Of a stretch of DNA of 43,192 nucleotides, positions 1 to 43,192 are shown piece by piece; the first letter of the stretch is position 1, and every line of letters starts with the position of its first letter. The stretch lies in the NCBI GenBank assembly GCA_017933995.1, contig JAGBKI010000045.1, positions 1 through 43,192 of the forward strand. Reading direction: 5' to 3'. Both the position numbers and the translations under genes were made by a program. Under the pieces are notes generated by a model. The model was given only the letters and a program-made list of their open reading frames with translations. It did not search any database and was not told where the DNA came from. The DNA comes from Bacteroidaceae bacterium (lineage in GTDB: Bacteria; Bacteroidota; Bacteroidia; Bacteroidales; Bacteroidaceae).

Positions 1-983
1 CGCTCCACGACCTCGCCACGCGCCTCGCCGCCCGCGCCCACCTGCCGCAGGAGACCGCCCTGCAGCTCGCCGCGCAACTCTTCGGCACGCTCCACGAGGG
101 ACTGCAAGCGGACGGCTTCGCCAGCCTGACGGGTCTCGGCACGTTCCGCGTAGAACCCGCCCAGGACGGCGCGCAGCCGCAGACGCTCTTCGCCCCCGAC
201 GATGAACTCGCCGCCCTTGCCAACCGCCCCTTCGCCGAACTGCCCGAGGTGGAACTCTCGCCCGACACCGACCTGCGCGAACTCGAAGCCATCAACGCCG
301 AGTTCGCGCCCGAGGAACCCGCCTCCGAACCTCCCGCCGAAGAACCCGCCGCCGCGCCAGTGGAAGAAGAACCGACCGAAAGCACCGAGGATACGACGCC
401 AGTTGGAGCGCAGGCGTCCTCGGCTGCGACCGACGGAACTTTCATTGAAGAAAAAGAGGACGAAGACGAAGGTGAGTTTGGTGACTTTGTTGAGGTAGAC
501 GACATCGAGGATCCCGACGGCGGCCCCGGCTCCTCCGCTTCGCCCTCCCGTCCCTCCCGTCCCCGCTGGCAGATAGTCGCCTCCGTACTTGTTCCCGTTG
601 CCGTGCTTGCCGCCGTTCTCGCCCTCGTCTTTACGGGCGGCGGCGACACCGCCGAAACGACCGCCGACGTGCCAGCCGCCGACACCCTTGTGGCCAAGGC
701 CGACACCGTCGCCGTCGACACCGCCCGCACCCAGCGTTTCGTGCTCAACGACCCCAGCGAGGTCTACACCCACTTCGTCACCGACGGCACTATGGACGAA
801 CACACCATCGTCTACGGCGACATACTCGAACACCTCGCCCGCCACTACTACGGCAACCCCTATTTCGTGAAGTACATCATCGAGTACAACAACCTCCCCG
901 CAAACGGCTACACGGATGTCGGCACTGTGCTCAAAATTCCGCGCCTCAAGCGCAAAACCGACTTGGGGAAGAGCAAAGACTAA
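1..983 (+). CDS. HU-fold / membrane helix / LysM protein, 5' truncated
   Basis: The reading frame is open from base 3 at the window edge, so the true start lies upstream; 326 residues are visible. Residues 1-60 resemble the C-terminal part of an HU/IHF-type domain (amphipathic helix, then LTGLGTFRVEP). A long Glu/Pro/Ala-rich acidic linker follows to about residue 185, then RPSRPRW and a hydrophobic helix at about 190-214. Residues 264-317 look like a LysM domain (HTIVYGDILEHLARHYYG to GTVLKIPRL). Basic residues before the helix predict a cytoplasmic N-terminus and a periplasmic C-terminus. LysM domains bind peptidoglycan glycan; HU folds bind DNA. The inference is a tether between DNA and the cell wall. 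The next gene has the same architecture with SPOR instead of LysM. A hairpin terminator follows. Confidence 0.8.
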   Translation, partial: LHDLATRLAARAHLPQETALQLAAQLFGTLHEGLQADGFASLTGLGTFRVEPAQDGAQPQTLFAPDDELAALANRPFAELPEVELSPDTDLRELEAINAEFAPEEPASEPPAEEPAAAPVEEEPTESTEDTTPVGAQASSAATDGTFIEEKEDEDEGEFGDFVEVDDIEDPDGGPGSSASPSRPSRPRWQIVASVLVPVAVLAAVLALVFTGGGDTAETTADVPAADTLVAKADTVAVDTARTQRFVLNDPSEVYTHFVTDGTMDEHTIVYGDILEHLARHYYGNPYFVKYIIEYNNLPANGYTDVGTVLKIPRLKRKTDLGKSKD

Positions 984-1015
984 GCCCCCTAAAAACCAAG
1001 GCATTTACCATAAAA

Positions 1016-1053
1016 ACCGCGTTCTTTTAGTTTAAGAGAACGCGGTATTTGTT
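1016..1053 (+). terminator. Intrinsic terminator after the HU-LysM gene
   Basis: A 10-bp perfect stem, ACCGCGTTCT (1016-1025) with AGAACGCGGT (1037-1046), has an 11-nt loop and is followed by a T-rich tail. It lies 30 bp after the stop codon and separates the two HU genes into different transcripts. Confidence 0.75.
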
Positions 1054-1138
1054 TGAAATACAGCAAATAACAGATGTAGAAAATTTTAAGTCCGCAAAAA
1101 AACGCGAGCAAAGCCACTTTTTTCTGCCCTGTGGGCTT

Positions 1139-1166
1139 TTTGTTAAGGTTTTTTGGCCTATTTTTG
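1139..1166 (+). promoter_or_regulatory. Bacteroidetes promoter, possibly giving a leaderless mRNA
   Basis: TTTG at 1139-1142 and TATTTTTG at 1159-1166 match the -33 and -7 (TAnnTTTG) elements, with a 16-bp spacer, slightly shorter than usual. The -7 box ends only 4 bases before ATG 1171. Transcription starting 5-8 bases after the box would begin at or just inside the start codon. Confidence 0.55.
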
Positions 1167-1170
1167 TGGC

Positions 1171-2151
1171 ATGTTTGACGTTTCAAGACATCTTCGCTCC
1201 CTTTTGCTTGAGCATAACTGCGTGATTATTCCCGACTTAGGCGGATTTGTTGCACAATACGTGCCAGCCCGCTTCGACGCAGAAAGCCAAAAGTTCTTTC
1301 CACCGACCCGTAAAGTGGCCTTCAACGCCGCGCTGACGATGAACGACGGCCTGCTGGTTCAGTCGCTGATGCAGGTGTACGACTCCACGTTCCCCGAAAT
1401 GCAGCGCGTGGTGGAAGACAAAGTAGCCGACATCAAGGACAGTCTTTTCACTGACGGCGCTTACGACATCCCTGGCGTGGGTCGGCTCACCGTAAACCTT
1501 GAAGGCTCGCCCGTTTTCGAGCCTGCTCTGGACGACATTGCTTCGCCCGCGCTCTACGGCCTTGAGTATATCGACGCTGCGCCCGCTGCGAAGCCGCAGG
1601 AGGCCATCAGTCTGACACGCGGCCTTGTGCGCCGCGAAGCAGGTGGTTACGTGGTGCGCATCAACCGCCATGTGGCCAACTTGGCAGCCGCAGCCGTTGC
1701 CGCAGTGTTCTGTTTCTTCACATGGACAGCGCCTGCCGCCGACACGACTGGCCAGCCCGCTCAGGCCAAACTGTTCTCGACCGAACTTTTTGCCACAATG
1801 GCACCCACCGCAACCGAAGAGGCCGCGCCCCAAGAGGAGGCCGTAGAGCAGGAATCGGCAACCGAGGAGGCCGAAGCAGCTCAAGAAACGACGGAAACCA
1901 CGGTGGTCACGCCCGAATCCGCCCCCTACACCATTGTGCTGGCTCAGGGTCTGAACGAAAGCCTTGCCGCGCTGCTTGTGGAGCGGTTGCAGAAAGCCGG
2001 ACTGGCCGAGGGGCGCGCTGTGGCCGAAGGAAAATACACCGCCGTGCGTTACGGCAGTTTCCAGACCTACGACGAGGCGCTCCGTTTCCTTCAGGCGCAA
2101 AAGCAACACGCTGACTTTGCGCAGGCGTGGGTCTATAAACTTCCGCAATAA
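1171..2151 (+). CDS. HU-CCDC81 / membrane helix / SPOR protein
   Basis: This 326-residue protein starts at ATG 1171; an in-frame TTG at 1153 overlaps the -7 box and is unlikely. Residues 1-130 match the bacterial HU-CCDC81 pair (HLRSLLLEHNCVIIPDLGGF, then GAYDIPGVGRLTVN). A basic stretch (RRE, RINRH) precedes a hydrophobic helix at about 171-188. An acidic Glu/Ala/Thr linker follows, then a SPOR domain at 251-326 (APYTIVLAQG to WVYKLPQ). SPOR domains recognise denuded septal peptidoglycan. Orientation predicts the HU part in the cytoplasm and SPOR in the periplasm. I infer a link between the chromosome or the division apparatus and the septal wall. The DNA-binding activity of this HU subtype is not proven. 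The gene ends in a strong terminator. Confidence 0.85.
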   Translation: MFDVSRHLRSLLLEHNCVIIPDLGGFVAQYVPARFDAESQKFFPPTRKVAFNAALTMNDGLLVQSLMQVYDSTFPEMQRVVEDKVADIKDSLFTDGAYDIPGVGRLTVNLEGSPVFEPALDDIASPALYGLEYIDAAPAAKPQEAISLTRGLVRREAGGYVVRINRHVANLAAAAVAAVFCFFTWTAPAADTTGQPAQAKLFSTELFATMAPTATEEAAPQEEAVEQESATEEAEAAQETTETTVVTPESAPYTIVLAQGLNESLAALLVERLQKAGLAEGRAVAEGKYTAVRYGSFQTYDEALRFLQAQKQHADFAQAWVYKLPQ

Positions 2152-2190
2152 ACGCTACGGCGTTTCCCCGATAATAAGATTGGTGAATAC

Positions 2191-2234
2191 GGCGCGGGAC
2201 AAGGGTTAAAGCCTTTGCCCCGCGCCACTTTTTT
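2191..2234 (+). terminator. Intrinsic terminator of the HU-SPOR gene
   Basis: GGCGCGGG (2191-2198) pairs with CCCGCGCC (2219-2226). An inner AAGG/CCTT pair extends the stem, and ACTTTTTT follows at once. Confidence 0.8.
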
Positions 2235-2350
2235 GCGCCCAGCCGAACGAAGTTTCGGTGCCTATAGGCCGATTTTATGCTTTCATCATATTGCACAGAC
2301 GCATATAATAATACGGAGCAAGGCTTTCATGAAAATTTCATAAGCCAAAG

Positions 2351-2400
2351 AATTTTTTCTTTAAGCCAAAGAAAATTTTCTTTGGCTTAAAGAAAAAATT
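2351..2400. repeat. Perfect 50-bp palindrome
   Basis: Bases 2351-2375 are the exact reverse complement of 2376-2400, with no spacer; the centre is GAAAATTTTC. The arm core is CTTTAAGCCAAAGAAAA. A partial extra copy (AAGCCAAAGAATT) lies just upstream at 2342-2354. It could extrude as a cruciform or act as a second, bidirectional terminator. Confidence 0.9.
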
Positions 2401-2429
2401 ATTCAGGCCATAAAAAAGTTGTGGAAAGC

Positions 2430-2765
2430 CACGAGGATGGACAGCGGCCAAGCAAGTTTGGCGGCACGGGGAACGGCGGACAGTGGGGAGGGGAAAAGGG
2501 GCGGCGGAGAGGGGAAAGGATACGGCGGAGCAAGGAAGCAAGGACAGTGGAGGTGGGAAGGAGGCGGTGGAACAGATAAGCGAGGACGGTGGAGAGGGGA
2601 AGAAGGCGGTGGAACGGTGGGAGCGGGAAGAAGGCAGCGGAAAGCGGGGACGGTGAGAGTGGGAAGCGGGTGGCGGCGGGGCGAGAAGAAGGGTGATTCA
2701 GAGCGGAAAAAGGATGCGACGGAGCGGGGAAAAGCGGGCGGCGGAGCAGCATCCGACGGCGGCGC
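2430..2765. repeat. Polypurine degenerate tandem repeat
   Basis: The plus strand is almost entirely A and G for over 300 bp. The word GGAC(A/G)GTG recurs at 2478, 2542, 2584 and 2648. The spacings of 64, 42 and 64 are multiples of about 21, and related GGCGGTGGAAC words lie between. It sits immediately upstream of the lptD promoter. Such tracts can form triplex DNA. Confidence 0.75.
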
Positions 2766-2822
2766 AACAAAGTTTAACAAGCGTTTTCGCCCGCGCGGTT
2801 TTACGGTTTGCCCGCATTGTGT

Positions 2823-2830
2823 TATTTTTG
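2823..2830 (+). promoter_or_regulatory. -7 box of the lptD promoter
   Basis: TATTTTTG matches TAnnTTTG. The TTTG at 2807-2810 is only 12 bases upstream, too close for a standard -33 element, so the upstream element is uncertain. Transcription would start near 2836. Confidence 0.5.
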
Positions 2831-2861
2831 CCCCCTGAAAAATCAAAGGCAGCCGCATTCG

Positions 2862-5762
2862 TTGAGAAAAGCGCTCTACATAGTGTTTGCCATGCTCGTC
2901 TCGCTCAATGCTTGGACGGGCATTGTCAGCGTTGGCAAGAACAAGCGCGCCACGGTGTCCGCTACACCTGCGCCCCCGCCGCCACCCGTCCGGCCTGCCG
3001 CCCCCCTACCCTTTCCTCCGCCGCCTGTGCCTTCGCCTGTGGACTCGCTCACCGACTCCACACTCAATGCCGCCGACTCGGCCTACTTTGCGCACTTTGA
3101 CCAGCGTGTAGCGAGGCGCGACAGTCTGCGTCCCACGCTGTCCGACACGGCTCGCGCCGACACCATCGCCGCCGACAGCCTCAAAAAACCGCGCACGGCG
3201 GGCATTGAAGCCCCCGTCCACTACACCGCTGCCGACTCTATGGTTTACGATGCCGAGACGGGGCTGATTTACCTCTACGGCAAGGCCAACGTGAAGTACC
3301 AGAACATGGAACTACAGTCGGCAGCCATCCGCATGAATATGGACAGCAGCACCGTTCATGCCCTCGCAGCGCGCGACAGCGTGGGCGAACTCTCCGACAA
3401 GCCCACGTTCCACCAGGGCAATGACGAGTACGTCAGCGAGGAAATGGCTTTCAACTTCAGGAGCAAGCGCGGATTTATCGAGAACGTCTCTACCACGCAA
3501 GGCAATGGCTTTGTGCAGGCCGCCGAAAGCAAGCGCGACAGCGACGGCGTGGTCTACATGCAGCACGGCACCTACACCACGTGCGACGCCGAGCACCCCC
3601 ACTTCTATATCGCCTTGTCGCGCGCCAAACTGCGCCCCGGCAAGGAAGTCGTGTTCGGCCCGGCCTATCTTGTCGTAGAGGACGTGCCGCTGCCGCTGGC
3701 CATTCCCTACGGTTTCTTCCCCTTCAACAAAAAATACAGTTCGGGCTTCATCATGCCCAGCTACGGCGACGAGACGGCGCGCGGATTCTACCTGCGCGAC
3801 GGCGGATACTACTTTGCGCTGAGCGACTATATGGACCTGCGCGCCACGGGCGAAATCTACACCAAAGGCTCGTGGGGTCTGAATTTCGAGACTAACTACC
3901 GAAAGAGATACCGCTACAACGGAAACTTCTTCTTCTCCTATCTGCACACGGTTGAGGGCGAACGCAACATGCCCGACTACAGCGTGACCAAGAGCATCAA
4001 ACTGCAATGGACACACACGAAAGACCCGAAGTCGGCGCCCAACACCACATTTTCGGCGCGTGTGAACTTTGCCAGCGAGAGCTACGAACGCAGCAACCTC
4101 GTGTCGATGTACAACCCGCTGTCGTACACGCAGAGCACACGCTCCAGCGCCATCTCCTACAGCCACACTTTCCCCGGCATCGGCCTCTCGCTGTCGTTAT
4201 CGACCAACCTGACGCAAAACATGCGCGACTCGACCGTGGCCATGACGCTGCCCGACCTCTCCATCTCCCTTTCGCGCGTCTACCCCTTCAGACGAAAAAA
4301 GCAGGTGGGCAAAGAGCGCTGGTACGAGAAGATAAGCCTTTCGTACACCGGCAGCATGTCGAACTCCATATCCACAAAAGAGGACCTACTGCTCCACTCC
4401 AACCTCATCAAAGACTGGCGCAACGGAATGCAGCACCGCATTCCGATTGACGCCACCTTCCAGCTGTTCAAATACATCAACATCTCGCCGTCGCTTTCGC
4501 TCCGTGACATTATGTACAGCAACAAGATACGCCGCTCGTGGGACACCGACGCGCAGCGCGAAGTCACGGATACGGTCTACGGCTTCTACAACCTCTACGA
4601 CTGGAACGCCTCTGTCTCAGCCAACACCACGCTCTACGGTATGTACAAGCCGTGGAAAAAACTCTTCGGTGACCGCATCATCGCCATTCGCCACGTGCTG
4701 AAACCCAGCGTCTCCTTCAGCTACGCGCCCGACTTCACTACCAGCCGCTACGGCTACTTTGACAGTTACGTCAAGACCGATGCCGACGGCAACGTCTCGA
4801 CCGTCACCTATTCGCCCTACCAGAACGGGATGTACGGCTACCCCAGCAGCGGCAAGCAAGGTATGGTGAGTTTCTCGCTCTCAAACAACCTGGAAATGAA
4901 GGTGCGCAGCGACCGCGACAGCACAGGCGAGAAAAAGATTTCGCTCATCGACGAACTCTATGGCTCGCTGTCCTACAACCTCGCGGCCAAGACGCGCCCG
5001 TGGAGCGACCTCAGCACCCGCGTGCGCCTCAAGTTGTCGAAGAGCTACACCTTCTCGCTGGCCGCCGTCTTCGCCACCTACGCCTACGTGTTCAACGAGC
5101 GCGGCCAAGTCGTTGTGGGCGACCGCACGGAGTGGAGCTATGGGCGCTTCGGACGTTTCCAGGGCATGTCGCAGAGCCTCTCCTACACGCTCAACGCCGA
5201 AAAAATCACGCGCTTCTGGAATCTCATCACAGGCCACGGCGACCGCAACAAGCCCCAAGGCGAGCAAAGCAGCACACGCAGCGACGACGATGACGAGAGC
5301 GAGAGCAACATCGACCCCGAACTGCGCCGCAGCCAGCGCGGCCCGCGACAAAAAGTCAAGGCCACCACCGACAACGACGGCTATCTGGCCTTCAAGATGC
5401 CCTGGAATCTCTCGTTCAGCTACGGCATTTCGATGTACGAAGACCGCTCTAAGCAAATCAACACGCGCACCATGCGCTACCCCTACAGCTTCACGCAGAC
5501 GCTCAACTGTTCGGGCTACCTACAGATTGCCGAGGGCTGGAACATCAGTTTCTCAAGCGGCTACGACTTCAACTACCACAAACTCTCCATGACCACGGCC
5601 AGCGTGGCGCGCGACCTGCACTGCTTCGAAATGTCGTGCAGCATGGTGTTGCGCCCCTACACGAGCTTCAACTTCACCTTCCGCGCCAAGGCCAACGAAC
5701 TCACCGACGCGCTCAAGTGGGACAAGCGCAGTTCCTACAGCAGCAACATCGAGTGGTACTGA
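2862..5762 (+). CDS. lptD: LPS-assembly outer-membrane protein LptD
   Basis: LptD inserts lipopolysaccharide into the outer leaflet of the outer membrane. The likely start is TTG 2862, downstream of the -7 box; it gives a signal peptide (MRKALYIVFAMLVSLNAWTG) and a 966-residue protein. A start at ATG 2892 is possible but truncates that peptide. A proline-rich segment lies at about 36-60. An OstA/LptA-like beta-jellyroll follows (AADSMVYDAETGLIYLYGKA, then repeated GNDEYVSEEMAFNFRSKRG-type strands). The rest is a long aromatic-rich beta-barrel with the Bacteroidetes LptD signature region PLPLAIPYGFFPF. An Asp/Glu-rich stretch (DDDDESES, about nt 5283-5306) is probably an external loop. A lipoprotein gene follows after 104 bp. 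Confidence 0.88.
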   Translation: MRKALYIVFAMLVSLNAWTGIVSVGKNKRATVSATPAPPPPPVRPAAPLPFPPPPVPSPVDSLTDSTLNAADSAYFAHFDQRVARRDSLRPTLSDTARADTIAADSLKKPRTAGIEAPVHYTAADSMVYDAETGLIYLYGKANVKYQNMELQSAAIRMNMDSSTVHALAARDSVGELSDKPTFHQGNDEYVSEEMAFNFRSKRGFIENVSTTQGNGFVQAAESKRDSDGVVYMQHGTYTTCDAEHPHFYIALSRAKLRPGKEVVFGPAYLVVEDVPLPLAIPYGFFPFNKKYSSGFIMPSYGDETARGFYLRDGGYYFALSDYMDLRATGEIYTKGSWGLNFETNYRKRYRYNGNFFFSYLHTVEGERNMPDYSVTKSIKLQWTHTKDPKSAPNTTFSARVNFASESYERSNLVSMYNPLSYTQSTRSSAISYSHTFPGIGLSLSLSTNLTQNMRDSTVAMTLPDLSISLSRVYPFRRKKQVGKERWYEKISLSYTGSMSNSISTKEDLLLHSNLIKDWRNGMQHRIPIDATFQLFKYINISPSLSLRDIMYSNKIRRSWDTDAQREVTDTVYGFYNLYDWNASVSANTTLYGMYKPWKKLFGDRIIAIRHVLKPSVSFSYAPDFTTSRYGYFDSYVKTDADGNVSTVTYSPYQNGMYGYPSSGKQGMVSFSLSNNLEMKVRSDRDSTGEKKISLIDELYGSLSYNLAAKTRPWSDLSTRVRLKLSKSYTFSLAAVFATYAYVFNERGQVVVGDRTEWSYGRFGRFQGMSQSLSYTLNAEKITRFWNLITGHGDRNKPQGEQSSTRSDDDDESESNIDPELRRSQRGPRQKVKATTDNDGYLAFKMPWNLSFSYGISMYEDRSKQINTRTMRYPYSFTQTLNCSGYLQIAEGWNISFSSGYDFNYHKLSMTTASVARDLHCFEMSCSMVLRPYTSFNFTFRAKANELTDALKWDKRSSYSSNIEWY

Positions 5763-5866
5763 CCCCGCCGCCCCAACTTGCTTTGTTGCACCCGCGCCTT
5801 TGTTGTGTCTGTGGCTGCATCACAGCCGTCCCTAACTAAAATAAAGAACAAACAACACCAACAACA

Positions 5867-6541
5867 ATGAAAAACCACCTTCTTCCCGCCGTCATCGCCC
5901 TCGCCGCGCTACTCACGGCCTGCGAAAGCGAATCGTCCTACCACGAAACGTCCTTCAGCAAGAACAGCGTGGTGATGTATGCCGACCAACTGCGCGACAG
6001 CCTGCTGCTCTACTACACCGACGCGTGGACAGCCACACTTAACGACGACTCTTGGTGCAGCGTCAGCCCCGCAAGCGGACAGACGGAAAAGGGAGCCGCC
6101 TTGATGGCCGCCCCAGTATTCTTCACCACCACCTCCAACACGACCGGTGCGACCCGTGTCACCAATCTTTTTATCAAGAGCCATCAGGACGGAGCCATCA
6201 CTGTGATGCAGCTGCCCGTGCTCAACATCACCTATCCCTACTACCAACTTTCTGGCAGCGACATCACGCTTGAGAATGTCAAGTACAGCCTCGATCTGCT
6301 GGCCAGTGCAACGGCGGCACACGTGGAGTTCACGGTCTATCAAGACGATGCCACCTTGCAGAGCGACGCCAGTTGGATTAGCATAGCCGAGCCGACGCTC
6401 AAGGCAGGCACACACAGACTCGACCTGCCCGTACAGCCCAACACGGCAGCCGAAGCGCGCACGGCCACACTCACGCTGACCAGTGGCGGCGTGGCCTGCA
6501 CCATCACCATCAACCAAGACGGCAAGGCCACCGAGGACTAA
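5867..6541 (+). CDS. BACON-domain lipoprotein
   Basis: This 224-residue protein has a lipoprotein signal peptide ending LLTAC, with Cys19 as the probable lipidated residue. Two Ig-like beta units follow. The second (about 150-218) has the BACON pattern: SWISI, alternating hydrophobic strands, RTATLTLTSG, then ITINQDG. The first (about 60-130) is more divergent but has SWCSVSP. BACON domains in Bacteroidetes surface proteins are linked to carbohydrate or mucin binding. No enzyme domain is attached, so the partner is unknown. No terminator is obvious before the tRNA promoter. Confidence 0.75.
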   Translation: MKNHLLPAVIALAALLTACESESSYHETSFSKNSVVMYADQLRDSLLLYYTDAWTATLNDDSWCSVSPASGQTEKGAALMAAPVFFTTTSNTTGATRVTNLFIKSHQDGAITVMQLPVLNITYPYYQLSGSDITLENVKYSLDLLASATAAHVEFTVYQDDATLQSDASWISIAEPTLKAGTHRLDLPVQPNTAAEARTATLTLTSGGVACTITINQDGKATED

Positions 6542-6610
6542 GCTATATCCAAAGTCCCGCCGCCCATAGCGCGAAAAAGCCCAGAAAGCAATAAAAAAAC
6601 GTAAAAACAC

Positions 6611-6641
6611 TTTGTAGTGTGGTTCGCGTGCCTTACTTTTG
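6611..6641 (+). promoter_or_regulatory. Promoter of tRNA-Met
   Basis: TTTG (6611-6614), a 19-bp spacer and TACTTTTG (6634-6641) form a near-ideal Bacteroidetes housekeeping promoter. Transcription would begin about 10 bases before the mature tRNA. Confidence 0.8.
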
Positions 6642-6657
6642 CACCCGCAAACCACAA

Positions 6658-6731
6658 GGCGCGGTAGCTCAGCTGGTCAGAGCGCATGATTCATAATCAT
6701 GAGGTCGACGGTTCAAGCCCGTCCCGCGCTA
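6658..6731 (+). tRNA. tRNA-Met (CAT), elongator
   Basis: The acceptor stem GGCGCGG pairs with CCGCGCT (one G-U pair), with discriminator A. The D stem is GCTC/GAGC, the anticodon arm is CATGA TTCATAA TCATG with anticodon CAT, and the T arm is GACGG TTCAAGC CCGTC. The arm sequence matches elongator tRNA-Met, not the isoleucine CAT tRNA or the initiator. CCA is not encoded. Confidence 0.93.
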
Positions 6732-6759
6732 CTCGGACACTGATAATCCACAAGAATAC

Positions 6760-6792
6760 GCCCCGCTATATATAAATACGGTATAGCGGGGC
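6760..6792 (+). terminator. Hairpin after tRNA-Met, possible terminator
   Basis: GCCCCGCTATA (6760-6770) pairs with TATAGCGGGGC (6782-6792) around the loop TATAAATACGG. The following TTATTG is a weak U-tract. The loop carries the recurrent AT motif of this window. Confidence 0.55.
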
Positions 6793-6880
6793 TTATTGTA
6801 TCCCCACGAGCGGCTGGAGGATTGTCCTCTGTGCTTATGGCACAACCGACAATGGCTATGGCAAAAAGGCGTAATCTGCT

Positions 6881-7143
6881 AATTATCCCAAATCGGTCAT
6901 TAGACCGACGAGTATGTTTTTTATGTTTGTCTTTTTGCAGGATAATGGCTTTTGCATAAAATTGGCTGCACCTCAACATAAGAATAAATTCTTCTGTATT
7001 CGGTTTGCTCAATCTTTCTTTTGGTATCTTTTGAGTGATGCCCGCTCGGCATAGCCCGCTATGCCGTCGCGAACATCAGCCAAAAGCCCCTCAAAATAAT
7101 AACCATTCTCCTACAAAACTCTAATGACCGATTTGGGATTATT
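6881..7143. mobile_element. MITE-like element with 24-bp inverted ends
   Basis: The left end 6881-6904 and right end 7120-7143 are inverted copies matching at 23 of 24 positions (core ATCCCAAATCGGTCATTAGA). They enclose 215 bp with no gene but with a strong hairpin CGGCATAG/CTATGCCG (7047-7066). No target-site duplication is visible. The right end lies 2 bp before the -7 box of the next gene. A non-autonomous transposon is an inference; a structured regulatory repeat is the alternative. Confidence 0.55.
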
Positions 7144-7145
7144 CG

Positions 7146-7153
7146 TACCTTTG
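7146..7153 (+). promoter_or_regulatory. -7 box upstream of the GH84 gene
   Basis: TACCTTTG matches TAnnTTTG. No TTTG lies at the right distance upstream. The leader to the start codon would be about 95 bases. Confidence 0.5.
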
Positions 7154-7252
7154 CCCGCAAGACAAGGGCGGCGGTGACACGCCGATGTAAGACACACCTG
7201 GCTTTTTGCCCCCTTGCCACAGAGCAGACCAATCTCTTAACACTACAGACTG

Positions 7253-10200
7253 ATGTTTAAAAAGGTTTTCCTGTTAGCATTAGCAACATTCGCCCTCAGC
7301 AGTTTGCGGGCGCAGTACACCATCTACCCCGTGCCGCAGTCCGTCACCGCAGGCAGCGGCACGGCGTCGCTCGCAGGCCAGGTGAACGTGGTCTGCGAGG
7401 AGGGCGTCGACCAGCCCACGCGCGCCCGCCTCGACGCCATCCTTGCCGAGCACGCCATCACCCCCGCCTATTCCGCCGCCGCGCGCACGGACGTGCCGAA
7501 CATCTACCTCGGCCTCAACGGCAGCGGCGGGGCTGCCGACGCCCGTGCCACCGCGCGCGGCCTCGACCGCAGCGTGTTCACGCGCGAGGGAAAGTACGAC
7601 CGCCACGCCATCAGCCTCACCGCCGACGGCGCGCGGGGCGAACTCATCGTGCTGGGCGAGCACACCGACGCCGTGTTCTTCGGTCTGGCCACGGTGGAGC
7701 AGATGCTTGACCAGGCCGACGCCGACGCCCTGCCCGCCGCCGTTGTCTACGACTACGCCGACCTGCAGAGCCGCGGCCTCGTCGAGGGATACTACGGCTA
7801 CCCCTACAGCATCAGCGTGAAGAAAGACCTGCTGCGCTTCATGATGCGCTACAAGATGAACACCTACCTCTACGGCGCGAAGAGCGACCCCTACCACTCC
7901 GAGCAGTGGACGGCGGCCTACCCCACCTCCATCACCGCCCAGCAGGAGCGCAACGGATGGCTGACGCAGGACATGGTGCGGGAACTGACGCAGGAGTCGG
8001 CTGCCACCAAGGTTAACTTCATCTGGGCCATACACCCCGGCAACAACTTCCTGGGCAGCAGCACCGTCGTGGACGACATCCTGGGCAAGTTCGACAAGAT
8101 GTACCAGCTCGGTGTGCGCCAGTTCGCCATCTTCGTCGACGACGTGGGTATGCCCTCCACCGACGCCGAGTTCCAGCGCAACGCCGACCGCCTCACCGCC
8201 GTGCAGCGCGGCCTGGAGGCGCGCTACAACACAGCCGGGGCCGCACCCGCCGACACCGTGCGCGGCCTCCACTTCGTGCCGCAGGCATACGCCTCAAGCT
8301 GGGTCAGCAGCGAAAACCTCCAGAAGTTTTTCACCGCCCTGGCCTCCACGCCGCAGAACATCACCGTCTACACCACCGGCTGGGGCGTGTGGAGCATACC
8401 CAACAGCAGCGACCTCAACCTTGTGCGCCAGTACCTGGGCCGCGACGTGGGCTGGTGGTGGAACTACCCCTGCAACGACAACTCCGACGGCCAGATCTAC
8501 ACCAAGGACATGTACAGCAACTTCTACGAAATGCCCTCGGTGAGCAGCAGCGGCACCGTGCCCGCCACGCTGACCGGCGGCGCGGGCATCGTCAGCAACC
8601 CGATGCAGGAAGGCGAGATGTCGAAGATTGCCCTCTTCAGCGTGGCCGACTACGCCTGGCACACCGCCGGGTTCAACAACCAGCACAGCTACGAGGCCGC
8701 CGTGCGCGCCCTTGTGGGCGACGACGACGCCGAGGAGTTCACCTTCCTCTCCGACTACCTGCGCTGGAACGACCCCGACGCCTTCGGCACGATGCTCACG
8801 CAGGCCAAGTCGGTTTTCGCCAACCCCACCGCCAACGCCACGCGCAACCTGCGCGAGCGCCTCATGCGCCTCGACGCCGCCTGCGCCCGTTTCGCCGCCT
8901 ACAAGGACAGCCCACGCGAGGCCGACCGCCTGCTCTACGACGACATAACCCCGTGGCTGCTCAAACTCCAGGCCATGGCGCAGGGCACGCTCGCCATGAT
9001 GGACGTGGCGCAGGGCGACGGCACCGACGCCGAGCGCTGGCCCGGATACGCCGCAGCCCTCGCCACGCTCGACAGCCTCGCCACCAAGGAGGAGTACAAG
9101 GCATACGCCCTCGAAGGCATGGGCAGCGGCATCAGCGTCTCCGTCCGCCCCTCGCAGCCCTCGCAACACTACTTCCTGCCCTTCACCCAGTGGGTGCTCG
9201 AAAGCGCGCCGATGGGTTTCTTCAGCGACGTCACCACGCGCCAGACACCCCTCCACAACCTCGGCGAGGCGGGCAGCAAACTGCGCGCCCTGGTCAGCGG
9301 CTCCACCAAGGCGTACTACCTCTCGGCCTCCAACCTCGAAGTGCCCGCCGGGGGCGTCGTGGGCCTCGCCCTGCCGCAGGCCGTGCGCGCCGGAGCCTTC
9401 ACCCTCGACGACGCCCTGCGCGAAGCCTTCGACGTGCGCTACAGCACCGACTTCCGCCACTGGACCACGCTCACTGCCGACGACGACAAGCCCCAGGGCT
9501 TCGTGCGCTACGTCATCTTCGAAAACACCGGCGCCGAGAGCCGCACCGCCACGTTCAGCAGCCGCACCTTCAGCCTCGCGCCCGAGACCGCGCCCGTCGT
9601 CGAGAGCGTCAGTGTGCCGGACGGCGGCAACGGCGCGGGCCAATCCCTGAGCAACCTCACCGACGGCGACTACACCACCTGGTGGGCCGTGAACAAGAAC
9701 CAGACGGGCGGCGACACCTATACGCTTAACCTCGCCGAGGCCGTGCCCATCCACGACGTGCGCGTGTGCATCGGCACCGTCAACGGCGACTATATGAACT
9801 CCGCCCGCGTCGAGGTCTCCGCCGACGGCACGACGTGGACCGCCCTGCGCGTCAAGGGGCGCACCGCCACCACGTTCAACCTCAGCGGCGTATACGTCGT
9901 GACCTACAGCGACGAGATGAAATACGTCGACTTCGACGGCGCCGGCAACGTGGCCAAATACGTCCGCCTGCGCGTCATCAGCGCCAACACCTCGCGCTGG
10001 CTGCGCCTCTTCGAGTTCGAGGTGAACAAGCACAGCGGCGCCGCCTCTGCAGCCGCCGACGCCGAGGGCAACGACCTGCCCGAACTCGTCGACGCCAAGC
10101 CCGCCACCTGCGCCGCGCCCGCAGGCAACGCCATCGTCTATACCCTGCAACAGCCCCGCCCCACCCTGTCGCTCACCTTCTTCAGCGCCCTCACGCTACC

Positions 10201-10546
10201 CACCGGCGTAAGCATCGAGACCACCGAGGACGGCACCACGTGGACACCCGCCGCCACCCTCACCGACCCCGTGCAGACGCTCGACCTCAGCGCCACGCCC
10301 GGCATCACCGCCGTGCGCCTCACGTGGAGCGGCAGCCAGGCCCCGCGCGTCTACCAGATTGTCGAGCAGACCGACGACGCCACCCTCCTGCCCACCGCCA
10401 TCACTGCGCCATATGTTACGGTTGAGAAATGGTCAATGGTCAATGGTCAATGGTCAATCTTCTACGACCTCCAGGGCCGCCGCGTCGCCCGCCCGCAGAG
10501 CGGCGGCGTCTACATCCACGGCGGGCGCAAGGTCGTGGTGAAATAA
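7253..10546 (+). CDS. Secreted GH84 beta-N-acetylglucosaminidase
   Basis: This 1097-residue exported enzyme has a signal peptide (MFKKVFLLALATFALSSLRA). A GH20b/GH84-type N-terminal domain (about 22-165) precedes a GH84 TIM barrel with GLVEGYYGYPYS at about 175-186. The catalytic Asp pair is D296-D297 in FAIFVDDVGM, the family's acid and carbonyl-orienting residues. A helical linker and a discoidin-like carbohydrate-binding domain (about 780-926) follow, then a beta domain. The short tail (IFYDLQGRRV, GGVYIHGGRKVVVK) resembles the degenerate sorting-type tail of Prevotella/Bacteroides secreted proteins. GH84 enzymes remove terminal beta-GlcNAc from glycoproteins or act on O-GlcNAc. Just before the tail, four heptamers AATGGTC encode WSMVNGQWS in frame. 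The gene shares a terminator with the convergent transporter. Confidence 0.88.
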   Translation: MFKKVFLLALATFALSSLRAQYTIYPVPQSVTAGSGTASLAGQVNVVCEEGVDQPTRARLDAILAEHAITPAYSAAARTDVPNIYLGLNGSGGAADARATARGLDRSVFTREGKYDRHAISLTADGARGELIVLGEHTDAVFFGLATVEQMLDQADADALPAAVVYDYADLQSRGLVEGYYGYPYSISVKKDLLRFMMRYKMNTYLYGAKSDPYHSEQWTAAYPTSITAQQERNGWLTQDMVRELTQESAATKVNFIWAIHPGNNFLGSSTVVDDILGKFDKMYQLGVRQFAIFVDDVGMPSTDAEFQRNADRLTAVQRGLEARYNTAGAAPADTVRGLHFVPQAYASSWVSSENLQKFFTALASTPQNITVYTTGWGVWSIPNSSDLNLVRQYLGRDVGWWWNYPCNDNSDGQIYTKDMYSNFYEMPSVSSSGTVPATLTGGAGIVSNPMQEGEMSKIALFSVADYAWHTAGFNNQHSYEAAVRALVGDDDAEEFTFLSDYLRWNDPDAFGTMLTQAKSVFANPTANATRNLRERLMRLDAACARFAAYKDSPREADRLLYDDITPWLLKLQAMAQGTLAMMDVAQGDGTDAERWPGYAAALATLDSLATKEEYKAYALEGMGSGISVSVRPSQPSQHYFLPFTQWVLESAPMGFFSDVTTRQTPLHNLGEAGSKLRALVSGSTKAYYLSASNLEVPAGGVVGLALPQAVRAGAFTLDDALREAFDVRYSTDFRHWTTLTADDDKPQGFVRYVIFENTGAESRTATFSSRTFSLAPETAPVVESVSVPDGGNGAGQSLSNLTDGDYTTWWAVNKNQTGGDTYTLNLAEAVPIHDVRVCIGTVNGDYMNSARVEVSADGTTWTALRVKGRTATTFNLSGVYVVTYSDEMKYVDFDGAGNVAKYVRLRVISANTSRWLRLFEFEVNKHSGAASAAADAEGNDLPELVDAKPATCAAPAGNAIVYTLQQPRPTLSLTFFSALTLPTGVSIETTEDGTTWTPAATLTDPVQTLDLSATPGITAVRLTWSGSQAPRVYQIVEQTDDATLLPTAITAPYVTVEKWSMVNGQWSIFYDLQGRRVARPQSGGVYIHGGRKVVVK
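10428..10455. repeat. Four AATGGTC heptamers inside the GH84 gene
   Basis: Four exact 7-bp units, read in frame as WSMVNGQWS, lie between the last beta domain and the C-terminal tail. The same four-unit run occurs at 24808-24835 and 27177-27204. Confidence 0.95.
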
Positions 10547-10570
10547 ACTACTCGTTTCCCTACCAAAGTA

Positions 10571-10618
10571 ATACAAAGAGAGGAGCAGACCTGCGCAAGT
10601 CCGCTCCTCTCTTTGTAT
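10571..10618. terminator. Bidirectional terminator
   Basis: A perfect 16-bp stem, ATACAAAGAGAGGAGC (10571-10586) with its complement at 10603-10618, lies between convergent genes. The A/T-rich base provides a U-tract on both strands. Confidence 0.88.
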
Positions 10619-10632
10619 GGTTTCGTTTTAGA

Positions 10633-12252
10633 TTATGCCTTGATGTTCGGCTCCTCAAGTCCGAGGCCCTTCTTCTTGTCCACCACCTTGAGCACGAGGC
10701 CCAGCAGCAGGGCGGCCACACCGAGCGATGCCAGCATCACGAGCGGCCAGGTGTAGTCGTACTGCGTGGCGTCGGTCACGCCGGGGTTGGTCTTGTCGAG
10801 CACCTTGCCGATGAGCAGCGGGAAAAGCCACAGGCCGATGTTCTGAATCCAGAAGATGAGCGCGTAGGCCGAACCGATGATTTTCTCGTCGACAAGTTTT
10901 GGCACGCTGGGCCACAGGCTGGCGGGCACCAGCGAGAACGACGCGCCCAGCACCAGGATGGTGACGTAGGCGATGACCACACCGCCCACGGCGCTGCCCT
11001 TGAACGCGGGCAGCACGAAAGCGAACGTCAGGTGGCAGCCGATGAGCAGCAGCGAACCCAGCACGAGCATCGTGGCGGCCTTGCCCTTGTGGTCCACATA
11101 GGAACCCAGGATGGGCGTGATGCCCACGGCCAGCAGCGGGAACACGGCGAATATCGTCTCAGCCGATTGGCGCATATAGCCCATATAGCAGAATGCCACC
11201 AGCGAAACGACGGCCAGGCACAGCAGGCCGTACTTCAGCGCGGGCTTCTTCATAAAGTTGCTGGCGAAGGCGGCGGCGGCCACGACGAGCATAATGACGT
11301 ACTGGATGATGGTCACGCTCGTGCCAGCCCAGAAACTGCCAGCCTCGGGCGCGGTGAACGTCAGGTTGCACTGTAGCATATTGACGGCGTACTTCTGGAA
11401 GGGGAAAATGGCCGAGTAGTAGAGCACGCACAGCAGGGCCACAAGCCAGAAGCCGCTGCTGGTGAGGATTTGACCCAGGTCGGAGATTTTGAACGGGTCG
11501 TCCTTCTCCTCGGCCTCGCCAGTCTGCGCGTCGAGTTTGCGGTCCATAAAGAAGTAGACCACCAGCATGATGAGCGCAATCATCAGCAGCACGACGCCGA
11601 AGGCCACCGAGCGGCTTACGCTGACGTTGCCGCCCAGTTTGGCGAAGAACGGCGAGAAAATCATACAGGTGGCCACGCCCAGGCGCGCCAGGGCCATCTC
11701 GCTGCCCATGGCCAATGCCGTCTCGCGGCCCTTGAACCACTTAACAATGCCTCGGCTCACCGTGATGCCGGCCATCTCGCAGCCGCAGCCGAAAATCATA
11801 AAGCCTACGGCGGCCACCTTGGCCGAGGCGGGCATACCAGCGTAGAACGGCGACACGCCCAACTCGTCGAAGCCGGGGATATAGTTGAGGTTGTTGGTGA
11901 ACCACGTCTCAAGGCCGCTGCCGATGAAGGCGTCGTCGACGGCATACCACTTGATGAGGGCGCCGACCAACATCACGGCACCCGAGAGCAGCGCCGTGAA
12001 GCGCACGCCCATCTTATCGAGGATGATGCCCGCGAAGATGAGGAAGAAGACGAACACGTTGAGGAACGTCTCGCTGCCCTGCATCGTGCCGAAAGCGGTG
12101 CTGTCCCAGCCGCGCGTGCTTTCCATCAAGTCCTTGATGGGTGAAAGGATGTCCATGAAGATGTAGGCGCAGAACATCGCCAGTGCGAGCAGCAGCAAGG
12201 CCGTCCAGCGCATTGCCGCCGAGTCGCGGAGTGTTTTGGTTTGTTGTTGCAT
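10633..12252 (-). CDS. MFS transporter, MFSD1-like
   Basis: This 539-residue, roughly 12-helix inner-membrane carrier starts at ATG 12252 (MQQQTKTLRDSAAMRW). An upstream in-frame extension would overlap the AlkD-like gene and is not convincing. Major-facilitator features include FFLIFAGIILDKMGVRF after the second helix and a large central cytoplasmic loop (DRKLDAQTGEAEEKDD). The segment GSAYALIFWIQNIGLWLFP resembles the corresponding region of animal MFSD1, which has been reported to carry dipeptides. It is the last gene after DPP III and the AlkD-like gene, with 44 bp separating it from the latter. I infer a peptide or dipeptide substrate; the family assignment is firmer than the substrate. 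Confidence 0.75.
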   Translation of the reverse strand: MQQQTKTLRDSAAMRWTALLLLALAMFCAYIFMDILSPIKDLMESTRGWDSTAFGTMQGSETFLNVFVFFLIFAGIILDKMGVRFTALLSGAVMLVGALIKWYAVDDAFIGSGLETWFTNNLNYIPGFDELGVSPFYAGMPASAKVAAVGFMIFGCGCEMAGITVSRGIVKWFKGRETALAMGSEMALARLGVATCMIFSPFFAKLGGNVSVSRSVAFGVVLLMIALIMLVVYFFMDRKLDAQTGEAEEKDDPFKISDLGQILTSSGFWLVALLCVLYYSAIFPFQKYAVNMLQCNLTFTAPEAGSFWAGTSVTIIQYVIMLVVAAAAFASNFMKKPALKYGLLCLAVVSLVAFCYMGYMRQSAETIFAVFPLLAVGITPILGSYVDHKGKAATMLVLGSLLLIGCHLTFAFVLPAFKGSAVGGVVIAYVTILVLGASFSLVPASLWPSVPKLVDEKIIGSAYALIFWIQNIGLWLFPLLIGKVLDKTNPGVTDATQYDYTWPLVMLASLGVAALLLGLVLKVVDKKKGLGLEEPNIKA

Positions 12253-12296
12253 GGGGTATGTGTTGTGTTTGGTTTTTGCGGTTTTTCCGGGTGTTA

Positions 12297-12908
12297 TTAG
12301 AGGCCGTGGCGTTTGAGGATGGCGTCGACCTGGCGTTGCTGGCGCAGGCCGAGGTCGGCGACGGCCAGCAGGGCGTTGTAGGCGGCCTTGCGCACCGTGA
12401 GGCTGGAGGAGGGCAGGGCGGCGGCGGCCTGGTCGAGGATTTCGGCCTCGTCTCGCGGCGTGGGCTGGCGCCCCTCGCGCAGCAGGCGGGTGATGAGCAG
12501 CAGGCCGCAGAGTTGCGTCGTGTTGTCGGCAGCGGCCATCCACTCGAACGCCTTCTGCGCCGCGAAGTCGCAGCGGCTGTAGAGGTAGCGCACGCACACG
12601 GCGGCCTCCTCCTGTGTGTGTGTCTGCTCCACCCAGATGTCGGCCACCTCGGGCAGGAAGCGCGAGGCGGGCATCACCATCGGAGCCAGCAAGCGGCACT
12701 CGCGCGTCTCCGTCTGCCACAGGTCGCGGCTCAGGGCGTAGCGCGCCTCGTCGTCGGCAAGTTCAGCCAGCAGTTCCTCCGCATACGCCTCCAGACGGGT
12801 CAGCTCTACTCCGTATATAATACGGTAGCGTAGCCCCTTTTCGCGCAGCGACTGCGCGAGCACGCCGTTCATCATCGCGTGCAGGTCGTGTTTGACGGTC
12901 TGAAGCAT
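12297..12908 (-). CDS. AlkD-like HEAT-repeat protein
   Basis: This 203-residue, wholly helical cytoplasmic protein has repeated helix pairs and the segment RDLWQTETRECRLLAPMVMP, typical of the DNA alkylation repair (AlkD/AlkC) superfamily. AlkD glycosylases wrap DNA with HEAT-like repeats and excise alkylated purines. I cannot confirm the catalytic Asp and Trp residues, so the activity is uncertain. Its position 19 bp after DPP III and 44 bp before the transporter implies co-transcription, although no functional link is apparent. The motif TATATAATACGG occurs inside its coding DNA (12815-12826). Confidence 0.55.
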   Translation of the reverse strand: MLQTVKHDLHAMMNGVLAQSLREKGLRYRIIYGVELTRLEAYAEELLAELADDEARYALSRDLWQTETRECRLLAPMVMPASRFLPEVADIWVEQTHTQEEAAVCVRYLYSRCDFAAQKAFEWMAAADNTTQLCGLLLITRLLREGRQPTPRDEAEILDQAAAALPSSSLTVRKAAYNALLAVADLGLRQQRQVDAILKRHGL

Positions 12909-12927
12909 CGGGAGCGAAAGTCTTTTG

Positions 12928-15009
12928 TCAGTTCACGTCGGGCAGGTCGTGGTAGTCGCGGCTGTAGCGCAGCATCTGCTCGTCGTAGCCCTCGGTGTAA
13001 GAGACGCGCACGTCGGTGATCTGGCCGTACTGGTCGGTGACGGGGGTGTAGACGGGGTTGATGAAGCCCTTGTAGGGGGCGAGGTTGAGGGCGGCGTAGC
13101 GCGCGAGGATTTCCTCGTGGAGCGTGGCGTCGACCTTCACGCCATAGTCTTCGACCAAGGCGCGGGCGGCGCGAAAGTCGCCCTCACTCTTGATGCGCTG
13201 CACCTCGCCCAGCAGCCTGCCGAAGAGGGTGCGCAGGGCTGCGTAGTCGTTGATGCGGACATACGTCTTGCCGCTGCGGCGGACGAGTTCCACGACGTTG
13301 TCCTTGCGCCCCTGCTCGTACACCCAGTGGGCGATAAACGAGCGGTTGCGCATGTGAGCCTCCTCTATGGAGTTGCCGGGCTTGATGCGCACAAGTTGTG
13401 TCATGAGGCCGTTCATCATATAGGTGTAGTAGTGTGCCTTATACGCCTCGCCGTCTGGCACGAGGCCGAGTTCCTGCATCTTGGGGTCGGCCATATAGTA
13501 TAGGCCGAAGAGGTCGGCGCGCCCCTCCTCGATGGTGCTGCCGTAGACGCCGAGGGTGTCGGGGTCGGTGCCGGGCAGCAGTTGGCCGCTGGCATGGCCC
13601 AGGCACTCGTGGAGGTCGGTGTGGAGGTCGTCAGTCTGGTCGCCGTATTTCAGTATGAGTTGGCGGGTGGGTTCGTCGATGACGAACTCGACGTCGAAGC
13701 CGCTGCCGCGCGAGGCGTGGCTGTAGGCGCTGGTGAGGTTGGCTATGGTGACGCTCTTGGAGCCGTGCTCGCGTCGCACCCAGTCGCTGTTGGGCAGGTT
13801 GATACCGATGGCGGTGGAGGGGTAGAGGTCGCCGGCGAGGATGGCGGCGGTGATGACCTTGGCACTGACGCCGCGCACCTCGGGCTTGCGGAAGCGCGGG
13901 TCGACGGGGCTGTGGTCCTCAAACCACTGGGCGTTACGCGAGAGGGTCTCGGCGCGGCGCGTGGCCTCCAGGTCTTTGAAGTTCACGATGCTCTCCCACG
14001 ACGCCTTGAAGCCCAGCGGGTCGCCGTATGTCTCGGTGAAGCCGTTGACGAAGTCGACAAGGCCGTCGGTCTCCTTGAGCCACAGAATGCTGTACTCGTC
14101 GAACGTGCGGAGGTCGCCCGTGCGGTAGTACTCGATGAGTTTGTCGATGACGGCCTGCTGGCGCTCGTTGTCGGCGTAGGGGCGGGCTTTTTCGAGGTTC
14201 TCGATGATGCGGCTGATGGCCTGTCCGTAGAGGCCGTGCTCGCGCCACACCTCCTCGCGCAAGCCGTCGTCGCCGCGCACCAAGCGGCTGTTGAGGCCCG
14301 TCATCACGGGGTGCGGGTCGAGCGGGGCCTTGCGCTGGGTGTAGAATTCCTCGGCCTCGGCCTGCGTGATGCCCTCGCCGTAGTAGTTCTCGGCGGAGGT
14401 GAGGATGAGGTCGTCGCCGTCGCGCTGGTTGACTCGCATGGCCATCACGGCGGGGTCGAAGATGACGGGGAACACCTCCTGGCAGAAGCGGTCGCAGGCG
14501 GCCTCGGGCGACAGCGTGCCGTCGGGCGAGCCTTTGGCACAGGTGGCCAGGCAGAGCGGTTGCAGGTTTTTCTCCACCCAGACGCTCTGTAGGGCGGCGC
14601 GCAGCCATTCGGAGGTGAAGCCGGGCTGGAACTTCTCGCAGCCGTAGTGGTGGTGCAGGCCGCTGCTGAACCAGAAGCGTTTCAGATATTCGGCGAAGGC
14701 GCGGAAGTCGGCGCTGTTGCGGTCGCCCTGCCAGCCAGTGTAAACGGCCTCGAAGGCACGGCGCAGGCGCAGGTTGTAGCACCCGTTCTGGTCGAAGAGG
14801 ATGTCGCGCCCGTGGAGCGCGGCCTCGCTAAGGTAGTAGATGTAGGTTTTCTGTCGCAGCGTGAGGTTCTCGAAACCCTCCACGCGGTAGCGCAGCATCT
14901 GTATGTCGGCGAACGTCTCGTCGGTGTAGCGGAACGTGTCGCCACCTGTCTGCGCCCCCGCCGCGAGCGAAGCGGTTGCTATGGTCATAAGGATGAGTTT
15001 TTGTTTCAT
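12928..15009 (-). CDS. Dipeptidyl peptidase III (M49)
   Basis: DPP III is a zinc exopeptidase that cuts dipeptides from the N-terminus of short peptides. The 693-residue product has the Bacteroidetes-type zinc motif HECLGH at 467-472 and the second motif EEGRAD at 494-499. H467 and H472 would bind zinc with the second Glu of EEGRAD; E468 is catalytic. The start at 15009 gives a signal peptide (MKQKLILMTIATASLAAGAQ), which predicts a periplasmic or surface enzyme. Two genes follow closely in the same direction, ending with an MFSD1-like carrier, suggesting dipeptide release and uptake. A -7 box is at 15337-15344. Confidence 0.92.
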   Translation of the reverse strand: MKQKLILMTIATASLAAGAQTGGDTFRYTDETFADIQMLRYRVEGFENLTLRQKTYIYYLSEAALHGRDILFDQNGCYNLRLRRAFEAVYTGWQGDRNSADFRAFAEYLKRFWFSSGLHHHYGCEKFQPGFTSEWLRAALQSVWVEKNLQPLCLATCAKGSPDGTLSPEAACDRFCQEVFPVIFDPAVMAMRVNQRDGDDLILTSAENYYGEGITQAEAEEFYTQRKAPLDPHPVMTGLNSRLVRGDDGLREEVWREHGLYGQAISRIIENLEKARPYADNERQQAVIDKLIEYYRTGDLRTFDEYSILWLKETDGLVDFVNGFTETYGDPLGFKASWESIVNFKDLEATRRAETLSRNAQWFEDHSPVDPRFRKPEVRGVSAKVITAAILAGDLYPSTAIGINLPNSDWVRREHGSKSVTIANLTSAYSHASRGSGFDVEFVIDEPTRQLILKYGDQTDDLHTDLHECLGHASGQLLPGTDPDTLGVYGSTIEEGRADLFGLYYMADPKMQELGLVPDGEAYKAHYYTYMMNGLMTQLVRIKPGNSIEEAHMRNRSFIAHWVYEQGRKDNVVELVRRSGKTYVRINDYAALRTLFGRLLGEVQRIKSEGDFRAARALVEDYGVKVDATLHEEILARYAALNLAPYKGFINPVYTPVTDQYGQITDVRVSYTEGYDEQMLRYSRDYHDLPDVN

Positions 15010-15067
15010 TGGGAGTTAATCAGTTGATGAGTTAATCAGTTGGGGGTGGTGCGGTGGTTACTTATAA

Positions 15068-15179
15068 CGCAAGTGGGGCACGCTTCCAGCGTGCTTTTGA
15101 TGGTGTGCCACGTGCCGCAGGTGCGCTCCATTTCATTTCGCGTACCTGCGGTTACAGAGAGGGTGACGCTTTCAGCGTC
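15068..15179. repeat. Hairpin-rich repeat module, copy 1
   Basis: Three successive hairpins: GCACGC/GCGTGC; CCGCAGGTGCGC/GCGTACCTGCGG; and GACGCTTTCAGCGTC. A closely similar copy (about 110 bp, same order and orientation) lies at 22398-22506. Neither is in a gene. Confidence 0.85.
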
Positions 15180-15336
15180 ATAACATCGGTTCATAGGTTC
15201 AAGAGGTGTAGCGGACACACATATATATAATACGGTATAAAATGCGTGCGGCGTCGCAAGGGTGCGGCGGGGGAATGGCGGGGGAAAAGCCAGGGAAAAG
15301 GGCTTTCCAAGCGAGGCGCGAGGCCGCTTTGTGGCG

Positions 15337-15344
15337 CAAAAGTA
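15337..15344 (-). promoter_or_regulatory. -7 box for DPP III operon
   Basis: Minus-strand TACTTTTG matches TAnnTTTG, leaving a leader of about 320 bases that includes the hairpin module. No good -33 element is seen. Confidence 0.4.
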
Positions 15345-15386
15345 ACAAATAAGGGGCGCGTAGCACGGGCGGAAAGCCTTTTTTCG

Positions 15387-15394
15387 TATCTTCG
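15387..15394 (+). promoter_or_regulatory. Probable -7 box for the MATE gene
   Basis: TATCTTCG differs from TAnnTTTG at one position and lies 24 bases before the start codon. Confidence 0.4.
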
Positions 15395-15418
15395 CGGCCA
15401 ATTTCGTGCTGATTTACA

Positions 15419-16882
15419 ATGAAGAAAGACTCCCTGCTCGACCTTGTGCGCACCGGCCAGCCGATGACCGGCGGGCAGCAGTTGCGGTTGGCCGCGTCGC
15501 TGTCGGTGCCGGCCATATTGGCGCAGATCAGCACCATCGTGATGGAGTATATCGACGCGGCGATGGTGGGAAGCCTCGGTGCGCAGGCCAGCGCCAGCAT
15601 CGGACTGGTGGCCACCACGACGTGGCTCTTCGGCGGGCTGTGCAGCGGTGTGGCGAGCGGCTTCAGCGTGCAGGTGGCCCACCGCGTCGGGGCGCGCGAC
15701 AACAAGGGCGCGCGCAGTGTGCTGCGCCAGGGCATGACGTCGGCCTTTCTTTTCGGTGCGCTGCTGGCATTGGCCGGGGCGTGCATCGCCCCTTTCCTTC
15801 CCGCCTGGCTGGGCGGCGAGGAGGCCATACGCGCCGACGCCACGCGCTACTTCCTCATCTTCGCGCTGAGCATCCCGTTCGTCTACTTTTTCTACCTGTC
15901 GGCGGGTATGCTGCGCTGTAGCGGCAATATGCTGGTGCCCGCCGTGCTGGGCGTGGGGGCGTGCGCGCTCGACGTGGTAACCAACTTTTTCTTTATCTAT
16001 CCCACGCGCCCGCTTACGCTCCTCGGCACGACGTTCACAATGCCCGGCCTGGGGCTGGGCGTGACGGGCGCGGCACTGGGCAGCGTGGCGGCTTTCACGC
16101 TCAGTGCGGCGGTGATGACCTACTTCCTCGTGGTGCGCTCCAAGGAACTGCGCCTGACGGAGGAGCGCGGCTCGTTCCTGCCCCGTCGCGACGTGGTGGG
16201 GCGGGCGGCCAAAATCGGGCTGCCGATGATGTTGCAGCACACCGTGATGTGCCTGGCGCAGATTCTGACGACGGTCATTGTGGCGCCGCTTGGCATGTTC
16301 GCCATCGCCGCCAACTCGTTCGCCATCACAGCCGAGAGCCTGTGCTACATGCCGGGCTACGGTGTGAGCGACGCGGCCACCACGCTGGTGGGGCAGAGCC
16401 TGGGCGCGGGGCGGCCGGAACTGATGAAACGCTTCGCCTTTGTCACCGTGGGGCTGGGCATGGCCGTGATGACGCTGATGGGCGTCGTGATGTACCTGTG
16501 CGCGCCGCTGATGATGTCGCTGCTCTCGCCCGTGGCCGAAATTCAGACGCTGGGCACGGAGGTGCTGCGCATCGAGGCGTGGGCCGAGCCGATGTTCGCC
16601 GCCGCCATCGTGAGTTACGGCGTGTTCGTCGGCGCGGGCGACACGTTCAAGCCGTCGCTGATGAACCTCTTCTCGATGTGGGCGGTTCGCCTGACGCTGG
16701 CCGCTGCGCTCGCCCCGGTCTACGGGCTGAAGGGCGTGTGGATTGCGATGTGTGTGGAGTTGTGCTTCCGTGGCGCCATCTTCCTCGCGCGGCTGATGTA
16801 CAAGGCTTTCAGCAAGCGCGGGTGGAAGGCGGGGGGTGCTGCGATGCAGCACCAAGCACAACAACAGGACGCCAGGGCTTAG
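15419..16882 (+). CDS. MATE-family efflux transporter
   Basis: This 487-residue inner-membrane antiporter of the MATE family (sodium- or proton-driven export of cationic compounds) has about 12 helices in two homologous halves. Typical features are SVPAILAQISTIVMEYIDAAMVG in the first helices and the second-half counterpart LPMMLQHTVMCLAQILTTVIVAPLG. The loop GYGVSDAATTLVGQSLGAG is characteristic of NorM/DinF-like members. The ATG at 15419 follows a -7 box by 24 bases. The substrate cannot be read from sequence. Confidence 0.88.
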   Translation: MKKDSLLDLVRTGQPMTGGQQLRLAASLSVPAILAQISTIVMEYIDAAMVGSLGAQASASIGLVATTTWLFGGLCSGVASGFSVQVAHRVGARDNKGARSVLRQGMTSAFLFGALLALAGACIAPFLPAWLGGEEAIRADATRYFLIFALSIPFVYFFYLSAGMLRCSGNMLVPAVLGVGACALDVVTNFFFIYPTRPLTLLGTTFTMPGLGLGVTGAALGSVAAFTLSAAVMTYFLVVRSKELRLTEERGSFLPRRDVVGRAAKIGLPMMLQHTVMCLAQILTTVIVAPLGMFAIAANSFAITAESLCYMPGYGVSDAATTLVGQSLGAGRPELMKRFAFVTVGLGMAVMTLMGVVMYLCAPLMMSLLSPVAEIQTLGTEVLRIEAWAEPMFAAAIVSYGVFVGAGDTFKPSLMNLFSMWAVRLTLAAALAPVYGLKGVWIAMCVELCFRGAIFLARLMYKAFSKRGWKAGGAAMQHQAQQQDARA

Positions 16883-16889
16883 CCAAACT

Positions 16890-16923
16890 AAACTTTTAAC
16901 TTTTACCTTTTAACTATTCACTA
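16890..16923. repeat. 7-bp-period repeat before the DUF3737 start
   Basis: Degenerate heptamers AACTTTT, AACTTTT, ACCTTTT, AACTATT and CACTAAA end 9 bases before ATG 16933. The last two units recur before the obgE and pgeF starts. Confidence 0.8.
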
Positions 16924-16932
16924 AAAAGAGAT

Positions 16933-17787
16933 ATGACTTTGATTGAGAACAAGGAGTACGGCGGCGAGCGTCCGCTGTACTGCCAGCAAGACCTCCACCT
17001 AAAGAACGTCACCATCCACGCCGGCGAGAGCGGCATCAAGGAGTGCAAGAACATCCTTTGCGAGGACTGCACCTTTGAGGGCAAGTACCCGCTGTGGAAC
17101 ACCGACCATTTCGTTGTGCGCCGCTGCAAGTTCGAGGAGACGGCGCGCGCCGCCCTGTGGTACTCGCGCGATCTGGAAATGGCCGACACGCTCGTCGAGG
17201 CGCCCAAGATGTTCCGCGATATGCAGAAACTCTCGCTCACCAACGTGGAACTGCCCAACGCCCTCGAAACGCTGTGGCACTGCCGCGACATACGCCTGAA
17301 GGACTGCAAGGTGAAGAAGGGCGACTACATCATGATGTTCTGCGACGGCATCGAGGTGGACCACTGCCACATTCAGGGCAACTACAGTTTCCAGTACAGC
17401 CGCAACATTGTTATCCGCAACAGCGTGCTCGACACGAAGGACGCTTTTTGGGAGACGGACAACTGCACGGTCTACGATTCCACCATCTCGGGCGAGTTCC
17501 TGGCTTGGAACAGCCGCAACCTGCGCCTTGTGCGCTGCCACATACGCGGTACGCAGCCACTGTGTTACTGTGACGGGCTGGTGCTGGAGGACTGCACTTT
17601 CGACCCCGACAGCGACCTGGCTTTCGAGTACAGCGACGTGCACGCCACGGTGCGCAGCCACATCCACAGCGTGAAGAACCCGCGCCACGGCTCCATCCGT
17701 GCGTTCAGCTACGGCGAAATCATCCTCGACGACAACATCAAAGCGCCCGCCGACTGCACCATCGAACGCCTGCCTTACGACGCATAA
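16933..17787 (+). CDS. DUF3737 right-handed beta-helix protein
   Basis: This 284-residue cytoplasmic protein has no signal peptide. Short Cys/Asp/Asn-rich repeats (CEDCTFEGKYPLWNT, RRCKFEETARAALWYS, KDCKVKKGDYIMMFC and others, about 20-23 residues each) match DUF3737. This is a family of parallel beta-helix proteins of unknown biochemical role. Ladders of aromatic and acidic residues suggest ligand binding along one face of the helix. The gene lies 50 bp after the MATE gene and 27 bp before the MalY-type lyase, so it is probably in that transcript. Confidence 0.82.
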   Translation: MTLIENKEYGGERPLYCQQDLHLKNVTIHAGESGIKECKNILCEDCTFEGKYPLWNTDHFVVRRCKFEETARAALWYSRDLEMADTLVEAPKMFRDMQKLSLTNVELPNALETLWHCRDIRLKDCKVKKGDYIMMFCDGIEVDHCHIQGNYSFQYSRNIVIRNSVLDTKDAFWETDNCTVYDSTISGEFLAWNSRNLRLVRCHIRGTQPLCYCDGLVLEDCTFDPDSDLAFEYSDVHATVRSHIHSVKNPRHGSIRAFSYGEIILDDNIKAPADCTIERLPYDA

Positions 17788-17814
17788 TAACACAACCTGC
17801 AATCCCCAAACGTT

Positions 17815-18984
17815 ATGCCCTACAACTTTGATGAAATGACGCATCGGCGCGGCACAGACTGCGCCAAGTGGGACGAGACCGCCGAGGAGGTTATCCCCCT
17901 CTGGGTGGCCGATATGGACTTCCGCGCCCCGCAGCCCGTCATCGATGCCCTGCGCCGCCGCGTGGAGCATGGCATTTTCGGCTATGCCCACGTGCCGCAA
18001 GCCTATTTTGACGCCGTGTGTTCGTGGTTCCATCGTCGTCACAACTGGACGGTACGTCCCGAGGAAATCATCTACACTACGGGCGTCATCCCTGCGCTGG
18101 CCGCTGCGCTGCGCGCCGTGACACTGCCTGGCGAAAAGGTTCTGTTGCAAACGCCAGTCTACAACTGCTTCTTTTCCAGCCTGCGCAACGCGGGCTGCGA
18201 GGCACTCGACTCACCGCTGCTCTATGGCGCGGACAGCCGCTACACCATCGACTTTGCCGATTTCGAGCGCAAAGCAGCTGATCCGCGCTGCACGGCGTTC
18301 CTGCTCTGCAACCCGCATAACCCAGCTGGGCGTGTCTGGACGGACGACGAACTGCGCCGTCTCGGCGACATCTGCCAGCGCCACGGCGTGCGTGTCATCG
18401 CCGACGAAATCCACTGCGAACTCGTCATGCCTGGCCATACATTCCGCCCGTTCGCCTCGCTTGACGCCCCTTGGGCACGCGAGGCCGTAACGCTCAACTC
18501 GCCCACCAAGAACTTCAACATCGCAGGCTTGCAGGTGGCCAATATCATCACGCCCGACCCGCTGCTGCGCCGTCGCATCGACCGTGCCATCAACCTCCAC
18601 GAGACGTGCGACCTTAACGCTTTCGCCGCCGACGCGCTCATCGCGGCCTACAACGAGAGCGAGAACTGGCTTGTGCAGCTCAACGCCTACCTTTGGGACA
18701 ACTATCGGTACTTGCAGGATTTCGTGGCGCACGAACTGCCGCAATGCCGCCTCACCGTGCTTGAGGGCACTTACCTCGCTTGGCTCGACGTGCGCCCATT
18801 GGGCATCCCCACGCGCCGTATTGAGGCCGCGCTCAAGGCCCGGCAGAAGGTGTGGGTGAACAGCGGCACGCTCTATGGCACAGAGGGATTCCTGCGCATC
18901 AACCTCGCCACGCAGCGTTCTCGCCTCGCCGAAGGACTGCGTCGTATGGCCGAAGGGCTGCGCGAACTCTCGGCACAGGGATAA
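17815..18984 (+). CDS. MalY/PatB-type PLP cystathionine beta-lyase
   Basis: This 389-residue fold-type I PLP enzyme of the MalY/PatB group releases homocysteine, pyruvate and ammonia from cystathionine; some members do other C-S lyase or transaminase chemistry. It has the family N-terminus (YNFDEMTHRRGTDCAKWD, IPLWVADMDF), the cofactor contact region CNPHNPAGRVW, the Asp that contacts the pyridine nitrogen in VIADEIHCEL, and the Schiff-base lysine in LNSPTKNFNIAGLQ. The C-terminal domain has SGTLYGTEGFLRINLA with the carboxylate-binding Arg. It is the last gene of the plus-strand group and ends in a large terminator shared with the convergent GNAT gene. Confidence 0.9.
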   Translation: MPYNFDEMTHRRGTDCAKWDETAEEVIPLWVADMDFRAPQPVIDALRRRVEHGIFGYAHVPQAYFDAVCSWFHRRHNWTVRPEEIIYTTGVIPALAAALRAVTLPGEKVLLQTPVYNCFFSSLRNAGCEALDSPLLYGADSRYTIDFADFERKAADPRCTAFLLCNPHNPAGRVWTDDELRRLGDICQRHGVRVIADEIHCELVMPGHTFRPFASLDAPWAREAVTLNSPTKNFNIAGLQVANIITPDPLLRRRIDRAINLHETCDLNAFAADALIAAYNESENWLVQLNAYLWDNYRYLQDFVAHELPQCRLTVLEGTYLAWLDVRPLGIPTRRIEAALKARQKVWVNSGTLYGTEGFLRINLATQRSRLAEGLRRMAEGLRELSAQG

Positions 18985-19009
18985 GCCCACCCATTTCAGC
19001 CTCCTACAA

Positions 19010-19090
19010 ATTCGCGACCCGTTTGCGCCTTGTCCGTGCGCTTTTTGAGCGCCATACGGAAGGATGCAAACGGGTCGCGAATGTTTTTAT
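19010..19090. terminator. Large bidirectional terminator
   Basis: A 17-bp perfect stem (19010-19026 with 19066-19082; ATTCGCGACCCGTTTGC) encloses a 39-nt insert with its own hairpin (GCGCT/AGCGC). TGTTTTTAT follows. It separates convergent genes. Confidence 0.85.
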
Positions 19091-19113
19091 TCCCCTAAGA
19101 AGTAACGGGATGC

Positions 19114-19629
19114 TTACAGCGCGAGCCTCTTGTAAAAGATTTCAACATCGTCCCAGCCATCGCCAGAAAAGCGATAATGGGGCAGCGTGCCTGCATGGGC
19201 ATAGCCCGCGCGGCGGAAAAGGCCAAGGGCAGCGGCGTTGGTGGCGGCAACGAGGGCGGTGAGCGTGTGGAGGCCGAGACGGCGGCACGCGGTGTCCTCA
19301 AGCAGGCGCAGCGTTTCGAGGGCGTATCCCCTACCCCGCTCCTCCGGGAGCACGGCGACGCCCACCTCGGCGTGGGCGTTGAGCGCATCAATGACCGTCA
19401 GGTCGGCCAGTGCCACGGGCGCGCCGTCGCCGGTGCGCACGGCCACCAGTCGCAACTCGCCTGACGTGAGCGGGTCGGCGGCGGGAGTTTCGAGGTAGCG
19501 CCGCACGTCGTAGCGCGACACGGGGGTGCGCACGGCGGACTGCGCGCTCACGTCGGGCGTGTTCTCCATGGCGTAGACCAGTTCGAGGTCTTCGGGTTCG
19601 AGGGCGCGGAGGCGGAGGGGGGAGGTCAT
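19114..19629 (-). CDS. GNAT-family N-acetyltransferase
   Basis: This 171-residue protein resembles the RimJ/RimL/SpeG group of acetyl-CoA-dependent acetyltransferases. The start RLRALEPEDLELVYAMENTP is the usual first strand and helix. The CoA-binding loop is EVGVAVLPEERGRGYALETL (R/Q-x-x-G-x-G/A pattern), followed by LTALVAATNAAALGLFRRAGY. ATG 19629 is chosen over an adjacent TTG at 19632. The acceptor (protein N-terminus, polyamine or small molecule) is unknown. It is the distal gene after the glycosyltransferase, separated by an inverted repeat. Confidence 0.82.
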   Translation of the reverse strand: MTSPLRLRALEPEDLELVYAMENTPDVSAQSAVRTPVSRYDVRRYLETPAADPLTSGELRLVAVRTGDGAPVALADLTVIDALNAHAEVGVAVLPEERGRGYALETLRLLEDTACRRLGLHTLTALVAATNAAALGLFRRAGYAHAGTLPHYRFSGDGWDDVEIFYKRLAL

Positions 19630-19657
19630 CAATCTTATATATTACTACGTCGTATTT

Positions 19658-19757
19658 AGTAGTTAAGTAGATAGTAGTTAAGCCGAATGTCAAAACAAGC
19701 GGCAAGCAAGGCGTTATCGTAACGGCTTAACTACTTCACTACTTATCTACTTTGTTA
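19658..19757. repeat. Inverted pair of short tandem repeats, GT2-GNAT junction
   Basis: The left arm (19658-19684) and right arm (19723-19757) are inverted and share AGTAGTTAAGCCG exactly. The right arm is four 8-bp units (CTTAACTA, CTTCACTA, CTTATCTA, CTTTGTTA). The core of about 38 bp is not palindromic. Confidence 0.85.
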
Positions 19758-19772
19758 CTTCCGACACTTCTG

Positions 19773-20954
19773 TTATAGCCCTCCCGCCCCGTGCGTCACG
19801 ATGCGCCGCAGCGCGGGGTCGAAGAGGGCGAGGCGCACACGCCCAGCGGCTTTCTTGAGGTTGCGGATGATGGCGGAGGGGGCGCAGTCGGCGGTGTCGA
19901 AGACGGCAAGTTCGCAATCATCCAGCGCACCGGCGGGCAGCGTGTCGCCGTCACGGAGCGTGGTGACATCGGCAGGCTGTAGGCGCAGTCCGTCGGCCTC
20001 GGCCACGGCGGCGGCCTCCAGGAAGTGCGTGCCGACGAAACGGGCGGGAACGGGCTGCGGGGCATTGCCACTACGCGACAGGCGGTAGCGCAGGTCGGCC
20101 CACCTGCCATGCAGCCAGCCCTTGGCCGCAGTGGCCCAGATGGCGGCGGCGATGAACGGGCGCAGCCAGAAGGCGTAGCGTGGGTAGTGCTTGCGCAGGA
20201 AGATGAGCATCGCGCCGTAGAAGACGTGCGCGTAGCGGTAGGTGGTCTTGTTGGTGCTCTCGCCCTTGAAATGCACGAGGTCGGCTGGCACGTACCAATT
20301 GGTCTTGCCCTCCTGCATCAGGCGGTAGGACAGGTCGATGTCCTCGCCGTACATGAAGTAGTCGGGGTCGAACCAGTCGCCGCGCCCGTCATTCCGCACC
20401 ATCATGCACGCGCCGCTCACCACTTCGGTCTCGTGGGGCGCGTCGTTGGGCAGGTAGCCCATATAGTAGTGGCCGAAGCGGCGCGAGCGGGGATAGAGCG
20501 CGGTCAGCCCGGCCATCTTGCAGAACGCCGTCCAGGGCGTGGGCAGCCCGCGACGCGACTCGGGCGCGAAAGTGCCGTCGTCGTTCGTCATGCTGACGCC
20601 CACCGCCCCCACGTCGGGATGGGCGTCGGCAAAGGCCAGCAGGCGGGCGGGCAGGTGCTCGGAGGGCAGCGTGTCGGGGTTGAGGAAGAGGATGTAGTCG
20701 CCCTTGGCCCGGCGCGCGGCGAGGTTGTTGGCGCGCCCGAAACCGAGGTTCTCCTGCTGCGGCAGGTGGTGCACCTGCGGGAAGTCCTTGGCGGGGAACA
20801 ACGCTGCGAGACGCTCCGCCGAACCGTCGGTGCTGGCGTTGTCGACGACAAACACCTCCAGCCCGCCCGCCACCTCGGCACGGAGCAGGGCGCGCACGGC
20901 CACGGCGGTGAAGGCCGCCACGTTGTAGTTCACGATGATGACGCTCAGTCGCAC
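19773..20954 (-). CDS. Family 2 glycosyltransferase
   Basis: This 393-residue GT-A enzyme has SVIIVNYNV, VFVVDNASTDGS (nucleotide site), the DxD-like LFLNPDTL, ESRRGLPTPW and the acceptor/base region FMYGEDIDLSYR. It resembles rhamnosyl- or other sugar transferases that extend cell-surface glycans. A hydrophobic segment near 270 may hold it at the membrane. The C-terminal 100 residues are less conserved. The start is GTG 20954, overlapping the stop of the preceding membrane-protein gene by 10 bp, so translation is probably coupled. Confidence 0.87.
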   Translation of the reverse strand: MRLSVIIVNYNVAAFTAVAVRALLRAEVAGGLEVFVVDNASTDGSAERLAALFPAKDFPQVHHLPQQENLGFGRANNLAARRAKGDYILFLNPDTLPSEHLPARLLAFADAHPDVGAVGVSMTNDDGTFAPESRRGLPTPWTAFCKMAGLTALYPRSRRFGHYYMGYLPNDAPHETEVVSGACMMVRNDGRGDWFDPDYFMYGEDIDLSYRLMQEGKTNWYVPADLVHFKGESTNKTTYRYAHVFYGAMLIFLRKHYPRYAFWLRPFIAAAIWATAAKGWLHGRWADLRYRLSRSGNAPQPVPARFVGTHFLEAAAVAEADGLRLQPADVTTLRDGDTLPAGALDDCELAVFDTADCAPSAIIRNLKKAAGRVRLALFDPALRRIVTHGAGGL

Positions 20955-21382
20955 GGCTCGTCGTCTTTATGGGTGAGGGTGTCGCACTCGCGCTGCGTGG
21001 GCACGCAGAACAGCGCGGCGATGATGGAAATCATCAGGGCGTAGTGGGCAGTCTGGCTTTGCAGCGTGGCGTAGTATACAAAGAGTTCCACGAACACGCA
21101 GAGGCCGACGACGGCGGTGCGCACCGCCGCCCACCTGCCGTAGGCCGCCTCGCCGCGCGCCTTGAGGTCGGCGGCGGGACGGGCGAAGCGCATCAAACGC
21201 AGCGCGCCCCACGTGCCGCCCATACACAGCGCGGCGCACACGACGTCGAGAACGTACTGCACCTGCGGCTGCCCGCCGAGGTAGCCCGTGGGCAGCACGC
21301 CCTTCTCGCACAGCGCGAAGAAGGCCGCCGCGCCCACCGCCGTCAGCGCAAACGCGAGTTGGTTATATCGGAGATTTGACAT
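20945..21382 (-). CDS. Small multi-pass membrane protein, unknown function
   Basis: I do not recognise a family. The 145-residue product has about four hydrophobic segments (LAFALTAVGAAAFFALC; VQYVLDVVCAALCMGGTW; VRTAVVGLCVFVELFVYYA; ALMISIIAALFCV), a short basic loop between the second and third, and an acidic tail. The ATG at 21382 follows recR by 65 bp. The 3' end overlaps the glycosyltransferase start by 10 bp, so the two products may work together. Confidence 0.7.
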   Translation of the reverse strand: MSNLRYNQLAFALTAVGAAAFFALCEKGVLPTGYLGGQPQVQYVLDVVCAALCMGGTWGALRLMRFARPAADLKARGEAAYGRWAAVRTAVVGLCVFVELFVYYATLQSQTAHYALMISIIAALFCVPTQRECDTLTHKDDEPCD

Positions 21383-21393
21383 TGGCGTTTTCT

Positions 21394-21430
21394 ATAAACT
21401 CTAAGAAATCTAAAGTCTCTAAGAACTCTA
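21394..21430. repeat. 9-bp-period tandem repeat upstream of the membrane-protein gene
   Basis: Four degenerate units of the type AACTCTAAG lie between recR and the next gene, a few bases before its start codon on the minus strand. No inverted partner is visible. Confidence 0.7.
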
Positions 21431-21447
21431 AGAGTCCTCCCAGCCCC

Positions 21448-22056
21448 CTACCCCATCTTGACGCGCGCGGCCAGCGCACGCCCCAGGGTGGCTTCGTCGG
21501 TGTATTCGAGGTCATCGCCCACGCTGATGCCTCGGGCGAGCGTGGTCAGCAGCACATCCGCCCCGGCCAGGCGGCGCGAGATGTAGAAGCCCGTGGTGTC
21601 GCCCTCCATTGTGGGGCTGAGGGCGAAAATCACCTCGCGCACACCGCCCGCCTCCACGCGTTCCACGAGGCTCTGTATCTCAAGGTCGGCAGGCCCGATG
21701 CCGTCCATCGGCGAGATGACACCGCCCAGGACGTGGTAGAGGCCGCGATACTGCCCCGTGTTTTCGATGCTCAGCACACCGCTCACGGTCTCCACCACGC
21801 ACACCGTGGAGGCGTCGCGGCGCGGATCGGCGCAGATGCCGCAGGTGTCCGTGTCGCTCAGGTTGTGGCACACGTGGCAGCGCTTCACACCGTCGCGCAG
21901 CCCCGTCAGACTGTCGGCCAGCGCGCGCACGGCGGCACTGTCCTGGCGCAGCAGGTGGAGCGACAGGCGCAACGCGGTCTTGCGCCCTATGCCCGGCAGT
22001 TTTGCAATCTCCGAAACAGCCCGTTCAAGGAGTTGTGAGGGATATGTGTCCGTCAA
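21448..22056 (-). CDS. recR: Recombination mediator protein RecR
   Basis: RecR works with RecO and RecF to load RecA at gaps. This full-length 202-residue protein has an N-terminal helix-hairpin-helix ([20 protein letters not shown]), a four-cysteine zinc site ([16 protein letters not shown]), a Toprim domain ([14 protein letters not shown] to [18 protein letters not shown]) and the C-terminal Walker-B-like end. The start is TTG 22056, because no ATG or GTG fits and a TGA lies in frame just upstream. The promoter is supplied by a tandem hairpin repeat. Confidence 0.95.
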
Positions 22057-22085
22057 GGTCTTATTCGGTCAATCTAAAATTCTGG

Positions 22086-22240
22086 TGCAAAGATACTGCA
22101 AGGCGAGCGCAGAGAAAAGGGAGCGTAGCGGAATTTTCTCTGCCGAGCCGCAGCGTATCTTCGCTTAAAGGCAAAGATACTGCAAGGCGAGCGCAGAGAA
22201 AAGGGAGCGTAGCGGAATTTTCTCTGCCGAGCCGCAGCGC
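22086..22240. repeat. Tandem hairpin repeat carrying recR promoters
   Basis: Two copies, 84 bp apart, of a block beginning GCAAAGATACTGCAAGGCGA, each with the hairpin GCAGAGAAAA/TTTTCTCTGC. On the minus strand each copy ends in TATCTTTG (22088-22095 and 22172-22179), a perfect -7 box. The nearer box is 32 bp from the recR start codon. Confidence 0.85.
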
Positions 22241-22397
22241 GGGGTACATTAGACGACAGGCAGGTTGTGAGACGCTGGAAGCGTCTCCCCCTCTGTAATC
22301 GCGGGTTCGCGAAGTGTAACGACGCGAACCTGCGACCAGCGGAGACGGTATTACGGACGCCTTTGCGTCCCCCACGACGGGAACGGGCAACCCAAAA

Positions 22398-22506
22398 CGC
22401 CCGTGGGGCACGCTTCCAGCGTGCATTCAACTGCTGGCACCTGCCGCAGGTGCGCTCCATTACATTCCGCGTACCTGCGGTTACAGAAAGGAAGACGCTT
22501 TCAGCA
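22398..22506. repeat. Hairpin-rich repeat module, copy 2
   Basis: Same order and orientation of hairpins as 15068-15179. The final hairpin (GACGCTTTCAGC) has lost its 3' half. Confidence 0.85.
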
Positions 22507-22588
22507 TTTTTCGCACAGTTTGCAGACCCGAAAATCCCAACTTCCGCCCCATCAAATCCCTCCATACCCATACAAAAAGTTTCTACAC

Positions 22589-22696
22589 CCACACAAATCT
22601 GCAAACTAAGGCTTAATTTGTACAAACTAAGGCTTAATTTCGCCAAACTTAGGCTTAGTTTGTATAAACTTAGGCTTAATTTACAGATTTGCGTGG
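22589..22696. repeat. Array of four near-palindromic 20-22 bp units
   Basis: Units are of the type AAACTAAGGCTTAATTTGTA. The array is bracketed by inverted 13-bp arms (CCACACAAATCTG and CAGATTTGCGTGG, 12 of 13 complementary). A related four-unit array lies at 41452-41549. Confidence 0.85.
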
Positions 22697-22925
22697 ATAT
22701 AGACAGGAATTAAGCCGCAACATACACGTTTCAGCCCACAGCCGCTACGATTTTCGTCGCATCACACACGAAGTGCTCAAGAGAGAAGACGGTTTCGGAA
22801 GCCGCAATGCGTCTGCTGGGAGTGTTTTCCGCGAATTTTATGCTTTTTCCGGCCAAAAGTCTGGCCAAGCCCAAAAGCCCTGCGCTTTTGCACAGCATTT
22901 CCGAAAAGGAACTACAACATTACAT

Positions 22926-22998
22926 CGCGGAGTGGAGCAGTTGGCAGCTCGCCAGGCTCATAACCTTGAGGTAACCGGTTCGATTCCGGTCGCCGCAA
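22926..22998 (+). tRNA. Initiator tRNA-fMet (CAT)
   Basis: It starts CGCGGAG with the C1-A72 mismatch of initiators, the D arm has the A11-U24 pair, and the anticodon loop is CTCATAA. The T arm is ACCGG TTCGATT CCGGT; discriminator A; CCA is not encoded. Two further mismatches are present: A6-G67 in the acceptor stem and C28-U42 in the anticodon stem. It lies just upstream of a terminator. Confidence 0.88.
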
Positions 22999-23012
22999 CA
23001 ACGCATCGCGAA

Positions 23013-23051
23013 AAAGGCTTACCCCAAACGGCAAGCCTTTCTTTTTTTTCC
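23013..23051 (+). terminator. Intrinsic terminator of tRNA-fMet
   Basis: AAAGGCTT (23013-23020) pairs with AAGCCTTT (23033-23040), followed by C and nine T. Confidence 0.88.
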
Positions 23052-23133
23052 TTCAGAAAGCGTACGAGGAGCTACTGCAAGCGACGCTTTTTTTTTAAGG
23101 CTTTTAACGGCGGCGTAATCCGCTCTTTTTTCG

Positions 23134-23141
23134 TATCTTTG
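23134..23141 (+). promoter_or_regulatory. -7 box upstream of the small outer-membrane protein
   Basis: TATCTTTG matches TAnnTTTG, 104 bp before the start codon. No clear -33 element. Confidence 0.45.
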
Positions 23142-23245
23142 CCTCAAAGCGAAGCCACGCCGCTGTACTGGCGGCGAGGCCGCGAACTCGACCGTCCATT
23201 CGCAAACCAAACTACAATCATTCATTAACTATCACCCACAGCACG

Positions 23246-23989
23246 ATGAAGAAATTTCTTCTACTGACCGCCTTTTTGGTCACCGCCGCCAGCCTCTCCG
23301 CGCAGCAGACGGAGGGTACGTGGACGCTCAACACGCGTCTGTACACCTCCAACTACTTTTCCACCACCATCTACAACGCTGCCACGCTGCTGGCCAAGCA
23401 CTTCGCCTTCAAGGACAACGAGCAGGCCGAACTCTGGGCCAACCGCATCGTGCCCCGCGCCGAACTCATTTTCCCCATCGGCATGGGTAAGCGCGGCTTC
23501 AAGCACAGCGGGCAGGACATCTACGGCCCCTACCACTACGCCTTCGGCAACCCGTTCAAACACTTAGGTGACTGCGCCGTGGGGCTCGACGCCTCCTTCA
23601 AACCTGGCACCGTGGGCGTATACGCCGGTGCCTACTACAAGAGCCAGGAAATCGTTTTCCGCGCCACGAAGGACAACCTGCGCGGCCACTATTTCCAGCC
23701 CCGCGCGGGCATCGTGCTGGGCGTGGGCGAGAACACCCTCGAAGCCGGCGCATTCTACGACGTCGTGGCGGGCTGCAGCGGCTCCGTGGCCGACACCGAC
23801 AAGGGACGCCTCAAAGGCGGCTGGGGACTTGACTTCGCCCTGGGCATCAACACCAACGAGGGCAAGAGCAAGACGCTGCTCCAGTTCTCTATGCCTCTCC
23901 ACAATTTCCTCGACCGCGGCTACGCCGGCCAGCAGGGCATGAAGCGCAAGGTGGGCTACATCACCGTCACGCAGCGCATCTTCCTGTAA
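23246..23989 (+). CDS. Small outer-membrane beta-barrel protein, unknown
   Basis: I do not recognise a named family. The 247-residue product has a signal peptide (MKKFLLLTAFLVTAASLSAQ), alternating hydrophobic and polar strands with many Tyr, Phe and Gly, and an IFL end. This is consistent with an 8-10 strand outer-membrane barrel. It has no TonB box, plug or sorting domain. It appears to be a single-gene transcript between tRNA-fMet and hpt. Confidence 0.7.
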   Translation: MKKFLLLTAFLVTAASLSAQQTEGTWTLNTRLYTSNYFSTTIYNAATLLAKHFAFKDNEQAELWANRIVPRAELIFPIGMGKRGFKHSGQDIYGPYHYAFGNPFKHLGDCAVGLDASFKPGTVGVYAGAYYKSQEIVFRATKDNLRGHYFQPRAGIVLGVGENTLEAGAFYDVVAGCSGSVADTDKGRLKGGWGLDFALGINTNEGKSKTLLQFSMPLHNFLDRGYAGQQGMKRKVGYITVTQRIFL

Positions 23990-24017
23990 CCGGCACCGCA
24001 TTTCGCCCGTCCTTTCG

Positions 24018-24025
24018 TAACTTTG
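24018..24025 (+). promoter_or_regulatory. Upstream -7 box of hpt (P1)
   Basis: TAACTTTG within CGTAACTTTG; the same word recurs at P2, 87 bp downstream. Confidence 0.4.
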
Positions 24026-24051
24026 GCCCCTGCTGAAGTTACTCACACTCG

Positions 24052-24090
24052 GCAGAGCAAGCACGAAAACAAGTTTTCTGCTTGCTCTGC
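24052..24090. repeat. Strong hairpin between the two hpt promoters
   Basis: GCAGAGCAAGCA (24052-24063) pairs with TGCTTGCTCTGC (24079-24090), and GAAAAC pairs with GTTTTC, with a single C bulge. ACTCGTTTTTA follows, so it may end or attenuate transcripts from P1. Confidence 0.75.
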
Positions 24091-24112
24091 ACTCGTTTTT
24101 ATCGTAACTTTG
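24082..24112 (+). promoter_or_regulatory. Downstream promoter of hpt (P2)
   Basis: TTG (24082-24084), a 20-bp spacer and TAACTTTG (24105-24112). Confidence 0.5.
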
Positions 24113-24195
24113 CACACAGAAAAACGGTGCGCCCGCGGCGCGCCGTCCGTGAACAAAAAATCCACTCCCCGCTAACCTCCCCATCCCCACCCGCC

Positions 24196-24741
24196 ATGGA
24201 AACCGTCAGAATCCTCGACCGCAGCTTCCGCCTCTACCTCAGCGAAGCCGAAATCCAGCAGCGCGTCCGCGAAGTCGCCGCGCAAATCAGCCGCGACCTT
24301 GAAGGCAAGAACCCCTTGCTGCTCGGTGTGCTAAACGGTGCTTTCGTTTTCGCCGCCGACCTTGTGCGCGCCGTCACCATCCCCGCCGAGATTTCCTTCA
24401 TCAAGGTGGCCTCCTACGAAGGCACGTCATCGACCGGCACCGTGTCCAACCTCATCGGACTTAACGAAAGTCTGGAAGGCCGCACCGTGGTCATCGTCGA
24501 GGACATCATCGACAGCGGCCTTTCCATGACCCACCTCGTCGAGGCCGTCAAGGCCATGAACCCCGCCGACGTGCGCATCTGCTCCCTGCTCGTCAAGCCC
24601 GGCAACCTCAAGGTGGAACTCGATGTGCCCTACTGCTGTTTCCGCATCCCCAATGACTTCATCGTGGGCTACGGTCTCGACTACGACCGCTACGGGCGTG
24701 GCCTGCGCGATATATACGTCGTTACGGAAGACGGCCATTGA
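24196..24741 (+). CDS. hpt: Hypoxanthine phosphoribosyltransferase
   Basis: This purine-salvage enzyme converts hypoxanthine or guanine plus PRPP to IMP or GMP. The 181-residue protein begins at ATG 24196 (METVRILDRSFRLYLSEAEI). It has LLGVLNGAFVFAADLVR, the SYEG loop, the PRPP motif VVIVEDIIDSGLSM and the base-contact region CCFRIPNDFIVGYGLDY. It is the first gene of the hpt-adk-obgE-pgeF group. The stop codon lies at the start of an inverted tandem-repeat pair. Confidence 0.94.
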   Translation: METVRILDRSFRLYLSEAEIQQRVREVAAQISRDLEGKNPLLLGVLNGAFVFAADLVRAVTIPAEISFIKVASYEGTSSTGTVSNLIGLNESLEGRTVVIVEDIIDSGLSMTHLVEAVKAMNPADVRICSLLVKPGNLKVELDVPYCCFRIPNDFIVGYGLDYDRYGRGLRDIYVVTEDGH

Positions 24742-24838
24742 ACATTGACCATAGACCATTTACCATTGGCTACGCGCCGTAACCGCACCGTAACCGCGCC
24801 AGACGGCAATGGTCAATGGTCAATGTTCAATGGTCAAT
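24742..24838. repeat. Inverted pair of heptamer repeats, hpt-adk junction
   Basis: The left arm (about 24741-24768, ATTGACCAT-type) is the complement of the right arm, four AATGGTC-type heptamers at 24808-24835. A 38-bp GC-rich core separates them. The left arm begins at the hpt stop. Confidence 0.88.
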
Positions 24839-24861
24839 CCCCCAACCCCGCTCACACAACC

Positions 24862-24893
24862 AACTGATTAACTTACCAACCGATAAACTCCCT
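24862..24893. repeat. 8-bp-period repeat ending at the adk start codon
   Basis: Four units AACTGATT, AACTTACC, AACCGATA and AACTCCCT run directly into ATG 24894. No Shine-Dalgarno sequence is present. Confidence 0.75.
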
Positions 24894-25463
24894 ATGAAAA
24901 ACATCGTCATCTTTGGCGCGCCTGGCTCCGGCAAAGGCACGCAGAGCGATATGCTCGTCGCCCGCTACGGTTTCGACCACATCAGCACCGGCGACGTGTT
25001 GCGCGCAGAGATTAAGAACGGCACCGAACTCGGACGCACCGCCAAGGCGTACATCGACAAAGGCCAGCTCATCCCCGACGACCTGATGATAGACATCCTG
25101 GCCGCCACCTACGACGCGCTGCCCAAGACCGCCGGTGTCATCTTCGACGGCTTCCCCCGCACCATCCCGCAGGCCGAGGCACTCGAACGGATGCTTGCCG
25201 AGCGCGGCACGCAGGTGCACGCCATGCTGGAGCTGCAGGTGCCCGACGAGATGCTCATCGAGCGTCTCATCAACCGTGGCAAGACCAGCGGACGCGCCGA
25301 CGACAACGCCGAGACCATCGCCAAGCGCCTTGAGGTCTACAACGCACAGACCGCCCCGCTCATCGCCTGGTACGACAAAGCCGGCCTGCGCAACGCCGTC
25401 ACCGGCCACGGCGCACTCGAAGACATCAACGCCGCGCTGCGGGCTGTGATTGATAACTTGTAG
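24894..25463 (+). CDS. adk: Adenylate kinase
   Basis: It interconverts ATP and AMP with two ADP. The 189-residue protein has the P-loop GAPGSGKGTQ at 8-17, the AMP-site segment DHISTGDVLR, FDGFPRTIPQA and the LID region INRGKTSGRADD. The LID is the short form without zinc cysteines, as in other Bacteroidetes. The start at 24894 places the P-loop normally; an upstream in-frame stretch encodes only repeat DNA. Confidence 0.96.
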   Translation: MKNIVIFGAPGSGKGTQSDMLVARYGFDHISTGDVLRAEIKNGTELGRTAKAYIDKGQLIPDDLMIDILAATYDALPKTAGVIFDGFPRTIPQAEALERMLAERGTQVHAMLELQVPDEMLIERLINRGKTSGRADDNAETIAKRLEVYNAQTAPLIAWYDKAGLRNAVTGHGALEDINAALRAVIDNL

Positions 25464-25465
25464 TC

Positions 25466-25617
25466 CAGTGGCGGAATTACCTATATTTGTTCAATTTTGA
25501 TAACAATTTTGAAGAATTTCTGCGCGAAGCGCATCAAGAGTAGTCGCCTACGGCGAGAAATTTTACAAAATTAAATTCAAAATTATTCAAAATACGCATT
25601 ATTGGGCTAATTCCGCC
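25466..25617. repeat. Nested inverted repeat, adk-obgE junction
   Basis: The outer arms are GGCGGAATTA (25470-25479) and TAATTCCGCC (25608-25617). The inner AT-rich arms (about 25488-25518 and 25562-25593) repeat CAATTTTGA/TTCAAAATT. The core holds two perfect small hairpins, TGCGC/GCGCA (25521-25533) and TCGCC/GGCGA (25544-25556). Confidence 0.85.
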
Positions 25618-25647
25618 AACGCGTTTTTTATTATTCACTAAAAGGAT

Positions 25648-26823
25648 ATGGCCTCCAACTTCATCGACTACGTTAAAATCTTCTGCCGCTCGGGCAAGGG
25701 AGGGCGCGGCTCCATGCACCTCCACCGCGCCAAGTACAACCCCAACGGCGGACCCGACGGCGGCGACGGCGGACGCGGAGGCAACGTATACCTGCGCGCC
25801 AACCGCAACTACTGGACCCTGCTCCACCTGCGCTACGACCGCCACGTCTTCGCTGGCAACGGCGGCGCAGGCGGCAAAGACCGCTGCCACGGCAAGGACG
25901 GCGAGGACCGCTACATCGACGTGCCCTGCGGCACCGTGGCCTACGATGCCGAGACGGGACGCTACCTCTGCGACGTCACCCGCGACGGCGAGACCGTGAT
26001 GTTGCTCAAGGGCGGGCGAGGCGGCCTCGGCAACTGGCAGTTCCGTTCGGCCACCAACCAGACGCCGCGCTATGCCCAGCCCGGCGAACCGATGCAGGAG
26101 AAAACCGTCGTCCTGGAACTCAAAATGCTGGCCGACGTGGGTCTTGTGGGCTTCCCCAACGCGGGAAAGAGCACACTCGTTTCCGCCGTGTCGGCGGCGC
26201 GCCCCAAGGTGGCCGACTATCCCTTTACCACCCTCGAACCCAGTGTCGGCGTCGTGGCCTACCGCGACAACCGCTCGTTCGTGATGGCCGACATTCCTGG
26301 CATCATCGAGGGCGCCGCCGAGGGGCGCGGCCTCGGACTGCGTTTCCTGCGCCACATCGAGCGCAACGCCGCCCTCCTCTTCCTCGTCCCCGCCGACAGC
26401 GACGACATAGCCGAGAGCTACCGCGTGCTGCTTTCCGAACTGGAACGCTACAACCCCGCCATGCTCCGCAAGCGCCGCGTGCTGGCCGTCAGCAAGTGCG
26501 ACCTCATCGACGAGGAACTGGAACAGATGCTCGCCGAGACGCTGCCCCGCGACATCCCCACCGTTTTCATCTCCGCCGTCACGGGCCAGGGCATCGACCG
26601 CTTGAAGGACATCCTTTGGGAAAACCTCAATGCCGACGACGCGCCCGTCGCCGCCGAGGCCGACGAGACCTTTGTCCATCGCGACCGCGAGGCCGCCCTG
26701 CTCGCCTCCGACTTCGCCGACTGGGACGACGATGAACTCCCCGCCCCATCCGACGATGACGATGACACCGACGAGGAGGAAGAACTTGAGGAGTACGATT
26801 GGGAAGATTTAGTTAAAAGTTAA
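25648..26823 (+). CDS. obgE: Obg GTPase, 50S ribosome assembly
   Basis: This essential GTPase of late 50S assembly and stress control has 391 residues. The glycine-rich Obg domain is at 1-158 ([14 protein letters not shown]). In the G domain, G1 is GFPNAGKST, the switch I threonine lies in [12 protein letters not shown]3 is DIPGIIEGA, and G4 is TKCD-like SKCD. The C-terminal 60 residues are highly acidic ([16 protein letters not shown]) and replace the OCT domain. The last codons and stop lie inside the left arm of the next repeat. ATG 25648 follows the element ATTATTCACTAAAAGGAT. Confidence 0.95.
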
Positions 26824-26946
26824 AAGATAAGAGTGAAAAGTGGAGAATGTGGTGGCAGCGATTCAAGGCGTAGTCTTTCTTGACAAAGGCAAAGGCTAAA
26901 CGTAACTACACTTTTCACTTTTATCTTTTAATTATTCACTATTAAC
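26811..26946. repeat. Inverted pair of heptamer repeats, obgE-pgeF junction
   Basis: The left arm is AGTTAAA, AGTTAAA, AGATAAG, AGTGAAA from 26811, including the obgE stop codon. The right arm is CACTTTT, CACTTTT, ATCTTTT, AATTATT, CACTATT, ending 3 bases before the pgeF ATG. Arm cores are complementary at about 22 of 24 positions around a core of about 65 bp. Confidence 0.88.
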
Positions 26947-27702
26947 ATGCTCCTCCCCCTCCACCCCGATGTCACAGCCTTTGCCACGGAGCGCGGTGGC
27001 GGCGTCAGCACGGGCGAGTACGCCTCGATGAACGTGTGCCACTACAACGGCGACGCGCCCGAGGCCGTGGCCGAAAACCGCCGCCGCCTCGCCGAGCGTC
27101 TGGGCATACCCGCTGCCAACATCGTGCTGCCGCGCCAGACGCATTCCACGCGCGTGGCCCTTGTCGACGCACCGCCAATGGTCAATGGTCAATGGTCAAC
27201 GGTCAATGCGGTGGACGCCCTCATCACGCAAACGCCCGGCCTGTGCATCGGTGTGTCGACCGCCGACTGCATCCCTGTTTTGCTCTACGACCCGCGCACG
27301 CGCACCGCCGCCGCTGTCCACGCGGGCTGGCGTGGCACACTGGGGCGCATCGTGCGGCGCACCGTCGAGGCAATGGACGCGCTCTGCGGCGTGCGCCCCG
27401 AAGACCTCCGCGCCGCCATCGGGCCTGGCATCAGCCGCGCGGCCTACGAGGTGGGCGACGAACTGCCACAAGCCTTTGCCGACGCGGGCTTTCCCATAGA
27501 CCAAATCACCAGCCGCTCTGGCGGACGCTGGCACCTCAACCTTCCCCTTGCCAACCGCCTGGAACTGCGCGCCGCCGGAGTTCCCGACGCGCACATCAGC
27601 GACTGCGGCCTCTGCACCTACACGCACGCCGACCGCTTCTTTTCCGCCCGCCGCCAGGGCATACGCTCCGGGCGCGTCTATACAGCCGTCGTCATCCGTT
27701 AA
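26947..27702 (+). CDS. pgeF: Purine nucleoside phosphorylase PgeF (laccase-domain, YfiH)
   Basis: These proteins, once annotated as polyphenol oxidases, have been shown to bind metal and cleave purine nucleosides, with an editing role in peptidoglycan synthesis. The 251-residue protein has the metal triad H66 (PRQTHSTRV), C108 (STADCIPVLL) and H125 (AVHAGWRGTL). Residues about 77-86 (MVNGQWSTVN) come from four AATGGTC heptamers and enlarge a loop between H66 and the DALITQ strand. It ends the hpt-adk-obgE group and shares a terminator with the convergent glucosaminidase. Confidence 0.9.
   Translation: MLLPLHPDVTAFATERGGGVSTGEYASMNVCHYNGDAPEAVAENRRRLAERLGIPAANIVLPRQTHSTRVALVDAPPMVNGQWSTVNAVDALITQTPGLCIGVSTADCIPVLLYDPRTRTAAAVHAGWRGTLGRIVRRTVEAMDALCGVRPEDLRAAIGPGISRAAYEVGDELPQAFADAGFPIDQITSRSGGRWHLNLPLANRLELRAAGVPDAHISDCGLCTYTHADRFFSARRQGIRSGRVYTAVVIR
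27177..27204. repeat. Four AATGGTC heptamers inside pgeF
   Basis: Three exact units and one variant (AACGGTC) in 28 bp, read in frame. Same unit and copy number as in the GH84 gene and the hpt-adk junction. Confidence 0.95.
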
Positions 27703-27705
27703 CAA

Positions 27706-27739
27706 AACGTGCGCCCCTCACAAGCAGGAAGCGCACGTT
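27706..27739. terminator. Bidirectional terminator, pgeF / glucosaminidase
   Basis: AACGTGCGC (27706-27714) pairs with GCGCACGTT (27731-27739) between convergent genes. The T-tract is weak. Confidence 0.65.
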
Positions 27740-27794
27740 GTGCTTATGCTTGCGGCCTCGTCCTCACTGAAAACGGAGCCGCAACATAACGTTT

Positions 27795-28769
27795 TCAACG
27801 AATGCGGATGCGGTCGCCCACCGATGGCACATAACTATCGGGCAAGCGATTCAGATGATAGAGCGTGCGCGTGCGCACGGCGTAAGCCTGGGCAATGGCT
27901 TGGAGCGTTTCGCCAGCGCGGACAACGTGGTGGAAACGCTTATACTGTTTTTCGGCGCGGGCAGGTTTTCTCACCAGATAGACCCGTTCGCCAGCACGTG
28001 GCTCATAGCCTTTGCGCTGTTCGTTGTAAGCACGCAGCGAACGCGCACTCACGCCCCAGCGCTTGCCGATAGCCGCATAGGTGTCCCCTTGAGAAGCAAG
28101 CACATAGTACGCCCCGTTGGCCATATAGATGCGCGGTCGGCTGGAGGAGGCCACGACAGGCTGGTGCGTGGCAACAGATACCGTCCGCCCACGCTGCACA
28201 TCGGTGGTGGCGGGAGTTATGGGCGTTTGTATACATTCGGCTTGAACCATAGTCGCCTGGCGGTCGAAGCGGGCGAGGTCGTAGGTCTCAATGAGTTGGA
28301 TAAGGCGGTCGGCATACGCAGGGTTGGTGGCATAGCCCGCCGCCTTGAGCCCGCGCGCCCAGCCTTTGTAATCGGTGGGGGCAAGTGCAAATAGCGACGC
28401 ATAGCGGCTGCGTCCGCGCAAAAAGAGACTATGGTCCTCAAAACTTTGGGCTGCCGAGGCGTAGACGCGAAAACGTTCGCCTGGCGCATCGTCGTCCTTG
28501 AGCATATAGGCTCCCGTCCAGTCGCCACCTGTCTTGATGCCGAAATGGTTGTTACCCTTCACGGCCAAACGGCTCTGCCCCGCCCCACTCTCAAGCAGCC
28601 CTTGCGCCAGTGTGATGCTGGCCGGCACGCCATGGAGTTTCATTTGTTCTACGGCAACAGGAGCATACTGCGCGATGTAGGCTTCGAACGTCGCATTGCG
28701 CTGTGCAGTGGCACATAGTGCGTAAAAGAAAGCGCAAAGGAAGAAAAGGATGGGGCGAGCGAGATTCAT
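27795..28769 (-). CDS. Glucosaminidase with two LysM domains
   Basis: This exported peptidoglycan hydrolase of the GH73 type cuts beta-1,4 bonds next to GlcNAc. The 324-residue protein starts at ATG 28769 with a signal peptide (MNLARPILFFLCAFFYALCATAQ); a longer frame would run into the CcsA gene. The catalytic domain at about 28-175 has ITLAQGLLESGAGQSRLAVKGNNHFGIK, with the Glu of LLESG as the likely acid, and FRVYASAAQSFEDH. Two LysM motifs follow: about 215-265 (YYVLASQGDTYAAIGKRWGV) and 280-324 (HVVRAGETLQAIAQAYAV). It is downstream of the CcsA gene by 43 bp. Confidence 0.9.
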   Translation of the reverse strand: MNLARPILFFLCAFFYALCATAQRNATFEAYIAQYAPVAVEQMKLHGVPASITLAQGLLESGAGQSRLAVKGNNHFGIKTGGDWTGAYMLKDDDAPGERFRVYASAAQSFEDHSLFLRGRSRYASLFALAPTDYKGWARGLKAAGYATNPAYADRLIQLIETYDLARFDRQATMVQAECIQTPITPATTDVQRGRTVSVATHQPVVASSSRPRIYMANGAYYVLASQGDTYAAIGKRWGVSARSLRAYNEQRKGYEPRAGERVYLVRKPARAEKQYKRFHHVVRAGETLQAIAQAYAVRTRTLYHLNRLPDSYVPSVGDRIRIR

Positions 28770-28812
28770 CGGAAAATGATGTCGTTTTGTGAAAAAGGGC
28801 GACAAGTGCGCG

Positions 28813-30171
28813 TTAGGCATAACTGTGCATACCGCCAAGCAAGTAGTTTACACCAAAGTAGGTAACAAGCACGCTGAGAAAAGCCACTAATATATATATA
28901 TGGTATACGCGGGGACGGCGGAGGACGGGAAGGCTACGCACATGTAGCGGCACGGCGTAGACCAGTAGCGTGATGAGTGCCCACACTTCCTTGGGATCCC
29001 AGCTCCAGTAGTTTCCCCACGAGATGGCAGCCCACACAGCACCGAGGAAGATTCCTGACGCAAGCAGGAATACGGCTGGCAGGAGCAGATGCTGCGAGAG
29101 CGCGGTGAGACGTTCGTCGCGACGGAAAAGCCAGACAGCACCAAGCACACAGGTCACGCCGAGCAGGGCATAGGCCATCATGATGACGCTGACGTGGAAA
29201 GAGAGTAAGGGAGAATTGAGCACAGGCATCAGACCGCCGATATGGGGTGTGCCTTCACTGATGTGCGCCACAAGCAGCGTAAACCCGGCCATCAATATAG
29301 CGGGGGCGGTGAGCAGGGGCTGGTGGCGCCGGGCAAAGGTTGCGAGCCAAAGTAGGCAAAGTGCCATGAAAAGCATTGTTTCGGGACCATTGCCAAGGGG
29401 AATGCGTCCCGCTATATACCAGCGCAACACGTATGCAGCGCTCTGGACAAGTGCCAAAAAGGGAATAAAGCCATGCAAGACGGTACGGAGCATAGTGGGA
29501 ACGCCCTTGGACGAACGCGACGGGATAAAAAAGAGTGCGAAGCCCAAGACGAGGCAGGCGATGAAGAGGACGACCGTAAATGGGATGCGGTTGAAAAGGA
29601 GTTCCGCTGTGACGCGTGTTTCGCTGACCTTGGCCGCCGTGGGAGCGGGACGGACAAGTTCGCCCCGTGTGAGCAGCAACACAAGCCCCACGCGCTCGTC
29701 GAGCTCAATAGCAGCTTTGCGCAACTTCTCAGGCACACTGTCGCGCGTGAGCGGCTCGACAAGATAGGTACCGTCGGGCGCGAAAAGGGCGGCGAACGCA
29801 CAGTGCTTTTCCTTCAGTCCGAGACGAGCCTGCAAGGCTGCATCGCCGACGAGTATCATAGGCTGATCTTTCCATACATCGGGGCGTAGCGTCCATCCGG
29901 CGAGCACTTGCGTAGGGGTGAGGCCGCGATAAGACGTTCTGCCGTATACGCCAAGCAAAAAGTCGCGCGCCAGTGTGCCGAGCGGCATTACACGCTCTTC
30001 GCCCGAAACTTGGAGTCGCTCCATCTTCGACGCTTTTTCGGCACTGACCGCTGGTACACGCTCACGCGCCGTGACGGACAAGGCCAACACGGAAAGGAGC
30101 AAGGCGAGGATGTAACGGATTTGTTTCAAGTGGTCAAGTGGTTCTGTTAAGAGCTGTTTGCCTGTCGGCAT
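28813..30171 (-). CDS. ccsA: Cytochrome c assembly protein CcsA (system II)
   Basis: CcsA carries haem across the inner membrane and joins it to CxxCH motifs. The 452-residue protein has an N-terminal hydrophobic segment, a soluble domain (about 35-190) and about eight helices. The tryptophan-rich haem-handling motif is WGNYWSWDPKEVWALITLLVY, with conserved histidines in AHISEGTPHIGG and LSFHVSVIMMAY. It overlaps the upstream ResB gene by 38 bp. The pair forms the cytochrome c synthase and would serve the CxxCH proteins encoded at 32405-35925. The motif TATATATATATGGTATA lies in its coding DNA (28890-28906). Confidence 0.9.
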   Translation of the reverse strand: MPTGKQLLTEPLDHLKQIRYILALLLSVLALSVTARERVPAVSAEKASKMERLQVSGEERVMPLGTLARDFLLGVYGRTSYRGLTPTQVLAGWTLRPDVWKDQPMILVGDAALQARLGLKEKHCAFAALFAPDGTYLVEPLTRDSVPEKLRKAAIELDERVGLVLLLTRGELVRPAPTAAKVSETRVTAELLFNRIPFTVVLFIACLVLGFALFFIPSRSSKGVPTMLRTVLHGFIPFLALVQSAAYVLRWYIAGRIPLGNGPETMLFMALCLLWLATFARRHQPLLTAPAILMAGFTLLVAHISEGTPHIGGLMPVLNSPLLSFHVSVIMMAYALLGVTCVLGAVWLFRRDERLTALSQHLLLPAVFLLASGIFLGAVWAAISWGNYWSWDPKEVWALITLLVYAVPLHVRSLPVLRRPRVYHIYILVAFLSVLVTYFGVNYLLGGMHSYA

Positions 30172-30823
30172 TACGGCGGCAAAAACGGCCTATGAGGACG
30201 GCCATCATCGAAAGCCCCAATAGGGCATAGGCCGCATAGGTAAGGGGAAGGCCGTAAGGGTCGTACTTCACGGTGAGGATAGTGCCGCGCAAGTCGTTGT
30301 CATACGACGTCTGGTAGAAACGGAAACCGCTGCGGGTCAATATACGGTTCATCGCAATGTCGGCCGAAAAGGTGTCGGCGACAGACGGAAACACCGTGAC
30401 GCGGCTGGCAAAGTCGCGAGGCGTGTTGGTGCCGGGTGTCAAGGAAACGATGAACGTGTCGAGACGTAAGGAAAAGGGAAGCGGCGAGGCAAGGTCGCTG
30501 TCCGAGGGAAAAAAATAGTTGGCCTTCGAGCCTTGGCGCAGATGGAGCGTGCCTTGACGTGATGTAAAGAAACTAATACCCGCGCCACAGAGCACAAGCA
30601 GCAACGAGACATGGAGCATGAACACCCAAAAGCGCCGCCACAAATGCCATCGCACCACAACGACTACACCAGCCACAACCAAAGCACCCCAAAGTCCAAG
30701 GAACCAAGGCGCATAATACACCGTTGCTGTTGCTACCTCGTGGCCAGAAGCGCGCTCCACGAACGTGCCCACTGCCATTGCGACAATGAGCAAAGCGATT
30801 ATAACAAGTAACAGACGGCGCAT
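30134..30823 (-). CDS. resB: ResB-like cytochrome c biogenesis protein
   Basis: ResB (Ccs1) is the partner of CcsA. The 229-residue protein starts at ATG 30823 (MRRLLLVIIALLIVAMAVGTF). It has helices at about 1-20, 42-60 and 68-85, a periplasmic beta domain (about 90-185) and a last helix at about 190-215. YYAPWFLGLWGALV, WVFMLHVSLLLVLCGAGISFF and GFRFYQTSYD are typical of the compact Bacteroidetes ResB. Translation is probably coupled to the overlapping ccsA. No good promoter is seen in the 246 bp upstream. Confidence 0.83.
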   Translation of the reverse strand: MRRLLLVIIALLIVAMAVGTFVERASGHEVATATVYYAPWFLGLWGALVVAGVVVVVRWHLWRRFWVFMLHVSLLLVLCGAGISFFTSRQGTLHLRQGSKANYFFPSDSDLASPLPFSLRLDTFIVSLTPGTNTPRDFASRVTVFPSVADTFSADIAMNRILTRSGFRFYQTSYDNDLRGTILTVKYDPYGLPLTYAAYALLGLSMMAVLIGRFCRRNADRQTALNRTT

Positions 30824-31001
30824 AGTGATGTTGTTGGTCCTGGATTGCGAAATCCTTTTATCGGACAACGCGCGGTGGGAAAAAGCACGGCAAAGTTCGC
30901 AAACTCCCACCGAATATGCGCCATCGGAACAAGTAATTTCGTCTCAAGCAGGTAGAAAGGCGTTTGTCTAAGAACAATAGCAGCATTTCATCAAGACAAA
31001 A

Positions 31002-31034
31002 TACCGTTGGCTATCTGGTGGACAGCCAACGGTT
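31002..31034 (-). terminator. Intrinsic terminator of the Rid-like gene
   Basis: ACCGTTGGCT (31003-31012) pairs with AGCCAACGGT (31024-31033). On the minus strand ATTTTGTC follows. It ends the imelysin-locus transcripts. Confidence 0.75.
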
Positions 31035-31069
31035 TATGGTTCTCTGATTGTAGTTGTGCCTTTGGAGAA

Positions 31070-32224
31070 TCAGAAAGGCTTGTACATCGGATTTTCGGCG
31101 GCGCGGACAGCCATGCACTCTACCTCGATGAGCCAGCCGGGGCGGCAGACGGGGGCGTAGACGATGACGACGGGCTTGCCGGGGAAACGCTCGGCGAAGA
31201 GGTGCTGCACGACGGCGTAGTCGGCGTGGTCGCGCAGGTAGACCACCATCTGCGCCACGTCGTCGAACCCGGCCCCGCCCTCGGCGAGCAGTGCGCCGAC
31301 GTTTTCGAGCGTGCGCTCGGCCTGGCGGCGTATGTCGCCGGGATGAACTATTTGGCCACGGTCGTTGATGCTGGCGGTGCCGCTGATGAAAATTTGGCGG
31401 CGGTCGCCGTAGTCAACGTAGGTGCCGCGCTCGAAGCGAACTCCGTACTCGCTGGTGCGGTTGAGGTGGTCGGCGGCGTAGAGGTAGCCCATCTGGCCGG
31501 GCTGTAGTCCGGCCACGGCGTAGGCGTCCATGTGGACGAACGACTTGGGGTCGGCGCCGATGCCGCCGATGCCGGTGGAGGCGATGTAGTGGGTCTTGTC
31601 GGTCAGACCCTGGGTCTCGAAGACGGCGTTGCGGGCGCGCACCATACCGGCATAGCGGTTGTCGATGTCGCTGACGTAGAACCAGGTGCGCACGCAGTTG
31701 TCGGAGAGCGTGCAGCCCTGTGCGGCGAGTTCGAGGATGTAGGTGTTGAAGATGATGGTGGTCTGCGCCTCGCTGCCCGTTTCCTTGTTGCAGTAGGCAC
31801 CGGCCCAGAGGTGGCGGTAGCCGTTGTGGGTGGCCTCGAAGAGTTGTGTGCCCGGCACGGCTTGTGCCTTGACGCCGCGCAGCAGGTAGACCCACAGGGC
31901 TATTTTGGTGCCGTCGAGCGGCGGCTGTTGCACCACGGAGAGTGCGCCGAGCGGGTCGTCAATCTCGTGGCTCAACAGCAGGTTGGCCTGGTTGGCGGCG
32001 TCGCTGAGGAAGTAGCGCTTGATGACGGGCAGGACGTCGCTGCCGAGGCTGCCGAGCAGGGCGGCGTAGGCGCTTTGCAGGGCGGCGAGCTGTTCGTCGT
32101 AGGTGAGCGTGGCGTCGGCGACGTGGAGCATGGCGTGAACCTCCCCCACCCCGCCGTCGGCGGGTTCGTATCGGTGGATTTCAGCAAACGCGCGGTCGAA
32201 ACGGACGGTTTGTTGGTTGCTCAT
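31070..32224 (-). CDS. Two-domain Rid/YjgF-superfamily protein
   Basis: This 384-residue protein has no signal peptide. The C-terminal 130 residues are a clear Rid (YjgF/L-PSP) domain: IFISGTASINDRGQIVHPGD, RQAERTLENVGALL and VVYLRDHADYAVVQHLF. The N-terminal half appears to be a degenerate second Rid-like fold, with AYCNKETGSEAQTTIIFNTY and TWFYVSDIDNRY. This layout resembles FkbO/Hyg5-type chorismatases, but I cannot assign that activity. Single-domain Rid proteins hydrolyse reactive imines. It lies 180 bp after the mono-heme lipoprotein and has its own candidate -7 box (32368-32375). Confidence 0.65.
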   Translation of the reverse strand: MSNQQTVRFDRAFAEIHRYEPADGGVGEVHAMLHVADATLTYDEQLAALQSAYAALLGSLGSDVLPVIKRYFLSDAANQANLLLSHEIDDPLGALSVVQQPPLDGTKIALWVYLLRGVKAQAVPGTQLFEATHNGYRHLWAGAYCNKETGSEAQTTIIFNTYILELAAQGCTLSDNCVRTWFYVSDIDNRYAGMVRARNAVFETQGLTDKTHYIASTGIGGIGADPKSFVHMDAYAVAGLQPGQMGYLYAADHLNRTSEYGVRFERGTYVDYGDRRQIFISGTASINDRGQIVHPGDIRRQAERTLENVGALLAEGGAGFDDVAQMVVYLRDHADYAVVQHLFAERFPGKPVVIVYAPVCRPGWLIEVECMAVRAAENPMYKPF

Positions 32225-32230
32225 TCAGAG

Positions 32231-32412
32231 AAGTAAAAAATAAAAAGTAAAAAGTAAAAAATTATATACGGTGTCAAGCGCGGTTTTGAGCCATTGGGTG
32301 GCAAAGGGGCTGCAAGCCAACAGTATTTGGCGGATGTTGGCGACGCCCCTTTTGCTGTTGAGGCGCGCAAAGTTACTAAACTTTTACTTATTACTTTTTA
32401 ATTATTAATTAT
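32231..32412. repeat. Inverted pair of heptamer repeats, cytochrome-Rid junction
   Basis: The left arm (32232-32266) is AGTAAAA-type heptamers; the right arm (32378-32412) is AACTTTT, ACTTATT, ACTTTTT, AATTATT, AATTATT. The cytochrome stop codon (32405-32407) is inside the right arm. The core contains AGCCATTGGGTGGCAAA, also found at the SnoaL junction. Confidence 0.85.
32368..32375 (-). promoter_or_regulatory. -7 box in the junction core
   Basis: Minus-strand TAACTTTG, about 145 bp before the Rid-like start codon and next to the right repeat arm. Confidence 0.4.
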
Positions 32413-33133
32413 TTCCGCCTTGCTCAATCCAGTCACGGACAAGGGTGTGGAGGCGGGTGTTGTTGATTTCGTTGATGTGGCGGTAGTGCCAGGTGTCATC
32501 GCAATAGCCTTCGGTGGCGATGAGGCCGTAGAGTACGCTGGCGTCGGGGTCGCCGGGGACTACGAGCTGCGCGCCGTCCACCTTTTTGGAGGGCTGGCCT
32601 ACGAGTGCGTCGTGGCTGCGCCCCTCAGTGAGGTAGAGGCCGGCCGCCGCACCGTCGCCCGCACCGTGGCAGCCCACGCAGGTGGTGTTGAACACCTCGC
32701 GCTGCACGGCCTCGAACATGCTCATGCGCACGTCGCCCGCCGCGAAGGGTATGGTGTCCTGGCCGGTGAGCAGGTCCGCACCTTCGAGACTGGCGAAGGT
32801 GGCAATGCGCTGGCGCAGGTTGTTGAGTACGCAGAGTTCGACGGTGACGGCCTCGTCGGGTATGCCGGTGAGGGCGACGGACACCTTACCGTCGGCGGGA
32901 ATGGCGGTGAGCGTGCGGGCGGTGAGGGCGTAGTCACTCTCGCTGTCGAAGGCGGCCAGTGCCAGTTTGTAGCCGTCGGGCCAGGTGTCGGTGCCGGTGA
33001 GCGTGGCGGCGAGGCGCACGTTGCGCCCCTGCTGCGTGAAGCTGACGCTCTCGTCAACGGGGCCGTCGTCGCAGGCCGTGAGCCACAGCGCGGCGGGAGC
33101 GAGCAGCAGCAGGCCGAGAAGTTTCTTGGTCAT
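32405..33133 (-). CDS. Mono-heme cytochrome c lipoprotein
   Basis: This 242-residue protein starts at ATG 33133 with a lipoprotein signal (MTKKLLGLLLLAPAALWLTAC). Residues about 25-135 form a beta-rich domain without a recognised family. The C-terminal domain has one haem site, CVGCH, then GLYLTEGRSHDALVGQPS and VVPGDPDASVLYGLI, the layout of small c-type domains in envelope proteins. Translation probably follows the porin gene 16 bp upstream. It is likely to pass electrons to or from the DUF1111 di-heme protein. The stop codon lies in a repeat arm. Confidence 0.78.
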   Translation of the reverse strand: MTKKLLGLLLLAPAALWLTACDDGPVDESVSFTQQGRNVRLAATLTGTDTWPDGYKLALAAFDSESDYALTARTLTAIPADGKVSVALTGIPDEAVTVELCVLNNLRQRIATFASLEGADLLTGQDTIPFAAGDVRMSMFEAVQREVFNTTCVGCHGAGDGAAAGLYLTEGRSHDALVGQPSKKVDGAQLVVPGDPDASVLYGLIATEGYCDDTWHYRHINEINNTRLHTLVRDWIEQGGNN

Positions 33134-33149
33134 CGGGAATGGCGGGGGC

Positions 33150-34361
33150 TTAGAAGGTGTACTGCAACATAATCTTGGCCGTGTGCATAGGCTGGCCGAG
33201 GTCGTCGTTGTCGCGGTCAAGCTGCGTCTTGTGGCCGGTGCGGCCTATGTACTGGTACATGCCCTGCAGTTTGAGGTTGCAGCCGGGTATGAACCAGTTC
33301 ACGCCGACGGCGGGCATGTTGAGCATACCGTCCTTGCCGGTGCCGTTGCGGTCGAGGAAGTCGTAGCGGGCGGCGAGCTGCACGCGGTCGGTGACGAAAT
33401 AGCCAGCCTGGGCGTAGCCGCCCCAATAGTTATAGTCCTCGGAAATCTTCTGCCGCTTGGTGAAGTTCACGTTCATATAGTAGGCTTCGGCGGCAAAGTA
33501 CCAGCGTCCCTTGAGCCACGCCCATTCCAGTCCGGCGCGGAAGTCGTTGGTGCTCTCGCTCTCGCTCTCGACGTTCTCGGAGAGGCTGAGGCCGAAGAGC
33601 ATCTTATCCTCGTTCAGTCGGTTGGGGTCGCCCTGCGTGCTGGGCATCACGCCCTTGGGCATATAGGTGAAGCGCCCGGCGTAGAGCAGCGAGGGGATGT
33701 GCCAGTCGTCGCTGAAGGTCTTGGTGGCGGCGTTGGTACCGCTGCCGGTGCCGTTGAACAGGCCCACCTCGTAGCCGAACTTCTTGGCGATGAGGCCGTG
33801 CACCTCTACGCCGAGGTCGAAGCCCGTGGCGATGTTGGGCGTGACGGCGTTGAGCGAATAGGGCATGATGACGGGGGCGGTGAGCGACGTGGGCAGTTGG
33901 GGGAACAGCGTGCTGCCCAGCGTGGTGAGGTAGGCGTGGCTGAAAGGCGTCTTGAACTTTCCGACGCGCACGGCGAGCTGGTCCTTGAACTTGACGTCGA
34001 ACCACGCCTGCTGTAACAGGTTTGCCCCGCTGGCAGCGGCGTTGATGGAGAGGTTGTAGCTCACCTTGTCGAACGCCTTGCCGGTGAAGCCGAGGATGGC
34101 GTAGGGGATGCTGAAGCCGGAGTTGGCCACGTTGTCCTGGTTGTAGGCTTTGTCGAGACCCTCGTCGTCGTAGTAGTTGAAGTTGGCCGCGCCCTGCACG
34201 AGGAGGTAGGGCTTGAAGACGAAGTCGCCGCCTTTGCTGCGGATGGTGAAGCCTTCCTTGCCGGCCACGGAGACGACGCCGTTTTCGGTTTCTTCCTCCT
34301 CCTGTTGCGCCAGCGCGGCGACGGGGAGGACGAGGAGGGCGAGGAGAAGTATCTTTTTCAT
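33150..34361 (-). CDS. Porin O/P-type outer-membrane protein
   Basis: This 403-residue barrel has a signal peptide (MKKILLLALLVLPVAALAQ). The pattern of phosphate-selective porins O and P is present: FKPYLLVQGAANFNYYDD, GFTGKAFDKVSYNLSINAAA, WFDVKFKDQLAVRVGKFKTPF and a final aromatic strand ending QYTF. A 16-18 strand barrel without plug is expected. In this locus it may admit metal or a small anion. It lies 130 bp after the DUF1111 gene and 16 bp before the mono-heme lipoprotein. Confidence 0.82.
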   Translation of the reverse strand: MKKILLLALLVLPVAALAQQEEEETENGVVSVAGKEGFTIRSKGGDFVFKPYLLVQGAANFNYYDDEGLDKAYNQDNVANSGFSIPYAILGFTGKAFDKVSYNLSINAAASGANLLQQAWFDVKFKDQLAVRVGKFKTPFSHAYLTTLGSTLFPQLPTSLTAPVIMPYSLNAVTPNIATGFDLGVEVHGLIAKKFGYEVGLFNGTGSGTNAATKTFSDDWHIPSLLYAGRFTYMPKGVMPSTQGDPNRLNEDKMLFGLSLSENVESESESTNDFRAGLEWAWLKGRWYFAAEAYYMNVNFTKRQKISEDYNYWGGYAQAGYFVTDRVQLAARYDFLDRNGTGKDGMLNMPAVGVNWFIPGCNLKLQGMYQYIGRTGHKTQLDRDNDDLGQPMHTAKIMLQYTF

Positions 34362-34391
34362 TGTGGTGTTGTTATTTGCGGGGTTGGGGAA

Positions 34392-34472
34392 ACTGGGAAT
34401 ACTGGGAATTCTGGGAATACTGGGAATACTGGGAATACTGGGAATACTGGAAACACTAGGAACATTAGGAAC
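34392..34472. repeat. Nine 9-bp tandem units upstream of the porin O/P gene
   Basis: Units run from ACTGGGAAT (34392) through exact and near copies to ATTAGGAAC (ending 34472). They lie 31 bp from the start codon on the minus strand, in the leader of the gene. No inverted partner. Confidence 0.92.
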
Positions 34473-34491
34473 ACTAGTGCCACCAGACTTT

Positions 34492-35925
34492 CTATAGCGA
34501 CCACAGGAACGCCACGAGGGCGTCGCGGTCGGCTTTGGGGAGGCGGGCGAAGACGTTCCTGGACGCCTGGCCCTCGCCGCCGTGCCACATGATGGCCTCG
34601 ACGAAGTTGCGTGCGCGCCCGTCGTGGAGGAAATAGGTGTGGCCGTTGACGGTCTGCTGCAGGCCGACGCCCCACAGCGGGGTGGTGCGCCACTCGTTGC
34701 CGCGCGCCAGTCCGCTGACGTAGTTGTCGTTGAGGCCGACGCCCATTATCTCGCTGCCCATGTCGTGCAGCAGGAAGTCGGAATAGGGGTGTACGGTCTG
34801 GCCGCCCAGCCAGGGCAGTTCGGTGCCGTTGAGCAGGGTGGCGCCGCGCGGGCGGGTGTGGAGCGTGGTGACGTGGCAGAGGTGGCACCCGGCCTTGTAG
34901 AACATCTGCTCGCCGCGCTTCACCTGCGGGTCGTTCACGTTGCGGCGGGCGGGGACGCTGAGGGCGTGGAGGTAGAGGTCAACGTTCTCCATCTCCTCGG
35001 TGGTGACGTCGAGCTGGTCGTAGCTCAGCCCCATCATCGAGCCGTCCTGCATCTGTATCTGCCCCTCGCAAATCTCCTCGGGGTAGCGGCTGTTGGTGAC
35101 GCCCATGTCGGAACTGAAGCCGAGTTCGACGGTGAGGTCGGCGTGCTGCGCCTTGTTACCGCTCAGGCCCAGTTGCAGGACGCCGCGCTCGTTGATGTAG
35201 TTGCAGCGCCCGCTGATGCCCCATTCGGGGTAGTTGCTCTTGGCGGCGAGCGCCTCGATTTCGGCGCGGTCGAGGGCCATCATCTGCCCCATACCGACGT
35301 GGCGCAGCGGTATGCGCACGGTGCAGAAGAGGTCGGCTGGGTCAATCTCGTCGGCGTACCAGTCGGTGATGGTGTAGACGGGATAGCACAGTTCGTATGG
35401 CTCGCCGTCGGGGAAGGTGAACTGCTGGTAGACCTTGTCGATGTGCACCTTTCCCTCGGGGCGCACGCCGAGTATGCTTTGGTCGTGGAGCACGCGCCCG
35501 TAGTTCTTGAAGAAAGCACCGTTCTTGCGCGTGATGTAGATGAGTGCCGAGGTGAAGCCGTTGGGGCCGGAACCCTCGCTGCTCCACAGGGCGGGCTCGG
35601 TGCGCCCGGCGTTGCGGTGGCACGAGCCGCAGCTGTAGCCCGCATAGACGGGTCCGAGGCCGCCGCCCTGCTTGCCGTCGGTGGCGCTGGTGCGCACGTC
35701 GTCGTAGAGTTTGTCACCACGGTTGAAGCGCGTCTTGTACTTGCCCGTCACCCAGTCGGCCTCGGTGTCGAAGGCATAGGACGAGCGCAGGAAGTTGGTC
35801 GAGGTGCCGGCGGCGAGGGCGTAGCCGTCGGGCACGTCGATGTCGTCCACGTCGAGGCCGTCCTCGCTGCACGCGCCCAGGGCGAGGGCGGACGCTATAT
35901 ATAATATAATACGGAGTGGCCGCAT
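34492..35925 (-). CDS. DUF1111 di-heme oxidoreductase lipoprotein
   Basis: This 477-residue protein has a lipoprotein signal (MRPLRIILYIASALALGAC). It belongs to the DUF1111 putative thiol-oxidoreductase group, distantly related to MauG and di-heme peroxidases. Haem sites are CGSCH (about 99-103) and CHLCH (about 346-350). Other family segments are ALWSSEGSGPNGFTSALIY, ISGRCNYI, WRTTPLWGVG, YFLHDGRARNFVEAIMWHGGE and the ending DRDALVAFLWSL. DUF1111 genes often accompany imelysin genes in iron-related operons. The likely role is redox handling of a metal or thiol at the outer membrane. The signal-peptide coding DNA contains TATATAATATAATACGG. Confidence 0.88.
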   Translation of the reverse strand: MRPLRIILYIASALALGACSEDGLDVDDIDVPDGYALAAGTSTNFLRSSYAFDTEADWVTGKYKTRFNRGDKLYDDVRTSATDGKQGGGLGPVYAGYSCGSCHRNAGRTEPALWSSEGSGPNGFTSALIYITRKNGAFFKNYGRVLHDQSILGVRPEGKVHIDKVYQQFTFPDGEPYELCYPVYTITDWYADEIDPADLFCTVRIPLRHVGMGQMMALDRAEIEALAAKSNYPEWGISGRCNYINERGVLQLGLSGNKAQHADLTVELGFSSDMGVTNSRYPEEICEGQIQMQDGSMMGLSYDQLDVTTEEMENVDLYLHALSVPARRNVNDPQVKRGEQMFYKAGCHLCHVTTLHTRPRGATLLNGTELPWLGGQTVHPYSDFLLHDMGSEIMGVGLNDNYVSGLARGNEWRTTPLWGVGLQQTVNGHTYFLHDGRARNFVEAIMWHGGEGQASRNVFARLPKADRDALVAFLWSL

Positions 35926-35967
35926 AAGTCGTTGAAAGATGTCGTGTCTATGTTCGGATAAAGAAAA

Positions 35968-36104
35968 AGGGGAGTAAAGGGGAGTCAGGCGGAGTTAGAG
36001 GGAGTTATCGCGCCGTTACTGTCAGCCGCACTTTCGGCGGCCGGGTGTATCGGCCCTTTAACTCCACTATAACTCCTCCTAACTCCCTCTAACTCCTAAG
36101 GGGG
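35968..36104. repeat. Inverted pair of 10-bp repeats, imelysin-DUF1111 junction
   Basis: The left arm has four 10-bp units (GGGGAGTAAA-type to GGAGTTAGAG); the right arm has four units of TAACTCCCTC type. The arms are complementary around a GC-rich core of about 50 bp. The right arm ends 1 bp from the imelysin stop codon. Confidence 0.88.
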
Positions 36105-36105
36105 A

Positions 36106-37293
36106 TTACTTGATGGTCCTCGCCTTGCCGTCCTTGAAGATGAGGAACTCAAGGGTGTGGTAGCCGCGCAGGCTCTGGGCCTCGGCGATGGCGGAAGCGC
36201 GTTCGTTCTCTACGCCGTCCTCTTCCTCCTCGTATTCGCCGCTCCAGTCGAGGGCGGAGTAGTCACCATTGTTCATAATGGCCACGATGCCGTCCTGGTC
36301 GAGAGGCCAGCTGTCCATGTTGGGGTCAAGACCCTTGTTGGCCACGGGGCCAAAGAGGAAAGCCTCGCTCGTCTCCCACGGTTCGCGGGCGGCAAGCCAA
36401 GCGTCGGCGCAAGCCTCGAAACCAGCGTTGCTGGGGGCCTTGGTAAAGTTGCTGACGGCGGTGAGCAGGGCGCGATTCTTCGCAACAAGGTCGCGGTAGG
36501 TGGGCAGCACGACGGCGTTCACGTAGTTCTCCACCACTGCGTCGAGGGCCTCGTCATTGTCGGCGTAGGCTTCGAGCAGGCGGGGCTTGAGCTGCTTGCT
36601 GATGAAGTCCTCCAGGTCGGCGCAGGCGTCCATAGCGGCCTCGGTCTCGGGGCACACGATGTTGTTGCGTAGCGGGGCGGGGATGGCCTGGATGGCGTCG
36701 TAGGCGGCCTGGATGTAAGCCTTGGCCTGCGCGTCGAGCTGGGCGTCGAACTGCTGCACGGCGTTGGAGATGGAGTTCTGCGCCACCTGTCCGTTGCGCG
36801 AGCCGTTGTAGGCGTTCTGGATGGAGCGGATGTTGTTGCTGTAGTCGTCGATGGAGTGCCAGCTGTACCAGCTCTCCACGGCATAGAGCGCGGCGGTCTT
36901 GTCGCCACCGAGGAAGAGGTCGTAGGGGTCGCCAATCTTGGCCGAACCCACCTCGTTGGCGATGTCGGCACAGCCGTCAAGGATTTCCTCCACGCAGTCT
37001 GAGGCGGACTGGTAGCCCTGGTTGCCGTTGTGGGCAATGAACTGGGCTGCATAACTCTGGCCGCCTTCGTAGCTCGTCTCCCAGTCCTTGAGCAAGGTCT
37101 CGGAGTCGTCCACAAGTTTCTGGGCTACGACGCCCATGTAGGTGGCCCACTTCTGCACGTTCTCGGTCGTGCAGTCGATGTCTGCTGCTGCGACATCGTC
37201 GGGCCCCTTCTTGTCATCGTCGTCGCTGCAAGCTGTGAACGACAGTGTCAAGCCGAGGCCGAAGAGAGCCGCAAGCAAAAGTTTTTTGTTCAT
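36106..37293 (-). CDS. Imelysin-family lipoprotein, permuted form
   Basis: Imelysin-like proteins are envelope helical-bundle proteins linked to iron uptake. This 395-residue protein has a lipoprotein signal (LSFTAC) followed by an Asp-rich segment (SDDDDKK). The body is helical, and the GxHxxE motif appears as GYHTLE about 13 residues from the C-terminus. In canonical imelysins it lies well upstream; the C-terminal position matches the circularly permuted fold known from a Bacteroides protein. It lies 36 bp downstream of the first porin and upstream of the DUF1111 gene. Confidence 0.88.
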   Translation of the reverse strand: MNKKLLLAALFGLGLTLSFTACSDDDDKKGPDDVAAADIDCTTENVQKWATYMGVVAQKLVDDSETLLKDWETSYEGGQSYAAQFIAHNGNQGYQSASDCVEEILDGCADIANEVGSAKIGDPYDLFLGGDKTAALYAVESWYSWHSIDDYSNNIRSIQNAYNGSRNGQVAQNSISNAVQQFDAQLDAQAKAYIQAAYDAIQAIPAPLRNNIVCPETEAAMDACADLEDFISKQLKPRLLEAYADNDEALDAVVENYVNAVVLPTYRDLVAKNRALLTAVSNFTKAPSNAGFEACADAWLAAREPWETSEAFLFGPVANKGLDPNMDSWPLDQDGIVAIMNNGDYSALDWSGEYEEEEDGVENERASAIAEAQSLRGYHTLEFLIFKDGKARTIK

Positions 37294-37329
37294 AATAGAA
37301 AATGATGTGAATTAAAAAAGGTGTTGTTT

Positions 37330-38688
37330 TTACTTCTTAAAGAACCACCCGACGTAAGCCACGCCGAGGCTCCACTCGTTCTCGCTGTTGTACTGACCCT
37401 TGCCGAACATCTTGGAGGTGCCGATCTGGCGCGTAGTGTAGTCGGCCTTGACGACGAGGTTAGGCAGCGGGCGCCAGTTCAGGCCCACTTTCCAGAGGCT
37501 CACCTGGCAGCGCGCGTCCATATCGGACGTGGCCGACTGGCCTTTCTCCTGCGGGTTGTAGTAGTTGTAGTGCGCGAAGGGGTAGATGACCGGCATCTTG
37601 TCCGTCCAGCCCAGCGCGCTGCACACCTCGTGCAGGTTCACGCCCACCTCGGCGCTCCATGTCACGGCGCGCTTGGCCACGTAGGGCGTGCGGTTGTAGG
37701 GCGAGGCCGAACTGTAGCGGCGGTTCACACCGCTGATAGCGTCGGCGTTGTGGACGTTGCCGCTGAGGTAGTTGGCGCGGGCAGTGACGAAGCGGCCCGT
37801 GTACTGCCCGTCGAGGCTGTAGATGCAGACGGGCAGTTTGCCGTAAGCCTTGTACGTCACCAGTTTGTCGGCGTTGCGACCCGCGTCGGCGCACCAGTAC
37901 ACGCTGCCGCCGATGCGCAGGTTGGGCAGCCCCACCCAGTCAAGGCGCAGGATGTAGGCCGGGCGCGTGAAGTTGTCGGCCTCGAAGTAGCCCTGCTTGC
38001 CTTTCTGCACCCAGTTGTACTTGTCGAAGCCATTGGGGTTGGGGCCGGCCACGACCATCGCCTCGTAGTCGAACGTGGCGGTGCGGCTGCCCACACGCCC
38101 GAAGAGCGACAGACCCGTCTCGTGCCACGTCGAGGGGATGATGGTGGTCTCGCCCTCCGTGCGGCGCGTGCCGAAGAAGAAGATGGGTTCGTGGTGGCTG
38201 TTGGTCAGGCCGACGGGCAGCACCATGTGGCCCGCGCGGACGTTGAGCCAGGGCGCGTGGCTGTAGGTGATGTGGAACTGCTCCAGCGCCACCTCGCCGC
38301 CTTTCTCCACCTCGGTCTCGTACTCGCCGTTCTCGCTGCCCGAGCCCTGCTCCATCTCGTATTCGATGCCCGTACCGCCTGCCTCGAACTCGATTTCGGC
38401 ACCGAGCGTCCAGCGGCGCGAGAACTTGTAGTCCATCGCGATGACGAAGCGCGGGATTTCAATGGTGGAGTGGTTCACGCGGCTGCTGCCGTCCGAGGTG
38501 CCCGTCCAGCGGTTCAGGCCGTAGTCCTTCCAGGAGGCCACCGCCTCGCCGTAGCCGCCCAGGCGGAACTTGTAGTCGTCGGCGGGCGCCAGCGTGTCGC
38601 CCGGCACCGTCGTGGCACGCAGCGACGTGGGCATAAGCGAGGCCGACGCCAGCAGGGCGAGGGCCAGTGAGCGCGAAAGTATCTTCAT
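37330..38688 (-). CDS. Outer-membrane porin-like protein, first gene of the imelysin locus
   Basis: This 452-residue protein has a signal peptide (MKILSRSLALALLASASLMP). It shows many alternating barrel strands with GGYGEAVASW, HSTIEIPRFVIAMDYKF, LNVRAGHMVLPVG and the aromatic end VAYVGWFFKK. It is an uncharacterised Bacteroidetes porin type without TonB features. An acidic loop (EMEQGSGSENGEYETEVEKGGE) may be exposed. It is the promoter-proximal gene of the locus, with a -7 box and an upstream palindrome shared with the divergent hemerythrin-LuxR regulator. Confidence 0.78.
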   Translation of the reverse strand: MKILSRSLALALLASASLMPTSLRATTVPGDTLAPADDYKFRLGGYGEAVASWKDYGLNRWTGTSDGSSRVNHSTIEIPRFVIAMDYKFSRRWTLGAEIEFEAGGTGIEYEMEQGSGSENGEYETEVEKGGEVALEQFHITYSHAPWLNVRAGHMVLPVGLTNSHHEPIFFFGTRRTEGETTIIPSTWHETGLSLFGRVGSRTATFDYEAMVVAGPNPNGFDKYNWVQKGKQGYFEADNFTRPAYILRLDWVGLPNLRIGGSVYWCADAGRNADKLVTYKAYGKLPVCIYSLDGQYTGRFVTARANYLSGNVHNADAISGVNRRYSSASPYNRTPYVAKRAVTWSAEVGVNLHEVCSALGWTDKMPVIYPFAHYNYYNPQEKGQSATSDMDARCQVSLWKVGLNWRPLPNLVVKADYTTRQIGTSKMFGKGQYNSENEWSLGVAYVGWFFKK

Positions 38689-38741
38689 CGTATGGGGTTG
38701 TTTTTACGGGGTTATCAGGTATATTTTTGGATTTTCGGGTG

Positions 38742-38749
38742 CAAAATTA
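38742..38749 (-). promoter_or_regulatory. -7 box of the porin-imelysin operon
   Basis: Minus-strand TAATTTTG, 54 bp before the start codon. No TTTG -33 element is present, which fits an activator-dependent promoter. Confidence 0.5.
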
Positions 38750-38772
38750 CAAGTGCCGTCGGCGTGCGGCAA

Positions 38773-38788
38773 TACCCAAATTAGGGTA
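38773..38788. promoter_or_regulatory. Candidate operator palindrome
   Basis: TACCC and GGGTA are separated by AAATTA. The minus-strand word TACCCTAAT recurs on the plus strand at 38873-38881, just before the regulator start codon. The palindrome centre is about 44 bases upstream of the predicted porin transcription start. Confidence 0.5.
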
Positions 38789-38848
38789 AAAAGCCGCCCG
38801 CCGTGGTTATAAACGCCCCCGCGTGCCGCGTTTCACGCAAGGATTTTG

Positions 38849-38856
38849 TATTTTTG
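38849..38856 (+). promoter_or_regulatory. -7 box of the hemerythrin-LuxR gene
   Basis: TATTTTTG matches TAnnTTTG; transcription would start about 20 bases before the start codon, upstream of the second TACCCTAAT. Confidence 0.5.
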
Positions 38857-38881
38857 CGGTGATAAACTCCCCTACCCTAAT

Positions 38882-39829
38882 ATGATTTCCCCCAAGATAA
38901 AAGCCACCGACCGCATGTGCGACATCCTCACCGAGGACTACCAGTTGCTCCTGATGCTGGGCCGCTTCGGCCTGCCGCTGGGCTTCGGCGAGAAAACCGT
39001 GCAGGAAGTCTGCCAGGAGGGCGGCGTCGACACCGACACGTTCCTGGCCGTGGCCAACTTCAACACCGGCGGCGCCGACGCCGCGCAGCCTTTCCGCGAT
39101 AGGCTCAGCGTGCGCACCCTCATCGCCTACCTCGAAAACACCCACACCTATTTCCTTGACTTCCTGCTGCCGCAGATACGCCGCAAACTGCTCGCCGCCA
39201 TCGACTGCGGCGGCGAGAGCAAGGTGTCGTTCCTCATCCTGCGCTTCTTCGACGAATACCAGGCCGAAGTGCGCCGCCACATGGCCTACGAGAACGACAA
39301 GACCTTCCCCTACGTCCGCGCGCTGCTCGAAGGCCGGCGGCAGGAGGGCTACAGCATCGAGGTCTACTCGCGCGGCCACGACGCCGTGGAGCGCAAACTC
39401 GGCGAACTGAAGAACATCATCATCAAGTACTACCAGGGCGGCGGCGACGCCAACCAGTTGCTCTCCGCGCTGTTCGACATCTTCAACTGCGAGGCCGACC
39501 TCCACCAGCACGAGCAGATGGAAGACCACCTATTTATCCCCGCCGTCGAACTGCTCGAAGAGAAAGTGGCCGTCGGCGCGGGCGAGGCCGTCCCCGACAC
39601 TCCGCAGGCCAAGGAGGAGACGCTCTCGGAGCGCGAGAAGGACATCGTGCGCTGCATCGTGCGCGGGATGACCAACAAGGAAGTGGCCGAGGAGCTGTTC
39701 ATCTCCGTGAACACCGTCCTGACCCACCGCAAGAACATCGCCCGCAAACTCAGCATCCACTCCGTCGCCGGCCTCACCATCTACGCCATCGCCGGCGGCC
39801 TCGTCAACCTCGACGAAGTGCGCCTCTGA
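38882..39829 (+). CDS. Hemerythrin/RIC-domain LuxR-type regulator
   Basis: This 315-residue protein starts at ATG 38882. Residues 1-75 resemble the ScdA/RIC N-terminal region, but the usual CCGG cysteines are replaced (LGFGEKT). Residues 80-225 form a hemerythrin-type four-helix bundle. Likely di-iron ligands are H88, H133, E137, H166, H210 and E214, with spacing close to that of YtfE/RIC. Residues 245-295 are a LuxR-type helix-turn-helix (LSEREKDIVRCIVRGMTNKEVAEELFISVNTV). It probably senses oxygen, nitric oxide or iron status through the di-iron centre and controls the divergent porin-imelysin genes and itself. Confidence 0.82.
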   Translation: MISPKIKATDRMCDILTEDYQLLLMLGRFGLPLGFGEKTVQEVCQEGGVDTDTFLAVANFNTGGADAAQPFRDRLSVRTLIAYLENTHTYFLDFLLPQIRRKLLAAIDCGGESKVSFLILRFFDEYQAEVRRHMAYENDKTFPYVRALLEGRRQEGYSIEVYSRGHDAVERKLGELKNIIIKYYQGGGDANQLLSALFDIFNCEADLHQHEQMEDHLFIPAVELLEEKVAVGAGEAVPDTPQAKEETLSEREKDIVRCIVRGMTNKEVAEELFISVNTVLTHRKNIARKLSIHSVAGLTIYAIAGGLVNLDEVRL

Positions 39830-39880
39830 ACCCACGCCGCGCGCCCCCAAAACCTTTATTTGCGCGCCCCTTAATCAAGT

Positions 39881-40675
39881 TTACGAGTTCTTGAGTTGTT
39901 GCATCTCGTAGATTTGCTTCATCAGCAGTTTCTTGGGGATGAAGTGCGTCAGGTTGGTGAAGACTTTCTGCATCAGGGTGAGGCCGCCGGTGACGGTCAT
40001 CTTGCCGCGCATCATGCCCTCGAAGCCAGCCTTGGCCACGATGGCGGGCGAAACCATGTGCTCAAAGAGTTTGGTGTTCTGCATGTCGCTGGCACGGGTG
40101 AAACCGCTATCCATCGCGCCGGGCAGCAGCGTCGTGACGGTGACGCCGGTGTCCTTGGCCTCGTACCATACGGCGTTGCTCAGCGACGTGACGTAGGCCT
40201 TCGAGGCGTAGTAGACGGCCTGGAGCGGGCCGGGCATTTCGCCTGCGGGTGAGGAGACGTTGAGGATGCGCCCGTGGCCACGACTGATCATTTCGGGCAG
40301 GTAGAGTTTGGTGAGTTTCGTCAGGGCCACGATGTCCACCTGTATCATCATCAGTTCCTGCTCCATAGGCCGCTCGGCGAAGGTGCCGCGCCCGCCGAAG
40401 CCCGCGTTGTTGATGAGGTACTCGACCTCGATGCCCAGCCGCTTCACCTCCTCGTAGACTTCCTCGGGCGCCGTGGGCTGGGAGAGGTCTTTGCCAATGA
40501 CGGTCACGGCGGTGCCGTATTGCTTCTCAAGTTCTTCCTTAAGGCTTTCCATCTTGCCGACGCTGCGCGCCACGAGCACGAGGTCGTCGCCGTTTTGCGC
40601 GTGCAGGCGGGCCAGTTCCACGCCCAGCCCGCTCGAAGCACCCGTGATGAGTGCGGTTTTCTGTGTCTTTGTCAT
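39881..40675 (-). CDS. Short-chain dehydrogenase/reductase
   Basis: This 264-residue classical SDR has the cofactor motif TGASSGLG (about 12-19), basic residues after the second strand (ARSVGK) favouring NADPH, NNAGFG, and the catalytic Ser in NVSSPAG with YYASK (Tyr and Lys). The C-terminal region (TLMQKVFTNLTHFIPKKLLM) is hydrophobic and typical of the DltE-like group; it may contact membranes. The substrate is unknown. It starts 14 bp after the SnoaL-like gene and is probably co-transcribed with it. Confidence 0.88.
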   Translation of the reverse strand: MTKTQKTALITGASSGLGVELARLHAQNGDDLVLVARSVGKMESLKEELEKQYGTAVTVIGKDLSQPTAPEEVYEEVKRLGIEVEYLINNAGFGGRGTFAERPMEQELMMIQVDIVALTKLTKLYLPEMISRGHGRILNVSSPAGEMPGPLQAVYYASKAYVTSLSNAVWYEAKDTGVTVTTLLPGAMDSGFTRASDMQNTKLFEHMVSPAIVAKAGFEGMMRGKMTVTGGLTLMQKVFTNLTHFIPKKLLMKQIYEMQQLKNS

Positions 40676-40689
40676 AAGTTGGTGCGGTT

Positions 40690-41142
40690 TTATCGGTTTT
40701 CCACAAAGTCCACGAGCAGGATGCGCTCGGCGAAGAGCCAGCGTCCGCCGACCTTGCGGAAGGTGTCCTCGTAGCGCATGTAGGCTATCATCAGACGCTG
40801 GCCGCCGTCCTCGGTGTAGTTGAGGTGGTGGGCTATGCAGTATGCCTGCCCCTGCGCCTCGGTGTCGGAGAGCTGGCGGAGGGTGTGCTGACCCACGAAG
40901 TGCATCGTGCGGTTGTAGGTGTTGAGGTTCTCGAAGACGGGCCGCAGGCTCTCGCGTCCGTCGAGGGCGTAGGAGGGTTCGGCGGCGTGGCTGTCCATGT
41001 AGACCACGAAGTGCGTGTCGTCGGTGAAGAGGCTCATCTGCCCCTCGCAGTCGCGGCGGTCGGCGCAGTAGGCGTAGGCATCCACCAGGGCGCGTATCTC
41101 GCGGCGGTCCTGCTCTTGCTGCAACAGTTGCTCAGGTGTCAT
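40690..41142 (-). CDS. SnoaL-like (NTF2-fold) protein
   Basis: This 150-residue cytoplasmic protein has the cone-shaped NTF2/SnoaL fold pattern: an N-terminal helix pair (REIRALVDAYAYCADRRDCEGQMSLF), TDDTHFVV, a middle helix (ESLRPVFENLNTYNRTMHFVGQH) and strands ending RYEDTFRKVGGRWLFAERILLVDF. Members act as isomerases, cyclases, dehydratases or non-catalytic binding proteins. Pairing with an SDR is common for such genes and suggests a small hydrophobic substrate. An inverted repeat and a minus-strand -7 box (41204-41211, TATTTTTG) precede it. Confidence 0.82.
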   Translation of the reverse strand: MTPEQLLQQEQDRREIRALVDAYAYCADRRDCEGQMSLFTDDTHFVVYMDSHAAEPSYALDGRESLRPVFENLNTYNRTMHFVGQHTLRQLSDTEAQGQAYCIAHHLNYTEDGGQRLMIAYMRYEDTFRKVGGRWLFAERILLVDFVENR

Positions 41143-41149
41143 GGTTTGG

Positions 41150-41294
41150 GAGTTTATGAGTTAGTAAGTTTTTGAGTTATTAAGTTGGCAAGCCATTGGG
41201 CGGCAAAAATACGGCAAAACGTGCTATATTGCGCTGCGGTTCGTGCCAAAGGGTTTGCATTTCGCACCTACCCTGCACAAACTCATAAACTTAT
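41150..41294. repeat. Inverted repeat pair upstream of the SnoaL-like gene
   Basis: The left arm is five 8-bp units (AGTTTATG, AGTTAGTA, AGTTTTTG, AGTTATTA, AGTTGGCA) starting 7 bp from the start codon. The right arm is AACTCATAAACT (41279-41290). The core holds AGCCATTGGGCGGCAAA and the -7 box. Confidence 0.78.
41204..41211 (-). promoter_or_regulatory. -7 box of the SnoaL-SDR pair
   Basis: Minus-strand TATTTTTG in the core of the inverted repeat, 62 bp before the start codon. Confidence 0.5.
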
Positions 41295-41373
41295 ATATAG
41301 TCTGCCCACCTGCCGCATCCCGCCCGCACTCAAATCGGGCGGCCACGAAATTCAACGGCATCGCATCGAACGC

Positions 41374-41411
41374 AAGTCCGACTTAGTTTTTCCTGAGTCG
41401 GACTTTTTCGT
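41374..41411 (+). terminator. Orphan intrinsic terminator
   Basis: AAGTCCGACT (41374-41383) pairs with AGTCGGACTT (41396-41405), then TTTT. It reads on the plus strand, but no plus-strand gene precedes it. Confidence 0.7.
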
Positions 41412-41451
41412 AGGCGCAACGCTTGAAAAACTTTCCGCAACGGACTAATTC

Positions 41452-41549
41452 TTCAAATTAAGGCTTAATTTATACAAACTAAGACTTGATTTGTACAAAC
41501 TAAGGCTTAGTTTGTACAAATCTAAGCTTAATTTGGAGATTTATGTGGA
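41452..41549. repeat. Array of four near-palindromic 20-22 bp units, copy 2
   Basis: Units such as CAAACTAAGGCTTAGTTTGTA, followed by GGAGATTTATGTGGA. Same unit, copy number and downstream flank as 22589-22696. Confidence 0.85.
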
Positions 41550-41601
41550 CTTAATAAGTTCTTTCGTGGGTCTGCGCACAATTTATCTGGGGCAAACGGG
41601 C

Positions 41602-41655
41602 AAAAAAATCCGGGCGCGAAAGGAGGAAAGCTTGAAGTTCCGTCCTTTCGCGCCC
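41602..41655 (-). terminator. Intrinsic terminator of porV
   Basis: GGGCGCGAAAGGA (41612-41624) pairs with TCCTTTCGCGCCC (41643-41655). On the minus strand seven T follow within a few bases. Confidence 0.9.
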
Positions 41656-41684
41656 AGATGGTGGTGGAGCAGCGGGGATACGTG

Positions 41685-42866
41685 TCAGCGGCGGCGACCG
41701 CCGAAGAGGTCGCGCAGGCCGTCGAAGTCGAAGGAGAGGGAGACACGCAGCGTGCGGTCCAGCGGGTTGGTGGGCTGCGTGGCGATGACGTAGCCGGCGT
41801 CGATGCTGAGCACGTTCATGCGGAAGCCCGCGCCGACGGTGAAGTACTTGCGCCCGCCCTGCGACTCGCTCTCGTGGTGGTAGCCGGCGCGCAGGGTGAA
41901 CTTGTCGTTGTAGGTGTATTCGAGACCGATGCCGTAGTAGATTTCCTCCAGCTCGCCCTTGAAACCGCGCTCGCTGTCGTTGAAACTCTTGAAGATGCCG
42001 CTGATGGACGACACGTCGTAGTACTTGTCCTGAATGCGCTGGTTGAAGTCCTCGTCGCTCTCGTCGGCGCGCTGCAGGGGCATGGAGGGCACCAGGAGTT
42101 TGTAGGCGTCGAAGGCCACGGTGAAGCGGTTGTACTCATTGACGGGCACCATCAGGCTGGCGCCGAGGGCGAGTTTGGTGGGCAGGAAGTAGGAGCGGTC
42201 GTCGCCGTAGCTGATTTTCGAGCCTATGTTGCTGATGTTCAGGCCGAGGCCGAGCTGGCACTCGCGGCGTCCCAGGTTGATGTAGCTCTGGTTGTAGACG
42301 GCGATGTCGGCGGCGAAGGCGGAGCCGGGTTCCTGGCTGTCGTCGTAGTGTCCGCTGAGGTCGCTGTAGATGTAGCGCAGGGCGACGGCGGCGCTGAACG
42401 TCTCGGAGAGCATACGGGAGTAGGCGGCGTCGACGGCGAACTCGTAGGGCTTGATGGTCATCGACTCGTCCTGCGTCACGATGTCGCCCAGCGAGAAGTA
42501 GCGTATGGAGCCGCTGACGGCGGAGTAGTCGCCGATGCGGTAGTATCCGCTGGCGTTTACCAGGTTGATGCCGTCGGTGAGCTGGCGCAGCCACGGGGTG
42601 TAGTCCACGCTGAGTCCGGCGCGGCTCACGGCGAATGGGTATTTGGCGGGGTTCCACGACTGCGAGTGCACGTCGGGGTCGGTGGCGACGCCGACGTCGC
42701 CCATACCGCCCGCGCGCGCCTCGGGGCAGATGCTCTGTGAGGTGACGGCGGTGAGGATGGGGTTGAACTGGTCCACAATCTCGCCCTCGTCCTGCGCGGC
42801 GGCGGCCATCGGGGCCAGCACGGCGGCGAGCAGGAGCAGGCAGCGGGTATGCAAAGTGCGTTTCAT
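41685..42866 (-). CDS. porV: Type IX secretion outer-membrane protein PorV
   Basis: PorV is the FadL-like barrel that shuttles type IX cargo from the translocon to the PorU sortase. The 393-residue protein has a signal peptide (MKRTLHTRCLLLLAAVLAPMAAAAQ) and the family block ARAGGMGDVGVATDPDVHSQSWNPAKYPF, then LSVDYTPWLRQLTDGINLVNASGYY. It follows porU at 134 bp, the order known from Porphyromonas gingivalis. Its coding region ends 30 bp before a strong terminator. Confidence 0.93.
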   Translation of the reverse strand: MKRTLHTRCLLLLAAVLAPMAAAAQDEGEIVDQFNPILTAVTSQSICPEARAGGMGDVGVATDPDVHSQSWNPAKYPFAVSRAGLSVDYTPWLRQLTDGINLVNASGYYRIGDYSAVSGSIRYFSLGDIVTQDESMTIKPYEFAVDAAYSRMLSETFSAAVALRYIYSDLSGHYDDSQEPGSAFAADIAVYNQSYINLGRRECQLGLGLNISNIGSKISYGDDRSYFLPTKLALGASLMVPVNEYNRFTVAFDAYKLLVPSMPLQRADESDEDFNQRIQDKYYDVSSISGIFKSFNDSERGFKGELEEIYYGIGLEYTYNDKFTLRAGYHHESESQGGRKYFTVGAGFRMNVLSIDAGYVIATQPTNPLDRTLRVSLSFDFDGLRDLFGGRRR

Positions 42867-42927
42867 TTTTCTTGGGGAACGGGGTTGTACCTTATATATA
42901 ACGCGCGAGGGGGCGGTTTATGGTCTT

Positions 42928-42999
42928 TGGGGTGGGTGTATGGGGGGCTGGGGTAAGTGGGCGGGCTGGGGTGGCTGGGCAGACGGGGCGGGGGGGGGC
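42928..42999 (+). other. G-run tract between porU and porV
   Basis: The plus strand has at least nine runs of three or more G within 72 bp, ending in a homopolymer of nine G. It meets the pattern for several G-quadruplexes. The porU-porV mRNA is the C-rich strand. Confidence 0.85.
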
Positions 43000-43000
43000 T

Positions 43001-43192
43001 TCACTCCACCACAATCAGTTTGACGCCCTTGCTCTCGTGTCCGCCCTGGGTGGCGCGGAGGATGTAGAGGCCGGCGGTGAGGGGCGCGCCGAGCGAGGTG
43101 CACAGCGGCCAGTCGACGGTGGCGTATGTCTTGCCGTCGGCGGGGAGCGTGCGCGTCCAGAGGCGGCGTCCGGCGGTGTCGTAGGCGTCGAG
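43001..43192 (-). CDS. porU: Type IX sortase PorU, C-terminal end (partial)
   Basis: Only the last 63 residues are in the window: the frame enters at 43192 and stops at TGA 43001-43003. The visible part is a beta-sandwich tail of the PorU/type IX kind (YDTAGRRLW, VDWPLCTSLGAPLTAGLYIL, ESKGVKLIVVE). PorU is the cysteine-protease sortase that removes C-terminal sorting domains and attaches cargo to A-LPS. The call rests on this tail and on porV following directly; another type IX tail-bearing protein is the alternative. Confidence 0.7.
   Translation of the reverse strand, partial: LDAYDTAGRRLWTRTLPADGKTYATVDWPLCTSLGAPLTAGLYILRATQGGHESKGVKLIVVE

Follow-up and report, generated by a model that had tools for sequence, protein, structure and literature searches.

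Inverted short-unit repeat arrays at Bacteroidaceae gene junctions as probable gene-less copies of mobile elements that carry a PF05635 (S23) gene

In this study, we revisited a 43,192-nucleotide stretch of DNA from a Bacteroidaceae bacterium (assembly GCA_017933995.1, contig JAGBKI010000045.1; referred to here as the window), for which inverted pairs of short tandem repeats had been described at seven or more gene junctions. Our analysis suggests, with a probability of roughly 70 %, that these structures belong to a class of mobile element, as short copies without the gene for a four-helix-bundle protein that the full copies carry. They are read best as gene-less elements akin to rRNA intervening sequences, which have come to lie in operon junctions and the arms of which gain or lose units. 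A full copy would consist of an array of a 7–10-bp unit, often a subterminal motif, a PF05635/TIGR02436 reading frame and the same array inverted, and in a gene-less copy a short core would be enclosed by the arms and the subterminal motifs. Such an origin would account for the diverse-looking repeats that fill out operon junctions in genomes of this kind, and the association of the arms with PF05635 genes is a warning against taking each hairpin as a conserved regulatory RNA.

Repeat structures in the window

Tandem arrays and arms were identified by direct reading and with TRF. The inverted short-period arms are real and are clear at five of the seven junctions listed in the first-pass annotation (J1, J2, J4, J5 and J6), while J3 is mainly an imperfect hairpin and J7 is the weakest of the set. 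J1 (19658–19757, minus strand), a putative gene-less copy flanked by two minus-strand genes, has GTAGTTAA-family arms around a core. J2 (24735–24838, plus strand) has GACCATT/AATGGTC arms between an hpt-like gene and adk, and its first unit supplies the stop codon of the upstream gene. At the adk–obg junction, J3 (25466–25617, plus strand) forms one long hairpin of weak periodicity with the outer ends TGGCGGAATTA and TAATTCCGCCA; a second copy, 88 % over 108 bp, is present in another stretch of the same genome (L018). The AGTTAAA/AACTTTT arms of J4 (26811–26946, plus strand) lie between obg and yfiH, the first arm containing the obg stop codon. Both J5 (32231–32412, minus strand), with AAGTAAA/ACTTATT arms, and J6 (35966–36104, minus strand), with 10-bp GGGAGTTAGA arms, are flanked by two minus-strand genes. 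J7 (41150–41294, minus strand) has 8-bp units (GAGTTTAT), the inverted partner of which is weak. No PF05635 gene lies within the seven junctions, a search of the whole genome having given no match on this contig (C40).

One-armed arrays are likewise present at the sites where they had been reported, namely at 15014–15045 (minus strand, unit AGTTAATC), 16890–16923 (plus strand, unit AACTTTT, ahead of a start codon), 21394–21436 (minus strand, 9-bp unit AACTCTAAG), 24859–24893 (plus strand, 8-bp unit, between J2 and the adk start) and 34387–34477 (minus strand, about ten copies of the 9-bp unit GGGAATACT). A 25-mer of AACTTTT occurs in 4 of 151 genomes of the family, and its reversed control also matched several. 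There are also two plus-strand AATGGTC arrays, one close to the end of a long reading frame (10428–10458) and one within yfiH (27176–27208). The yfiH loop that holds the latter exceeds that of the two closest relatives by four residues; its length is variable among six relatives, and we rejected the array as a clean insertion.

Predicted RNA folds were compared with 200 shuffles for six junctions (J1–J4, J6 and J7). The z-scores were −5.4 for J1, −7.7 for J2, −6.7 for J4 and −9.6 for J6, while J3 gave −3.4 (2 of 200 shuffles as good) and J7 −2.2 (8 of 200).

Abundance and position in the genome

The sample for the genome-wide counts consisted of the window and 20 further stretches of the same genome (407,843 bases), with 239 intergenic regions delimited by our own crude gene calls and ten shuffles of each. 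Short-period tandem arrays (score at least 14), among which periods of 7–9 predominate, were present in 41 of the 239 regions and in no shuffle. Inverted arms (score at least 12, loop at least 20) were found in 68 regions, a number that takes in other repeat classes too, against a shuffled mean of 1.2 and a maximum of 4. Both features together (tandem at least 13, inverted at least 12) occurred in 26 regions and never in shuffles. The structures are thus commoner than expected by chance.

Arrays occupied 44/183 co-directional junctions versus 5/56 others. At junctions of 80–250 bp the figures were 34/93 and 0/22 (Fisher P=0.0002), and above 250 bp there was no such bias (5/39 versus 5/27). Inverted arms of any kind showed none either (50/183 versus 18/56); periodic-armed inverted repeats did (31/183 versus 3/56). 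On the start side, C exceeded G in 31 of 34 array junctions, a direction that junctions without arrays commonly share (33 of 47 untied), and the sole polarity signal that stood out was an excess of G on the stop side (26/41 array junctions versus 13/47 without arrays).

The strong predicted folds, the co-directional bias at 80–250 bp and the abutment of arrays on stop and start codons would all be expected of selected RNA hairpins that insulate the translation or decay of operon genes, with arms kept for pairing in the mRNA. However, this explanation appears unlikely, since the same junctions in congeners lack the element, the same units occur within coding sequence and arms of the same families enclose a gene. 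Unit variants were also mirrored between the arms no more than expected by chance in a low-power test of 23 elements (one with P≤0.05, combined P=0.99), and mirrored variants were rejected as a sign of selected pairing.

Dispersed families and the PF05635 gene

The first-pass annotation had reasoned that each junction uses its own unit and that the structures are therefore not one dispersed repeat. This was mistaken, as the repeats of this genome form several dispersed families with J1, J2 and J6 among the members. Its further suggestion of one process behind the locus-specific units has gained support, because the units fall into families and, in five of these, the same arms enclose a PF05635 four-helix-bundle gene. 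Gene-less copies of each of the five families match one gene-bearing element. For 19 of the 38 structures listed for this genome, the end of one gene-bearing element was matched at 40–70 and the next best at no more than 27; the pairs include J1 with L232 (52, next 18), J2 with L235 (58, next 23) and J6 with L234 (51, next 25). The other 19 had no gene-bearing match in this genome, among them J4 (score 26, shuffle 19, shuffle maximum in the comparison 30) and J5 (score 19, shuffle 24), and J3 and J7 stood outside the comparison. One gene (C19:14087–14392) is flanked on either side by J1-type matches.

PF05635 and TIGR02436 denote the S23, or 23S rRNA-intervening-sequence, four-helix-bundle proteins. 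This genome has seven PF05635 matches, five of them over the cut-off. All seven genes adjoin arrays of a locus-specific unit, six have complementary arms on both sides (cross score at least 12), and all seven are co-directional with their neighbours in a trained gene model; the family and phylum counts that follow use cruder gene calls. Cross-complementary flanking arms were present at 23 of 30 loci of the family (L232 included), 13 of 18 of the genus, 11 of 27 of other Bacteroidota (nine with a tandem score of at least 9) and 19 of 26 on mostly cyanobacterial plasmids (13/18 and 6/8). By comparison, 4 of 123 ordinary genes had such arms in a control drawn from this genome only, and one shuffle of each locus set gave none. 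For family, phylum and genus, the loci with the highest scores were used rather than all matches, with L279 and L282 dropped for want of the motif; seven of the 18 genus loci were without motif and analysed by coordinates, and one locus counted there (L333) has non-periodic arms. The plasmid loci derive from matches in 18 of 28 records of a first query and 8 of 25 of a second, some being close relatives, and at 6 of the 24 plasmid loci with annotation the gene does not share its orientation with both neighbours. The lower proportion outside the family (11/27 phylum loci) speaks against the mobile reading.

Among congeners, of which 3.4 to 24.6 kb per genome was sampled, arrays were found in 8 of the 22 that have PF05635 and in none of the 12 that lack it (Fisher P=0.03). 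One of the latter, G192, has a weaker array (score 10) under the cut. Furthermore, arm similarity tracks protein similarity (N=43; 0/2000 permutations), although the most similar arms belong to the nearest protein in just 8 of 43 cases and the correlation weakens below 0.5 similarity (P=0.016).

This correlation, together with the closeness of arrays to start codons, would also fit an immobile pair of protein and hairpin, the four-helix-bundle protein binding its unit in mRNA and acting as a regulator of the neighbouring genes. We regard this as decidedly unlikely given that sites differ among congeners, that insertions in two Nostoc plasmids are reciprocal and that the neighbouring genes look, by eye, functionally unrelated. 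In favour of a third possibility, REP/REPIN-type elements mobilised by a Y1 (RAYT) transposase, the short dispersed palindromes and five Y1_Tnp matches over the cut-off in this genome could be cited. Nevertheless, it is highly improbable: the Y1 gene on C61 is flanked by a different repeat (GACGCTGAAAGCGTC...), and a coarse scan of the five Y1 loci gave one array (L160), which adjoins a four-helix-bundle gene. With four of five Y1 loci lacking arrays in that scan, Y1/RAYT was rejected as the mover.

Comparison with known systems

Among the closest parallels to the proposed gene-less mobile elements is the 23S rRNA intervening sequence, described as a selfish element in which stem-forming inverted repeats enclose an S23 protein gene; RNase III excision has been shown for it, and one such sequence has tandem heptamers, of strain-variable copy number, ahead of the S23 gene (PMC4990558). 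Like it, the gene-bearing copies elsewhere in this genome hold an S23p (PF05635) reading frame, and the terminal inverted repeats form a predicted stem. Unlike it, the window copies sit between protein genes instead of inside a 23S rRNA gene, most copies are gene-less and the arms consist of arrays with a large variety of units. By analogy, the hairpin in the transcript may be cut by RNase III, and insertion between co-transcribed genes could be tolerated because of this cut. We infer that the encoded protein would recognise its unit and take part in the spread of the element or in the copying of its arms, and slippage may alter arm length. Against mobility, we observed no movement, no clear target duplication and no transposase.

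The GGGNATC heptamers of Xanthomonas and Nostoc are intergenic, with a preference for aligned genes, the G-rich strand following stops and the opposite strand preceding starts; they are discussed as G-quadruplex formers that in general do not occur with mobile elements, and the sections on intergenic repeats mention no gene link (PMC4692102). Our arrays share the intergenic position, the preference for aligned genes and the strand arrangement at stops and starts, but the units AACTTTT, AATGGTC, GTAGTTAA and AATTAGG lack GGG, which the 10-bp GGGAGTTAGA has. TAACTGA repeats of Beggiatoaceae, Cyanobacteria and five Bacteroidetes resemble our arrays as patchily distributed, intergenic direct heptamers near starts, and a regulator has been suggested to bind them; they have a single unit, nearly always direct, with one inverted case in that genome (PMC4679880), whereas the present elements have many units in inverted pairs. 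The BrickBuilt MITE of Porphyromonas gingivalis, from the same order, is an intergenic mobile element with an internal 23-bp tandem unit (PMC4596501); our elements have no unit of about 23 bp, and their periods of 7–10 bp form inverted arms. They resemble MITEs in being short, gene-less, dispersed and bounded by terminal inverted repeats. Their ends are shared with four-helix-bundle elements, the encoded protein of which is no known transposase. Avd of the diversity-generating retroelements is described as homologous to PF05635 (PMC10053308), and three of the seven PF05635-type proteins have weak, below-cut-off similarity to the NCBIfam Avd model. Unlike in those retroelements, no RVT_1 reverse transcriptase was found in this 84 %-complete assembly, and such an enzyme was rejected as part of the system.

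More tentatively, S23/IVP four-helix-bundle genes of Bacteroidota, Cyanobacteriota and other phyla may be the coding part of one mobile-element class, lacking its own recognised transposase or polymerase, the ends of which would be inverted short-unit arrays matched to the protein. The protein would recognise, and perhaps help to write, the unit, and the cyanobacterial and Xanthomonas heptamers and the rRNA intervening sequences would be gene-less or rRNA-located members. Among the open-licence PMC papers that our searches listed, none ties flanking arrays to PF05635 genes as a group. S23/IVP proteins have been described as lacking a known function (PMC4990558), and what bacterial heptamer repeats do is regarded as an open question (PMC4692102). 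The association joins these two questions into one of one protein, one unit and one hairpin, renders both accessible to test and suggests a testable origin for the seven-base repeats of many bacteria.

Variation between relatives

The first-pass annotation had suggested a comparison of arms between strains for turnover of units with preserved pairing. Units are gained or lost between relatives, and the arms in two Nostoc plasmids differ by two heptamers; orthologous junctions in congeners often lack the hairpin element. Each of the two plasmids has an empty site, located precisely between a stop and a start codon, where the other has an insertion; one target site could be a 3-bp ATG duplication and the second shows none clearly. 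Between congeners, the atpA–atpG gap is 159 versus 9 bp and the atpB–atpE gap 576 versus 45–83.

Variable unit number and the predominance of periods 7–9 could also be expected of plain simple-sequence repeats that arise by polymerase slippage without any mobile element, the polymerase favouring 7 bp, as proposed by Mrazek et al. (2007) according to PMC4679880. Slippage alone is very unlikely, however, as the arms occur as inverted pairs, subterminal sequence is common to different loci and at precise sites a whole gene-bearing element is either there or missing; whole-element insertions in close strains, which would speak against it, are seen in part in the Nostoc plasmids.

In the close pair G015/G017 (mean flank identity 90.8 %), a short-unit array was present at one of 21 junctions, in G017 alone. 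In two other congeners, G010 (L334) and G024 (L338), a J5-like unit was seen by eye around PF05635 genes.

Results and Discussion

We take the junction structures of the window to be gene-less copies of S23-type elements, in which inverted arrays of 7–10-bp units enclose a short core; gene-bearing copies enclose a gene of family PF05635 (TIGR02436), encoding the four-helix-bundle S23 protein known from 23S rRNA intervening sequences (IVSs). The inverted short tandem repeats described in the first-pass annotation are visible both by direct reading and with TRF. Among the seven junctions it named, J1 (19658-19757), J2 (24735-24838), J4 (26811-26946), J5 (32231-32412) and J6 (35966-36104) are clear, while J3 (25466-25617) is a long hairpin of weak periodicity and J7 (41150-41294) is marginal. 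In 239 intergenic regions from the window and 20 other stretches of its genome, tandem arrays were present in 41, inverted arms in 68 and both together in 26, compared with 0, 1.2 and 0 in shuffled sequences, which upholds the arms as proposed. The period was 7 in 13, 8 in 13 and 9 in 10 of the 41 tandem-array regions. The assertion that this is not one dispersed repeat has to be given up: the structures form dispersed families, J1 having five further copies in its own genome (74–86% identity over 101–117 bp) and J3 one, and at locus L018 J1-type arms bound a stretch containing a J3-like hairpin. Units in this sample include AATGGTC, AACTTTT, AATTCCT, ACAATAA, GTAGTTAA, AACTGATT, AACCTAAG, AAACCTCTT and AACTCCCCTT, among others. 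Of 151 family genomes, 11, belonging to 4 of the 30 genera, contain the AATGGTC 25-mer.

Arrays favour co-directional junctions (44/183 versus 5/56 others), most clearly at lengths of 80–250 bp (34/93 versus 0/22); above 250 bp the counts were 5/39 and 5/27. Arrays often overlap the stop codon and often stop just upstream of the start. Among stop-side arrays, 26 of 41 were G-rich, and among start-side arrays, 31 of 34 were C-rich, compared with 13/47 and 33/47 at untied junctions without arrays. The GGGNATC heptamers of Xanthomonas and Nostoc are reported to be similarly placed (PMC4692102); several of the units found here lack a G-tract.

The assembly (2.48 Mb in 66 contigs, estimated 84% complete, the window being contig C40) gave seven PF05635 matches, five of them over the cut-off; NCBIfam assigned TIGR02436 to all seven proteins, and XCC0516 (2gsc) is a structurally solved relative (E 2.8e-19). 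Short-unit arrays adjoin all seven genes, and six have complementary arms on both sides. The units are GTAGTTAA, AGGTTTAAG, GGAGTTAGAA, GACCATT, AATTAGG and two 9-bp units, the latter adjoining the two TIGR04258 genes. Of 38 own structures, a set that includes J1, J2, J4, J5 and J6 of the seven window junctions, 19 align with the end of a single gene-bearing element at scores of 40–70 (next best at most 27), these scores counting the arms too and the aligned pieces extending into subterminal sequence. These 19 span five unit families, with J1 matching L232, J2 L235 and J6 L234. The other 19, including J4 and J5, scored at most 29 against own gene-bearing elements, and shuffles reach 30; by eye, J4/J5-like units surround PF05635 genes of the congeners G010 and G024. 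At L238, a restriction-modification junction, a four-helix-bundle gene precedes an HsdR-like start (HsdR by our reading of the translation).

Judged by its Obg relatives, the window belongs with Bacteroidaceae / Prevotella-like Bacteroidales. Six window proteins have Pfam names, including adenylate kinase, Obg and a YfiH-type protein; the hpt and atp names are our readings of translations. The own atpB-atpE junction, where AGGTTTAAG arms enclose a four-helix-bundle protein gene, measures 576 bp, versus 45, 83 and 60 bp in congeners G012, G019 and G004. In the own genome atpA and atpG are 159 bp apart, with AACTTTT arms between them, versus 9 bp in G012 (whose AtpA is 96% identical) and 16 and 18 bp in G004 and G013, respectively; G019 has 89 bp with a different hairpin. 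The hpt-adk gap is 152 bp versus 12 in G019, and G012 has AATGGTC arms of its own there. No obg-yfiH element was seen in G012 or G019. In a comparison of up to 100 Bacteroidales loci, three junctions of the obg cluster had arrays (score at least 12) of various units in 7/76, 6/81 and 3/50. One atpA-atpG element is common to the congeners G023 and G024 (gaps of 117 and 138 bp; loci L189 on C86 and L188 on C27); 90 of its 92 bases outside the arms agree, the flanking coding DNA being about 80% identical.

At each of two Nostoc plasmid loci, L300 and L307, whose flanking blocks are 90–99.7% identical, a four-helix-bundle element bounded by repeat arms occupies a junction that is empty in the other locus; of the two empty sites, one is a gap of 3 bp and one an overlap of stop and start codons. 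The right arm of L300 extends into the gene end, and this locus therefore fails the arm test. A difference of 14 bp, or two heptamers, separates the left arms on Trichormus and Scytonema plasmids that are 97.0% identical.

Cross-complementary arms were found at 23/30 family (own L232 counted), 11/27 phylum and 13/18 genus loci, these three sets being best-scoring places, and at 13/18 and 6/8 loci of two plasmid sets, compared with none in any set after one shuffle per locus and 4/123 ordinary own-sample genes. The plasmid loci are cyanobacterial, apart from one or a few per phylum in Pseudomonadota, Gemmatimonadota, Spirochaetota, Chloroflexota and Bacteroidota. A broken copy from Monoglobus (Bacillota) failed the arm test; it lies on a plasmid at a restriction-modification junction, between annotated hsdS and hsdR (L317). 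On cyanobacterial plasmids, four-helix-bundle genes lie between annotated cas10 and cmr3-family genes (L302) and between cas6 and cas4 (L304, L310). Both neighbours were co-directional at 7/7 own PF05635 loci, 24/27 family and 19/23 phylum loci (crude gene calls) and 18/24 annotated plasmid loci, versus 172/264 own-sample genes. PF05635 was present in 48/101 family, 116/148 phylum and 27/41 genus genomes searched, and in sampled loci of 34 congeners arrays occurred in 8 of the 22 that have PF05635 versus 0 of the 12 that do not (p 0.03). Across the 43 of 62 loci with arms, arm similarity tracks protein similarity (Spearman 0.29; 0/2000 permutations). The correlation holds below 0.6 similarity (0/1000) and is weaker below 0.5 (p 0.016), but for only 8 of the 43 did the most similar arms belong to the nearest protein.

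The elements resemble rRNA IVSs but occupy mRNA junctions. For one IVS, excision by RNase III and variable heptamers upstream of the S23 gene have been reported (PMC4990558); the junction elements may likewise be excised, the four-helix-bundle protein might recognise the unit, and the elements would presumably arrive by insertion. Against reading the window structures as such gene-less copies, movement was not observed, target duplication is not clear, no RVT_1 match was found in the 84% assembly, half of the tested own structures are without an own cognate, and the arm-gene association is weaker outside the family.

Other repeats were also seen. An ordinary gene at L022:3048-3848 is flanked by two 9-bp-unit elements, its arm score of 41 being the highest of 123 control genes. 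At 22602-22682 and 41454-41535, a near-palindromic 21-bp unit (CAAACTAAGGCTTAATTTGTA) forms arrays, which are also scattered through the rest of the own genome; congeners such as G011 have different units of about 21 bp. A REPIN-like repeat (GACGCTGGAAGCGTC...CTGTAACCGCGGGTTCGC), at about 15075-15190 and 22255-22500, resembles copies flanking a Y1 transposase gene on contig C61 (L159). Two adjacent near-identical segments (GATACTGCAAGGCGAGCGCAGAGAAAAGGGAGCGTAGCGG...) at 22090-22240 lie upstream of the tRNA-Met at 22926.
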